Both the position numbers and the translations under genes were made by a program. A stretch of 43,071 bases of DNA from a virus: positions 1 through 43,071 of IMG/VR virus record IMGVR_UViG_3300023235_000043. The stretch is one strand, 5' to 3'. Below, piece after piece: positions 1-43,071 of the stretch. The notes beneath the pieces were generated by a model that worked only from the letters and a program-made list of their open reading frames with translations, was not told the DNA's origin and did no database searches. Each line of letters opens with the position of its first letter. The stretch's first letter is position 1.

Positions 1-56
1 CAGCCGACTCGACGGCACAACGTGGCCGCCTAACTCAACCCCGTAGCTCCGCAACC

Positions 57-90
57 CCGCAGCGCTGGTACCGACTCGCCAGCGCTGCGG
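57..90. repeat. 12-bp perfect inverted repeat
   Basis: CCGCAGCGCTGG (57-68) and its exact reverse complement (79-90) flank a 10-base loop. The GC-rich stem would form a stable hairpin in RNA or single-stranded DNA. No T-tract follows on either strand, so it is not a standard intrinsic terminator. A replication, packaging or regulatory role is possible but unproven. Confidence 0.75.
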
Positions 91-246
91 ATTGAATCAA
101 AAATTTCTCGCTTCGCTCGTTCAATGAGTTCGCAGGGCTCACGAAGCATTACAAGGTAAGTGGTTAAGCAAGCAACATAGACTCGCTAGTCGCTCGACTC
201 ATTGAGGGCAGGAAAGGACAGGCTAGTCGCCTGACTTATTAAGATG

Positions 247-306
247 AAACACCACACAACAACTCAACCACAAACCAAACACAACACAACAACAAAAAAC
301 AACAAA
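247..306 (+). other. A/C-only leader tract
   Basis: Sixty bases contain no G and a single T (264); all the rest are A or C. Such a strand cannot fold on itself. It lies about 90 bases upstream of the first late gene, so it would be an unstructured 5' leader in a late transcript or an easily opened segment in DNA. Its role is unknown. Confidence 0.7.
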
Positions 307-392
307 GCACCGGGCGGTACCCCCCATCCTGGAGTAGGGCCGGGGACTGTAAATATAGCTCACTCAAAGTAAATCAGAAAAAAATTTCACGC

Positions 393-1061
393 ATGTCAGA
401 CTTGACTCACCAGGACGAAGGGCCGGAGATAGTGGCGGCCGAGGCAGAGGTCTTGGCGCCCGTCGAAGGAGTCATGATTCCGGCAGCGGTGGTTGCGGAG
501 TATGGGAAGATCGCGACTTACCAGGGGTACGGTGTCAGTGACTCATCCATCATGGACAGCCTTGGAATTGACAGCGCTGTTTATCTGGCGATACTTGAGG
601 ACCCCGCATTTAAGGAGATACTTGCGAGGAGTACTAGCGCGATCGTCGGGCAGGCAGTGGAGACGGACGCTTCGTGGGATTCATTGGAGAATCAGGCAGT
701 TCAGAAGCTGGACACATATTTGAAGATGTCCAGTGATCCGGAATTTAACTTGAAGGTTGCCGTGTTGGCTAACAAAGCACAGAGACGGACTCGTGGCAAT
801 GTGCCACTTGATCCTGGGAGCTCAGGTTCCCGGGCCGTTATCACTTTGTCTCAGCGCATGATTCAGAAGCTAGGCGCTAGTAAGCAGGAGGAGCAGCGAC
901 TCGAAATCCCTAGGGTAAATGGGGCCGAGCCCGAGCGCCAGGTTGAGACTACCGTGACAGTGACTCAGGAAGTGGAGTCCAAGGAGCCTTCCCGGAATGC
1001 CCTCAGTGAGGGTGACGTCCGGGGATTCTTCGAGGATGCGCTCGGGGGTGTTGCGCGTTGA
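393..1061 (+). CDS. Putative terminase small subunit
   Basis: A 222-aa protein directly upstream of, and overlapping, the terminase large subunit. Position is the main reason for the call: phage packaging genes usually come as a small DNA-recognition subunit followed by the large motor subunit. The middle (about residues 35-135) is predicted helical, with a segment GYGVSDSSIMDSLGI that could be part of a helix-turn-helix. The C-terminal third is charged and probably flexible. The ATG at 393 is preceded by an A-rich stretch without a clear Shine-Dalgarno sequence. Its stop overlaps the next start in a TTGA. I do not recognise a specific family, so the function is inferred from context. Confidence 0.55.
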   Translation: MSDLTHQDEGPEIVAAEAEVLAPVEGVMIPAAVVAEYGKIATYQGYGVSDSSIMDSLGIDSAVYLAILEDPAFKEILARSTSAIVGQAVETDASWDSLENQAVQKLDTYLKMSSDPEFNLKVAVLANKAQRRTRGNVPLDPGSSGSRAVITLSQRMIQKLGASKQEEQRLEIPRVNGAEPERQVETTVTVTQEVESKEPSRNALSEGDVRGFFEDALGGVAR

Positions 1062-2611
1062 AACGGCTCCCAGAGGATATCCTTGAGTCAGACTTAGAGT
1101 CAGCCACTAAGGTTCTTGAACATCAGTTGGGCCTCGCGCAGGCTGATGTGGAGGATACCAAGCGACTCCTCTACTCTGACACAGAGTTCCTCCTAGAGTT
1201 CTTCCTGCACCAGCAGTTGGAGTTCGAGGTTCCTGAGATTCACCATGAGGTGTTTTCGAAGATCAAGGACCTTGAACGCCAACGACTCTTACTCGCGATT
1301 CCCCGAGATCACGCTAAGACCACCCTAGCGAAACTCGGGGTTATCTGGTACTTCCTGTTTACCAAGTTCCGATTCTGCGTGTATCTCAGTAACACGAGTC
1401 CTATCGCAAAGAATGCGTGTAGGGATATCATCGCGTTCCTACAATCGGAGAACTTCAAGACCATCTATGGCTCCATCACCTTCGAGAAAGAGTCGGAGAC
1501 TGAGGGGTTATGGATATTTCGCATCCCTGGAATCAATGGGGAAGTGGGTAAGCGGTGTATCCTCCGCGCGATGGGTGCAGGGCAGCAGGTTCGCGGACTC
1601 AACATCGACAACCAACGTCCCGATCTCCTGGTCAGCGATGATCTGGAGGACAGGGAGAACACTAAGACCGAGGCGCTACAGAAGGCACTCGACGAGTGGG
1701 TGTATGGTACGCTTCTAAAAGCGCTCGGTCGGCGAATCAAGATCATCTGGATCGGCAATATGCTGGCCCGAACGAGTCTCCTGTCCCGCCTCAGTGCGAA
1801 GAAGCGGTGGAATCCCGTCGTGTATGGTGCGTTGGTCAGGTCAGAGGAAGGACTCGTTCCGCTCTGGCCTGATCGTTGGCCTCTGAAGTTGCTGATGGAG
1901 GATTACCAGGAGGAGGCGAGTCTAGGATTAGCTCACATCTGGATGGCCGAAATGATGAATATGCCAGTCAGTGGGGGTAATGGGTTCAGTGAGGAGTCAA
2001 TCTTCTATGACCATCCTCCTATTCCAGAGGAAGCGAAGGCCGCGTTTATCTGCGTGGATGCCGCATTCACTCAACAGACATACAGTAATAAGACTGCGAT
2101 CGCGGTACATGTGATTCGTGAGGACGCGTGTCCTATAGTCGCGGACTACTGGATGGGGAAGGCTAAGGAAGGAATCCTCGTTGACCGGATAGCGGAGAAG
2201 ATGGTTGAATGGAACGTACGAGTCGTTGGGTTGGAGACAGGTGGGGCTAACAGTTCCTTTCACGCCTACTTCAAGCTGGCTATGGCTATCGAATACCCGT
2301 ACTTAGACTACGAGATCGCCCCACTCTCCACTGGGAATGCGTCTAAACTGGCGCGGATCACGCCTTTTATCGAGTCAATGGCAAGGAAGAATTACGCGAT
2401 TCCTCTGTTTGACCTTACTCTAGCCAATCAGATCATGGCGTTTGATAAGACTCGGACGGATAATGAGGATGATTTGCTTGATGCGGCTGCATACGGACTC
2501 CAGATGATAGACAAGTATTTGTTCCTCATAATGGCGTCCGCAAAGCCCCTAGGGCCAAATGAGATTCGTGGCGGGAAACCCCGTTACGGAATCAGCTTAG
2601 CGAGGCATTAA
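1058..2611 (+). CDS. terL: Terminase large subunit
   Basis: The 517-aa packaging motor pumps DNA into the procapsid and cuts concatemers. The N-terminal ATPase shows a Walker A-like loop PRDHAKTT (82-89), as in many terminases with a variant P-loop, and a Walker B segment DLLVSDDLED (189-198). The C-terminal RNase H-fold nuclease shows three acidic sites: D334 in FICVDAAFT, E393 in GLETGG, and D472/D475 in DDLLDAAAYG. The length is normal for the family. The start is TTG at 1058, overlapping the previous stop as TTGA, with GGGGGTG about 9 bases upstream; the same TTGA arrangement recurs at the polymerase gene. The portal gene follows with no gap. Confidence 0.93.
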   Translation: MKRLPEDILESDLESATKVLEHQLGLAQADVEDTKRLLYSDTEFLLEFFLHQQLEFEVPEIHHEVFSKIKDLERQRLLLAIPRDHAKTTLAKLGVIWYFLFTKFRFCVYLSNTSPIAKNACRDIIAFLQSENFKTIYGSITFEKESETEGLWIFRIPGINGEVGKRCILRAMGAGQQVRGLNIDNQRPDLLVSDDLEDRENTKTEALQKALDEWVYGTLLKALGRRIKIIWIGNMLARTSLLSRLSAKKRWNPVVYGALVRSEEGLVPLWPDRWPLKLLMEDYQEEASLGLAHIWMAEMMNMPVSGGNGFSEESIFYDHPPIPEEAKAAFICVDAAFTQQTYSNKTAIAVHVIREDACPIVADYWMGKAKEGILVDRIAEKMVEWNVRVVGLETGGANSSFHAYFKLAMAIEYPYLDYEIAPLSTGNASKLARITPFIESMARKNYAIPLFDLTLANQIMAFDKTRTDNEDDLLDAAAYGLQMIDKYLFLIMASAKPLGPNEIRGGKPRYGISLARH

Positions 2612-4531
2612 ATGGACGATCCAGTTGAACTACAGATTAAACTCCCAGAGTCAGGTGTCTCTGGGCGCCATCCGTTTAAGAATCTAAAGGCGCATGACGC
2701 GCTACTCAATTACTGTCTCCCGCGCTTGCGTGTGGCGAAACAGAAGCGGGACTCCCTTATCCCTCGGTACAATGCGATCGACAAGGACGTTTACGCGTAC
2801 TTGAAGCTGGATAAGGAAGATCGTGCACGCCGGAGTCACCAGCTCGACGGTGAGGCTCCCGCTCCCACGGCAATCAACATCCCACTCGTGTTCCTTCACT
2901 TGGACGATGCGCTGACGTACTTGGTTCAGGTGTTCTCGCCTGAGTCCGGTATGTTCTCTGCGGTGGCTCCGAAGGATAATCAAAACGAAGCTAACGCGTT
3001 TGTGCAGTTGATGAACTCACACGCGGCCGAGCGGAGTTACTTCCGGCAGCTTGTTCGATTCAGCTTCGACGCGCTGAAGTACAATATCGGAGGACTCACG
3101 GTTAAGTGGGACCAGACGAACGGGCAGAAGGTTGTGAATGGTCCGGCAAATCAGCCAGTCCTAGAGCCCGCGATTATCTGGGAAGGCAACTCGCTTGAGT
3201 CCATGGATATGTACAACACTCTCATGGACCCCACTGTTCATCCGGTGGACTTGAACACGAAGGGCGAGTTTGTAGCGACCGTCGAACCCATGACGGTGTT
3301 TCGTATCAAGCGACTCGCTGCGGCAGGCAAAATCTTCAACGTGAAGGAGTTGCTTGAGATCTTCGACTCCACAGAGACGGCCTTCGGGCCTGACAAGTTC
3401 TACCAGCCGCCGCCGGACATTACTGGCGATTTGGTGCAAGCACTCGGAGAGGTCGCCAGTAACTACGACTGGAATGCGATCATGTCCAACGGGATGCACC
3501 AGAGTGGGGGAGTCGGCAACGAGATCGTCCACATGTACATCCACTTGAATCCCATGCAGTTTGGGCTTGTGCCTCGCGCGCGGGATGCGGATAAGCGACG
3601 AGATAGCCTGGAGATCTGGCGAATCTCGATCGCGAATGGCAAGTGGATCGTGGCCACCGAACACATTCCCAACGCGCATGGGCGACTCCCCACAGCCTTC
3701 ACCACTCCATTCGAGGATAACTTGGGGGCGAATCAGAAGTCCATCGCGGAGATTCTCTCTCCCCTCCAGACCTTCGGCAGCTTCCTGATGAATACGCATG
3801 TGGAAGCAACCCGGAAGAACATCTGGGACTTCATCATCTACAATCGTGCTGCGATTCCTTTGGATGAGATTCCCGAGGGAGAAGCGGCTGCGCGGGTACC
3901 GTTGAATCCTGCCTACGAAGGCCGGAACATCAATGAGTTGATCTGGCAGAACAGCAATATCCTGGACACGAAGGAGACAATGCAGCAACTCCAGATGGTT
4001 ATCGAGTTGTTCCAGCTGCTCTTTCCCACTCAGGCCAACCCGCGTGAGATTGCAGGGCTCGATCGTCCTGTGACTCAGCAGGTGTCTGTGGTCGCTCAAG
4101 GCTCCACTCGCCGGATGCAGAAGATGGCGAAGATGATCGACGAGCAAGCGTTCCGTCCGATGCGATTCATGATGTATTGGAACATCATGGAGTTCCAGCA
4201 GAAGATCACGCTGATTGACCAGCAGACAGGGGAGTCGATTGAGGTTGATCCGGCAAGGTTCCGGGACTCCGACATCCGACTCACCATTGGTGCTGGGCTG
4301 AAAACGCTGGATCGGGCGAGTATCCTTTCCGAACTTGATTCCCTTGTGGGTCGAATCGTACAGTCTCCGGAGGCTGCGACGCAATTCGATGTTCCTGGCC
4401 TTCTGAATGCGATGGCCCAACTCAAGGATCTTCGTATCGACCTGACTCAGTTTCGGAAGCAGGCGAGCGAAGCAACAGGAGGCGCGATTCCGGAAGCCGA
4501 CCCCAACGCTCCCCCGGTACTCGCGCAGTAG
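2612..4531 (+). CDS. Portal (head-tail connector) protein
   Basis: A 639-aa protein beginning immediately after the terminase stop. Portals form the dodecameric ring at one capsid vertex through which DNA enters and leaves, and on which the terminase docks. Size and position between terminase and scaffold/capsid fit well. The body is a mixed alpha/beta protein with a long helical C-terminal half (about 430-620), as expected for the stem, crown and barrel. The tail of the protein is proline-rich (IPEADPNAPPVL). No short catalytic motif is diagnostic for portals, so the call rests on synteny, length and general character. A long open frame on the opposite strand (3161-4420) is a shadow of this gene. 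Confidence 0.8.
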   Translation: MDDPVELQIKLPESGVSGRHPFKNLKAHDALLNYCLPRLRVAKQKRDSLIPRYNAIDKDVYAYLKLDKEDRARRSHQLDGEAPAPTAINIPLVFLHLDDALTYLVQVFSPESGMFSAVAPKDNQNEANAFVQLMNSHAAERSYFRQLVRFSFDALKYNIGGLTVKWDQTNGQKVVNGPANQPVLEPAIIWEGNSLESMDMYNTLMDPTVHPVDLNTKGEFVATVEPMTVFRIKRLAAAGKIFNVKELLEIFDSTETAFGPDKFYQPPPDITGDLVQALGEVASNYDWNAIMSNGMHQSGGVGNEIVHMYIHLNPMQFGLVPRARDADKRRDSLEIWRISIANGKWIVATEHIPNAHGRLPTAFTTPFEDNLGANQKSIAEILSPLQTFGSFLMNTHVEATRKNIWDFIIYNRAAIPLDEIPEGEAAARVPLNPAYEGRNINELIWQNSNILDTKETMQQLQMVIELFQLLFPTQANPREIAGLDRPVTQQVSVVAQGSTRRMQKMAKMIDEQAFRPMRFMMYWNIMEFQQKITLIDQQTGESIEVDPARFRDSDIRLTIGAGLKTLDRASILSELDSLVGRIVQSPEAATQFDVPGLLNAMAQLKDLRIDLTQFRKQASEATGGAIPEADPNAPPVLAQ

Positions 4532-4537
4532 ACTACT

Positions 4538-4792
4538 ATGAAGCTAGCACCTGAGTCAGTGTTCAAGCAGCTACCCGCTGCTTACCGCGACCTACTCCTT
4601 CATCACCTGGCGACTGATGGATTCATTGAATTGCTGGAGGCTTCGATTCAACAGCTGATCGGACTGTACTCCAATATCGACGAGACCAAAACAGCTGAGG
4701 AAATAAAGCAGGAGTTGCATGAGATTCGCACGGAGCATCTGTTCCTTGCGAGTCTCTTGTCGCTGCTGAAGAAAGCCAAGAAAGCGAGTTAA
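4538..4792 (+). CDS. Small helical protein of unknown function
   Basis: An 84-aa protein between portal and scaffold. It is almost wholly helical and charged, with a leucine-rich C-terminus (LFLASLLSLLKKAKKAS) that looks amphipathic rather than membrane-spanning. The ATG at 4538 lies six bases after the portal stop, and the next gene starts one base after its own stop, so it is clearly part of the head operon. A head-assembly or portal-associated role is a guess from position only; I do not recognise a family. Confidence 0.65.
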   Translation: MKLAPESVFKQLPAAYRDLLLHHLATDGFIELLEASIQQLIGLYSNIDETKTAEEIKQELHEIRTEHLFLASLLSLLKKAKKAS

Positions 4793-4793
4793 C

Positions 4794-5597
4794 ATGACCA
4801 TACGATTCAATCCTATCCCTGTAGGATTCGGCCCATACGTGGGCGGCTTCAACCACCCCTTGTATTCCTCGATGCCTAATGAAGATCCACCGGGCGGTGA
4901 TGAAGGCGGCGGAGGCGCCGACGAATCCGGAAATGCCGAAAATAACGGTGGAACTAACGAGTATGACGTTGCAGACTACTGGAATGCGCCGGAGGAAACC
5001 CCGGACGGTGGTCCCGCGACTCCACCTGCCGTAGCTACTCCACCGGCCGCAGTTGATCCGCTTGAACAACTCGACGCCCACTTCGCCAAGATGGAGTTTG
5101 GCGAGATTCCACCAGAAGCCTTGCAAGCCGCGACTCAGGGCGACCCCATCGCGATGAATGAAGCGATCGGTGGTATGCTGCGGGGAGTCATGGCGAAGTC
5201 TGCGGTGTTTATGGCGCAGGCGATGCAGGCACAGCGGACTGAGTTGGAGGCTAAAATGGCCTCGACAATGTCCACTAAGATTCGATCGAACGAGGCAACT
5301 GCCGCTCTTCATGCGGCGCTACCGTTCGCAGCTAATCCGGGAGTCGCCCCGGTAGTCACTCCTATCTTCGCCCAAGCACTTCGGCGGAACAAGGGAAACG
5401 TGACGGCTTCCATAACGGAAGTACGGAATTTCCTAGCTGCAACTAACAAGTTGTCGGCCAAGGATTTAGGTCAGCGGATAACTCCGACTCCCGCTCCCGG
5501 CTCTGAGGACTACAACGAACTCGGGGATGCTGGGGATTCTGCCGGAGATGTTGATTGGATGAATGGGGTCTTCAAGGCACTCGCGCCGCAGAAGTAA
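4794..5597 (+). CDS. Putative capsid scaffold protein
   Basis: A 267-aa protein just upstream of the major capsid gene, the usual place for a scaffold. Residues about 20-85 are acidic, glycine- and proline-rich and likely disordered (GGDEGGGGADESGN). Residues about 90-215 are alanine-rich helix (for example MAKSAVFMAQAMQAQ), and the end is acidic. Scaffolds are elongated, helical, charged proteins that shape the procapsid and then leave or are degraded, and this pattern fits. There is no visible protease motif. The identification comes from order and composition, not from a sequence family I recognise. Confidence 0.65.
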   Translation: MTIRFNPIPVGFGPYVGGFNHPLYSSMPNEDPPGGDEGGGGADESGNAENNGGTNEYDVADYWNAPEETPDGGPATPPAVATPPAAVDPLEQLDAHFAKMEFGEIPPEALQAATQGDPIAMNEAIGGMLRGVMAKSAVFMAQAMQAQRTELEAKMASTMSTKIRSNEATAALHAALPFAANPGVAPVVTPIFAQALRRNKGNVTASITEVRNFLAATNKLSAKDLGQRITPTPAPGSEDYNELGDAGDSAGDVDWMNGVFKALAPQK

Positions 5598-5630
5598 CCA
5601 GTCAGCCGACTCAAAGAAAGAAGGACTGCA

Positions 5631-6833
5631 ATGGCTGTAAAAGGCGTCTTTGCGAGTGACCAGCAAATTGTCGGCAATAGAGTCGGCGACTATGCTGGTT
5701 CACTCTTGCGAATTTGGCCCACAGGCTCGGCCCCGCTACTCGCGTTGAGTTCCGGGATGCAAACCAAGCCCGCTCAAGACACGATCGTTCACTGGTTCGA
5801 AGAGGTAAAACTCACGGGCCGGAAAGCGGTTACGAGTGTCAATGGCGATGGTGACTCAACGGCATTTACGGTTGCCGATGCGAGTGACTTTGTGGCCGGT
5901 ACGATTCTGCTCGTTGAGGAAACTTCGGAGTATCTCCTGGTTTCTTCGGTGGCCGCGAATGTTCTCACGGTTACGCGCGGTATCGGTGCCACGACTCAGA
6001 CCACCATCACCACCTCGCACAACTTGCAGCGAGTTGGTAATGCTCACGAGGAAGGTAGCAGCAAACCAACCGCTGTTACGAATCTCGGCGACGTTCGCTT
6101 TAACGTCACCCAGATTTTCCGTAACTCTTGGAGTGTGACGGGTACCGCGAAAGCGATCAAGTACCACACCGGGAGTCAAGTGGGCAAGAGTGTGATGGAC
6201 TGCGCGTTCATTCACGCGGAAGACATCGAACGCTCCCTCATGTGGGGCCGCAAGCACATCGGCAATCTCAACTCCCAGCCGCTGCGTTTGATGGACGGAA
6301 TCATCACCCAGGCAACGAATCACGGTGCCACGGTGGCGGCTCAGTCGTCGGCGACTTCCTACGGGAATCTCTTGAACCATTGGCGCCAAGTCTTTGAAAG
6401 CAACATCAAGGGCAAGCCCAACGAGAGAATCGTGTTCACCGGCAACACTGTCGTTCAGGCCATCAACGTGATGGCTCGGAAAGATGGCGTCGAGAACATG
6501 GAACCCGGCGAGACTGAGTTTGGACTCGCGGTCACCAAGGTCTATTGCCCTTGGGGTACCATCAAGCTCATGACTCATCCGTTGATGAACGAGAATCCGG
6601 TCTGGACGAAAGCGTTGTACACGCTTCACCCGGGCGCACTACGGACTCGTTGGTTGCGGAAAACCCAGATCGAGGGCTACGATAAGAACGGCCAGCGCAT
6701 CTCGGGAGTCGACGCCGACGAAGGCATCTACACTTCGGAACTTTCGATGGAGTTGATGGCGGCACAAACGGCCGGCATTTACACCGCGATCTCCGGTGGA
6801 GTTGCAACCGGCTCGGGCGATGGCTCGCTCTAG
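5631..6833 (+). CDS. Major capsid protein (SU10/DUF5309 type)
   Basis: A 400-aa HK97-fold-type capsid protein. The layout resembles the SU10-like family (DUF5309): an N-terminal arm with NRVGDYAGSLLRIWP, a beta-rich insertion at about 65-135 (SVNGDGDSTAFTVADASDF followed by a run of threonines), then the conserved-looking segment RFNVTQIFRNSWSVTGTA and a C-terminal region with an LHPGALRTRWLRKTQ motif. The gene has an AAGAAGGACTGCA ribosome site before the ATG at 5631. It follows the scaffold and precedes a small head protein and the adaptor, as expected. It should be the most abundant virion protein. Confidence 0.85.
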   Translation: MAVKGVFASDQQIVGNRVGDYAGSLLRIWPTGSAPLLALSSGMQTKPAQDTIVHWFEEVKLTGRKAVTSVNGDGDSTAFTVADASDFVAGTILLVEETSEYLLVSSVAANVLTVTRGIGATTQTTITTSHNLQRVGNAHEEGSSKPTAVTNLGDVRFNVTQIFRNSWSVTGTAKAIKYHTGSQVGKSVMDCAFIHAEDIERSLMWGRKHIGNLNSQPLRLMDGIITQATNHGATVAAQSSATSYGNLLNHWRQVFESNIKGKPNERIVFTGNTVVQAINVMARKDGVENMEPGETEFGLAVTKVYCPWGTIKLMTHPLMNENPVWTKALYTLHPGALRTRWLRKTQIEGYDKNGQRISGVDADEGIYTSELSMELMAAQTAGIYTAISGGVATGSGDGSL

Positions 6834-6874
6834 GCGGTAACTGAAACAGAGTCAAGACCAGAAGGAATGAGTCA

Positions 6875-7462
6875 ATGAACGATACTACAGCGACCGCTAC
6901 CCCAATCTCTACCGCGAACTATACCTGCCATCCGATTCAGAAATTTCAGGTTGCCCGATTCCAGTTCTTGAACGGACAGCTGAAGCTGGAAGGTGAGGCA
7001 GATATCGCGGAGTTTCAGGAAGTCCTGGACGGACTCGACCCGATCGTCCGCCAGAACATTCGTACCGTGTCTGTCGCAGTCGCCGACGCAATCGCGAAAG
7101 CGCATCAGCAGCCACAGGCGATGGCAGGACTCGGAAACAGTGGTGCCTCGCAGCGAGTTCGTCGGGTGGATGATACGATTTCCACCGTGGAGGATTTGAT
7201 TCGCCAAGGCGTGGACCCGATTCAAGCGGAGGCCCGGGTCAAAGCGATGACCGACGCGATCGACGGTCCTGAGGAAGATGCGGTTCAGGTGGAGAAGGTT
7301 ACGATGCCCACTGAGGTGACTCCTCCTCCCGCGCGTACGGAAGCGACGGAAGCTAAGGAGCGCAAGATTCTTACCCCTGGCGAGACTGCCGCCTCTGTCG
7401 ATCCTTCGAAGGGCCGGACTCTGGCGGAATTGGTCGGCGACCAATCAGCCTCTGCGGAGTAA
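6875..7462 (+). CDS. Head-region protein of unknown function
   Basis: A 195-aa protein between capsid and adaptor. The N-terminal 60 residues look folded and contain the FQVARFQFLNGQLKLEG strand pattern followed by a helix (ADIAEFQEVLDGLDPIVRQ). The C-terminal half is charged, rich in E, T, A and P, and probably flexible. It has a clear ribosome site, AAGGAATGAGTCA, before the ATG at 6875, and this spacer contains GAGTC. Similar small proteins often follow capsid genes in podovirus-like phages, but I cannot name a function; decoration or assembly roles are possible. Confidence 0.7.
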   Translation: MNDTTATATPISTANYTCHPIQKFQVARFQFLNGQLKLEGEADIAEFQEVLDGLDPIVRQNIRTVSVAVADAIAKAHQQPQAMAGLGNSGASQRVRRVDDTISTVEDLIRQGVDPIQAEARVKAMTDAIDGPEEDAVQVEKVTMPTEVTPPPARTEATEAKERKILTPGETAASVDPSKGRTLAELVGDQSASAE

Positions 7463-7470
7463 CCGACTCT

Positions 7471-8190
7471 ATGGCCACCACATACTCACAACTGGTTGAT
7501 GAGATTCTCTCGCTGTCGGCGCGACCAGATCGCACGGTAGCGATTCAGCGATTCGTCAACCAGACGATTCGTGAGTTGCATTCGGATGAGAAGGGTGGAG
7601 TGTTCTTCTTCGACAAGAACTTGATTGAAGATCAACTCACCGCTGATGCGAACAGCGGGTTCTCGTGGACTACTCCTGCGGGATTCCAGCGAATGCAGAC
7701 GGTAAGATACCAAGGCCAGGCCGATCGGGAGAATCCCCAGGGCGCGTATGCGAAGGCGTTGCGCCCTGGAGTCGGACAGAATCGCGTGGCTCACTTCTAC
7801 TACCGCGCGGGCAAGGTTGTTTACTTCTCTGGGTATGGACTCTCGGGAGATGTGATTGATATTGCGTACTACCAGTTTCCGAAGCATCTCGCTTATTACG
7901 AGTCCGCCCTACGTCCCGCATCGTGGGATCTCCCTACGACTGAAGCGGACGGGGATGCGGCCTACTCGTACCTTACCGCCACGACGGCGGCAGAGAAGGT
8001 GATCGCAGAGGGACTCAGCACCAACTGGCTGCTGGAAGATTGGGACGATCTGGTCCGCGAGGGATCGCTGGCTAAGGTGTATAAGTTGCAGGCTGACACG
8101 GAGAGAGCTGCGACTCATTTCTCCCTGTATCAGCGACAGCGCCCGGCCCTCTACACGACTGAGGCGTTCGTGCAAGTGAGTGCGATGTGA
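7471..8190 (+). CDS. Putative head-to-tail adaptor protein
   Basis: A 239-aa protein located where adaptors sit, after the capsid genes and before the tail genes. It begins with helices (YSQLVDEILSLSARPDRTV, then AIQRFVNQTIRELHSD), followed by a beta-rich middle (about 75-135) and a helical C-terminal half. This agrees with gp11/gp6-like adaptors that bind below the portal and seal the head. The helical start with 'a short array of catchments for an adaptor ring' is a general impression rather than a motif match. It ends in GTGA, overlapping the next start. Confidence 0.6.
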   Translation: MATTYSQLVDEILSLSARPDRTVAIQRFVNQTIRELHSDEKGGVFFFDKNLIEDQLTADANSGFSWTTPAGFQRMQTVRYQGQADRENPQGAYAKALRPGVGQNRVAHFYYRAGKVVYFSGYGLSGDVIDIAYYQFPKHLAYYESALRPASWDLPTTEADGDAAYSYLTATTAAEKVIAEGLSTNWLLEDWDDLVREGSLAKVYKLQADTERAATHFSLYQRQRPALYTTEAFVQVSAM

Positions 8191-8780
8191 GCCGCGAGTT
8201 CCTTCATACTCCTTCTCGCGAACCAGGAATCTCCGACCGGTTTCTCCTGCTTCTCCGCCACGATCTCCGCGAACTCTCCCTTGGGGTGAGTCAAATTGGC
8301 ATCGAGCATATCTCCGTCGTCCGCACGACTCAAGAGTATCCGCTAGGGGCAAGAGGGAAGTTTTGGTGTAGTGCTTACGGTATGTCCGTTGTTCGTTATG
8401 TCAAGTTCAGCACGATGGTGGCCGGAGTTGGCGGCCCTGTTGGATTCCTTGCAGCCGCCGCCACATTCAATTGGATTGTAACCAATGACTTCTCCGCTTC
8501 GGCAGCTGGACTCGCATGTGGATTGTTGCCTCAGGACTCAGTGCCAGCGAGCGGCAGCTATGGGTGGGTGTTGGTTCAAGGCGCCAACCGTCAAGCCGTT
8601 GGAATCAAAGGCGCGGAATCTCATTCTGCACAAGAACCCCTTGCGTGGACAGACGACGACGAGGTCTCTTCCGCGAGTGTTACGTTTGATATAGCCTTCG
8701 CTCGTAAAGTAGTTACTGGCAGCAAGGCGGGGAGTTACGCTGTCGGGGAATTTTACGTATCATCTCCCTGGTTTAGCTAA
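8187..8780 (+). CDS. Virion-region protein of unknown function
   Basis: A 197-aa protein starting at GTG 8187, overlapping the previous stop as GTGA. Its first 60 residues are basic and its C-terminal 130 residues are glycine-, serine- and alanine-rich beta-type sequence with segments such as VAGVGGPVGFLAAAATFNW and ASGSYGWVLVQGANRQAVG. That composition is common in surface or fibre-like virion proteins. An internal ATG at 8382 could start a shorter form of about 132 aa, but the overlap favours the long one. I do not recognise a family. Confidence 0.6.
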   Translation: MSREFLHTPSREPGISDRFLLLLRHDLRELSLGVSQIGIEHISVVRTTQEYPLGARGKFWCSAYGMSVVRYVKFSTMVAGVGGPVGFLAAAATFNWIVTNDFSASAAGLACGLLPQDSVPASGSYGWVLVQGANRQAVGIKGAESHSAQEPLAWTDDDEVSSASVTFDIAFARKVVTGSKAGSYAVGEFYVSSPWFS

Positions 8781-8793
8781 AAGGAAACGAGTC

Positions 8794-8994
8794 ATGTGGT
8801 TGTTTAACTTGATTACGGGAGGCTTCCTGAAAGGGCAGCGAACCTATATCTTGGGGATGCTCATCATTGTTCAGGCCCTCGTGGGCTGGGCGGTTGGCGA
8901 CGTCACCACCGCTGAGTTCTTCAGCAAGGTTCCCGAAATGCTGGCTGGTGCGGGTCTGATGACTCTACGCGCTGGCGTCAATAACAGCTCCTAG
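8794..8994 (+). CDS. Putative holin
   Basis: A 66-aa membrane protein. Residues about 18-36 (YILGMLIIVQALVGWAVGD) form one clear transmembrane segment and 46-60 (PEMLAGAGLMTLRAG) a possible second. Holins open the inner membrane at the set time of lysis. The case for one here is its small size and its place immediately before a nested spanin pair, five bases upstream. The ribosome site is AAGGAAACGAGTC before ATG 8794. The endolysin is not nearby; it lies on the other strand at 35964-36593. A non-lysis membrane role cannot be excluded. Confidence 0.6.
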   Translation: MWLFNLITGGFLKGQRTYILGMLIIVQALVGWAVGDVTTAEFFSKVPEMLAGAGLMTLRAGVNNSS

Positions 8995-8998
8995 CACC

Positions 8999-9280
8999 AT
9001 GATTGCTTGGGGTAGATTCCTATTTGCTGTTGTGCAGTTCGCGCAATTCCTGGCGACTCTTATGCGGGACAAAGAGTTGCGTAACGAGGGTCGCCGGGAC
9101 CAAGCGCTGAAGAACGTGACAGCGGGATTAAAAGGACTCCGCGAAGATGCAAAAACGGACGCTAAAGTATTTAGTCGTGGCGATCTGTATAACCGCTTGC
9201 ACACCCGTGTCGCCCCCGCCGATACAGAATCTGAGTCCGCCGATGGAGTGGCCGAACAGCCACGTGCTGGACAAGATTGA
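8999..9280 (+). CDS. Putative inner-membrane spanin (Rz-like)
   Basis: A 93-aa protein with one N-terminal transmembrane segment (about 5-22, GRFLFAVVQFAQFLATLM) followed by a charged, helical periplasmic-type region (about 23-70) rich in K, R, D and E. This is the build of an i-spanin, which joins an outer-membrane lipoprotein to destroy the Gram-negative outer membrane at lysis. The strongest argument is that a second gene coding a proline-rich lipoprotein starts inside it in the +1 frame, the classic Rz/Rz1 arrangement. It is shorter than lambda Rz (153 aa). Confidence 0.65.
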   Translation: MIAWGRFLFAVVQFAQFLATLMRDKELRNEGRRDQALKNVTAGLKGLREDAKTDAKVFSRGDLYNRLHTRVAPADTESESADGVAEQPRAGQD

Positions 9281-9389
9281 GGCGCTAAACGACATTCAAG
9301 TAGACGAGTGGATGGGTAGAATCCTAAAACTCGGATGCAACCTGGATAGGCGACAAGGTTTGGAGGACCCATGCGAGGACAATTCTTAA
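9147..9389 (+). CDS. Putative outer-membrane lipoprotein spanin (Rz1-like)
   Basis: An 80-aa protein whose gene starts within the i-spanin gene in another frame and runs 109 bases past its end. It has a basic start (MQKR), a hydrophobic stretch and a lipobox ITAC with the lipidated cysteine at residue 18, followed by a proline-rich segment (TPVSPPPI) as in Rz1 proteins. After signal peptidase II cleavage the mature lipoprotein would be about 63 aa, anchored in the outer membrane and contacting the i-spanin. AAAGGA lies 10 bases upstream of the ATG at 9147, supporting independent initiation. Confidence 0.75.
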   Translation: MQKRTLKYLVVAICITACTPVSPPPIQNLSPPMEWPNSHVLDKIEALNDIQVDEWMGRILKLGCNLDRRQGLEDPCEDNS

Positions 9390-9874
9390 TCCATGATCCG
9401 ACTCTGTTGGATGCACCGGCTGAGGTGCTCCCCAATACGCTGACGAATCTTGGAGAAGCTGAGTACCTGAAGATGATCTTTCGGGCCGATGAGACATTGA
9501 TTGCCTCGGGCGCGAACTGGTACATGGGGCTTTGCGCTGCGACTCCAGACGACGCCCTCACGCTTTCGGCGGCTGCCGTGACAGAACCCACGATCGGAGT
9601 CAGTGGCTACGCACGCCAAGGGCTCTCGCGGGATGCGACCGGCTGGCCGACTCTGGACACTACGAACGGCGAAGTCAGTATGACGAGTAAGACTCTGACA
9701 TTCGCCGCGAACAGTGGCGGTACTTTTGATGCCGCGATTACCCGGCTCTTTCTCGCGGATACCCAGACAGGGATCAGTGGGACTCTATTGTCGATCGGTG
9801 CGGCTTTGGCGGCCCCCAAGACCATCACCGACTCTGAAACCCTTCCAGTCCAGTATCAAGCATTCCTGTATTAA
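9371..9874 (+). CDS. Putative tail or virion-associated protein
   Basis: A 167-aa protein whose start overlaps the o-spanin end by 19 bases. It is beta-rich with many S, T, A and G residues, for example WYMGLCAATPDDALTLSA, SGYARQGLSRDATGW and TRLFLADTQTGISGTLL. This pattern, with small-molecule-like loops and no catalytic motif, is typical of small accessory tail proteins of podovirus-like phages, which sit next to a large tail protein like the one that follows. Its stop TAA (9872-9874) is part of the TTAA at which the next reading frame appears to begin. Function is inferred from position. Confidence 0.6.
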   Translation: MRGQFLIHDPTLLDAPAEVLPNTLTNLGEAEYLKMIFRADETLIASGANWYMGLCAATPDDALTLSAAAVTEPTIGVSGYARQGLSRDATGWPTLDTTNGEVSMTSKTLTFAANSGGTFDAAITRLFLADTQTGISGTLLSIGAALAAPKTITDSETLPVQYQAFLY

Positions 9875-11817
9875 ACCCCCTCAACGACGAACAGCAAGAC
9901 TTTAAGGGTCTGCTCCCCGCGATTGATTCGCGGAAGGTGGCGGAGCCTCATCTTGTTGACGGGCGGAATGTGGTCTTTGATGCGGACGGGCCGAAGACAG
10001 GATTCGGAGCCGAGTTTCTTTCGGACATGATTATCTCGGATCCTGATGGATTCCAGAGTATTCAGGCAGATAATGGCGATGTGTGGTACTTCACCACCAA
10101 GGGCATCTTTCTGTTCGACTCGACAACTGGACGGATCGTTACTCTCCATCGGTTCGCGACTGCTACGACTACCGTCCATCGGTGGACCTGTGCCGTAGTG
10201 GGCTCGATTCAATACATAGGGCACCCGGATCAGGGTGTGCTTTACTACGACGCAGCGACTGAGTTGTTTGAAACTCACCCGAGTGGCCAGCTGCCCAATG
10301 GGGCGTTCGCTGTTTGCCTGAGTAATGGCCGACTCGTTGTGCTGGGCTCCACAAGTTACAGCTGGAGCGCGCAGGATGACGGGACAGATCTGACCACGAG
10401 TCTTACCACAGGCGCCGGTAATCAGGCGACTTCCTTGGTGGGCGGCACGCCGCTGATGGCGATTGAGTTCCAACAGGGATTCCTGGTCTTCACAAGCCAA
10501 GGGATAATTCGGGCCTTATTCACAGGCGACGCGCTGGTCTACGAACACCGCGCGTTGACTCACAGCTACAAACTCCTTGGCAGTTTCGCGGCGGTGAATC
10601 ATGAAGATCGTAAAGTGGTGTTCGCGACTTCTACGGGGATTTACGAGACAGAAGGTGAGCTGCCGACTCCGTATGACGCCGTGTTCAACGAGTTCCTCAT
10701 CAAAGAGATCAATAAGAAAACCTCCGAGACTGTGGCTAGTTCGGTGAGGCTTGAGTGGGATACGGACACGAAGCGGTTCTTTATCTCCCTCGGGTACACA
10801 GGACTCGCCCCGCTATATAGCATTTCGTACGTAATGTACGATTCGTTGAAGAAGCTTGGCGTGTTCTCGGAAGGCCATTACGGCATCTTCCCTATCAGAC
10901 TGGACTCAACTTCGAGCCAACAATACTTCTGGGGCTATGTGAACCAGAAGGGTCAGTTGATGCGCTGGAGCGGACTCTCCCGGAGAGAGACGAATTTCAG
11001 TAACTCGCTTGCGTCCAAGTTCAACCAGTTTCCGCCGGAGCATGTGTGGAAGGATTCTAATGGAGTCTTCCACTTCCCGCAGTCGCAGGCAATGGCGGCC
11101 CACAGTATGCGCTCTCTATACGCGCGGGGGACAGCTCTTAGTTACGTTACATTCTCGTGGGTTACCTACGAGGATACGCTGGAGAACATTCCCTCCTTTC
11201 CTGACTCGTCCATTGAGGAGCACATAGACTGGCAGTTCGCCAGCACCGATGAGGACTGGGATGCGTTGTTCGGGAGTGAGGATTGGAACGACGGGAGTGA
11301 TATCACGCTAGGCGATGCGATGGTAATGAAGGATGATCTTCGAGTCGAGAGTATCTCCTTTCCGCCTGCCATTTTCCAGGGTCTTAATGCACTCATTGAG
11401 ATTGGGTTGTTCCGATTCAAGGAGCAGCAGTACCCAGATGAGACTAGCGCGATTACGAATATGATGGTCGGGCATCAACAGAGCGATGACATCGACTCAG
11501 AGTTTATTGATTGGAATACAATCGCGGACGGGACAGAAGACGAAGACTGGAATGCTCTCTCCGGGACGGAAGACTGGGGCGAAGGTACGACAGGAATCGT
11601 GGACTTCGACCTCACGGTAATCGGAACTAACGATGGCCATACTCCCTACCTAACCGTAACTCCAGTACTGCAAGATAGTGGATTCCCTCACGGGAGGTTC
11701 TACGCTTTGAATGATAACGGCGTGAGTCACCGGATTCGTTTTGAGGCACTCACAGTAGGGCAATCATTACACTTGCAATCACTTGAGGTTTCGGGCACAT
11801 TAACAGGACGGATTTAG
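9871..11817 (+). CDS. Tail protein, start at non-canonical TTA
   Basis: A tail protein of 648 aa if it starts at TTA 9871; the first standard start, GTG 9937, gives 626 aa. The frame is open from 9838, and residues encoded before the GTG (LNPLNDEQQDFKGLLPAID) read naturally into SRKVAEPHLVDGRNVVFDADG, which looks like an intact N-terminus. No Shine-Dalgarno sequence precedes the GTG. The TTA overlaps the previous stop as TTAA. The protein is beta-rich, with repeated WNAL/W-D-G-type acidic segments near residues 445-575 (DEDWDALFGSEDW, EDEDWNALSGTEDW). It likely forms part of the short tail or nozzle; the family is not recognised with certainty. Confidence 0.6.
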   Translation, partial: LNPLNDEQQDFKGLLPAIDSRKVAEPHLVDGRNVVFDADGPKTGFGAEFLSDMIISDPDGFQSIQADNGDVWYFTTKGIFLFDSTTGRIVTLHRFATATTTVHRWTCAVVGSIQYIGHPDQGVLYYDAATELFETHPSGQLPNGAFAVCLSNGRLVVLGSTSYSWSAQDDGTDLTTSLTTGAGNQATSLVGGTPLMAIEFQQGFLVFTSQGIIRALFTGDALVYEHRALTHSYKLLGSFAAVNHEDRKVVFATSTGIYETEGELPTPYDAVFNEFLIKEINKKTSETVASSVRLEWDTDTKRFFISLGYTGLAPLYSISYVMYDSLKKLGVFSEGHYGIFPIRLDSTSSQQYFWGYVNQKGQLMRWSGLSRRETNFSNSLASKFNQFPPEHVWKDSNGVFHFPQSQAMAAHSMRSLYARGTALSYVTFSWVTYEDTLENIPSFPDSSIEEHIDWQFASTDEDWDALFGSEDWNDGSDITLGDAMVMKDDLRVESISFPPAIFQGLNALIEIGLFRFKEQQYPDETSAITNMMVGHQQSDDIDSEFIDWNTIADGTEDEDWNALSGTEDWGEGTTGIVDFDLTVIGTNDGHTPYLTVTPVLQDSGFPHGRFYALNDNGVSHRIRFEALTVGQSLHLQSLEVSGTLTGRI

Positions 11818-11829
11818 AGGAAATGACTC

Positions 11830-13350
11830 ATGACTAAAGTCGTTCAGAACGCGCGGCAGACTACTGCAGTCGCCGATGCCTACACGGGACCCGTGGGGCA
11901 GATCATTATGGACTCTGACCTGAATACGCTGCGACTCCACGATGGGTCGACGGCGGGCGGGCATTTATTCCAGAGTGCCACACTTGCCGCTGCTGCGTAT
12001 CAGGCGAAGGACTCGGATCTTACCGCGATCGCGGCTTTGACCACCACCTCAGGAGGTCGGGCCTTACTTGCGTTGGCCAGTACTACGATTCTTCAGGACC
12101 TGGCAACTGGAGTCTTTAATGAACTAGGCGCCGATGTCGATCTCCGATTCGAAGGGGATGCCGACGTGAACCTATTCTACCTCGACGCGGGCAACGATCG
12201 CATCGGGATGGGCACCGCGACTCCGGCGACGCGACTCCATCTAGTCGAGGCGAATGACGGCGGCGACACCGCGCTAACCATCGACAACAGCGCGGCGAGT
12301 GGTTCGACGGATGAAACCTCATCGTTGAGTTTTCGGCATAATGGGAGTCCGGCTGGCTCTATCAGGTCGGTTCGCAAGGGCGATTACAGTGGCACCACTG
12401 CAGATGACTCGCACATGGTGTTTTCCCCGGCGCAGGATGCGACCGACGTCGAGCGGATGCGACTCGATAGCGACGGCGCGCTGTTTATTGGGGAGACGGA
12501 TAACGCGAATATTAGTCGGGGACTCACGATCAATCAGGGCGGGTTCGACGACGATATCATTTCGCTGAAGTCGTCGGACGTTGCCCACGGCATCACTACT
12601 TACAACGAAACCGACACGTTCATGGCGATCCGTAAGGGCAACTCAACGCATGGCGGAGTCCTGCTTCACATCACTGCCGGGGCTACGGCGGAGGGATTCA
12701 CCTCGGTAGTCGCGCAAAACAACTCGCCCGCAACGACCATGACGATCAACGGCACCGGGCCTTACACCTTCAAAGCGGCGAAGGTCACCAGTGCAAACGC
12801 TCGCGCGAATTGGGATGCCAACGGTGTTCTATTTGGCTTCCATCGAGTCGATAATGCGAACAACCGGCGCGCCATGTTCCTGATTGATGAGGATGGTGAC
12901 TTCGCATACGATGGCGCGGACGGCAGCTTCTTTGACTCCTACGATGATGCAGCGTTGGTGCGGTCGCAGATGATATGGCAGTCACTCGAAGCGCCAGAGA
13001 CCGCATACAGAATCCTCCCTTCTCGATTCGACACCAACGTGTATACGCGAGATCAGTTGGGCGAGTCGCGGCTGATTGATGTGGTGCCCGACGATGAGTG
13101 GGATGCCGGGGATCGTGCGATGCTCAAGGGCGGGAAGCAGATGGCAGTCGCATTCGGTGCTATCTGGCAGAATCACGAGATGATGGACGCGCTGTTTGAT
13201 ACGCTGTCGGCGGAACTCCCTGGGTTCAACACGAAGATCCGGGCCGCGTTCACAGCTCGCGGACTCCCACAACAGATTCTGGATTGGGCGGAAGCGGTGC
13301 CCGCCAATATCGTGAGGCCGGACCTTGCACCGGCACCGTTTAACGCTTAG
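11830..13350 (+). CDS. Tail fibre or receptor-binding protein
   Basis: A 506-aa protein with a fibre-type build. The N-terminus contains GQIIMDSDLNTLRLHDGST, a common phage-fibre segment that usually attaches to the virion. The middle has fibre repeats: an RIGMGTATPATRLHLVEAN element of the type found in many fibres, followed by beta-rich S/T/N/G/D sequence. The C-terminus (about 420-506) is helical and acidic. It would recognise the host surface. The ribosome site AGAGGAAATGACTC precedes ATG 11830. I see no intramolecular chaperone protease motif at the C-terminus, and no depolymerase motif. Confidence 0.75.
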   Translation: MTKVVQNARQTTAVADAYTGPVGQIIMDSDLNTLRLHDGSTAGGHLFQSATLAAAAYQAKDSDLTAIAALTTTSGGRALLALASTTILQDLATGVFNELGADVDLRFEGDADVNLFYLDAGNDRIGMGTATPATRLHLVEANDGGDTALTIDNSAASGSTDETSSLSFRHNGSPAGSIRSVRKGDYSGTTADDSHMVFSPAQDATDVERMRLDSDGALFIGETDNANISRGLTINQGGFDDDIISLKSSDVAHGITTYNETDTFMAIRKGNSTHGGVLLHITAGATAEGFTSVVAQNNSPATTMTINGTGPYTFKAAKVTSANARANWDANGVLFGFHRVDNANNRRAMFLIDEDGDFAYDGADGSFFDSYDDAALVRSQMIWQSLEAPETAYRILPSRFDTNVYTRDQLGESRLIDVVPDDEWDAGDRAMLKGGKQMAVAFGAIWQNHEMMDALFDTLSAELPGFNTKIRAAFTARGLPQQILDWAEAVPANIVRPDLAPAPFNA

Positions 13351-13381
13351 CCACCAAACCCCCAAATAAGGAACGAGTCAC

Positions 13382-13711
13382 ATGGCACGTAAGATTCATC
13401 TACTCTACCGCGAAGCTACCGAAGAGATTACCGCGATCGACTATCGTCAACTCCTCCTGGATGGGATTGGCAGCGCGGGGCCCGCAGGACTTCAAATTGA
13501 GGGAATCCGCGAACGCGTGGGGCTGCTCGACAAGCTGACTCAGCTGAAGCAGGGCGATACACTCTTGCTCGAAGAAGCTGAATGGATGCTCGTCGTTGGA
13601 GTTATTCAGTCGCTTACATGGGCCACAGTCTCTCAAGATGTCGTGGACTTTTGTGACTCCGTGATTAAAGCGCAGAAAGAAGCCCTCGCGATCGCAGAAG
13701 TAAAAGCGTAG
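13382..13711 (+). CDS. Small helical protein after the fibre gene
   Basis: A 109-aa protein of unknown function. It opens with a short beta pair (IHLLYREATEEITAIDYRQLL), then contains mostly helices with leucine-rich faces (ERVGLLDKLTQLKQGDTLLLEEAEW) and ends in a basic-alanine helix. It has a good ribosome site (AAGGAACGAGTCAC) before ATG 13382, again with GAGTC as the spacer. Small proteins directly after fibres can be fibre-assembly chaperones, and that is one possibility here, but nothing in the sequence proves it. Confidence 0.6.
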   Translation: MARKIHLLYREATEEITAIDYRQLLLDGIGSAGPAGLQIEGIRERVGLLDKLTQLKQGDTLLLEEAEWMLVVGVIQSLTWATVSQDVVDFCDSVIKAQKEALAIAEVKA

Positions 13712-13742
13712 ACTCGTTTGGGTTACTGGCCTGGAAACTGGG

Positions 13743-13765
13743 GACCGGAGTGACCGGAGTGACCG
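13743..13765 (+). repeat. Tandem 9-mer carrying a Shine-Dalgarno sequence
   Basis: GACCGGAGT is present twice in tandem (13743-13751, 13752-13760), followed by a partial third copy GACCG. Each full copy contains GGAG; the second lies nine bases before the GTG at 13769, a suitable ribosome-binding distance. Confidence 0.6.
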
Positions 13766-13768
13766 CCT

Positions 13769-14092
13769 GTGGGTATAATGCTTGAAAAGACTGAATCGTT
13801 CTTGAATCTGCGGCCTTTGCTTCGCATGATTGTTCCTGCAATAGCGGGTGCATTCGTAGCGGGCGGACTGTGGGTGAGTCTTGATGGCGGCCTGTCTACC
13901 GTGCAGGCTCTCGCAGAGGGCAACTCGGATAGAGTTGAGGAGATTGATAAAGTCCTCACCGAGGTCGTGACTCAGCAGCGTGTCATGCAAGCGCAATTTG
14001 AGGCCAAGGCGTTAACGGATTATAATAGCCAGGTGCGAGTCGAGAAGGCACTTGACCGGATCCTTCGCCGCCTAGACCAGGATGACGATTAA
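13769..14092 (+). CDS. Single-span membrane protein with coiled coil
   Basis: A 107-aa protein starting at GTG 13769 (or ATG 13778, three codons later). Residues about 19-38 (MIVPAIAGAFVAGGLWVSL) form one transmembrane segment; the rest is a charged heptad-like helix with E, Q and R (EVVTQQRVMQAQFEAK). This could be a second spanin-like, a holin-like, or an injection-related membrane protein: position, four genes before the large ejection-type proteins, favours a virion or entry role, but its shape does not decide. GGAG nine bases upstream of the GTG supports that start. Its stop overlaps the next ATG (TAATG). Confidence 0.55.
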   Translation: MGIMLEKTESFLNLRPLLRMIVPAIAGAFVAGGLWVSLDGGLSTVQALAEGNSDRVEEIDKVLTEVVTQQRVMQAQFEAKALTDYNSQVRVEKALDRILRRLDQDDD

Positions 14093-14739
14093 TGCCCCAG
14101 GCTAGTGCAGAGGACATTGGGCTAGGTCCGGGACTCGGAGCCAGCGAAGCTGACGTTGAAGCGGCGATCAGCGAGAACGAGACGCCGAGTAATGTCAGTA
14201 CGGCGAATCCCTACGAGAATGTCCTGCTTAATGATGCTGAACTCACAGACATTCTGCATCAGGAAGCGGCTAAGGCTGTTGAGGAATATAACGACTCCTT
14301 CTGGGGCAAAGTTGGCGGGTTTTTCGGCATCACCAAGTCGATGGATACCGTGATCCCAGGACAGACTAACATGAATCTTGAAGTCAGCCTCCCTGGGATT
14401 CTTGCTGGACTTGTTGCAGGTCCCGCGGCTGGACTCATCGTAGGTAAAGCAGCTAATGCGTTTGACCTGGGTAGCAAGTCCGTTGAGTTGGATGGAATTC
14501 TGGGTGGGGTCAAGGGTACCAATGAAGAGGGCGGACTCAACCTTGACGACTTATCGCTTCCGGGGGACTCTGATGCGGTTGCGCCGGAGAGTTCCGTTGA
14601 CTCCGCGATCGCCGATAATGCGGCTGAGCAAGAACTTGATCCGTATGAGAAAATCCAGGAAGAATTCGACTCCAAGCGCGACGGGGTCTTCTTTGAGTTC
14701 CCCACGATTGAATCCGTTCTCGCAAGATTGAAGGGTTAG
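14092..14739 (+). CDS. Virion-region protein with glycine/alanine hydrophobic core
   Basis: A 215-aa protein. Residues about 95-130 (LPGILAGLVAGPAAGLIVGK) form a long hydrophobic, glycine/alanine-rich stretch that may insert into a membrane. The flanks are acidic with many S, D and E residues. A membrane-inserting, glycine-rich core in a gene just upstream of two giant ejection-type proteins suggests a part of the DNA-ejection machinery, but no family is recognised. The ATG at 14092 overlaps the previous stop (TAATG). Confidence 0.6.
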   Translation: MPQASAEDIGLGPGLGASEADVEAAISENETPSNVSTANPYENVLLNDAELTDILHQEAAKAVEEYNDSFWGKVGGFFGITKSMDTVIPGQTNMNLEVSLPGILAGLVAGPAAGLIVGKAANAFDLGSKSVELDGILGGVKGTNEEGGLNLDDLSLPGDSDAVAPESSVDSAIADNAAEQELDPYEKIQEEFDSKRDGVFFEFPTIESVLARLKG

Positions 14740-14741
14740 AC

Positions 14742-15476
14742 ATGGCTTCGTTCAAGGACCTTTTCGGCTCGATCTTTGGGAGTGAGAAAACCCAGGATGA
14801 GAGTTCGAGTTCTGTCGGTAAGCGAGTCTCTGCGGATACGTCTGAGGAGGTTACAGGTTCCAAGACTGTCGGCACGACGGCGGGACAGGCCACGGGCGCG
14901 CAAGAGACTGCGAGTCGCACTGATCTATCACAGCTTGGGCCGGAAGTAATCAAGTCGCTCAATGCCGCAATCACCGGCAGCGCTGACTCAACCACCAAGG
15001 CTTTGGCGGGCATCAATCCGGAAGAACTGGCAGACGCGCAAACGACCTCCGCAGTCCGCGAGTTCAACAAGGTGGTCCTCCCAGGGATTCAATCTACCGC
15101 AAACCGAGTCGGCGGCTCCAGTAAGACTAACTCCCTTGTAGGGGAACTGGAACGCTACGCAGGTGAGGACTTGGCTAAGACGATCGCAGGCACCGTGGCG
15201 CAATCGAAGTTGCAGGCCGCGGGAGTTCTCAGCGACTCTCTTGCTCGACTCACGACAGCGGTTAAAGGTGGCGAAGGCAGCCAGGTTGTCAAGGCCTCGC
15301 AGTCGGAAACAAGCGAAACAGAACAAGTCACGGAGACAGTACAGCAAGAGGAAATCCTCAAGCTGGTTCGTAGCTTGGTGGAGACAGAAGAGTCCGGGAC
15401 AGGTAGCGCCAACATCGGCGACACTGGCTCGATTTTTGACTTGATTGGCGCTCTTACTGGAGGGCAGCGACTATGA
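14742..15476 (+). CDS. Putative internal virion protein, small
   Basis: A 244-aa protein rich in serine, threonine, alanine, glutamate and glutamine. The first 60 residues look disordered; residues about 60-185 are helical with small residues (for example KSLNAAITGSADSTTKAL and AGTVAQSKLQAAGVLSDSL). The C-terminal segment has a run of E/Q/T (SETSETEQVTETVQQEE). It lies directly before the 900-aa protein and overlaps it (ATGA). Low-complexity helical proteins in this place commonly belong to the internal core that is ejected with the DNA; that is an inference from order. Confidence 0.5.
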   Translation: MASFKDLFGSIFGSEKTQDESSSSVGKRVSADTSEEVTGSKTVGTTAGQATGAQETASRTDLSQLGPEVIKSLNAAITGSADSTTKALAGINPEELADAQTTSAVREFNKVVLPGIQSTANRVGGSSKTNSLVGELERYAGEDLAKTIAGTVAQSKLQAAGVLSDSLARLTTAVKGGEGSQVVKASQSETSETEQVTETVQQEEILKLVRSLVETEESGTGSANIGDTGSIFDLIGALTGGQRL

Positions 15477-18175
15477 GTGAAATCGACGACGTCTTTAACT
15501 CGCTAGAGACTCAGGGCGCCAAGGCGGCGACTGTGATTGGTGAAGCCACCGGGGCTCACCAGAAAGTCGTTGACGCGCATCTTCCTGGCGTGATTGGTGC
15601 GACTCAGGGCATGGAACTCAATGCTCGATCTGGCGCCGCGGAAATCGAACAACTCATGCAGGAACTGACTCCGGCTACGGCGGCCCTAACTAAAGCGGAC
15701 GCCCACCGGACGGACTTGCTGGGTAAGCCTGCGTTCCTCACAAATGCCATGACTCTGCTTGGGCAAGGTGAGGAGTTCTCTGTCCGGCGCGCAACGGCTG
15801 CGCGGGATGCAGCGGCTCGTAAAGTTTCCACGACTGCCTCACAAATCAGCGCGGCAAAAGCTGCGACGGCTGCGCGCCATGAGGCATTGAGGGCTCGTGC
15901 TGAGTCCGGTGAAGCTCTCCTGGAGTATAGCGCGGAGAATAAAGAAAGCGTTATTGACGCCGCAATGGATATCCACTCGCTTGGAGTCTCTGCTGCTAAC
16001 ATGCTACTCCAACGCAGGGAGGAGGCGCGAAAGACTACTCTCCACGAGCAAGAACAGACTGACCTCGCCGTTACGACCATGGACCAGACGTTGCTGACTC
16101 GTAACATGCAGCAGATGGGCGCTTCGGGCAAAGACTTCACTAATGTCGGTGGCCGGATTGTGAGTCATCAGGCGCTCAAGGCGGAGTTCCAGCGGAGAGA
16201 CAAACTCCGCATTGAGTTGGAGCAGCTCGCGATCAACTTGAAGCGCGCGGAGTTCGAATCCGGTACGCTCGATCCACTCAGGGAGAAGAAAGCCCTCCTG
16301 GGGATTGAGACGGGCGAACAGACTCTGGAGAACCTTGAACAGACCTTTGCTCTGGGAGAGATTCAGGGGAGAACTGCGGGTCTTAAAGAAACGGCCGCGG
16401 GACTCGACATAGACCTGAAAGAGCAGCAACTTGCAGCGGGCGACCGCGAGGTATTCAAGGATGCGGACGAGGCAATCGCACGCGCACAGGGCATCGAACT
16501 CGCCAACCTCAACCTGACTAACGCAGCCGAGGAACGAGTCGCAGCGAATCACAAAGCAATCTCGGGATATCTTTCGGTCACGCAGCTGAAGCGGGGAATC
16601 GGTTCGGGCGGCTTCCTCACACTCAACACGCCGCACGGGCCGCAGCAAATGCAGATCGCTCCCGCCCTTCTTGAGGCGCAGTTGGCCGCGAAACTCGATG
16701 CGCGGGGCAGGATCGCAGCCTCTGTAGCGGGACAGGATCTGAGTCTCCTGGATCTCACCGTTGCGATCGACACGCACAACAACAGCATCAACTCTCTCGC
16801 GACCCAGACTCATGCTATGTTTAATGGGAAAGTCCCCATCAAGGTGCTGGATAAGATGCACGCAGCCGGAACCTACTTGACTCATATTAATGGAGTCCTT
16901 ATGGGTGGCGGCGCCATCTCAGCGGAGTTTGCCCAGGGCGCACAGAAGCGCCTCAACACAATCCAATCGGAGTCGATCGAAGAAGCCGTAGGCCAGTTCG
17001 ACGGCGAGTCCGAACAGAAGGTTGCGAGAGCCTTCCTACAGGATATCGACCCCGACCAGCGCGCGTCGCTGACTTACCTGTCCAAGCGCATGATAATGGC
17101 GAGCCTTCAGGGACTCCCTGCTGGGGGCCCGCGGAATGCCGGTCATCGCGCTGGAGTCCGTGCGGTCATCGGATACATCACGGAGAAAGATGCCGCGTTT
17201 GCCGCTGACATTGAGAATATTGACTTAGAGAATCCGGCGCAGATGGCGTCCTTCATTCAGCAGACTCTGGGTAAGACTCTCGCGGGCGGCACCAAGGTCT
17301 CACTCGACGACCCGGCCATGCAAGCGGTCTACATGCAAGCGGCGGCCATCGAGTTCAACGGGCAGATGCAGGAGAGAGCCTTCGAGACTGCGATTAATGT
17401 ATTCAATGAAGTCCGCGCCCACCACAAGACTCCTGACGGCATCACCACTCCGAACCCGCTCGCTGGGTTCAGCCTCCGTAACATGGACTTCGACGCGCAA
17501 ACTGGCGATGTGATTGGAATGCGATTCAGCCCCGCGGGAACTCTGGAGCGGCTGAGTAATCTCGTCGATCCACTCACGGGCCAGACAATGGACGCGACTA
17601 TCTGGTCCTTGATGGCAAAGAGTCCTGTGTTCCGGTCTTCTCTAGCCGAGCGGATGAAGGCAGACACCATGGATTCGTCGGCCTTTGATGCGGCGATTGT
17701 CGGGAATGATCCGCTGATTGCGCTTCCAGAACTGGTTGATGGAATCCAGCAGAACGTGCTGAACCGGAGTTATTCCGCGCAGGTCTACTGGAAAGAAGTG
17801 AACGACACCGCAGTCAAGCCAGGATTTGCGGGTTCCATGCGGACTCAGCTGTTTATCCGTCAGATGCTTAATAGTCCTGAGACTCTTAGCGACGCGGACA
17901 TGGACAAGATTGCCAATCTTCCTCCCCTCGACGTGCAAGCCGCACTCAAAATCACGGAATCCTCAGCGAAATCGGATAAGATGGTGCAAGGGATACTGAA
18001 GTTCCTGGGACTCATGAGTTCCGAACACGCACAACAAGCAACGGCAGGACGCGCATCGGGCCAGACCTCGATCGACCGTATTCGCGACGCAGCCGGACTC
18101 ACAGACGCCAGCCCTGCAAACCCCACAGGTATTCAAGCCGTCCTTGATCCGGGCGGCAGAAAGATAGTCAACTAA
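15473..18175 (+). CDS. Putative internal virion / DNA-ejection protein, 900 aa
   Basis: A 900-aa, mostly helical protein. Residues about 1-400 are alanine-, glutamate- and glutamine-rich with coiled-coil character (DAAARKVSTTASQISAAKAA, then EAQLAAKLDARGRI). The middle and C-terminal parts are also helical with some glycine-rich turns. Together with the next gene it takes up about 8 kb. In podovirus-like phages the large proteins after the tail genes are usually ejected into the cell envelope as a channel for DNA. I see no lysozyme, peptidase or polymerase motif. Start ATG 15473 overlaps the previous stop; stop overlaps the next start as TAATG. Confidence 0.6.
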   Translation: MSEIDDVFNSLETQGAKAATVIGEATGAHQKVVDAHLPGVIGATQGMELNARSGAAEIEQLMQELTPATAALTKADAHRTDLLGKPAFLTNAMTLLGQGEEFSVRRATAARDAAARKVSTTASQISAAKAATAARHEALRARAESGEALLEYSAENKESVIDAAMDIHSLGVSAANMLLQRREEARKTTLHEQEQTDLAVTTMDQTLLTRNMQQMGASGKDFTNVGGRIVSHQALKAEFQRRDKLRIELEQLAINLKRAEFESGTLDPLREKKALLGIETGEQTLENLEQTFALGEIQGRTAGLKETAAGLDIDLKEQQLAAGDREVFKDADEAIARAQGIELANLNLTNAAEERVAANHKAISGYLSVTQLKRGIGSGGFLTLNTPHGPQQMQIAPALLEAQLAAKLDARGRIAASVAGQDLSLLDLTVAIDTHNNSINSLATQTHAMFNGKVPIKVLDKMHAAGTYLTHINGVLMGGGAISAEFAQGAQKRLNTIQSESIEEAVGQFDGESEQKVARAFLQDIDPDQRASLTYLSKRMIMASLQGLPAGGPRNAGHRAGVRAVIGYITEKDAAFAADIENIDLENPAQMASFIQQTLGKTLAGGTKVSLDDPAMQAVYMQAAAIEFNGQMQERAFETAINVFNEVRAHHKTPDGITTPNPLAGFSLRNMDFDAQTGDVIGMRFSPAGTLERLSNLVDPLTGQTMDATIWSLMAKSPVFRSSLAERMKADTMDSSAFDAAIVGNDPLIALPELVDGIQQNVLNRSYSAQVYWKEVNDTAVKPGFAGSMRTQLFIRQMLNSPETLSDADMDKIANLPPLDVQAALKITESSAKSDKMVQGILKFLGLMSSEHAQQATAGRASGQTSIDRIRDAAGLTDASPANPTGIQAVLDPGGRKIVN

Positions 18176-21100
18176 TGGCTAGCGAACCACTCCTTACTTC
18201 GAAAGTCTCGCGCAGTCTTGACTTCACGGACCCGAGCAGCATCGGGGGCGGGAATCCAACACGACTCGACCAGACTCCGGTTGATCCCCTCGTAGCCCCG
18301 GAACGCCCGACTGCCGCGAAGGCCCTCCAATTCCTCGTAGCGGCTCCAGTGGGAGTCGTGGCGGAGACCCTTGACATTGTCTCCTCCTCTGTAGGAATCA
18401 CCGATCGGGACCAGATCAACAAGTTCGTTACGAGTCTTGGTCCGGACAGTGTGGAACAGTACCGCCAGCGGAACGCCGGGGGATTTGAGGCCATCAGTAC
18501 CGTGGCGACTCTATTCTCCGCACCCTCGCTCGCGGCAAAGCTGATGACCAGCACCAGCCGAGTGGCGGCCATGACCCGCGGGATTCCCGGCGCCAGCAAC
18601 CTCTTCATCAAGGAAGGGAAGTACAAGCGCGCACTCGTGAACTTGCGCAATATCACGAAGCAGCAGGCCGCTGACGGACTCGTCTCAGAAGCGGCTACAC
18701 TTCGTGATCCGCTTCGCATGGCTGCCGCAAACACAGCGCGTCGAATCGGCGCCATCAATGGGTTCAAGCTGGGCGTGGGCACTGAGTTGCTCCTGGCCGC
18801 CGCTTACAATGAGAGTGATTTCCTCTACCCTGAAGAGATGAAAGCCACGACTCATATTGCTCTGGGTGCGATTGGAGCGGCCATCGGCCCAATCGTCAAC
18901 ACAATCAGTACTAACTATATCTCGCGCAAGATGTTCGTACTCAACAACCCGCGCGCGGCGGCTGCACGCAACGTCGGCGGAATCGACCTCACGCAAAAGA
19001 AGGCTGCGGGTATGGCGGAGTCGGGTGGAATCACTCCGCTGGGCCCCCGTAATGGCAGTCACGATGTGGACGCCACGAATTACTTCCTAGCAGCTGACGC
19101 AAATATGCAGGCAGCACGGTTGGAGTCGACTAATGCTCGACACAAGGGCTCCCTCATGGCGGTGGCCACGCAGTATCTCGACGAGGGCTTGGCAAGAGTC
19201 GAGACTCTATGGAGGCGGGGATTTGCGGGCATCACTGTGGGGCAGGGGCCTCTGTCGCAGAGTCCTGGCGCAGCGGCACAGATTCGCCACGCGGTGGGGA
19301 TGGACCCGACTACGTTCTTCGGGACTCACACAATGCGGGCAGGACCCAAGAGTCATGAGGAACTGACTGGTATCTTGGCCGCCCGGACCAGCCAGGTTAC
19401 GAGTCTACGAAGCGATGCGAGTAAGTTAGAGGCTCAGATCACGCGCGCTGAGGCCGCGGTTGCGCGCGGTCAGCCAGTCCCGAACATAAAGTTTAACAAA
19501 CTCCGGCTGACTTTTGACGAGGCATATGAACAGCTGGGAGCGCTCCGGGTCCAAGCCTCTGATATGGAATCTTGGATTCCTCAGGCGGTGCGTGATGGTG
19601 AGACGATCCCGATTTCTGACTTGTCTGGCAACTTCGTGCGGTACTCCGACGCACCTGAGAATGCGCCCATCAAGGCGACTCAGGACCTGAAGTCCGGGAA
19701 GTTTACCGTGGATATGAAGGGGTCTGATCCACAAGGCGGAGGGGCGTTCGCCTTCACTATTGATGACGACTTGAATCTTTTCGTCAATGGTAAACAGACC
19801 GACTTCAATCAAACCTTCGCGAATCTCACCCCGTACCAGCAGAGTGGACTCTGGGCGCTCGGTGCCAAGATGGTAAACCATTATGCAGCTCCTACGACTC
19901 AAAAGAGTCTGACAGTTGGGGCTAACCGCAACTTCTTCCAGCGTGATATCGCGGAGGAAATCCTACGGCGCAAACCCGACATTGAGGTTCATTGGATTGA
20001 TGACATGAGTCGGGAAGACAGTATCGCTCTCTCGTTCAAGGAGAAGGCGACGCTATGGAATCAAGCCCGAGACAAGGCGAGTGCTGTCGATACGCGCTTC
20101 CCGTTTAATAAGACCCAGCAGCGGGAGACTCTTAACTTCCCACGGGCTAAAGCGTGGGAGCGGGCTACTGACCAGGACGACTCGTCGATTGAGTTGTTCC
20201 TCCAGGCTCGACGGGCCACCGGGGACCTCGACAACTACACCCACGCCACTATGACTCAGGAGATTTCCAAACTTCGGAACGCGCTTGAGGAAGTCGACTT
20301 CGCGGACTCCTCTGTTGACCTGCTGGGCTCCAGTTTCAAAATGGGGCATAATGAGGCAGGCCAGCCACTTCAGACGCTGTTTCTCTGGAAGCAAAACCTG
20401 ACTCCTCTGGACTACACTCAGGAAGTTTTCGCGCTACACCAAGCTACGACGCGCGCGCTGCAATTTGCAGAACTTGCTGATCCAGCCAAATCCCGATTCG
20501 TGAGCTCCATGTTCGGTAAAATCGTTGGGAGTAAAAGCCACCAACTCGCCTCGAACATGGAAGAACTTTCCGACGGGCTCCTTCAGGGCGCGCTGCCAGG
20601 TCGCGGGAATCGTATGGTTCAAGGGGCGACCGTATATCAGCATTTTGCCAATCGGGACTCTTCGGTACTTATCGCCGCTGGGGACATTCGCATGGCGGCG
20701 GAAAAACTCACGCGTCAGTACACTACTCGAATCTTCAATGAACCGCTGGAAGAAGTCGGTGGCCTCAAGTTGAGTGAGGTCTTTGGTCACTTGCAAAGCA
20801 GCAAAGGTGAGACGTCTCGCGCATTCTTTGACCAGTGGGTCAATGCCAGACGCCACGGCTGGACTCTTAAGCAGGCGCCGGTTGAAATAGAACACGAGGG
20901 TAAAGTCGTGTTCGGCTTCGCTCTGGATACAAAAGATCAATTCAATAAGCAGAAGTGGCGGCAACTCTTTGGGGAGAGTCTCCCACAGGAGGCTTTGATG
21001 CCTTCCATCGGGGGGAATCCCAAGCTGCCCGCGGTACTCGATGGACCCGCGTACGAGGGCATACAAGCTTTGAACGCCGTCGGCCAACGACTCCGGGGGG

Positions 21101-23460
21101 AGACTAACGCTATAATGCGCGCCAAAGGCTTCAGTGAGGTCGGTAATAAAACGTGGCATATTCCCCCTCGGGATTACACGGGCAAACATGTTGAGTTCGT
21201 AGTCTCATCGGCTGACGGCTCAACGATAATGCACTCTCTTGTTGCTGATACTCCGGCAGAGCTGACTCGGATGAAGAACTCGCCGGTAGTCCAGCAGATG
21301 CTAACTGAAAAACAGGCGGTAAGCCTGACTCTGGACGAAGTCCGGGAACACGCACGAGTCTGGGACCTTCATTGGTTTGAAATCGCTGATGCGTCCATCC
21401 CAACCGTTCAACTCGGTAAGGCTACCAAGGGATCGAGCGCCTCCCCCCTCGTCGAAGCGGGCAACATTGAAGGATTCATAACGTCGATTAACAATCAAAT
21501 CAACCGATTGGGTCGGGACGTCACTAAGGTTGTATTTGCATCGGAGATTGATTACGCGAAAGCGCAGAGTCGCTCCATTCGGGCTCCAAAGAGTGCACGC
21601 GATTCCACCGGCACGCGATCCAAAAACGTGTTCGACCGATACGTAGATACGATGCTCGGCAACCGAATACTCAGTCACGATACACGCCTGGGGGCTGGCT
21701 ACATCTGGGCTGAAGACTCCGCGAACGTACTGCTTCGGGCGCTTCATGAGAAGACTCAAGGACTCGGCATTAGGAAGCACATAGCTGGTAAGGTCGCGGA
21801 GACGCTGGGACGTCAGACGGCGGATGAGCGCCTTTTCAACCGACTCAAGGGAGACATGGGGGAGCACCTTCCCTTCGAAACCGCGGTAGAGTTTGCGGCT
21901 AACAGGTTTAACATCAAACCACCCCCCGAGTTGCAGGGACTCACGGCGGAGATAAACAGAATAACTAGTGCGTTGGTCCTCAGATGGGGAGAAATTGCGC
22001 ATCCTATCCTCAATGTGACTGGAGTCGTGAATACAATGCCAGCGGTGCTCGCGCACTTCCGGCGGATTCCTGGTGAGTCTGAAGCGGCTTACTTACAGCG
22101 GACGCAGACTTGGGGACACACGGTGCCCACCGAAGGCGGCTCGCTGTCATACCCTGACTCCGCTAAAATCATGATGCGGGGCATGATGCACTCGTGGAGA
22201 GGCGGCAAGCGGGGCGGACACGACTATAAGATTGCCAAGGAGATGGGACTCCTGGACCAGCAGGTGGCGGAAATCCACATGACGATGGGCCAGCCTCGTA
22301 ACGTCAACGATACCTGGCACAACTTCCAGCGAAATGCGGACAAGTGGGTGGGCGGACTCAGTGATAAGTCTGAGGAGTTTTCGCGGGCCTGGAGCCACAT
22401 GTCCGGAGTCCACGTAGCCCGCGATATCATGAAGATGACGGACGATGTGGACGTTCACAACTTCGCACACAACTTTGCGAATCAGGTGATCGGAGATTAT
22501 CGCTCGGGCAACCGTCCACAGATGTTCCAAGGTGCGGTTGGGCTGCCACTAGGACTCTTCCAAACCTACATGTGGAACTACTTCCAGCGAATCTTCCGCT
22601 ATGTGGAGACGGGGAATAAGCGAGCCCTCACAACTCAGGCTGCGATGCAGGCGTCTCTCTACGGAGCGTCGACTCTGCCTGGATGGGGTCAGTATACCGC
22701 TCTGCTAGCCCATGGACAGGGCGACGGAACTTTGGATCCTGTAAGGAGTCTACAAGAGCGTCTAGGTCCTGGTGCTGACGCAGTTCTGCATGGAACTCTA
22801 TCATCGCTTCCAAAACTCTTTGGTGTTGACGGAGTAAATTTGTACACAAGGGCAGACACAACTCCGCGATTAGCAGTGATGAATCCGAGTCAGATCCCCG
22901 CGTTGAATGTTGCACGGACAACACTCCAAGCAATCGGTCGTGGAGTCGATATGTTTCGAGAAGGGCACCCAGGTGTAACTGCTCAAGAAATGCTTGAAAT
23001 AATGGGTACATTCTCTGTGAATCGTCCGTTTCGGGGATGGATGGAAATGGCGGCCGGGTACTCGGTAGATCGACAAGGGAATGTGATATCGGAGAATACC
23101 CTTGATACTCTAAGTGTGATTGCAAGAATCGCAGGATTTCGACCAATGCAGGAGGGGAAAGAAATCGACGCGTACTACCGTCAGCGTCAGATTCAGTCGA
23201 TTGAGTTATCGAAGAGAGAGCGTTTAAGATTAGGGACTCGGGCTGCGGCGCGGTCAGGTGATCTGTCTCAGGCAACTGGGGCATTGAAGGAGTACCTTTC
23301 TATTGGCGGGAATCCTGCCCAGGCAGGAACTTGGATACGAGACACGATTATGGGAGCACGCTCTAGTCGAATGCAGAATCAGCTGCTGGAAGCGTTAAAA
23401 GGTTCTCCCGATATGGATGCTGTGAGTCGTATAATGCAGGCTGGAACGCGGCTGGAATAG
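18175..23460 (+). CDS. Very large putative ejection protein, 1761 aa
   Basis: The largest gene, coding 1761 aa and ending the late operon. The N-terminal 250 residues contain hydrophobic, alanine/glycine-rich stretches (ALGAIGAAIGPIVNTIST). The middle is long and charged without recognisable enzyme motifs. Residues about 1450-1520 contain LGLFQTYMWNYFQRIFRYVE followed by TTQAAMQASLYGASTLPGW, an aromatic/hydrophobic segment typical of proteins that insert into membranes. No N4-type virion RNA polymerase motifs and no muralytic motif were found by eye. The last 220 or so codons are visibly lower in GC than the rest. Role as a DNA-ejection protein is inferred from size, order and composition. 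Confidence 0.6.
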   Translation: MASEPLLTSKVSRSLDFTDPSSIGGGNPTRLDQTPVDPLVAPERPTAAKALQFLVAAPVGVVAETLDIVSSSVGITDRDQINKFVTSLGPDSVEQYRQRNAGGFEAISTVATLFSAPSLAAKLMTSTSRVAAMTRGIPGASNLFIKEGKYKRALVNLRNITKQQAADGLVSEAATLRDPLRMAAANTARRIGAINGFKLGVGTELLLAAAYNESDFLYPEEMKATTHIALGAIGAAIGPIVNTISTNYISRKMFVLNNPRAAAARNVGGIDLTQKKAAGMAESGGITPLGPRNGSHDVDATNYFLAADANMQAARLESTNARHKGSLMAVATQYLDEGLARVETLWRRGFAGITVGQGPLSQSPGAAAQIRHAVGMDPTTFFGTHTMRAGPKSHEELTGILAARTSQVTSLRSDASKLEAQITRAEAAVARGQPVPNIKFNKLRLTFDEAYEQLGALRVQASDMESWIPQAVRDGETIPISDLSGNFVRYSDAPENAPIKATQDLKSGKFTVDMKGSDPQGGGAFAFTIDDDLNLFVNGKQTDFNQTFANLTPYQQSGLWALGAKMVNHYAAPTTQKSLTVGANRNFFQRDIAEEILRRKPDIEVHWIDDMSREDSIALSFKEKATLWNQARDKASAVDTRFPFNKTQQRETLNFPRAKAWERATDQDDSSIELFLQARRATGDLDNYTHATMTQEISKLRNALEEVDFADSSVDLLGSSFKMGHNEAGQPLQTLFLWKQNLTPLDYTQEVFALHQATTRALQFAELADPAKSRFVSSMFGKIVGSKSHQLASNMEELSDGLLQGALPGRGNRMVQGATVYQHFANRDSSVLIAAGDIRMAAEKLTRQYTTRIFNEPLEEVGGLKLSEVFGHLQSSKGETSRAFFDQWVNARRHGWTLKQAPVEIEHEGKVVFGFALDTKDQFNKQKWRQLFGESLPQEALMPSIGGNPKLPAVLDGPAYEGIQALNAVGQRLRGETNAIMRAKGFSEVGNKTWHIPPRDYTGKHVEFVVSSADGSTIMHSLVADTPAELTRMKNSPVVQQMLTEKQAVSLTLDEVREHARVWDLHWFEIADASIPTVQLGKATKGSSASPLVEAGNIEGFITSINNQINRLGRDVTKVVFASEIDYAKAQSRSIRAPKSARDSTGTRSKNVFDRYVDTMLGNRILSHDTRLGAGYIWAEDSANVLLRALHEKTQGLGIRKHIAGKVAETLGRQTADERLFNRLKGDMGEHLPFETAVEFAANRFNIKPPPELQGLTAEINRITSALVLRWGEIAHPILNVTGVVNTMPAVLAHFRRIPGESEAAYLQRTQTWGHTVPTEGGSLSYPDSAKIMMRGMMHSWRGGKRGGHDYKIAKEMGLLDQQVAEIHMTMGQPRNVNDTWHNFQRNADKWVGGLSDKSEEFSRAWSHMSGVHVARDIMKMTDDVDVHNFAHNFANQVIGDYRSGNRPQMFQGAVGLPLGLFQTYMWNYFQRIFRYVETGNKRALTTQAAMQASLYGASTLPGWGQYTALLAHGQGDGTLDPVRSLQERLGPGADAVLHGTLSSLPKLFGVDGVNLYTRADTTPRLAVMNPSQIPALNVARTTLQAIGRGVDMFREGHPGVTAQEMLEIMGTFSVNRPFRGWMEMAAGYSVDRQGNVISENTLDTLSVIARIAGFRPMQEGKEIDAYYRQRQIQSIELSKRERLRLGTRAAARSGDLSQATGALKEYLSIGGNPAQAGTWIRDTIMGARSSRMQNQLLEALKGSPDMDAVSRIMQAGTRLE

Positions 23461-23479
23461 TCCGGTACGCGAGAGTCCC

Positions 23480-23501
23480 CATCGCCGTTAGCATGGCGAT
23501 G
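23480..23501. repeat. Small hairpin between convergent blocks
   Basis: CATCGCC (23480-23486) and GGCGATG (23495-23501) form a 7-bp stem with an 8-base loop, 20 bases after the late operon. No T-tract follows on either strand. It may shield a transcript end or be incidental. Confidence 0.4.
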
Positions 23502-23574
23502 ATCCAGAGTAGGAATACGACCCTAAACAGCATAGAGTGGGGTGGCTGGTGCTTCGGTATCGGTCATTGGAGGG

Positions 23575-23617
23575 GCCCCTGGGGTGGTTTGACTCACCAC
23601 TTCAGGGGCTTCTTTTT
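23575..23617 (+). terminator. Strong intrinsic terminator of the late operon
   Basis: GCCCCTG (23575-23581) pairs with CAGGGGC (23603-23609), and inside it GTGGT (23584-23588) pairs with ACCAC (23596-23600). The stem is followed by TTCTTTTT (23610-23617). It lies 115 bases after the late block and between convergent transcription units. The stop codon of the minus-strand gene at 23594 lies in its loop. No T-tract follows on the minus strand, so its effect there should be weaker. Confidence 0.85.
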
Positions 23618-24001
23618 GAGTTCTTCCAGGCGGGCGACGAGTAGTTCGGGCGGCTTGAGTACCGTACTCTTCTCTACTAGATTCACCCAGTAGTAAAGCG
23701 AACAATAGCCTACGCCTATATCGTTGAAGTGGGTGACGTTACTTCCGAATCCTCTGGCAATTTTGGCGGCATCGGAAGCCTCCGGATTTTTCCGGTTGCT
23801 CCGGAAGCACAGAGTCATCCGCGCGCCGCTCATCTGATACGCAATAGCAAAGCGGAACTCTAGCGCCAATCTATGCGAAACTTCGGCTGCTTGCGTGGAG
23901 TCACAGTTAGTGGCAGGAACCCACTCCGGATCAACGTAAATCAACTCAGCTCGTTTAATCGCGGCGCCTACTCGCGCTCTATACCATTCCATTCCGCTCA
24001 T
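23594..24001 (-). CDS. Short protein with DHHA1-like C-terminal pattern
   Basis: A 135-aa protein that ends the minus-strand block. The stretch MTLCFRSNRKNPEASDAAKI, then ARGFGSNVTHFNDIGVGY, resembles the C-terminal DHHA1 region of DHH-family phosphoesterases, where a strand with RS is followed by an IAxxFGGGGH loop; here the glycine loop is altered to FGSNVTH. The N-terminal DHH metal-binding half is absent, so it is unlikely to be a complete phosphoesterase. It could be a remnant, a nucleic-acid or nucleotide-binding adapter, or a chance likeness. ATG 24001 follows the previous gene's stop by seven bases. Confidence 0.5.
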   Translation of the reverse strand: MSGMEWYRARVGAAIKRAELIYVDPEWVPATNCDSTQAAEVSHRLALEFRFAIAYQMSGARMTLCFRSNRKNPEASDAAKIARGFGSNVTHFNDIGVGYCSLYYWVNLVEKSTVLKPPELLVARLEELKKKPLKW

Positions 24002-24008
24002 CTTATCC

Positions 24009-25331
24009 TCACTCTGCTACCTGCGAAGCTAACAACTCAACCAGCCGATCTCCTTGCTTCACGCGCTTCTTCCCTAGATACAGCACACTCCCCGACGACT
24101 CATCACGAATGATCGACCCGGCTGTGACTAAATCCTCCAGCGCGGGGTTCAACTCGTGGTGCGTCAGGTCTCGGTGAGTCAATGCACGCAGCATCGGCAG
24201 GGTAGTTGGGACCTCCTGATTCGCCAGGTACTCCACAATTAACTGCTTCGCGGCGGCAATCTTACTCATGCCGAACTCACCAAGCGCGTCGGGCATAGTG
24301 TCCTCTGTTGCCTGCAACAACACTTGCGCTTCCTCGTAGTCTTGCAACTCGATCAGCTGACTCTTCCTGGCGGCGGCAAAGCACATGCCCAACTTCAACA
24401 GATTCACGAACCTCCGCTCCTGGTAATACACGAAGCGGCTATCCGTAATCGTTCCGGGCCTACCATAAAGATTCGCCGTGTACTCAATAGCTTCTGGCGT
24501 TTCCTTCATGGCGCCGTTGAACTCGTAGTAAATCTCCTGGTAGATCTGCCGCACTTCCTCCACGAGTTGCTGCGGGGGCGGCTTCGGGCGTGGGACTAGC
24601 TTGTACTTCTTACTCCCATGCACTAGAATGACACGACTCAGGAAGCCCTGACCTGATGCTTCGGCGGGCATATTCTTCGCAATACTCGCGGACGTAGTAC
24701 ACCCAATAAGACTCAGTAAGGGCTCCTTCAGCAGATGACTCCTACCCTTCCCACCCTGGGAAATTCGGTAATCGTAGTCCTCGCCGTCATACATCTGACA
24801 CAGGAACTCCAACATCCCGCTAGAGTTCTGCCCGATAAACCCTGTCAACTCCGTGGCCGCGACGAACATTGTATGCCTGTCTCGCGGATCTGCCACTGAG
24901 GATAAGGTAAGACTCCCGAGCTGATCTAACGTCAAGTCCACCAGCTTCTGGTCTTGCCCTAGCTGATCGTTCAACTCCTCGTCCATCGCGTGTTCGCCTT
25001 CGATGGACAAGATCAGCCCCTGTCTTTGTCCCGCTGTATCCTTGGGTGCGAATCGTATACCAGTGCCGTCCCGCATCAGACGCACAACGACCTTCATGGC
25101 GGTTGACTTCCTGCTACCAGGAGTCCCGACCAATACGACATACAGATTCGGATAGAGGGGATCGCTACCAAACGGCAGCCACACACGCCTCCCCATCGCT
25201 GCACCTACTCCGGCGAGCGCACTCCAAACATGGAACAGTCGAGGTGACTCGGTATCTTCAACGAGTTCGAGATACTTGTTCAGGAACTCGTTGCGGAATA
25301 CCGGTCGTTTCGATTCCGTCAGGGGACTTAA
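24009..25331 (-). CDS. DUF3987-like replication ATPase, start at non-canonical TTA
   Basis: A P-loop ATPase of 440 aa if started at TTA 25331. The first ATG (25196) would remove a coding-like N-terminus (FRNEFLNKYLELVEDTESP, then RLFHVWSALAGVGAAMGRR). In 440-aa numbering, Walker A is GTPGSRKST (69-77), a Walker B-like strand MFVAATELTGFI ends at E161, a SLIGCTT sensor strand is at 207-213, and GFLSRVILVHG (229-239) provides an arginine-finger-like site. This order matches DUF3987/primase-linked helicase ATPases. The C-terminal 100 residues look like a winged helix. No ATG/GTG/TTG exists between 25361 (stop) and 25196. Likely replicative helicase or loader. Confidence 0.75.
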   Translation of the reverse strand, partial: LSPLTESKRPVFRNEFLNKYLELVEDTESPRLFHVWSALAGVGAAMGRRVWLPFGSDPLYPNLYVVLVGTPGSRKSTAMKVVVRLMRDGTGIRFAPKDTAGQRQGLILSIEGEHAMDEELNDQLGQDQKLVDLTLDQLGSLTLSSVADPRDRHTMFVAATELTGFIGQNSSGMLEFLCQMYDGEDYDYRISQGGKGRSHLLKEPLLSLIGCTTSASIAKNMPAEASGQGFLSRVILVHGSKKYKLVPRPKPPPQQLVEEVRQIYQEIYYEFNGAMKETPEAIEYTANLYGRPGTITDSRFVYYQERRFVNLLKLGMCFAAARKSQLIELQDYEEAQVLLQATEDTMPDALGEFGMSKIAAAKQLIVEYLANQEVPTTLPMLRALTHRDLTHHELNPALEDLVTAGSIIRDESSGSVLYLGKKRVKQGDRLVELLASQVAE

Positions 25332-25681
25332 ACTTCTGGCGGGGTGAAGCCTTCTAGGTCAATAGCCAGACCTAGGTAGCCGACTGTATCGGCAAGGTGC
25401 TCATGATTCGTTCGATCGCCTGCGTCGGCACGCGCCTGCTTCAAGTCAGCCATCATGCGAGCCACGTCGTACGCTGAGAGCGTGTTGAGGGGGAGTCCGA
25501 GGGAGTGGTGCAAGTACAGGTTCCACCTATCGGCGGCATACTGAAAACTCCGGTTGGGTTCTCCATGAGTCACTGCGCGGGCGCCAACGGTTAGCTGCGC
25601 CTGGGCCGGGAGTACCGCACTCCGGGTCTTTGGGTCAGGTGGGAATACTTGCGGTGTTAGGTCTTCTGCGTTCACAGTCAT
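25328..25681 (-). CDS. DUF6378-type protein
   Basis: A 117-aa protein. The segment HGEPNRSFQYAADRWNLYL followed by LSAYDVARMMADLKQARA and DTVGYLGLAIDLEG matches the pattern I know as DUF6378: 'GDP..F...A..W..YL', then 'DVA.MM..LK.AR', then a histidine/asparagine and 'D..GY..LA'. These are small phage helical proteins, often placed among nucleotide or replication genes, with no established activity. The MazG-like helical build suggests nucleotide binding, which is inference. GAGGGTGACTC precedes ATG 25681. Its TAA stop overlaps the TTA where the ATPase frame appears to begin. Confidence 0.75.
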   Translation of the reverse strand: MTVNAEDLTPQVFPPDPKTRSAVLPAQAQLTVGARAVTHGEPNRSFQYAADRWNLYLHHSLGLPLNTLSAYDVARMMADLKQARADAGDRTNHEHLADTVGYLGLAIDLEGFTPPEV

Positions 25682-25690
25682 GAGTCACCC

Positions 25691-26665
25691 TCAATTTGGA
25701 TAATGAATGGGAGCAATGCCTTTGGTAATCATACCTTCGCGGGCATGCACCCAGTTATCAGCAGAGCGGAGGAGGTCCTGAGTCAGTCTACGATGTACGT
25801 ATTCTAACCGCCCCTTCCTGCGCTTTGCAGATTCTTGATCCATGTAGCTAAGCCACACAGTATAGCTGTCCAACTCGGACTCAAGCATCTTACGGAAATA
25901 GCGGCCAATCGCATACCGCTCATACGCCATCAACTCCATCAACTGAAGCTGAGTCGGCGCATCTTTGGACACCATGTATCGGGCGCCCAAACCCGTTTGA
26001 TCCCCGGTCATGTGGAAGAGTCGAAGAGGTTTGCCGATATGGAATCCGCCCAGGTCTTCTGCCAAAGCAGCCCAGAACGGCATCACAATATCGTTGGCAT
26101 AGTGGGAGGGGAGGGGACCGAAGCGATCCCAAAGCGCGCGACTCCATGCGGTGCTGCCATTGATCCAGGCGCCCGATCCGTCGAAGTTCGCGAAGTCCTC
26201 AATCGGAATCTTACGGAACACACCCATCGACACAGTGCGCTGGCTGATCGTTCCATCGTTCTTCTTGATATCTTGGTTACTACTGATGAAACCAGGCTTA
26301 CCCTGTGACTCGTAGTACTGCATCGTAGTACCGACTCGTAGGGGATACTCAATATCATCGCCAGTGGACATGATAAAGAACTCATTATCGCACTGTTTCA
26401 TCAGCCAATTCAAATGCTGGTGGACTCCACGAACTGAGTCCTCATTGACTTCGCGGGGACAATGGCCAAGCTTGATCGTGTGGCGCCCCTTGTAAGTCTC
26501 TCGATACTCGCGGAGGATGGCAAGAGTCCCGTCGGTAGACTGGTGATCCGACAGTACCAGGTCAAAGTCCTCGCATTCTTCTTGCGCTAGGATTGACTCG
26601 ACTGCCGCGGTGACAGTCTCGACTTCGTTGTAGACGGGTAGTAAGACAGCGACTCGGTTAGTCAT
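25691..26665 (-). CDS. Glycosyltransferase family 2 protein
   Basis: A 324-aa GT-A fold enzyme. The N-terminus has the GT2 signature VAVLLPVYNEVETVTAAVES, then SDHQSTDGT (39-47), and the metal-binding acidic motif TGDDIEYP (101-108). GT2 enzymes move a sugar from a nucleotide sugar to an acceptor. The C-terminal part (about 200-324) would bind the acceptor and shows no transmembrane segment. It lies between a DUF6378 protein and the polymerase, with its own ribosome site GAGGGAAATCT before ATG 26665. The target is unknown: modified DNA bases, host surface glycans or virion proteins are options. I see no base hydroxymethylase in the window. Confidence 0.85.
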   Translation of the reverse strand: MTNRVAVLLPVYNEVETVTAAVESILAQEECEDFDLVLSDHQSTDGTLAILREYRETYKGRHTIKLGHCPREVNEDSVRGVHQHLNWLMKQCDNEFFIMSTGDDIEYPLRVGTTMQYYESQGKPGFISSNQDIKKNDGTISQRTVSMGVFRKIPIEDFANFDGSGAWINGSTAWSRALWDRFGPLPSHYANDIVMPFWAALAEDLGGFHIGKPLRLFHMTGDQTGLGARYMVSKDAPTQLQLMELMAYERYAIGRYFRKMLESELDSYTVWLSYMDQESAKRRKGRLEYVHRRLTQDLLRSADNWVHAREGMITKGIAPIHYPN

Positions 26666-26684
26666 AGATTTCCCTCAAACAATA

Positions 26685-26710
26685 GGCCGGGAGTCTTTCA
26701 ACCCCCGGCC
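26685..26710 (-). terminator. Intrinsic terminator-like hairpin before the glycosyltransferase
   Basis: GGCCGGG (26685-26691) pairs with CCCGGCC (26704-26710). Read on the minus strand the stem is followed by TATTGTTTG, a weak T-rich tract. It lies between the small gene at 26730 and the glycosyltransferase start at 26665, so it should reduce transcription of the last part of the operon. Confidence 0.6.
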
Positions 26711-26729
26711 CTTTGGTGTATCCGCCGAC

Positions 26730-26990
26730 TTAAACGGGCGCAGCGGCCATCGCGGCGGACATGGTGTTCAACTCGTAACGCAGCTGAATCGCCGTGACGG
26801 GGGCAATCAAGTCGAAGTTGCCTCCGATACCAACTGTGGTACTGCGATTCGCCGGTGCTGTGTCCGGGTCGGGGATCAGTGCAGTCAAACTGTCAACCAT
26901 GACAGCAATGGCTGCTTGACTCGACGAGATGATTGTCGTGGCCACGTCGGCATAAGTACCGAATGCGGTGCCGGGAGTTGCTTCGACCAC
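26730..26990 (-). CDS. Small alanine/threonine-rich protein
   Basis: An 86-aa protein of unknown function, rich in A, T, S, I and V, with a regular strand/helix pattern (TYADVATTIISSSQAAIAVM). It starts at GTG 26990 with a strong GGAGG eight bases upstream, directly after the polymerase stop, and is followed by a terminator-like hairpin. The strong ribosome site and following terminator suggest it is made in quantity. The sequence has a virion-protein feel rather than that of a replication enzyme, but it shows no motif. Confidence 0.6.
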   Translation of the reverse strand: MVEATPGTAFGTYADVATTIISSSQAAIAVMVDSLTALIPDPDTAPANRSTTVGIGGNFDLIAPVTAIQLRYELNTMSAAMAAAPV

Positions 26991-26999
26991 TAGGGCCTC

Positions 27000-29681
27000 C
27001 TATGCAATGAGTTTCAAGGGACTCGTGTCCCAGGTAGCTTGAAGCTGCGCGAGGCTAGGCGGTTGTTTAGGATCAAACTTGAGCATGTTAGCATCGTCGC
27101 CCCATCTGAATCCAACAAGCGCCTCGGCAGGCACATACATCTTGCGTCCATGTACTATGCACTTTCGCTCCATTACTGTCAATGCCTTATTTATTAACTC
27201 GACATACCGCGCCAAAGGAACCTCGGCAATAATGGAGTCGTGAACTTGTAGCAGTAGCCTAAAACCGTCCCTTTCAAGCTGATGCCTTCCATCCAATGAT
27301 TGTGAACCGAATCGACTCGCAGCCAACACTCGATTGTCTGGCTCAGTAAAATTGAAATCGTTTGGCCCGTCTCTAAATGACTTAGGCACCCATCCGAAGT
27401 AGTATTCCAGTAGAGATCTATTGATGTTCCCCGCTGTATCGGATTGCCCATAGAATGCGGTGGCTTCCCTCTGCGTATCCGAGTCACCAACGTCCCCGAA
27501 GAACGTCCGGACCATTCCAAACGCATTAGCCAAGGCGGGCGCGGTTTTGAGTGACGCTGCAATTTCACCGTACCACTCCTTCTGTGATAGTCGCGGATAT
27601 AGCTGCCGGAAGCTGTCGAGAATCCGCTGGCAGAAACGCCATAGCTGCTCCTCCTTCCAACTCAACGCATCGACATGGCCCAGGTGAATCGCGGCTGCCA
27701 TGACAGCTTCGCGGCCCATCGTATAGTACAGAGTCTTACCCATCATCTGGAAGTTCGCACCATGCACGACTCGCTTAGTGATGGGGCGGATACCCTTCTG
27801 TGGGTGCATGTACTCACCGTACTCACCGGACGCCTTCTCTTTCTTAACCCCGGCAAGAATCTCATCAACATCAAGCTGGAAGAAGTGGGCGGCATGAATC
27901 GCATGGGTATCCTTCCCACTCGTCATGGTCGCCATGTACTTCTCATCCTCACTCTCGAACGCAATCCACACGGCATCGCTCTGAGAGTAATCGAGGTTCA
28001 CCAGCACATGACCAGGACTCGCTATCATCCAGTCACGCAAATCGGTGGGGATGTTCTGTTGATTCCGCCCGTCCCAGAAGTCGCTTGACTTGCTGGTAAA
28101 TCGCCATGTCTCTGTGACCGGCGCGAGTTTCGTGCGGTACCGATTGCCCCAGATCTTCACGTCAATGAAGTCGCTGATTCGTTTGCGGGGGCGCATCGTG
28201 TTACGAAGGGCGTCGATGTATCTGCGGAAGATGGGGTGGTCCAGCCGCATAAGATTCAGAGAAGCCGCTGCGGTGCTGCGGTTCTTCCGCTTGATCTTGT
28301 AATCGCGGCAGCCCAGCACATCGTAGATGAGCCATTGCTTCTGCGGCACGGACTCAGGGTTGAACTCAGGCTGCCCAGTCAGCACACGGAGCCTCTGGAT
28401 TTGGGCGGCCCTCGAATCGTTCAGGTGCTTCTCATGCACCAGTCTCCTATCCTCATCAGTAGCGAATCCTCGCATGGACATATTCCACGCAATGATCGCG
28501 AGCATGAACTCTTCCATGTAGTTCCGCAGAGCCCACTCATTACTGACCACTGTATCCAGCACCCACTTAATAGCGAGTGCGGTGTAATGACAGTCCTTCG
28601 CGTTGTACTCCCAGTACCGCTCCATGTCGGTATCTCTGCGAGTCTCGTCCTTGTCCTCAATCCCTTTTATATCAGACTTCCAGTACTGATATGTGTCCAC
28701 CGTGAGACTCGTGATGAAGTCGAGACTCTTGGGTAACTCTGGGTACAGCGAATGCCACAGGTGCATGGAGTCTAGGTAGTACCCATCACAGGGCGCACGC
28801 CACTTCACTCCATGAGACGAATCATACGTCCCGTTCTGCATACCCTTGGGGACAGGGCTGGCATTGATTCTCTGGACTATCTTCCAAAGCTTTACCAACT
28901 CATCATGAGTCCACATCATACCGCCAGGAATAAACTGGTCGTAGAAGGGGAACACAAAGGAGATAATTCTACCGTCTGCATGGACTCCAGTGTACCCTAC
29001 ACAGGTCATGAAGCAATGCTTGGCACCCTTTGTCTCAATGTCGTGACTCATGAACTGGCAGGACATAAGGTATTCGGCGGCTATCTCCGCGTCCTCCAGC
29101 TTCTTCACAACAAAGTGTTTGAACTCAGGCTCGGGGCGAGTCTCCCCCCTAAACACACGACCGGCTTTCGACCAGTCATGCAAGAGAATCCACCTCCCGG
29201 CCTTCACTGTGTATGTATTATTAGTGGACTCATCCCCCTCCTCATCATCCAGCCAGCCACGTTGCTTCTTACTGGCGAATGTGTGGAGGACATTGATGGG
29301 GTAAGTCACGACTACCTTGCAGGTGATTCGCTCATCCTCGGTAGTGTACTCGTACACGCTGCCGCGCACCTTATCAATGCTATGTTGCTGGAGTCCTGTC
29401 ACCACTCCCAGGACAGCGGGATCGCAGGTGACGATCAACTCGCTGTGGGTGGCGTGAATGAGTTTGTCCATGGAGGCCCGCACTGTGTCGAAGTGTGCGG
29501 GATTCAACTTCCATGTGTAGGTGCTGTGCTGCACCAAGGGCTTCGGGCACTCCCGGTAAATCGTGACGGGGAGTACGCTGCTGGGGCGGAGTCCCGCTGC
29601 CTGTACTACGAGTGCCCACTGGCTGCGGTAGGCTTGAGTCATCCCACGCGCGTCGAGGAAATAGAGAATGTTACCCTTCAA
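27000..29681 (-). CDS. polA: Family A DNA polymerase with UDG-like N-terminal region
   Basis: An 893-aa replicative polymerase. Residues about 1-140 resemble the uracil-DNA glycosylase superfamily (ELIVTCDPAVLGVVTG, KVRG at 104-107, VVVTYPIN). The 3'-5' exonuclease has D214 and E216 (SHDIETKG), D287 (NGTYDSSHG) and Y359/D363 (YNAKDCHY). The polymerase has motif A D564 (NLDYSQSDA), motif B R632, K636 and F644, and motif C H814/D815 (LLQVHDSI). The usual motif A glutamate (steric gate) is aspartate 569 here. There is no 5'-3' exonuclease. The start is TTG 29681, overlapping the previous stop as TTGA, with GAGAGGACTC upstream. Confidence 0.93.
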   Translation of the reverse strand: MKGNILYFLDARGMTQAYRSQWALVVQAAGLRPSSVLPVTIYRECPKPLVQHSTYTWKLNPAHFDTVRASMDKLIHATHSELIVTCDPAVLGVVTGLQQHSIDKVRGSVYEYTTEDERITCKVVVTYPINVLHTFASKKQRGWLDDEEGDESTNNTYTVKAGRWILLHDWSKAGRVFRGETRPEPEFKHFVVKKLEDAEIAAEYLMSCQFMSHDIETKGAKHCFMTCVGYTGVHADGRIISFVFPFYDQFIPGGMMWTHDELVKLWKIVQRINASPVPKGMQNGTYDSSHGVKWRAPCDGYYLDSMHLWHSLYPELPKSLDFITSLTVDTYQYWKSDIKGIEDKDETRRDTDMERYWEYNAKDCHYTALAIKWVLDTVVSNEWALRNYMEEFMLAIIAWNMSMRGFATDEDRRLVHEKHLNDSRAAQIQRLRVLTGQPEFNPESVPQKQWLIYDVLGCRDYKIKRKNRSTAAASLNLMRLDHPIFRRYIDALRNTMRPRKRISDFIDVKIWGNRYRTKLAPVTETWRFTSKSSDFWDGRNQQNIPTDLRDWMIASPGHVLVNLDYSQSDAVWIAFESEDEKYMATMTSGKDTHAIHAAHFFQLDVDEILAGVKKEKASGEYGEYMHPQKGIRPITKRVVHGANFQMMGKTLYYTMGREAVMAAAIHLGHVDALSWKEEQLWRFCQRILDSFRQLYPRLSQKEWYGEIAASLKTAPALANAFGMVRTFFGDVGDSDTQREATAFYGQSDTAGNINRSLLEYYFGWVPKSFRDGPNDFNFTEPDNRVLAASRFGSQSLDGRHQLERDGFRLLLQVHDSIIAEVPLARYVELINKALTVMERKCIVHGRKMYVPAEALVGFRWGDDANMLKFDPKQPPSLAQLQATWDTSPLKLIA

Positions 29682-29827
29682 CGTATTGAGTCCTCTCGGT
29701 ACACACCACGGGGGACCGTGAAGTAGGTGATCTTAATGGGCCACACCCAGACTACGACTCGTCTGAATCCCCCAGGGGTGAAGGTGGAAACGAAGGTGCC
29801 GCGCCACTGTTTGTACCTGATCTTCAT
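29678..29827 (-). CDS. 49-aa basic protein in overlap with neighbours
   Basis: A 49-aa frame that exactly fills the gap between the zinc-type protein and the polymerase. Its ATG (29827) overlaps the upstream stop as ATGA, and its TGA overlaps the polymerase TTG as TTGA. The product starts MKIRYKQWRGTFVSTF and contains the beta-rich, aromatic segment VVVWVWPIKITYF, with about ten basic residues. Overlaps on both sides, the same as at confirmed genes here, are the main evidence. Function is unknown; it may serve mainly to couple translation into the polymerase. Confidence 0.65.
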   Translation of the reverse strand: MKIRYKQWRGTFVSTFTPGGFRRVVVWVWPIKITYFTVPRGVYREDSIR

Positions 29828-30147
29828 GCGGGTGGACGCAACTCATCAATGTGAGTTCCGCAACGAGTACACACCTTGGGGTCCTCGCTCGCTACATGGC
29901 CGGGGCAGGCTTCGGGATCGTACAGGTATTGCCTCCCCGTCACATCTGGACGAACCCGCTCTTCGAACTCAGGCCAAGAAGGGCTAACGCGGTCGAGGGT
30001 TCTTCGAATGACCGTTGCCATGTCCTCTAGGTAGGACGAATCGCTTTTGATGAGGCTGGCTTCCTCAAGCCATCTGGCTCCATCCCTCAGCACCGCCTCA
30101 GCCGCGATTAGCGTGGCGCGCAGTTCTTCCTTCACCGGATCAGTCAT
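29824..30147 (-). CDS. Small protein with C-terminal zinc-knuckle pattern
   Basis: A 107-aa protein. Residues 1-70 are helical and charged. The C-terminus has C81, H84, C93 and C96 (ACPGHVASEDPKVCTRCG), a plausible four-ligand zinc site. Such small helical proteins with a zinc knuckle often bind nucleic acid or a partner protein; nothing more specific can be said. ATG 30147 lies eight bases before the end of the TSCPD gene and is preceded by GAGGGAGTCAC, with GAGTC joined to the ribosome site. Confidence 0.65.
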   Translation of the reverse strand: MTDPVKEELRATLIAAEAVLRDGARWLEEASLIKSDSSYLEDMATVIRRTLDRVSPSWPEFEERVRPDVTGRQYLYDPEACPGHVASEDPKVCTRCGTHIDELRPPA

Positions 30148-30484
30148 GTGACTCCCTCACAACGTGTTCAATGATAGCCCCGATCCAACTCGCAGGCCGG
30201 AACTTAGTCTCATCTGCATTCTCAGGAATCCGCGCGATGCTTTTCGTGAAGGCTTCGGGCGGCACTCCATGCTGGAGAGCGATGCTGATAACCACGCACG
30301 CATCATCCAGAATGAACTCAATGTCTGTGCCCTGTTTGGCTCCGGCGGCGAATACTTCTTTGACTCGCCCCTCATCGTCAAGCCCCAGGGAAATGGGATA
30401 TCTAATCTCGATACCGTCAGGGCGGACGTAGGTTACTATCTCAGTAACCTGACTCCTACGGTTAGGTAGTCGTGTGCGGCTCAT
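30140..30484 (-). CDS. TSCPD-domain protein (ribonucleotide-reductase-like C-terminal module)
   Basis: A 114-aa protein starting MSRTRLPNRR. It shows the pattern of TSCPD proteins, a module found at the C-terminus of class II ribonucleotide reductases (NrdJ) and in free-standing bacterial proteins beginning RLPNRR: a strand pair, GRVKEVFAAGAKQGTDIEF, then a helix DDACVVISIALQHGV, PPEAFTKSI and a final SWIGAIIEHVV helix. Here it stands alone; no reductase is in the window. It may bind host reductase or nucleotides. ATG 30484 has AGGAAGGAGATATCTAGC upstream, the best ribosome site in this block; earlier upstream codons are not needed. Confidence 0.7.
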   Translation of the reverse strand: MSRTRLPNRRSQVTEIVTYVRPDGIEIRYPISLGLDDEGRVKEVFAAGAKQGTDIEFILDDACVVISIALQHGVPPEAFTKSIARIPENADETKFRPASWIGAIIEHVVRESHD

Positions 30485-30513
30485 GCTAGATATCTCCTTC
30501 CTGTGAATGAGTA

Positions 30514-30538
30514 GGGGGAGCCCCAATGTGACTCCCCC
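30514..30538 (-). other. Hairpin in the leader of the TSCPD gene
   Basis: GGGGGAG (30514-30520) pairs with CTCCCCC (30532-30538) around an 11-base loop. It lies about 30 bases before the TSCPD start on the minus strand. There is no T-tract, so it is better seen as a transcript-stabilising or processing hairpin than as a terminator. Confidence 0.5.
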
Positions 30539-30548
30539 CACCCCTCAC

Positions 30549-30581
30549 AAGGCAGCTTCGAGGTTGGAGCTAGGCTGCCTT
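30549..30581 (-). other. Hairpin over the end of the SSB-like gene
   Basis: AAGGCAGC (30549-30556) pairs with GCTGCCTT (30574-30581). The stop codon of the SSB-like gene (30570-30572) lies in the loop. No T-tract follows on the minus strand. With the next hairpin it forms a pair of structures between two genes, which may uncouple their expression. Confidence 0.5.
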
Positions 30582-31070
30582 ATCTGCGGCCGCGACTCCA
30601 GCGGCGCCGACCTTGACGAACTGAATGTTCGCGTAAGGGTTCGACTTGTCTTGCGGGTTCTTCCGGTGCTTGATGTTCGCTTTGAATCGGTGGGTAACGA
30701 ACTTCCCAAGCATGTCGGACACATTGCCAGTCAAGTCGGGCATGGCTGAATCCTCCATGAACGCTTTCGCGCGTCCAAGGCCGTCGATGTCACGAATCCA
30801 GAAAGTCTCGGAGTGGGTTTTCCCGATGTAGCTTGCTTCGGAATCTCCCTCAGCCAGACCTTGGAGTCCAAACACTTCGAGTACCTTGACTTGGTAGGTG
30901 ATGACCGGAACTGTCTCCGGATCGTCGGGCTTCGTACCCGCGCGCTCCGAGAGTTCAGCCTGCGTGACTTCAAAGGTGTACCCGCCAACCGGGAGATTCG
31001 AAAACCTCACAGCTTCGACGGCACCCATGTCGATTCCAGCCAGGTCGGCTAGAGATAGTGGTGCATTCAT
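30570..31070 (-). CDS. Putative single-stranded DNA-binding-like protein
   Basis: A 166-aa protein with a beta-rich body (about 20-150): FSNLPVGGYTFEVTQAEL, TYQVKVLEVFGLQGL, then SHSETFWI-like and KFVTHRFKANIKH strands, with a basic, asparagine-containing region near the C-terminus. This recalls phage SSB-like and DUF669-like proteins that lie beside Sak4-type ATPases and exonucleases, as here. A classical acidic SSB tail is missing; the end is alanine-rich. The ATG at 31070 is chosen because GGAAAA lies six bases upstream; a TTG 12 bases before is less likely. Function is inferred from fold impression and neighbours. Confidence 0.5.
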   Translation of the reverse strand: MNAPLSLADLAGIDMGAVEAVRFSNLPVGGYTFEVTQAELSERAGTKPDDPETVPVITYQVKVLEVFGLQGLAEGDSEASYIGKTHSETFWIRDIDGLGRAKAFMEDSAMPDLTGNVSDMLGKFVTHRFKANIKHRKNPQDKSNPYANIQFVKVGAAGVAAADKAA

Positions 31071-31138
31071 TCTGTTTTCCAATTCAGTGTGTTACTCTGT
31101 GATGATGTGACTCGTGTCCCATCAGGTAGTCCCGTGAA

Positions 31139-31327
31139 TTACGACGACTTAATCGTAACCGTCACAGGTTCGTCGGCGGTCGCATCGTCTTCGTCGGACG
31201 TTCCACCTTCTTGAATCACGGCTCCGACGGCGAGTTCGTCCCCATCCGGTCCCTCGATAACAACGGGAGCGGCTGGGTCCATCATGGTGAGTCTACGAAT
31301 CAACTCAAGCACTGTAATCTGTCGCAT
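31139..31327 (-). CDS. Small acidic protein of unknown function
   Basis: A 62-aa protein. Its first half, VLELIRRLTMMDPAAPVVIEGPDG, looks like a small alpha/beta unit often seen in phage proteins; the second half is acidic (TSDEDDATADEP) and ends in a threonine/valine strand. GTGAGG lies six bases before ATG 31327, overlapping the region of the ATPase stop. It sits between the ATPase and the SSB-like protein and may assist either, but there is no direct evidence. Confidence 0.6.
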   Translation of the reverse strand: MRQITVLELIRRLTMMDPAAPVVIEGPDGDELAVGAVIQEGGTSDEDDATADEPVTVTIKSS

Positions 31328-31336
31328 GGGGTAGCC

Positions 31337-32359
31337 TCACTTCTCTTTGTTGATGAGTGCGGAGAGTCCTTTTCCGCTACCAATGTCGGCCTTCCCTTTC
31401 GGTGGGACTAACGGTACATTCCCAACGGGTTCCCATTTGAACTCGCCAGGCTCGAAGAACCGGATTCCCCCGATAGGTTTATCCAAGTCAGGGGTGACTC
31501 CCAGTTGCTTCAAGAGGTTGGGCAAGGAGTACTCAGAGGTGGGGCGCTTGTCATTCCACACACTCCCTGAGCCTTGCCGATTCTGGTCGGGACGGGCGTC
31601 GATGACTCGCTCTCTCATAGCGTCCACCTCCATCCATAGTACGTCCTCGAAGTTCTTCGCGATCTGCATACCATGCGGCTTGCTGGTACTGAGCGGAGTC
31701 GTCATGGAGAACAGGATCGTCTTGTCCTTCTCTTTCACGTTACCGACTTTAACCCCTCGTGGATTCGCCAGCTTCTCATACTCATCCGCGTGGAAAATTA
31801 CAATCACGTGGCAGGGAGCATGAGTCAAAGAGCTGAGCATAGCGGTGGCTTGGAGCGCAGTCTTCTGGTACATCGGACGCAACTCCGGGACAGTACACTC
31901 ACTGATCTCCATTTCATTCTCCAGCGCCCACTCCCACTGAATGGCCCGGACGTAGGTGGAGTACGAGTCACACACGATGACGTCGTTGCTCGTCATGGCC
32001 CCGAGAGTAATCTCCCAATACCTATGAGTCTCATCAACCTCACCCATGCTGGAATCCCAGAACCGCTGGGCATCGAAGTCCCATATGACCTTGTTCTTCG
32101 TCACTAACCGGGCCAGGATGCGATTGAATCGCGGAGTGTGCATCGTATCCTTGCAGTTCATGTAGAACATACGCTTCTGTGCGGCGGGACTCAACTTGGT
32201 GAGAGTCCCCATCGACACATCGCCATCCAGGTACAGCACGTTGAACCCAGCTTCGGCGGCCATCATAGCCCAGTGAGTCTTCCCTATCTTGGCGGGACCA
32301 ATCACACCCACACGGGCGAGGCGAGCTGCATTGGGGAGCTGTGAGAAATCGCTAGACAT
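31337..32359 (-). CDS. RecA-fold ATPase (Sak4-like recombination ATPase)
   Basis: A 340-aa P-loop ATPase. Walker A is GPAKIGKT (21-28) after VGVI, followed by VLYLDGDVS (41-49), and Walker B is DVIVCDSYS (126-134). This order and length match the AAA_24/Sak4-like group, RecA-core proteins that promote strand annealing or recombination in phages together with an SSB and an exonuclease, both present nearby. The C-terminal part has a low-complexity end (SGKGLSALINKEK). Start ATG 32359 overlaps the previous gene's end. Confidence 0.85.
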   Translation of the reverse strand: MSSDFSQLPNAARLARVGVIGPAKIGKTHWAMMAAEAGFNVLYLDGDVSMGTLTKLSPAAQKRMFYMNCKDTMHTPRFNRILARLVTKNKVIWDFDAQRFWDSSMGEVDETHRYWEITLGAMTSNDVIVCDSYSTYVRAIQWEWALENEMEISECTVPELRPMYQKTALQATAMLSSLTHAPCHVIVIFHADEYEKLANPRGVKVGNVKEKDKTILFSMTTPLSTSKPHGMQIAKNFEDVLWMEVDAMRERVIDARPDQNRQGSGSVWNDKRPTSEYSLPNLLKQLGVTPDLDKPIGGIRFFEPGEFKWEPVGNVPLVPPKGKADIGSGKGLSALINKEK

Positions 32360-32672
32360 AGGCTTTCTTACTCCGAGTTCGTTGCTTCTGAATCATCCAG
32401 CTGGGGCGGTCCCAGTGTGATGTATAGACTGTCATGTAGCGGACTCGCCAATAGACTCCACGGGCTTGCAATTCGATCACATGGTTGCGGCGGTAATGAG
32501 TCAGCGAGTTATGGAGTTCCTTCTCCGTCCACTTGCCGGGGTGGTCGGCTTCGGCGGCAGCTAGAAACTCCTTCATTGTGAACACGACTCCGAGTCCCTT
32601 GGACTGGAGAAATGCCACGGTCCACTTCGCTCGGGGACTCTTAGGGATGACGGCTACTGTGTCGTCAGTCAT
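32352..32672 (-). CDS. Small basic protein with possible winged helix
   Basis: A 106-aa protein rich in K, R and aromatic residues. Residues about 35-85 show helix-turn-helix-type content (FTMKEFLAAAEADHPGKW, then ELHNSLTHYRRN, then VYWRVRYMTVY). Small DNA-binding regulators fit, but the match is only structural. ATG 32672 (MTDDTV) is preferred because it overlaps the upstream stop as TGATG with GGATATGGAT before it; an ATG eight codons upstream exists. Confidence 0.55.
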   Translation of the reverse strand: MTDDTVAVIPKSPRAKWTVAFLQSKGLGVVFTMKEFLAAAEADHPGKWTEKELHNSLTHYRRNHVIELQARGVYWRVRYMTVYTSHWDRPSWMIQKQRTRSKKAYV

Positions 32673-32926
32673 CAATCCATATCCTGTCTTGCCCATGACT
32701 CGGCTTGTACCCTGCGGTGTTCGCGCTGTGCTTCTGGAGTCATAAGCGCGAACTGTCTAAGGGATTCGTCCACCAAATCCTGCAAAGGCTGGCGGCGGTC
32801 AGGGTGAATATAAGTAATCGACAGACTCCCCTTGCCTCCATGCTTTAGCATGGTTATCTGGGAGTCAATCTGCCCCTGTATTGCCGCACGCGAAATTGCG
32901 TCGTGATCTATCTGCCACCACTCCAT
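32672..32926 (-). CDS. Small helical protein of unknown function
   Basis: An 84-aa protein (MEWWQIDHDAISRAAIQGQI). It has a long amphipathic helix at the C-terminus with many E, Q and R residues (TPEAQREHRRVQAESWARQ). No motif is recognised. ATG 32926 overlaps the previous stop as TGATG; a TTG just before it shares the frame. It is one of a chain of coupled small genes in the recombination operon. Confidence 0.6.
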   Translation of the reverse strand: MEWWQIDHDAISRAAIQGQIDSQITMLKHGGKGSLSITYIHPDRRQPLQDLVDESLRQFALMTPEAQREHRRVQAESWARQDMD

Positions 32927-33351
32927 CAACGACTCCGAATCTCAGGCGCCCGGTTCATCTTCACCTTGTCCGGGGCAACAGGGAGTCCGAGGATCCGGCA
33001 CTGGATATCCACCACGTCCCAGAACTTATCGAAGTCCTCGGGCGGGCAGCCATACAACAGCGCCACGCTGATTCGAATGTTGCGGGTGTTGGGGGCTTGC
33101 CACGGCTCGCCTTCGAGTATGATCTGATCGTCGATCGAGTCACCCACCTTCTCAAGCTGCTTCATAGCGAGGAGGTAGTAATACATGCAACCGTGGGCGC
33201 GCCTATCATCGGGCAGCACTCGGTCCTGGTGGACTCCGTCGAAGATCAAGTCCTCGAATACGAAGTACTCCAGGTACATATTGATCCCATGCTTGGAGTC
33301 CTTGACCTCGACCCGGAAGGGCTTGGGGTTCAGTACTGAGTACGCGCTCAA
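32926..33351 (-). CDS. Protein of unknown function in the recombination operon
   Basis: A 141-aa protein from TTG 33351 (MSAYSVLNPKPFRVEV); a longer version begins at TTG 33366. The 33351 start is preferred: it overlaps the stop of the 51-aa gene as TTGA, with GGGGA seven bases upstream, as at the polymerase and terminase. The product contains several aromatic and acidic residues (EYFVFEDLIFDGVHQDRVL) and a C-terminal segment with PPEDFDKFWDVVDIQCRILG. The strand/helix mix recalls the small OB-type or nuclease-regulating proteins of phages, but no family is recognised. Confidence 0.6.
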   Translation of the reverse strand: MSAYSVLNPKPFRVEVKDSKHGINMYLEYFVFEDLIFDGVHQDRVLPDDRRAHGCMYYYLLAMKQLEKVGDSIDDQIILEGEPWQAPNTRNIRISVALLYGCPPEDFDKFWDVVDIQCRILGLPVAPDKVKMNRAPEIRSR

Positions 33352-33503
33352 AGAATTCCCCACCAACGCAAGGTGCGCTCAAAAGATTCGGGGGATAGGA
33401 TGAGCCATACAAAGCCGGACACGGTGACTCCTAGCATGAAGTTCATTACATGTCCTATCACTTTGACAAGAATGGGGAGGGGGAATACGGGGACTCTAAA
33501 CAT
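33348..33503 (-). CDS. 51-aa membrane protein
   Basis: A 51-aa frame joined at both ends: its ATG (33503) overlaps the 60-aa gene's stop as TGATG, and its TGA overlaps the next TTG as TTGA. AGGGGAAGCTG lies upstream of the start. The product has a long hydrophobic stretch (about 5-37; FPLPILVKVIGHVMNF, then LGVTVSGFVWLIL) and a basic C-terminus (ERTLRWW). One transmembrane segment is likely. Small membrane proteins in early operons can act on host membranes or on superinfection, but that is only a possibility. Confidence 0.65.
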   Translation of the reverse strand: MFRVPVFPLPILVKVIGHVMNFMLGVTVSGFVWLILSPESFERTLRWWGIL

Positions 33504-33685
33504 CAGCTTCCCCTCACTCCGAGTCGGCGCATCCGACGTGCCATCGCTACCATTATCCCAGACCAGTCAAAGCCTGCCCGTGCGTGCTGAGTCGCACCAA
33601 ATCCACCATAACTATTCCGGTTACGCTTGCCATGCCGGTTAGTGCTACGGCGCGAACGAATCATGTGGTTGCGTTTACTCGTCAT
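33503..33685 (-). CDS. 60-aa arginine-rich protein
   Basis: A 60-aa protein with about 17 basic residues (MTSKRNHMIRSRRSTNRHGK, then RNRN), followed by a more hydrophobic half (FDWSGIMVAMARRMRRLG). GAGGGAGATAAGTC lies just before ATG 33685, which itself overlaps the stop of a 20-aa frame. Its charge suggests nucleic-acid binding. It ends in TGATG with the membrane-protein gene. Confidence 0.6.
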   Translation of the reverse strand: MTSKRNHMIRSRRSTNRHGKRNRNSYGGFGATQHARAGFDWSGIMVAMARRMRRLGVRGS

Positions 33686-33744
33686 GACTTATCTCCCTCA
33701 GTGAGAAGGAACTCAATGATTGCCGCCTGTCTACGCAGACTCAT
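33682..33744 (-). CDS. 20-aa coupling peptide
   Basis: A 20-codon frame starting MSLRRQAAIIEFL. ATG 33744 overlaps the exonuclease stop (ATGA), its TGA overlaps the next ATG (TCATGA), and a strong GGAGGGG lies seven bases upstream. The product could form one short amphipathic helix. It may be a true micropeptide or a leader that passes ribosomes from the exonuclease to the arginine-rich protein. Confidence 0.5.
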   Translation of the reverse strand: MSLRRQAAIIEFLLTEGDKS

Positions 33745-34721
33745 ACCATCCCCTCCGGAATCGGAATGGAGAACTTCACCCACGGGTCCCACTTGGGTAA
33801 CTCCGCAGGCTCTTCCTCCAGTAGAATCATTTCCTGCAACTTCTTCTTGTCATCATAACCACAGATGCCAAAGTAGTGGCAGACCTTATTGAATCCTACG
33901 CAGCCATACTCACTGCGAGGAAAGATATCCATCAGCATGAATGAGTTGATCTTGCGTAGGTCAAGAATCAGGGCCATGACCCAGCGATCAATGTCGCTGC
34001 GATTCTTTTGGAAGTCCAGCATTTGAATGTCGGGATCAAGCAAGTCCACATAACTCGCGAGGTAAAGAACCTCGAACTCGTCAATGGCCTTGTGCATGGA
34101 GTGCTCGACTACCATACCATACGGGACTTGCTGCCCGTGGAATGAGAACTTGGGAGTCAAGTCCTTCATCCTGTCACGGTGAGTCTTAATGTCCAGGGTG
34201 CGGAACGTGTCGTACATCTTCGCGTACATAATCGCATCAATGTATCCGATGTAACTCACAGGCATTCCGTTGTGAAGCTTCACTCCCTCAAGCACAATCT
34301 CGAAGGGAACTTCAACGGCAGGCTTCTCGATTCCATTGTGCATCACCGTCGCCAACTCATACCCACTCATCACGGGAGTCGCAATCATCTTGAGCATGGT
34401 GGCAAGCGCGGCTTCAAGCCCTCGATCATTCTGAGGATCAAAGGACTCGGTGTACTTGTAGGGAAAGGACTTCATCAGGCGCCAGATGGCAGCGTCGCGA
34501 TCGCCATACGCGAGGTAATGCTGATACCCCTCATGAATCGCGGTGCCTACGTCGGCAGCCCACATGGTAGGCTCGCCTGACTCCCGGAACTCTGGGTGCT
34601 TATAGAGTTTGGCGAACTCGAACTTGGCAGCGCAGTTGTGCAGGGTGCCACGAGTCGAATGACTCAGGTAGAGGCGGCCTGCTTCCCGGCGCGGGGTGTC
34701 GTCAACCACAGCCTCATTCAT
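33741..34721 (-). CDS. PD-(D/E)XK exonuclease with possible Fe-S cluster
   Basis: A 326-aa nuclease of the RecB/Cas4 type. Motifs: GTAIHEGYQ (59-67), acidic E137 and E141, GYIDAIMY with D162, TLDIKT with D177 and K179 (the D-x-K core), and QVPYG (198-202). Four cysteines, C30 and three near the C-terminus (CVGFNKVC followed by HYFGIC), could hold an iron-sulfur cluster as in AddB and Cas4. It would resect DNA for recombination with the Sak4-like ATPase and SSB-like protein encoded downstream. ATG 34721 overlaps the upstream stop (ATGA), with GGACTCAAGAT before it. Confidence 0.88.
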   Translation of the reverse strand: MNEAVVDDTPRREAGRLYLSHSTRGTLHNCAAKFEFAKLYKHPEFRESGEPTMWAADVGTAIHEGYQHYLAYGDRDAAIWRLMKSFPYKYTESFDPQNDRGLEAALATMLKMIATPVMSGYELATVMHNGIEKPAVEVPFEIVLEGVKLHNGMPVSYIGYIDAIMYAKMYDTFRTLDIKTHRDRMKDLTPKFSFHGQQVPYGMVVEHSMHKAIDEFEVLYLASYVDLLDPDIQMLDFQKNRSDIDRWVMALILDLRKINSFMLMDIFPRSEYGCVGFNKVCHYFGICGYDDKKKLQEMILLEEEPAELPKWDPWVKFSIPIPEGMV

Positions 34722-35320
34722 ATCTTGAGTCCACTCAGCTTAGCCATGATGTCACTGCCACCGAGAATGTCAGCAACAGCCTCGGCTGCGGCGATAGCCT
34801 TCTGAGTCGTGGGAGTCTTCTTCTTACCCCCCGTACCCGTCCGCTTCTTACTCGCCTTCACAACCTGGGCGATTCCCATGGACTCTGTCATGGCGAGGAT
34901 CATGTTACCACAATCCGAGTCCTCGATATGTTCCTCGAACTCTGGGTGGGCTCCCATTTCAACCATCACGGAACGGATGGCTTGAGTCAGAGCTTCGGGC
35001 TGATCCAACAGCAGCGGGATTGACTTGATGTTCGCAATGAATTGCTCGAAGGCTGGCTGGTCCGCATCGAATCGCGGAGCATTCGCAATCGCCTTCTTGA
35101 TATCATCGTCAACGTCTGACACCTTCAGCTTACCAGCATTGGAGAGTGCTATCTCCCGACTCACCTGCGGCTCCGCAACCACAACTTCGTCAGCTCCAGT
35201 GTCCGTCGATACTGTAGAGTCAGCAAGGGGTTCGCTTCCTGCGACTGGGACAACACTCTCCAACTTCGGAGTCGCATCAGCCTGTTGGCTGCGCGCAATT
35301 AGTTCTTGTAATGAAGCCAT
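34718..35320 (-). CDS. Alanine-rich protein of unknown function
   Basis: A 200-aa protein with a flexible acidic N-terminal third (rich in V, D, E, S, T), a helical middle (KKAIANAPRFDADQPAFEQF, then ALTQAIRSVMVEMGAH) and a basic linker KASKKRTGTGGKKKTP before a final alanine helix. A charged tail with a basic linker is common in nucleic-acid-associated phage proteins. Position between the first gene of operon 2 and the exonuclease suggests a replication or recombination helper, without proof. Confidence 0.55.
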   Translation of the reverse strand: MASLQELIARSQQADATPKLESVVPVAGSEPLADSTVSTDTGADEVVVAEPQVSREIALSNAGKLKVSDVDDDIKKAIANAPRFDADQPAFEQFIANIKSIPLLLDQPEALTQAIRSVMVEMGAHPEFEEHIEDSDCGNMILAMTESMGIAQVVKASKKRTGTGGKKKTPTTQKAIAAAEAVADILGGSDIMAKLSGLKI

Positions 35321-35325
35321 GTCTC

Positions 35326-35658
35326 TTATAACTCCAGGGTTTTGAGTGTCTTACGCACGGAGTCACTGACTCTCGTAGTCGTAGACGTAACGCGCATGAG
35401 AATGAGTTGGACCTTATCCTCTTCGCCAATCACATCACGTACCTCCGCAAGAATCTTAAACGCCTGCAATTTAGTATTCTTGTTGCGGGCCAGCTTGCGG
35501 ATTCGTGAGTACGAAGACCGGATGCGTTGCAGCATCAGCGGGGCTTCTCTTCGACTCAACTCGATGATGTAGGGCGTGCCAATAGCAGTCAGGGCAAGGC
35601 GCTCAACATGCAGCTGAGTCGAGGAAGTGTAAACGATATCGGGACTCTCTTCGGTCAC
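35326..35658 (-). CDS. First protein of operon 2, unknown function
   Basis: A 110-aa protein starting at GTG 35658, about 20 bases after the predicted transcription start of the promoter at 35688-35716. AAGGACCACC precedes it. The sequence has a beta start (DIVYTSSTQLHVERLALTAI) and then helices (RSSYSRIRKLARNKNTKLQ, DVIGEEDKVQLILMRV). The lysine- and arginine-containing middle suggests nucleic-acid contact. No family is recognised. Confidence 0.6.
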   Translation of the reverse strand: MTEESPDIVYTSSTQLHVERLALTAIGTPYIIELSRREAPLMLQRIRSSYSRIRKLARNKNTKLQAFKILAEVRDVIGEEDKVQLILMRVTSTTTRVSDSVRKTLKTLEL

Positions 35659-35687
35659 GCTAGGTGGTCCTTTCTTGTACGATCATT

Positions 35688-35716
35688 ACAGTATCCTTAA
35701 ACCAAAAGTATGTCAA
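35688..35716 (-). promoter_or_regulatory. Sigma70-type promoter of operon 2
   Basis: On the minus strand, TTGACA (a perfect -35, 35711-35716) is followed by 17 bases and TACTGT (35688-35693; weak -10). TGTAAT lies three bases further on, at a 20-base distance, so the exact -10 is not certain. It sits in an otherwise non-coding gap between a small zinc-type gene and the first gene of the recombination/replication operon. Confidence 0.7.
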
Positions 35717-35722
35717 GACTTA

Positions 35723-35986
35723 TTATTCGATTCGCAGAATTGCTTTGTGGAGTTCCTGGAAACGACTCCTGTGCGTCTCCGTGTCCGGAGTGCTGATTGG
35801 TATGCGCGCGTGTAGCATCGCCAATCCGAATCCGATACGATGGAGGGGAACCTCGGCCTTGTCTCTGAGGTAGTCCACAGAGTCGCTAAAGCAGAGATGA
35901 CAGAAGACGTGAGCAGGTGGAGGCCCCGCACTCGCTCCGATGTGTCGGTGACAGGCACAACACTCAAGACGATGGATGTGAGTCAT
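35723..35986 (-). CDS. Small zinc-ribbon-like protein
   Basis: An 87-aa protein with two CxxC pairs, C9/C12 (ECCACHRH) and C29/C32 (VFCHLC), a typical zinc ribbon, followed by a basic helix-rich C-terminus. GGAGAGGCTG lies upstream of ATG 35986, which overlaps the endolysin end by 23 bases. Phage zinc ribbons often bind nucleic acid or host proteins; nothing more specific is visible. It is the last gene of the endolysin unit. Confidence 0.65.
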   Translation of the reverse strand: MTHIHRLECCACHRHIGASAGPPPAHVFCHLCFSDSVDYLRDKAEVPLHRIGFGLAMLHARIPISTPDTETHRSRFQELHKAILRIE

Positions 35987-36593
35987 CAGCCTCTCCTGAC
36001 CAGCCCCACTCCGCTAACCGCTCAATGGCATGTTCGTAGCAGGTGGATTCATCCGTACCCCAAGTCAATTCCTGCGACCTATCAAGGATTGCATTGAGTC
36101 GGAGTCCCTTGGGCATGGGAGTTTCGGCCACCGGAACCTGCAAGTGGTACACATCCCCCCGGAGATTCGCAAAGTCCGCACCCGATTCTAGCTTGAACTC
36201 ATGGGCCTTACCTATGAGTCCTGCGTAGGCTTCCGGCGTCCAGACCGCTTTCATTTCCATAGCATCGGTCCGGTACACATCCAACGCGAGTCCATACTGA
36301 TGGTAACTCTCACCGGGCCTGGCGTTTGTAATGTGCGGCCCTGTCTGCGGACCTACTTCCTTCAGTACTCGTGCCGCAAACGCACAACGATTCAGGATGA
36401 GGAGCGAGATAGTAGTGTTAATGTCCAGCGAGGGACGCGACTGCCTCCACATCCTGGCTTGGCTCCAAGGATCACGAAGACAATCGTAGGGAACAAAGTT
36501 CTCGCCTGCTTTGAGTCGGTTCTGCTTAAGCTTGTTCCATCGCACCTGCAATCTGGGGCGAAGCAAAGCTACGTCGCGTCGTGGATTGTACAT
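35964..36593 (-). CDS. Endolysin, M15 peptidase type
   Basis: A 209-aa peptidoglycan peptidase. The M15/VanY signature is clear: SYHQYGLALDVY gives zinc ligands H98 and D105, and GDVYHLQV gives H150; QARMWRQSR (45-53) corresponds to the upstream conserved QxR-type segment. M15 endolysins (for example L-alanyl-D-glutamate or D,D-peptidases) cut the stem peptide. There is no signal peptide, so release through a holin is expected; the holin candidate is on the other strand. ATG 36593 lies 67 bases inside the preceding gene with AAAGGAATGGGATATCA upstream. Later in-frame TTG codons could give a slightly shorter form. Confidence 0.85.
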   Translation of the reverse strand: MYNPRRDVALLRPRLQVRWNKLKQNRLKAGENFVPYDCLRDPWSQARMWRQSRPSLDINTTISLLILNRCAFAARVLKEVGPQTGPHITNARPGESYHQYGLALDVYRTDAMEMKAVWTPEAYAGLIGKAHEFKLESGADFANLRGDVYHLQVPVAETPMPKGLRLNAILDRSQELTWGTDESTCYEHAIERLAEWGWSGEADDSHPSS

Positions 36594-36807
36594 TGATATC
36601 CCATTCCTTTGCGAGTCGCCTTAAGGTCGGTTCCGTCACAGCGTTGGGAAGGGCGGAACAGAAGGTACTCAAACTGGTTGGGCCGAGTCCCATCTCGGCA
36701 GAAGTGGTAGCAATTCGGGCCTCTAGTAGCTTGGGATAATGGCGGGATTGAATCTTCTCATCAATGTCCGCCAGTATCTCACGCGCCCACTGCTTGAACT
36801 GAGTCAT
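36526..36807 (-). CDS. Small protein at the head of the endolysin unit
   Basis: A 93-aa protein. Residues about 35-75 (TTSAEMGLGPTSLSTFCSAL, then TLRRLAKEWDIN) look like a helix-turn-helix or Cro-like DNA-binding fold; the rest is helical. A small regulator controlling its own promoter (36837-36864) and the endolysin is an attractive idea but is inference. GGGAG lies upstream of ATG 36807. Confidence 0.6.
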   Translation of the reverse strand: MTQFKQWAREILADIDEKIQSRHYPKLLEARIATTSAEMGLGPTSLSTFCSALPNAVTEPTLRRLAKEWDINVQSTTRRSFASPQIAGAMEQA

Positions 36808-36836
36808 AACAATCTCCCATCAAGTTCGGATGGTTG

Positions 36837-36864
36837 ATTATATCTTAACTATCCAAGATGGCAA
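36837..36864 (-). promoter_or_regulatory. Sigma70 promoter of the endolysin unit
   Basis: On the minus strand, TTGCCA (36859-36864; five of six matches) is followed by 16 bases and a perfect TATAAT (36837-36842). It is in a 62-base intergenic gap just before the 93-aa gene. The endolysin unit therefore has its own strong host-type promoter within the early block. Confidence 0.8.
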
Positions 36865-36869
36865 GTGGA

Positions 36870-37211
36870 TTATTCCTGACTCTCCTCGCGCATCGCTACC
36901 GCAAAGTCCTCGATGGCAAGACACAAACGATTCGCCATGTTGAGGGCAAAGTTATTGGCGAGGTCCCGCAGGCGATCCCGATGCCTCTCGTTTGCGATTC
37001 GCGCGGGTAGCGGCGGCACAGGGACTATCCCTTGGGTGACTCCTTGTGCATCCACCACGGCGTAGTAGGCACCATTGAATCCATTGGATGCCACATACAG
37101 AGGGTACGGGATGGGGAGTTCAGTCGCACGCAACGTACAGCGCGACATAAATTCCCTCTCTTTCTTGCCTCGCCCCTCTGCGGCACTCCCAGTCACTCCG
37201 GATACGTTCAT
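36870..37211 (-). CDS. Protein of unknown function
   Basis: A 113-aa protein starting MNVSGVTGSAAEGRGKKER. After a flexible start it has a beta region (ELPIPYPLYVASNGF, then YYAVVDAQGVTQGIVPVPP) and a C-terminal helix with arginine residues (ERHRDRLRDLANNFA). ATG 37211 overlaps the previous stop as ATGA. An internal ATG at MSRCTL could also be used. No family is recognised. Confidence 0.55.
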   Translation of the reverse strand: MNVSGVTGSAAEGRGKKEREFMSRCTLRATELPIPYPLYVASNGFNGAYYAVVDAQGVTQGIVPVPPLPARIANERHRDRLRDLANNFALNMANRLCLAIEDFAVAMREESQE

Positions 37212-37429
37212 GTCTTTGCCTCCAATGATTTGAGTCTCTGCCGCATCCCATAGCCGTCCATGATTAGCTGCGCGATGTGATCCTCTAACTTTACGATTCG
37301 TTCCTCAGCTTCGGTAGCTGCTCGCTCTTCCTGGTCTACCTCCGCCTCGATCTCTAAACACTTGCCGCATTGAGTCTCGCCGTGTCGTGCGATGTTTCCG
37401 CACTTGCAGGGCTTGGGGTGGCGGCTCAT
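37208..37429 (-). CDS. Zinc-finger and coiled-coil protein
   Basis: A 73-aa protein beginning MSRHPKPCKCG. Cysteines C8, C10, C21 and C24 form a zinc-binding site, and residues about 28-73 form a charged coiled coil (EERIVKLEDHIAQLIMD). The build recalls small phage proteins that bind nucleic acid or RNA polymerase. ATG 37429 is preferred because it overlaps the previous stop as ATGA, with AGGGAGTCTTGGTC upstream. Confidence 0.65.
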   Translation of the reverse strand: MSRHPKPCKCGNIARHGETQCGKCLEIEAEVDQEERAATEAEERIVKLEDHIAQLIMDGYGMRQRLKSLEAKT

Positions 37430-37806
37430 GACCAAGACTCCCTATGCTTATGCCCAGCTCCGTAGAGTTCTTTCTCCGTGGGCGTCAGCTTACGCCAGCG
37501 AATGATAGAAAGGACTCCGCTGCTGCTACGACCAGGGGCATCGCCCATGAAGCGAGCCCAGGCCCCCTCGATGGATTCGAAATCTCCCGTGTCCGTCTTT
37601 CTCACCCCCTTTACTTGTGAGTCCCAGAACACTAGCTGGGGATAGCGGTACGCCACATAACGTGTTGCGGGCTGACGCATTCCCCGATGCCGACCGACAA
37701 GAGTCCAGCACTCCTCACAGATGGTAAAGAGTACAGTCCCGTCGCGGGGTGCCGCGTCTAGGTCGTCAAACAGCTGGGCAGTGAGTGCCCCCTCTGCGGC
37801 ACTCAC
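37426..37806 (-). CDS. Protein of unknown function, DUF551-like context
   Basis: A 126-aa protein starting at GTG 37806 (MSAAEGAL), overlapping the upstream stop as GTGA. The stretch APRDGTVLFTICEECWTLVG resembles the 'aPrDGt.I' start seen in small phage proteins with tryptophan-rich strands (TRYVAYRYPQLVFW). Two cysteines (CEEC) could bind metal. The comparison to a family is loose, and the function is unknown. Confidence 0.55.
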   Translation of the reverse strand: MSAAEGALTAQLFDDLDAAPRDGTVLFTICEECWTLVGRHRGMRQPATRYVAYRYPQLVFWDSQVKGVRKTDTGDFESIEGAWARFMGDAPGRSSSGVLSIIRWRKLTPTEKELYGAGHKHRESWS

Positions 37807-38318
37807 GAGTCCGCCTCCACCAGATGGAACTTCCCTTCCAGGGCTTCCCTAATCCGGTTGGCGATCCCCACGGAGGACTCCTCTTCATCCCCGTATATGT
37901 GGAACGCATCGAGGGTTACAGGAGACCTCAGCCCCGTAAGAGTCACCGTGATCTTAGGGCAGGAAAACAGCTTCTCGTTCAACTCCGCCTCCTCCTCTGC
38001 CATCGAGTCCTTCTCGTACTGATCCCACTCCTTCGGGTTCGTGACTGCGATCCACAGCTCGGCATACTCATGCGTACTCAGCTCGATCACAGTCACCTTG
38101 CCCTCGGTCATCTTGAGTGAGAAGTCGTCGAAGTCTGCGGACATCAGGGCTTTTGTGACGCTACCGGGAGTCGTACCCCGCAACGCCCAAGCGTTGAGTA
38201 TCTTTCCCTGTAATGGATAGTCGTTTGTGACTCGGAAGCGAATTTGATGCGCGTGGCTCGGTCCAGTCTGGACGCAAGCGCGGTATTCCTTACCGACTTC
38301 GAGTTTAGTTGCTGACAT
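37803..38318 (-). CDS. Protein of unknown function downstream of the helicase
   Basis: A 171-aa protein starting MSATKLEVGKEYRAC, rich in beta strands with acidic helices between (EKDSMAEEEAELNEKLF). ATG 38318 lies 14 bases inside the end of the helicase gene, with GGAGACTCAAG upstream. The repeating beta pattern and small size fit a helicase or replication helper, but no known family is recognised. Confidence 0.55.
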   Translation of the reverse strand: MSATKLEVGKEYRACVQTGPSHAHQIRFRVTNDYPLQGKILNAWALRGTTPGSVTKALMSADFDDFSLKMTEGKVTVIELSTHEYAELWIAVTNPKEWDQYEKDSMAEEEAELNEKLFSCPKITVTLTGLRSPVTLDAFHIYGDEEESSVGIANRIREALEGKFHLVEADS

Positions 38319-40884
38319 CTTGAGTCTCCAATGTTTGCTGAACCCGCAGTTCCTTGGGATGCGGCAGGAAGTGCGCGGGTCCACTCCCTGACGCGTAGGC
38401 CGGATCATCCTTGGGTAAGGACTCGCCGGACCATTCGAGAAACTTCTGCGTCTTCTCTTCCATCGTGTTGCCCTTTATCATCTGATTCCTCAGTGCGCTA
38501 CTCAGGCCACGACCATTGTATAGCAGGACCACTCGCTCTGCCCCACGAGTCACTGCGGTATACAGCCACTCGCGGTAGCACATGCGGGCCACGGCAGAAT
38601 GCACCACGACGATCACAGTCTTACACTCGCTGCCTTGCAGCTTGTGGCATGTCATGGCGTAGGCTAGGGTGAGTCCTTGGATTCCACCAACGGTATCGAA
38701 TGGGCGGACAATCTCTTCGCCTTCAAGGTTGAGCCCGAAGTTAACCGTGACGATATGGGTGGCTGCGCGACTCGTGAACTCCTCGCTGCCTTCCTCGTCT
38801 TGCTTCCGCCGGTTGCCCGTGTTGCGGTTGGCGACTGCAATCCCTTGGACTTCGACACTCGTACCTGCGATGGAGTCCTTCACGGCCTTGATGCGCTCCG
38901 CAGTCTCAAACGTCGCGTTGCCGTTGCGCTTGATATCGACCACGATTCCTACCATACCATTGGTAAGATTGTTCGCTCGATCGTTCTTGAGTACCATCAC
39001 CTTGTCGCCAACCGCGAAGTGCTTCTGCTCGAATCCTGCGTCGATGACGGTGCGGACTCCCTTGATCTCGCCTGAATGTTCTTTCGGGCTTGGGTTGAAC
39101 TGCCCCACATAGAATGCGTTGAGCGGGAGTTGCCCCATGTTGTACGATTTGGACTCCGCATTGTCTCCATTGGTCGGGACAATGACGGCATCAGTATCAG
39201 GATTGAAGGCTCCTTCACGACTCAGCTTCACAGCTACCGCCTTGATGCGGGTCACGGCGCCCATGATTCGTTTGCCGTTGTCCATGTAATCGTTAATGGC
39301 TCCTCCAATGTCCAGCATGTCGAACTTGCCGGGAGTCTGGACAGGCATCTGGCCGTTGAGGATTCGCCAAGCATTCTCGACGATGGGGTTAGTCTCGCCC
39401 TTCTGCCTATGAATCTTGGTGAGTTCAAAGGAGGGGTACTTGTTCAGTGCGAATCCAAAGATCGAGCGGCCCTGTACCGGGGGCAGCTGATTGATATCCC
39501 CGATGAAGTAGACGCGAGTTCGAGGCTTCAGCGCATCAAAGAGCTGTTTCGCCAACGGAAGCCCCAGCATCCCGGCCTCATCAATGATAATGAAGTCGAG
39601 GTCCAGGGGGTTGAGTCTATTCCGGCCAGGAACGAATCGCATGGTAGTCCGGTTCGCCGCATCAAAGGGCTGTTTCCCCTTGATCGAGGGGTCCCAGACT
39701 TCATAGAACTCAGGAGCGAACTCAAGGAGTCCATGGATAGTGTCGCAGAGTCCGTGGAACTTACCAGGAAGATTCTTCTTCTGTTGTTGGACTGCCTTGC
39801 CCGTGTAGGCCACGACTGCGCCATTGATTGCGATGCCATCTTCCAGCATCTTACCGGCAGCGAGGGATTGTAGCCTATCAAGGAGGAGTCGAGTGATGGC
39901 AGACTTGCCCGTACCGGCGGCTCCCGTCATGCAAGCGTAGAAGTGCTGCATGAGTCCACCCAGTGCGGCTCTCTGAGAGGGGTCGAGCATCGCCTCTGTC
40001 ACGGTGAAGGCGTCTACCTCCTGAGGAGTCGGAGGTAGATCAGGGGGCATTTGCAGGACAGGAACGTCTTCGGGTTCCACGAGTGCGGGCGTTGTCTTGG
40101 CGATTTCCTCGACGAGTTCCTGGGGAGTCGCTGCTTCCTGCTTCTGGGCGGCGATCAATTCCTGCAAGGTACGTCGAGGAGCCGGGGCGAGAGGGAGGGG
40201 AGTCGGAGGCGCGGTGGCAGGTGGTACGCCCTCTTTGGCAAGAGTCGACTCCGGCTCGCTTACCGGCTCCTCTTTCGGTGACAGAACCACTAGATCCTCG
40301 CTGAAGTATTTCTTCGCGAGTCGGATCACATGGGGCTTCTGCTTGTCTGTGTGTTCCCCACTCCACTCGCGGAGGCGGGAGAAGAACTCTAGGTCGCGGG
40401 CTTCCACGTTGTCGTGCTTGATGCGAGTCAGATACATCTTCGCCTTGCGGTAGTCCTCGCCGATCACTTCCTCGGCGCGTGGAGTGGTTACTTCCTTGCG
40501 CTCGGTGAATCGTGCGAGACTCGCGTTAGCGGCGGCCTCTAGTGCGGGCCGTTCCTCAGCCATTAGTTCAAGGTTGAGTCCCTTGAGCTGCGTGTTCTTA
40601 TATAGGTCCAGCGCGTCATACATCCACGCGACGTTGGCAGGGGATAAGTCCTTGCCGTCACGGAGTAGACTCGCTATCCACTTGCCCTTACTGGCGTGCT
40701 GGCCTGCGAATCCAATGTCATCATGGCTATTTGCGCCATCACACTGGGAGTCGAGCAGGGCCATCGCGGTATAGGCTACCGGAATGTTAGTGACTTGGGC
40801 CGACGCCTGAGCGATCTGAGTCATCTCAGGGGCGGGCGGCGCGGGATTTGCGGCTGCGCGCATTTCAGCGATTGACGGACTCAT
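38305..40884 (-). CDS. RecD2-like DNA helicase with long N-terminal extension
   Basis: An 859-aa SF1 helicase. ATG 40884 is preferred (MSPSIAEM; ATGA overlap, AGGAGTCCCAAG upstream); a start at 40902 adds six residues. In 865-aa numbering, Walker A is GAAGTGKS (327-334), motif II is IIIDEAG (438-444), motif III is GDINQLPPV (468-476), and the C-terminal end has TLAYAMTCHKLQGSE and LYTAVTRG motifs V/VI. The first 300 residues are not helicase: two helical parts separated by a proline/alanine-rich linker (APPTPLPLAPAPRR). It would unwind DNA for replication or recombination. Confidence 0.9.
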   Translation of the reverse strand: MSPSIAEMRAAANPAPPAPEMTQIAQASAQVTNIPVAYTAMALLDSQCDGANSHDDIGFAGQHASKGKWIASLLRDGKDLSPANVAWMYDALDLYKNTQLKGLNLELMAEERPALEAAANASLARFTERKEVTTPRAEEVIGEDYRKAKMYLTRIKHDNVEARDLEFFSRLREWSGEHTDKQKPHVIRLAKKYFSEDLVVLSPKEEPVSEPESTLAKEGVPPATAPPTPLPLAPAPRRTLQELIAAQKQEAATPQELVEEIAKTTPALVEPEDVPVLQMPPDLPPTPQEVDAFTVTEAMLDPSQRAALGGLMQHFYACMTGAAGTGKSAITRLLLDRLQSLAAGKMLEDGIAINGAVVAYTGKAVQQQKKNLPGKFHGLCDTIHGLLEFAPEFYEVWDPSIKGKQPFDAANRTTMRFVPGRNRLNPLDLDFIIIDEAGMLGLPLAKQLFDALKPRTRVYFIGDINQLPPVQGRSIFGFALNKYPSFELTKIHRQKGETNPIVENAWRILNGQMPVQTPGKFDMLDIGGAINDYMDNGKRIMGAVTRIKAVAVKLSREGAFNPDTDAVIVPTNGDNAESKSYNMGQLPLNAFYVGQFNPSPKEHSGEIKGVRTVIDAGFEQKHFAVGDKVMVLKNDRANNLTNGMVGIVVDIKRNGNATFETAERIKAVKDSIAGTSVEVQGIAVANRNTGNRRKQDEEGSEEFTSRAATHIVTVNFGLNLEGEEIVRPFDTVGGIQGLTLAYAMTCHKLQGSECKTVIVVVHSAVARMCYREWLYTAVTRGAERVVLLYNGRGLSSALRNQMIKGNTMEEKTQKFLEWSGESLPKDDPAYASGSGPAHFLPHPKELRVQQTLETQDVSN

Positions 40885-41144
40885 CTTGGGACTCCTGGCC
40901 ATCCTGGGAATAGTTTCATTAGGTGTTTCTCGAACCGGCGGGCGAACTCTTTACCCGTTTCGCGACTCATCTTTGCCCGCTTCCATTCGACAAAAGTGCC
41001 GCCCGTTTCAAGATTGGTGGGCGCGTGGCGCATGACTTCGCGAAGTTCGGGAGGCATCGAGTCGAATAGCATCCAGTATTTCTTGTCGGTTTGGGCGACC
41101 TTTGGATCGCCCTCGCCGACATTGGTTTGTTGGTACTTTGTCAT
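40881..41144 (-). CDS. Small basic protein before the helicase
   Basis: An 87-aa protein. The middle (WMLFDSMPPELREVMRHAP) followed by a basic helix (KRAKMSRETGKEFARRFEKH) recalls small alphaproteobacterial and phage proteins with an 'LP..lR..m..A' motif; the similarity is weak. GGAGGGCTGAGTC precedes ATG 41144. It ends in the helicase start (ATGA). It may act with the helicase. Confidence 0.6.
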   Translation of the reverse strand: MTKYQQTNVGEGDPKVAQTDKKYWMLFDSMPPELREVMRHAPTNLETGGTFVEWKRAKMSRETGKEFARRFEKHLMKLFPGWPGVPR

Positions 41145-41147
41145 GAC

Positions 41148-41456
41148 TCAGCCCTCCGAGTGGAGTTGCGGCAACAGCCGGTTGCAGATAATCTCGACGG
41201 CTTCAAAGTAGCTGACCGCGTGGTACTGCCTCAGGACTCCACCCGAGACTTCCCCGAAATTGACTTGATGCCGCAGCGGCTCATGGACGTTCCTGGGCAG
41301 GACTCGCGGGCTACCCCGGACAATCTCTGCGAAGGGCTCGCGGTCAAAGTAAACCGTTTGCACAAGGAACAGGCGTCCATCCTCGCGGGAGGCTATGAAC
41401 TCAGGCTCGCCAAATATGAGTCGGGTGTCCACCCGCAGGGTTGCTAGGCTAGTCAT
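41148..41456 (-). CDS. Protein of unknown function in the first early operon
   Basis: A 102-aa protein from ATG 41456 (MTSLATLRVDTRLIFGEPEF), overlapping the upstream gene by eight bases. Longer readings of this frame extend into the neighbouring gene and are not credible. It has a beta-rich start (FLVQTVYFDREPF) and a helical C-terminus (SYFEAVEIICNRLLPQL). No family is recognised. Confidence 0.6.
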   Translation of the reverse strand: MTSLATLRVDTRLIFGEPEFIASREDGRLFLVQTVYFDREPFAEIVRGSPRVLPRNVHEPLRHQVNFGEVSGGVLRQYHAVSYFEAVEIICNRLLPQLHSEG

Positions 41457-42576
41457 CGGACTCAACCTTCTTGAAGAATGCCGTGACTCCAGCTTCCTCA
41501 TGTAACTCCAACGCGGCCATACCCTCGTCGCGCTTGGCGGCTGTGGCTGCGAGTCGTTCGGCCAGGGTTTTGCCGCCCGATTGCTTAGGCGCGGCGGCCT
41601 TGCGTTCCGCGTGCCACTTCTTCGCGCCGGACTCCAGTTCCGGGCTAATCTCGCGCATCTTCTTCGCGACTCCAAACGTGCCCTTGAGTGCGTCTGCGAC
41701 CACGATTTCCATGAAGGTTGCTTGCGTGATTATGGACTCCTTCTCAACCGGGCGCATAAGAGTGGCGCGGTGGAAGGCATTAGCGGAATGGCCGAAGAGA
41801 TTGAACTCGCGTTTGAACCAGCTAGGACTCGCCTTGTACTGCTTCCAGTAATTCTCGATTAGTTCCAGCAATTCGTCGAGTACAGGCTCGCCACCGATTA
41901 ACTCTTGTGGAGTCAAGTAAGGGAATACCAGGTGGCGTAGTCCCAGTTCCGAGTCGATGGCAGTCATCGCCGTGTTGAGTCTGCCAAGTTTCGCCAGGGC
42001 ATCGACCGGCAGGGCCGCAAGGTGGGCATATAACTTGATCTTTGCCCGAGTCCATGCGGCCTGGTCAGACGTAGTGCGCCAGCTGATGCGGCCGTTGTCG
42101 AGTTTGTTCTTGTAGCGTAGTGACTCACGCCATAAGAGCTGGTCGGTCATGTAGACAAAGAATCCCGCAGGGTCGATTTCGCTGAGTGTGTGGAGTGTGT
42201 CGGGGTCGAGTCGTACCCAGGCAGGATGCACTCGGTAACTCAGGGCAATCTCCTCACGGAGTCCCGCGTGGGATGGTGCCTTCTGCGCTTTCTGGTAGAG
42301 ACTCAGCGCGTCGAGCGACAGAGTGCCGATGGGTTGGCCGGTGCGCGAGCAGTAGATGGCCCGCGAGTCGATCTCCTCATCGGTATGGGGCTCGACGGTA
42401 TCCACGAAGCTGCGGGCACTCGCCCAGTCAATTATCGTGAGTCCCCGCCTTGCGAGGATTTGGCCGAATAGGGCCGTTTGCCGGGTGTGGAACTTCGCAC
42501 GAGTCATCTTCTCGACTCGTTCCGCCGAGCGGGTGGCTGCGGCGGCGATTGCGGACTCATTAACTTTGATGGTCAT
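41449..42576 (-). CDS. 375-aa early protein of unknown function
   Basis: A 375-aa protein, the largest of the first early operon. ATG 42576 overlaps the previous stop as ATGA; a start 14 codons upstream would overlap more and is unlikely. Mostly helical. Residues about 70-85 contain YCSRTGQPIGTL, an isolated C-x3-G-Q-P-I-G pattern of unknown role. The C-terminus (about 300-375) is basic and then acidic (AAPKQSGGKTLAERLAATAA). No catalytic motif is recognised. Being second in an operon with a strong promoter, it is made early and probably in quantity. Confidence 0.6.
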   Translation of the reverse strand: MTIKVNESAIAAAATRSAERVEKMTRAKFHTRQTALFGQILARRGLTIIDWASARSFVDTVEPHTDEEIDSRAIYCSRTGQPIGTLSLDALSLYQKAQKAPSHAGLREEIALSYRVHPAWVRLDPDTLHTLSEIDPAGFFVYMTDQLLWRESLRYKNKLDNGRISWRTTSDQAAWTRAKIKLYAHLAALPVDALAKLGRLNTAMTAIDSELGLRHLVFPYLTPQELIGGEPVLDELLELIENYWKQYKASPSWFKREFNLFGHSANAFHRATLMRPVEKESIITQATFMEIVVADALKGTFGVAKKMREISPELESGAKKWHAERKAAAPKQSGGKTLAERLAATAAKRDEGMAALELHEEAGVTAFFKKVESDD

Positions 42577-42800
42577 TGTGGTGTCCCCCGAGTCGTAACC
42601 GCATACTGGGGAGTGCATAGCGGGCGAACAGTCATTAAAGATGGTGTCGGGTAGACTGGACTCGCGTGCTCATCCCACCATTTAGTCGCTTGTGCGGGCG
42701 ACTCAAAAGGCCCGAAGATTTCGGGCTCATCCCAAACCTCGGGAGTGCCGTCCGGATTTAAGAGTCGCAATTCTAGGATATAGCCTGATATGGTTTTCAT
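42573..42800 (-). CDS. First early protein, unknown function
   Basis: A 75-aa protein (MKTISGYILELRLLNPDG) with a beta-rich start, an EPEIFGPFESPAQATKWW segment, and a short end. This kind of small alpha/beta fold is frequent in phages but has no known function. ATG 42800 follows GGAGTCAGAAAC; the leader contains a 17-bp palindrome. It is the first gene behind the right-end promoter, a usual place for host-takeover proteins. Confidence 0.6.
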   Translation of the reverse strand: MKTISGYILELRLLNPDGTPEVWDEPEIFGPFESPAQATKWWDEHASPVYPTPSLMTVRPLCTPQYAVTTRGTPQ

Positions 42801-42823
42801 GTTTCTGACTCCACTGTAGATGA

Positions 42824-42840
42824 TGCCTGGAATCCAGGCA
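42824..42840. promoter_or_regulatory. 17-bp palindrome in the early leader
   Basis: TGCCTGG and CCAGGCA are perfect inverted repeats around AAT. It lies about 10 bases downstream of the predicted start of the right-end leftward promoter (42858-42887) and 24 bases before the first gene. It could be an operator for a dimeric regulator or a 5'-end hairpin protecting the early mRNA. Confidence 0.6.
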
Positions 42841-42857
42841 GACTCTTGCCATGCAAA

Positions 42858-42887
42858 AGATTAGCACGCATTTGATATAAATGTCAA
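42858..42887 (-). promoter_or_regulatory. Sigma70 promoter of the first early operon
   Basis: On the minus strand, a perfect TTGACA (42882-42887) is followed by 18 bases and TAATCT (42858-42863), preceded by TGC, an extended -10 element. The region is AT-rich. It is the only promoter-like sequence upstream of the long operon from 42800 to 36870. Confidence 0.8.
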
Positions 42888-43000
42888 GGACTAAGATTCG
42901 ACTCATAATATTAATTACGCGGCTCTTACGATGTTACTAAGGGTTAATGGTCCTTGCGGGAATCGGAATGAATCCGTCAGACTCTGGGCGTGAGTCGATT

Positions 43001-43029
43001 TTGCCCAACATTACACTTAGACTTATCAT
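43001..43029 (+). promoter_or_regulatory. Rightward sigma70-type promoter at the right end
   Basis: TTGCCC (43001-43006; four of six) is followed by 17 bases and TATCAT (43024-43029; five of six). Two copies of CATTACACT (43009-43017, 43027-43035), one on each side of the -10, may be a binding site for a regulator. It points out of the window; it would transcribe the late genes at 393 if the end of the window joins its start. Confidence 0.5.
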
Positions 43030-43071
43030 TACACTAACCACTTCGGCGGACCCTCCCCCTGCGCCCGCCCA

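Follow-up and report, generated by a model that had tools for sequence, protein, structure and literature searches.

Gene content of the window

The window, by which we mean the whole stretch of DNA analyzed, is the complete IMG/VR virus record IMGVR_UViG_3300023235_000043 (43,071 bp); its gene calls are our own choices of open reading frame (ORF), and some of the small ORFs are doubtful. The large terminase subunit (1058..2611, + strand; PHROG 38, E 8e-63) served as the marker for a tree. The gene at 8187..8780 (+ strand) represents the sole family found in all nine GANTC-rich genomes compared and in none of nine others. In relatives its homolog is long and adjoins a fibritin-like protein; from this length and this neighbor, the product is probably a virion or tail-fiber protein. 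Minus-strand genes include a PD-(D/E)XK nuclease of the RecB/Cas4-like exonuclease type (33741..34721; PF12705, PHROG 69/1218) and a RecD/Dda-like superfamily 1 helicase (38305..40902; PF13245, PF13604, PHROG 325). Genes for a DUF6378 protein (25328-25681), a family 2 glycosyltransferase (25691-26665), a TSCPD-domain protein (30140-30541), and a VanY-like endolysin (35964-36593) are without homologs in the relatives compared. No methyltransferase match was obtained among the window proteins scanned.

The densest kilobase for GANTC lies at the right end (42001..43000), with 24 copies, including 19 of GASTC (GAGTC or GACTC). The longest GANTC-free gap (29765..30038; 273 bp, compared with a random median of 437 bp) spans two small doubtful ORFs, and the next longest are at 196-404 and 23898-24097.

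GANTC is enriched beyond coding constraints

GASTC occurs 413 times in the window (186 GAGTC and 227 GACTC), where base composition predicts 91 and a dinucleotide model 130, and ranks first among 512 5-mer classes. The initial annotation had noticed this excess in single kilobases counted by eye; its counts of 9, 9, 12, and 9 became 9, 9, 11, and 9 on recount, and the excess is larger than was stated there. Within genes, the 375 copies compare with 125 ± 9 in codon-preserving synonymous shuffles (z 27.9), the test that the annotation had proposed, and with 232 ± 9 in a stricter shuffle that keeps the codon-junction context (z 16.3). Plus- and minus-strand genes alike carry a 2.7-3.2x excess, in all codon phases, and the enrichment is strongest in the 2.9 kb of noncoding DNA (38 copies, 5.9 expected), which bears out the claim that it extends to both gene strands and to noncoding sequence. 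GAGTC and GACTC differ in strand counts (186 versus 227), with a bias that is mixed along the genome. Codon or amino acid usage is ruled out as the cause by the synonymous and junction-preserving shuffles together with the noncoding enrichment. Dispersed repeats were likewise rejected, the piece searched (G012 20001-40000; L093) containing only short, diverged repeats, as was a longer hidden consensus around GANTC, flanking preferences being only weak.

The remaining top-ranked words in the synonymous shuffles mostly overlap GASTC, with GAATC in addition. GAATC and GATTC together are also enriched (222 copies, 5.2 per kb, 1.9x) and lie unusually far from GASTC (60.6 bp versus 41.1 bp; z 9.2), farther than any other 5-mer, so both words fill one pattern. 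The annotation was thus right that the G/C-centered half is preferred, but its emphasis on GASTC alone was mistaken: GAATC and GATTC belong to the same class, and the unit is GANTC, of which the window holds 635 copies (227 GACTC, 186 GAGTC, 112 GAATC, and 110 GATTC). Among 112 gapped palindromes, none is more enriched than GANTC.

GANTC sites are regularly spaced and orientation independent

The notable property of these sites is their regular spacing rather than their number. Gaps between GANTC average 67.8 bp (about one site per 68 bp) with a coefficient of variation (CV) of 0.556, compared with 0.94 for random placement (z -10), the lowest CV of 667 motifs tested; the Fano factor is 0.25-0.4 at scales from 100 bp to 3 kb. 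GASTC alone is also regular (CV 0.65 versus 0.95 random, z -6.5), the runner-up among 153 5-mers reaching 0.84. Sites exclude one another within 60 bp to a similar degree in all orientation pairs (ratio 0.31-0.54 across ++, --, +-, and -+). Because the exclusion is independent of orientation, GANTC works as a duplex palindrome and not as a strand-specific signal. This behavior, and the need for a copy every ~60 bp, disfavor two roles offered in the initial annotation, a strand-specific Chi signal and, less firmly, a primase start site, which would be read on a single strand with a lagging-strand bias. Chi is asymmetric and strand oriented; like GANTC it is a short over-represented word, and GANTC too could influence the action of a nuclease or helicase, but GANTC is palindromic and its orientation is irrelevant.

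The trait probably has a single origin in a phage clade

A terminase profile scan of IMG/VR yielded 80 relatives, restricted to those sharing short conserved terminase peptides and including several fragments. The 28 GANTC-rich rows (2.2-3.6x) of the terminase tree all fall in one group with support 90, which adjoins a GANTC-neutral sister pair (L002/G002 and L016) within a fully supported clade; on this tree one gain of the trait would suffice. GANTC is the most enriched of the 112 gapped palindromes in all nine longer genomes, and in a regularity scan across loci every word listed at z<-3 is GANTC or a sub-word of it, and all come from members of the GANTC-rich clade. A separate contig (L003), which shares 12.4 kb with the window at 99.95% identity, has the same pattern; its six differences from the window in that segment, none inside a window GANTC, are too few to gauge turnover. 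Regular spacing recurs in a contig reached by way of a different gene (L134; 206 sites in 12.2 kb, CV 0.50). One GANTC-rich contig (G008) ends in 1.8 kb nearly free of GANTC (38479-40318), which may reflect a recent insertion or a chimeric contig terminus. No isolate or genome-collection contig was found inside the GANTC-rich clade. PaP2-like phages (Jamesmcgillvirus, Fredfastierviridae) are distant relatives of the window, as far as a similar layout and similar core genes at 21-31% protein identity indicate.

Other relatives treat the same word in the opposite way. GANTC is the most depleted palindrome in six GANTC-poor relatives (G030, G048, G043, L046, L053, and L071), and outer-clade relatives (G030, G048, L046, L053, and L071) are almost without it, with, for example, 2 copies in 31 kb where 136 are expected. 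In the Caulobacter phage Kuura it is the second most depleted palindrome (0.25x). As other relatives purge GANTC, a GANTC-reading factor appears to shape the phage family as a whole, in opposite directions.

When rich relatives that share 64% nucleotide identity are compared, 40% of GANTC sites coincide in position, as against 24% for the average word of the same form and up to 32% for control words. Judged from these alignments, GANTC positions turn over and spacing persists. Lost sites were not offset by gains unusually close to the old position.

Isolated writable positions are used most

We located all positions at which synonymous codons could spell GANTC and related their use to how far away the next GANTC lies. 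In the control genomes G002, PaP2, and Tiera, 17-22% of writable positions are used, flat over distance; in the GANTC-free relative G030, the figure is 0.3%, and for other palindromes in the window, overall use is 10-24%. In the window, use of GANTC is about at the control baseline less than 22 bp from the next site (29% and 23%), rises to 66-68% at 37-56 bp, 76% at 56-64 bp, 90% at 64-75 bp, and 96% at 75-90 bp, and is complete beyond 90 bp (100%; 26 of 26 writable positions). Pooled relatives follow the same course: use is ~20% below 22 bp and ~50% from 22 to 46 bp, and past 47 bp it is mostly 85-100%, although the two least regular members (G008 and G006) for the most part climb no higher than 60-80%. 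The window has only 19 unused writable positions at a distance of 60 bp or more from a GANTC, and several of these fall in doubtful ORFs; just 2.5% of bases have no site within 65 bp, compared with 14.5% under random placement.

This dependence on distance points to selection for coverage and not for word count. The test shows strong, continuing selection in the phage clade for coverage by the duplex palindrome GANTC: GANTC-free stretches longer than ~100 bp are usually removed where synonymous codons permit, and extra sites nearer than ~22 bp bring no detectable advantage and are roughly neutral. The idea of a “repulsion” between sites was replaced by one of diminishing returns, since close positions are used at about the control baseline and not below it.

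In intervals of 110 bp or more where both centers are writable, GANTC is present at 581 of 593 positions and is GC centered in 77%; positions that allow only the AT center are used as readily (81%) as those that allow only the GC center (75%). Where GANTC is unwritable in long intervals, the near-cognates GAGTG, GAGTA, and GAGTT rise 2-3x and unrelated control words stay flat.

Two explanations fare poorly against the distance rule. Biased mutation or repair might generate GANTC without benefit, as proposed for the cyanobacterial word HIP1, for which a methylation-dependent mismatch-repair model exists (PMC4390886), and some one-step neighbors (GAGTT, GAATC) are indeed raised in the window; such a process, however, has no reason to act only where the nearest other GANTC is more than ~50 bp away and to leave use below 22 bp at the control baseline, and we regard it as highly improbable. 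A titration decoy, in which hundreds of spaced sites soak up a GANTC-binding host factor, for instance CcrM or GcrA, and perturb the cell cycle of the host, would gain nothing from sites spaced by less than one protein footprint (~22 bp), as observed, and the Caulobacter phage phiCbK has its own GcrA homolog (PMC7987155). Titration, however, depends on total number and not on the removal of gaps, so that it does not predict the near-complete use of isolated writable positions, and the base after GANTC does not fit the GcrA motif. The decoy is, on balance, very improbable.

Second-order preferences vary among clade members

Beneath the distance rule, finer preferences are seen. Spacings of 25, 33.5, 50.5, 59.5, 77, 85, and 110 bp are preferred in pooled relatives, with structure-factor peaks at 27.5, 12, and 8.5 bp; short spacings in the window show a ~13-bp rhythm that exceeds smoothed-gap simulations, and several clade members have a G-rich block ~30 bp away from GANTC. 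Immediately 3' of GANTC, T is strongly avoided and purines are favored in pooled relatives; in the window, T is the lowest base (0.15). These quantized spacings, the G-rich block, and the avoidance of T are second-order features that vary among members. The avoidance of T, in pooled relatives and the window, fails to match the extended GcrA motif, which is YGAKTCK (PMC7987155).

Preferred spacings (near 25-34, 50-60, 77-85, and 110 bp), the structure-factor peaks, and the G-rich block are what would be expected if a DNA-organizing protein of virus or host coated the genome quasi-regularly, with GANTC setting the register, for packaging or compaction and not for defense. Such an array would not explain why members differ in their preferred spacings (~13 bp in the window, weak in G020) or why close sites are used at baseline and not avoided. 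A comparison of the nine rich with the nine other genomes revealed no clade-specific DNA-binding or DNA-organizing gene, only the virion-like family. We consider a nucleoprotein array unlikely.

Candidate readers in phage and host

GANTC is the target of CcrM/HinfI-type methyltransferases, so that the word may be a methyltransferase target or a defense-related mark, as the initial annotation also suggested. A CcrM-family (PF01555) gene was, however, found in none of 51 related phage records (the same search being positive in 11 of 14 control genomes), and none of the 398 Pseudomonadota genomes sampled, the one phylum covered, comes near the density of the phages. Paired GANTC sites number 183 in 43 kb in the window and 354 in 49 kb in G012, and the densest bacterial genome has ~0.5 per kb. 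A GcrA gene (PF07750) was absent from all 15 phage records searched. The missing CcrM and GcrA genes and the missing bacterial density speak against the phages simply mimicking a tagged host; host methylation may nonetheless have a role, since GANTC is a CcrM target and other relatives treat the word oppositely.

One such role would be a methyl self-mark: methylation of GANTC by the host (such as one that has CcrM) would protect the covered phage against a defense that attacks DNA without nearby m6A. The identity of the word and its opposite treatment among relatives, from the most depleted palindrome in GANTC-poor ones to strong depletion in Kuura, speak for such a mark. CcrM is a strict enzyme, however, whereas GAGTN near-cognates respond here too, and no sampled bacterial genome approaches the phage density. 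In addition, Alphaproteobacteria bearing CcrM under-represent GANTC (PMC3973325), so such a defense would hit its own host. Taken together, we find a methyl self-mark distinctly unlikely.

The nuclease at 33741..34721 might speculatively be the enzyme whose action a GANTC tag governs. The phage's own machinery for degrading host DNA could spare DNA that has GANTC within reach and shred GANTC-poor host DNA, which would fit the single origin in a virus clade, the lack of such density in the sampled bacterial genomes, and the conservation of the PD-(D/E)XK nuclease and the RecD-like helicase. Yet the same two enzymes occur in untagged phages, namely the sister G002 and PaP2-like phages, and we know of no nuclease that is inhibited over ~50 bp around a 5-bp duplex word. 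This degradation-sparing scheme is, in our judgment, quite improbable.

As the only clade-specific family is virion-like, a reader would be encoded by the host, be a shared protein that has acquired a new specificity, or come from a gene that has diverged beyond detection. AlphaFold models of two conserved unknown proteins (mean pLDDT 66 and 56) were too poor to use.

A possible genome-wide tag read by a tolerant binder

The explanation that we favor, tentatively and at somewhat less than an even chance, is a genome-wide double-stranded GANTC tag that is read by a tolerant binder, with each site covering ~50-65 bp in either direction. A protein encoded by host or virus would recognize duplex GANTC (GASTC best, GAWTC nearly as well, and GAGTN weakly), and every site that is occupied or methylated would act on ~50-65 bp to both sides. 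Most likely, the tag would keep viral DNA from exposing long untagged stretches to something that requires them, possibly a processive nuclease, a translocase, or a silencing protein polymerizing along DNA; GANTC would then work as a dense self-tag or roadblock.

Several observations favor this tag: the distance-dependent use of writable positions with flat controls; the rise of GAGTN in long intervals where GANTC is unwritable, as expected of tolerant binding; the orientation-independent exclusion and the turnover of sites with spacing kept; and a trait that arises once in the terminase tree and is alien to the sampled bacterial chromosomes. Against it stand the virion-like character of the clade-specific family, the nuclease and helicase held in common with untagged relatives, and the preferred spacings (in relatives, and the ~13-bp steps in the window), which a simple roadblock does not predict.

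Stated more generally, the chance is nearly even that the clade has evolved a distance-ruled genome-wide tag by which a protein tells viral from host DNA by sequence alone, without the virus itself modifying any bases, as self-marking or as nucleoprotein coating. To our knowledge, viral DNA organization of such a kind has not been described before. A distance rule on a 5-bp palindrome governs codon choice genome-wide, and the clearest members write nearly every isolated opportunity, which implies a strong, constant pressure on every ~100 bp of viral DNA. The system that reads GANTC may be one of defense, counter-defense, or genome organization.

Comparison with known systems

The uptake sequences of Pasteurellaceae and Neisseriaceae (USS/DUS) are likewise over-abundant short words in coding and noncoding DNA, and GANTC shares with them both over-abundance and a spacing more even than chance. 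Two USS within 100 bp give uptake no higher than a single site, and their average distance is ~1,000 bp (PMC7811141). USS and DUS are longer, oriented, and bacterial, whereas here a 5-bp palindrome recurs every ~60 bp in a phage clade, and nothing about a phage genome leads one to expect a part in natural transformation. Cyanobacterial HIP1 (GCGATCGC) is also a highly iterated palindrome with a link to a methyltransferase target and graded one-nucleotide variants (PMC4390886); HIP1 marks bacterial chromosomes, whereas GANTC marks lytic-looking phages in which a methyltransferase gene was not found and a distance rule governs codons. The CcrM/GcrA system of Alphaproteobacteria has the identical recognition word, but CcrM-family and GcrA genes were not found in these phages, and the flanks are not YGAKTCK.

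Restriction-site avoidance in phages, too, is selection that acts across the genome on a single short palindrome, which in the GANTC-poor relatives is GANTC itself; in the GANTC-rich clade the sign is opposite, coverage being maximized rather than sites lost. In the window's coding sequence, four 6-bp palindromes are missing (CTCGAG, 0 versus 20.6 expected; ATCGAT, 0 versus 14; TGATCA, 0 versus 8; and ATGCAT, 0 versus 6), and GAGCT stands at 0.25x in synonymous shuffles, which suggests restriction systems of the host. GTAC is absent from G012 (IMGVR_UViG_3300035670_000330; 72 expected) and from G006 (3300012940_000088; 30 expected), an absence that looks typical of restriction-site avoidance, and is present at 1.8x in G017, G026, and G008.
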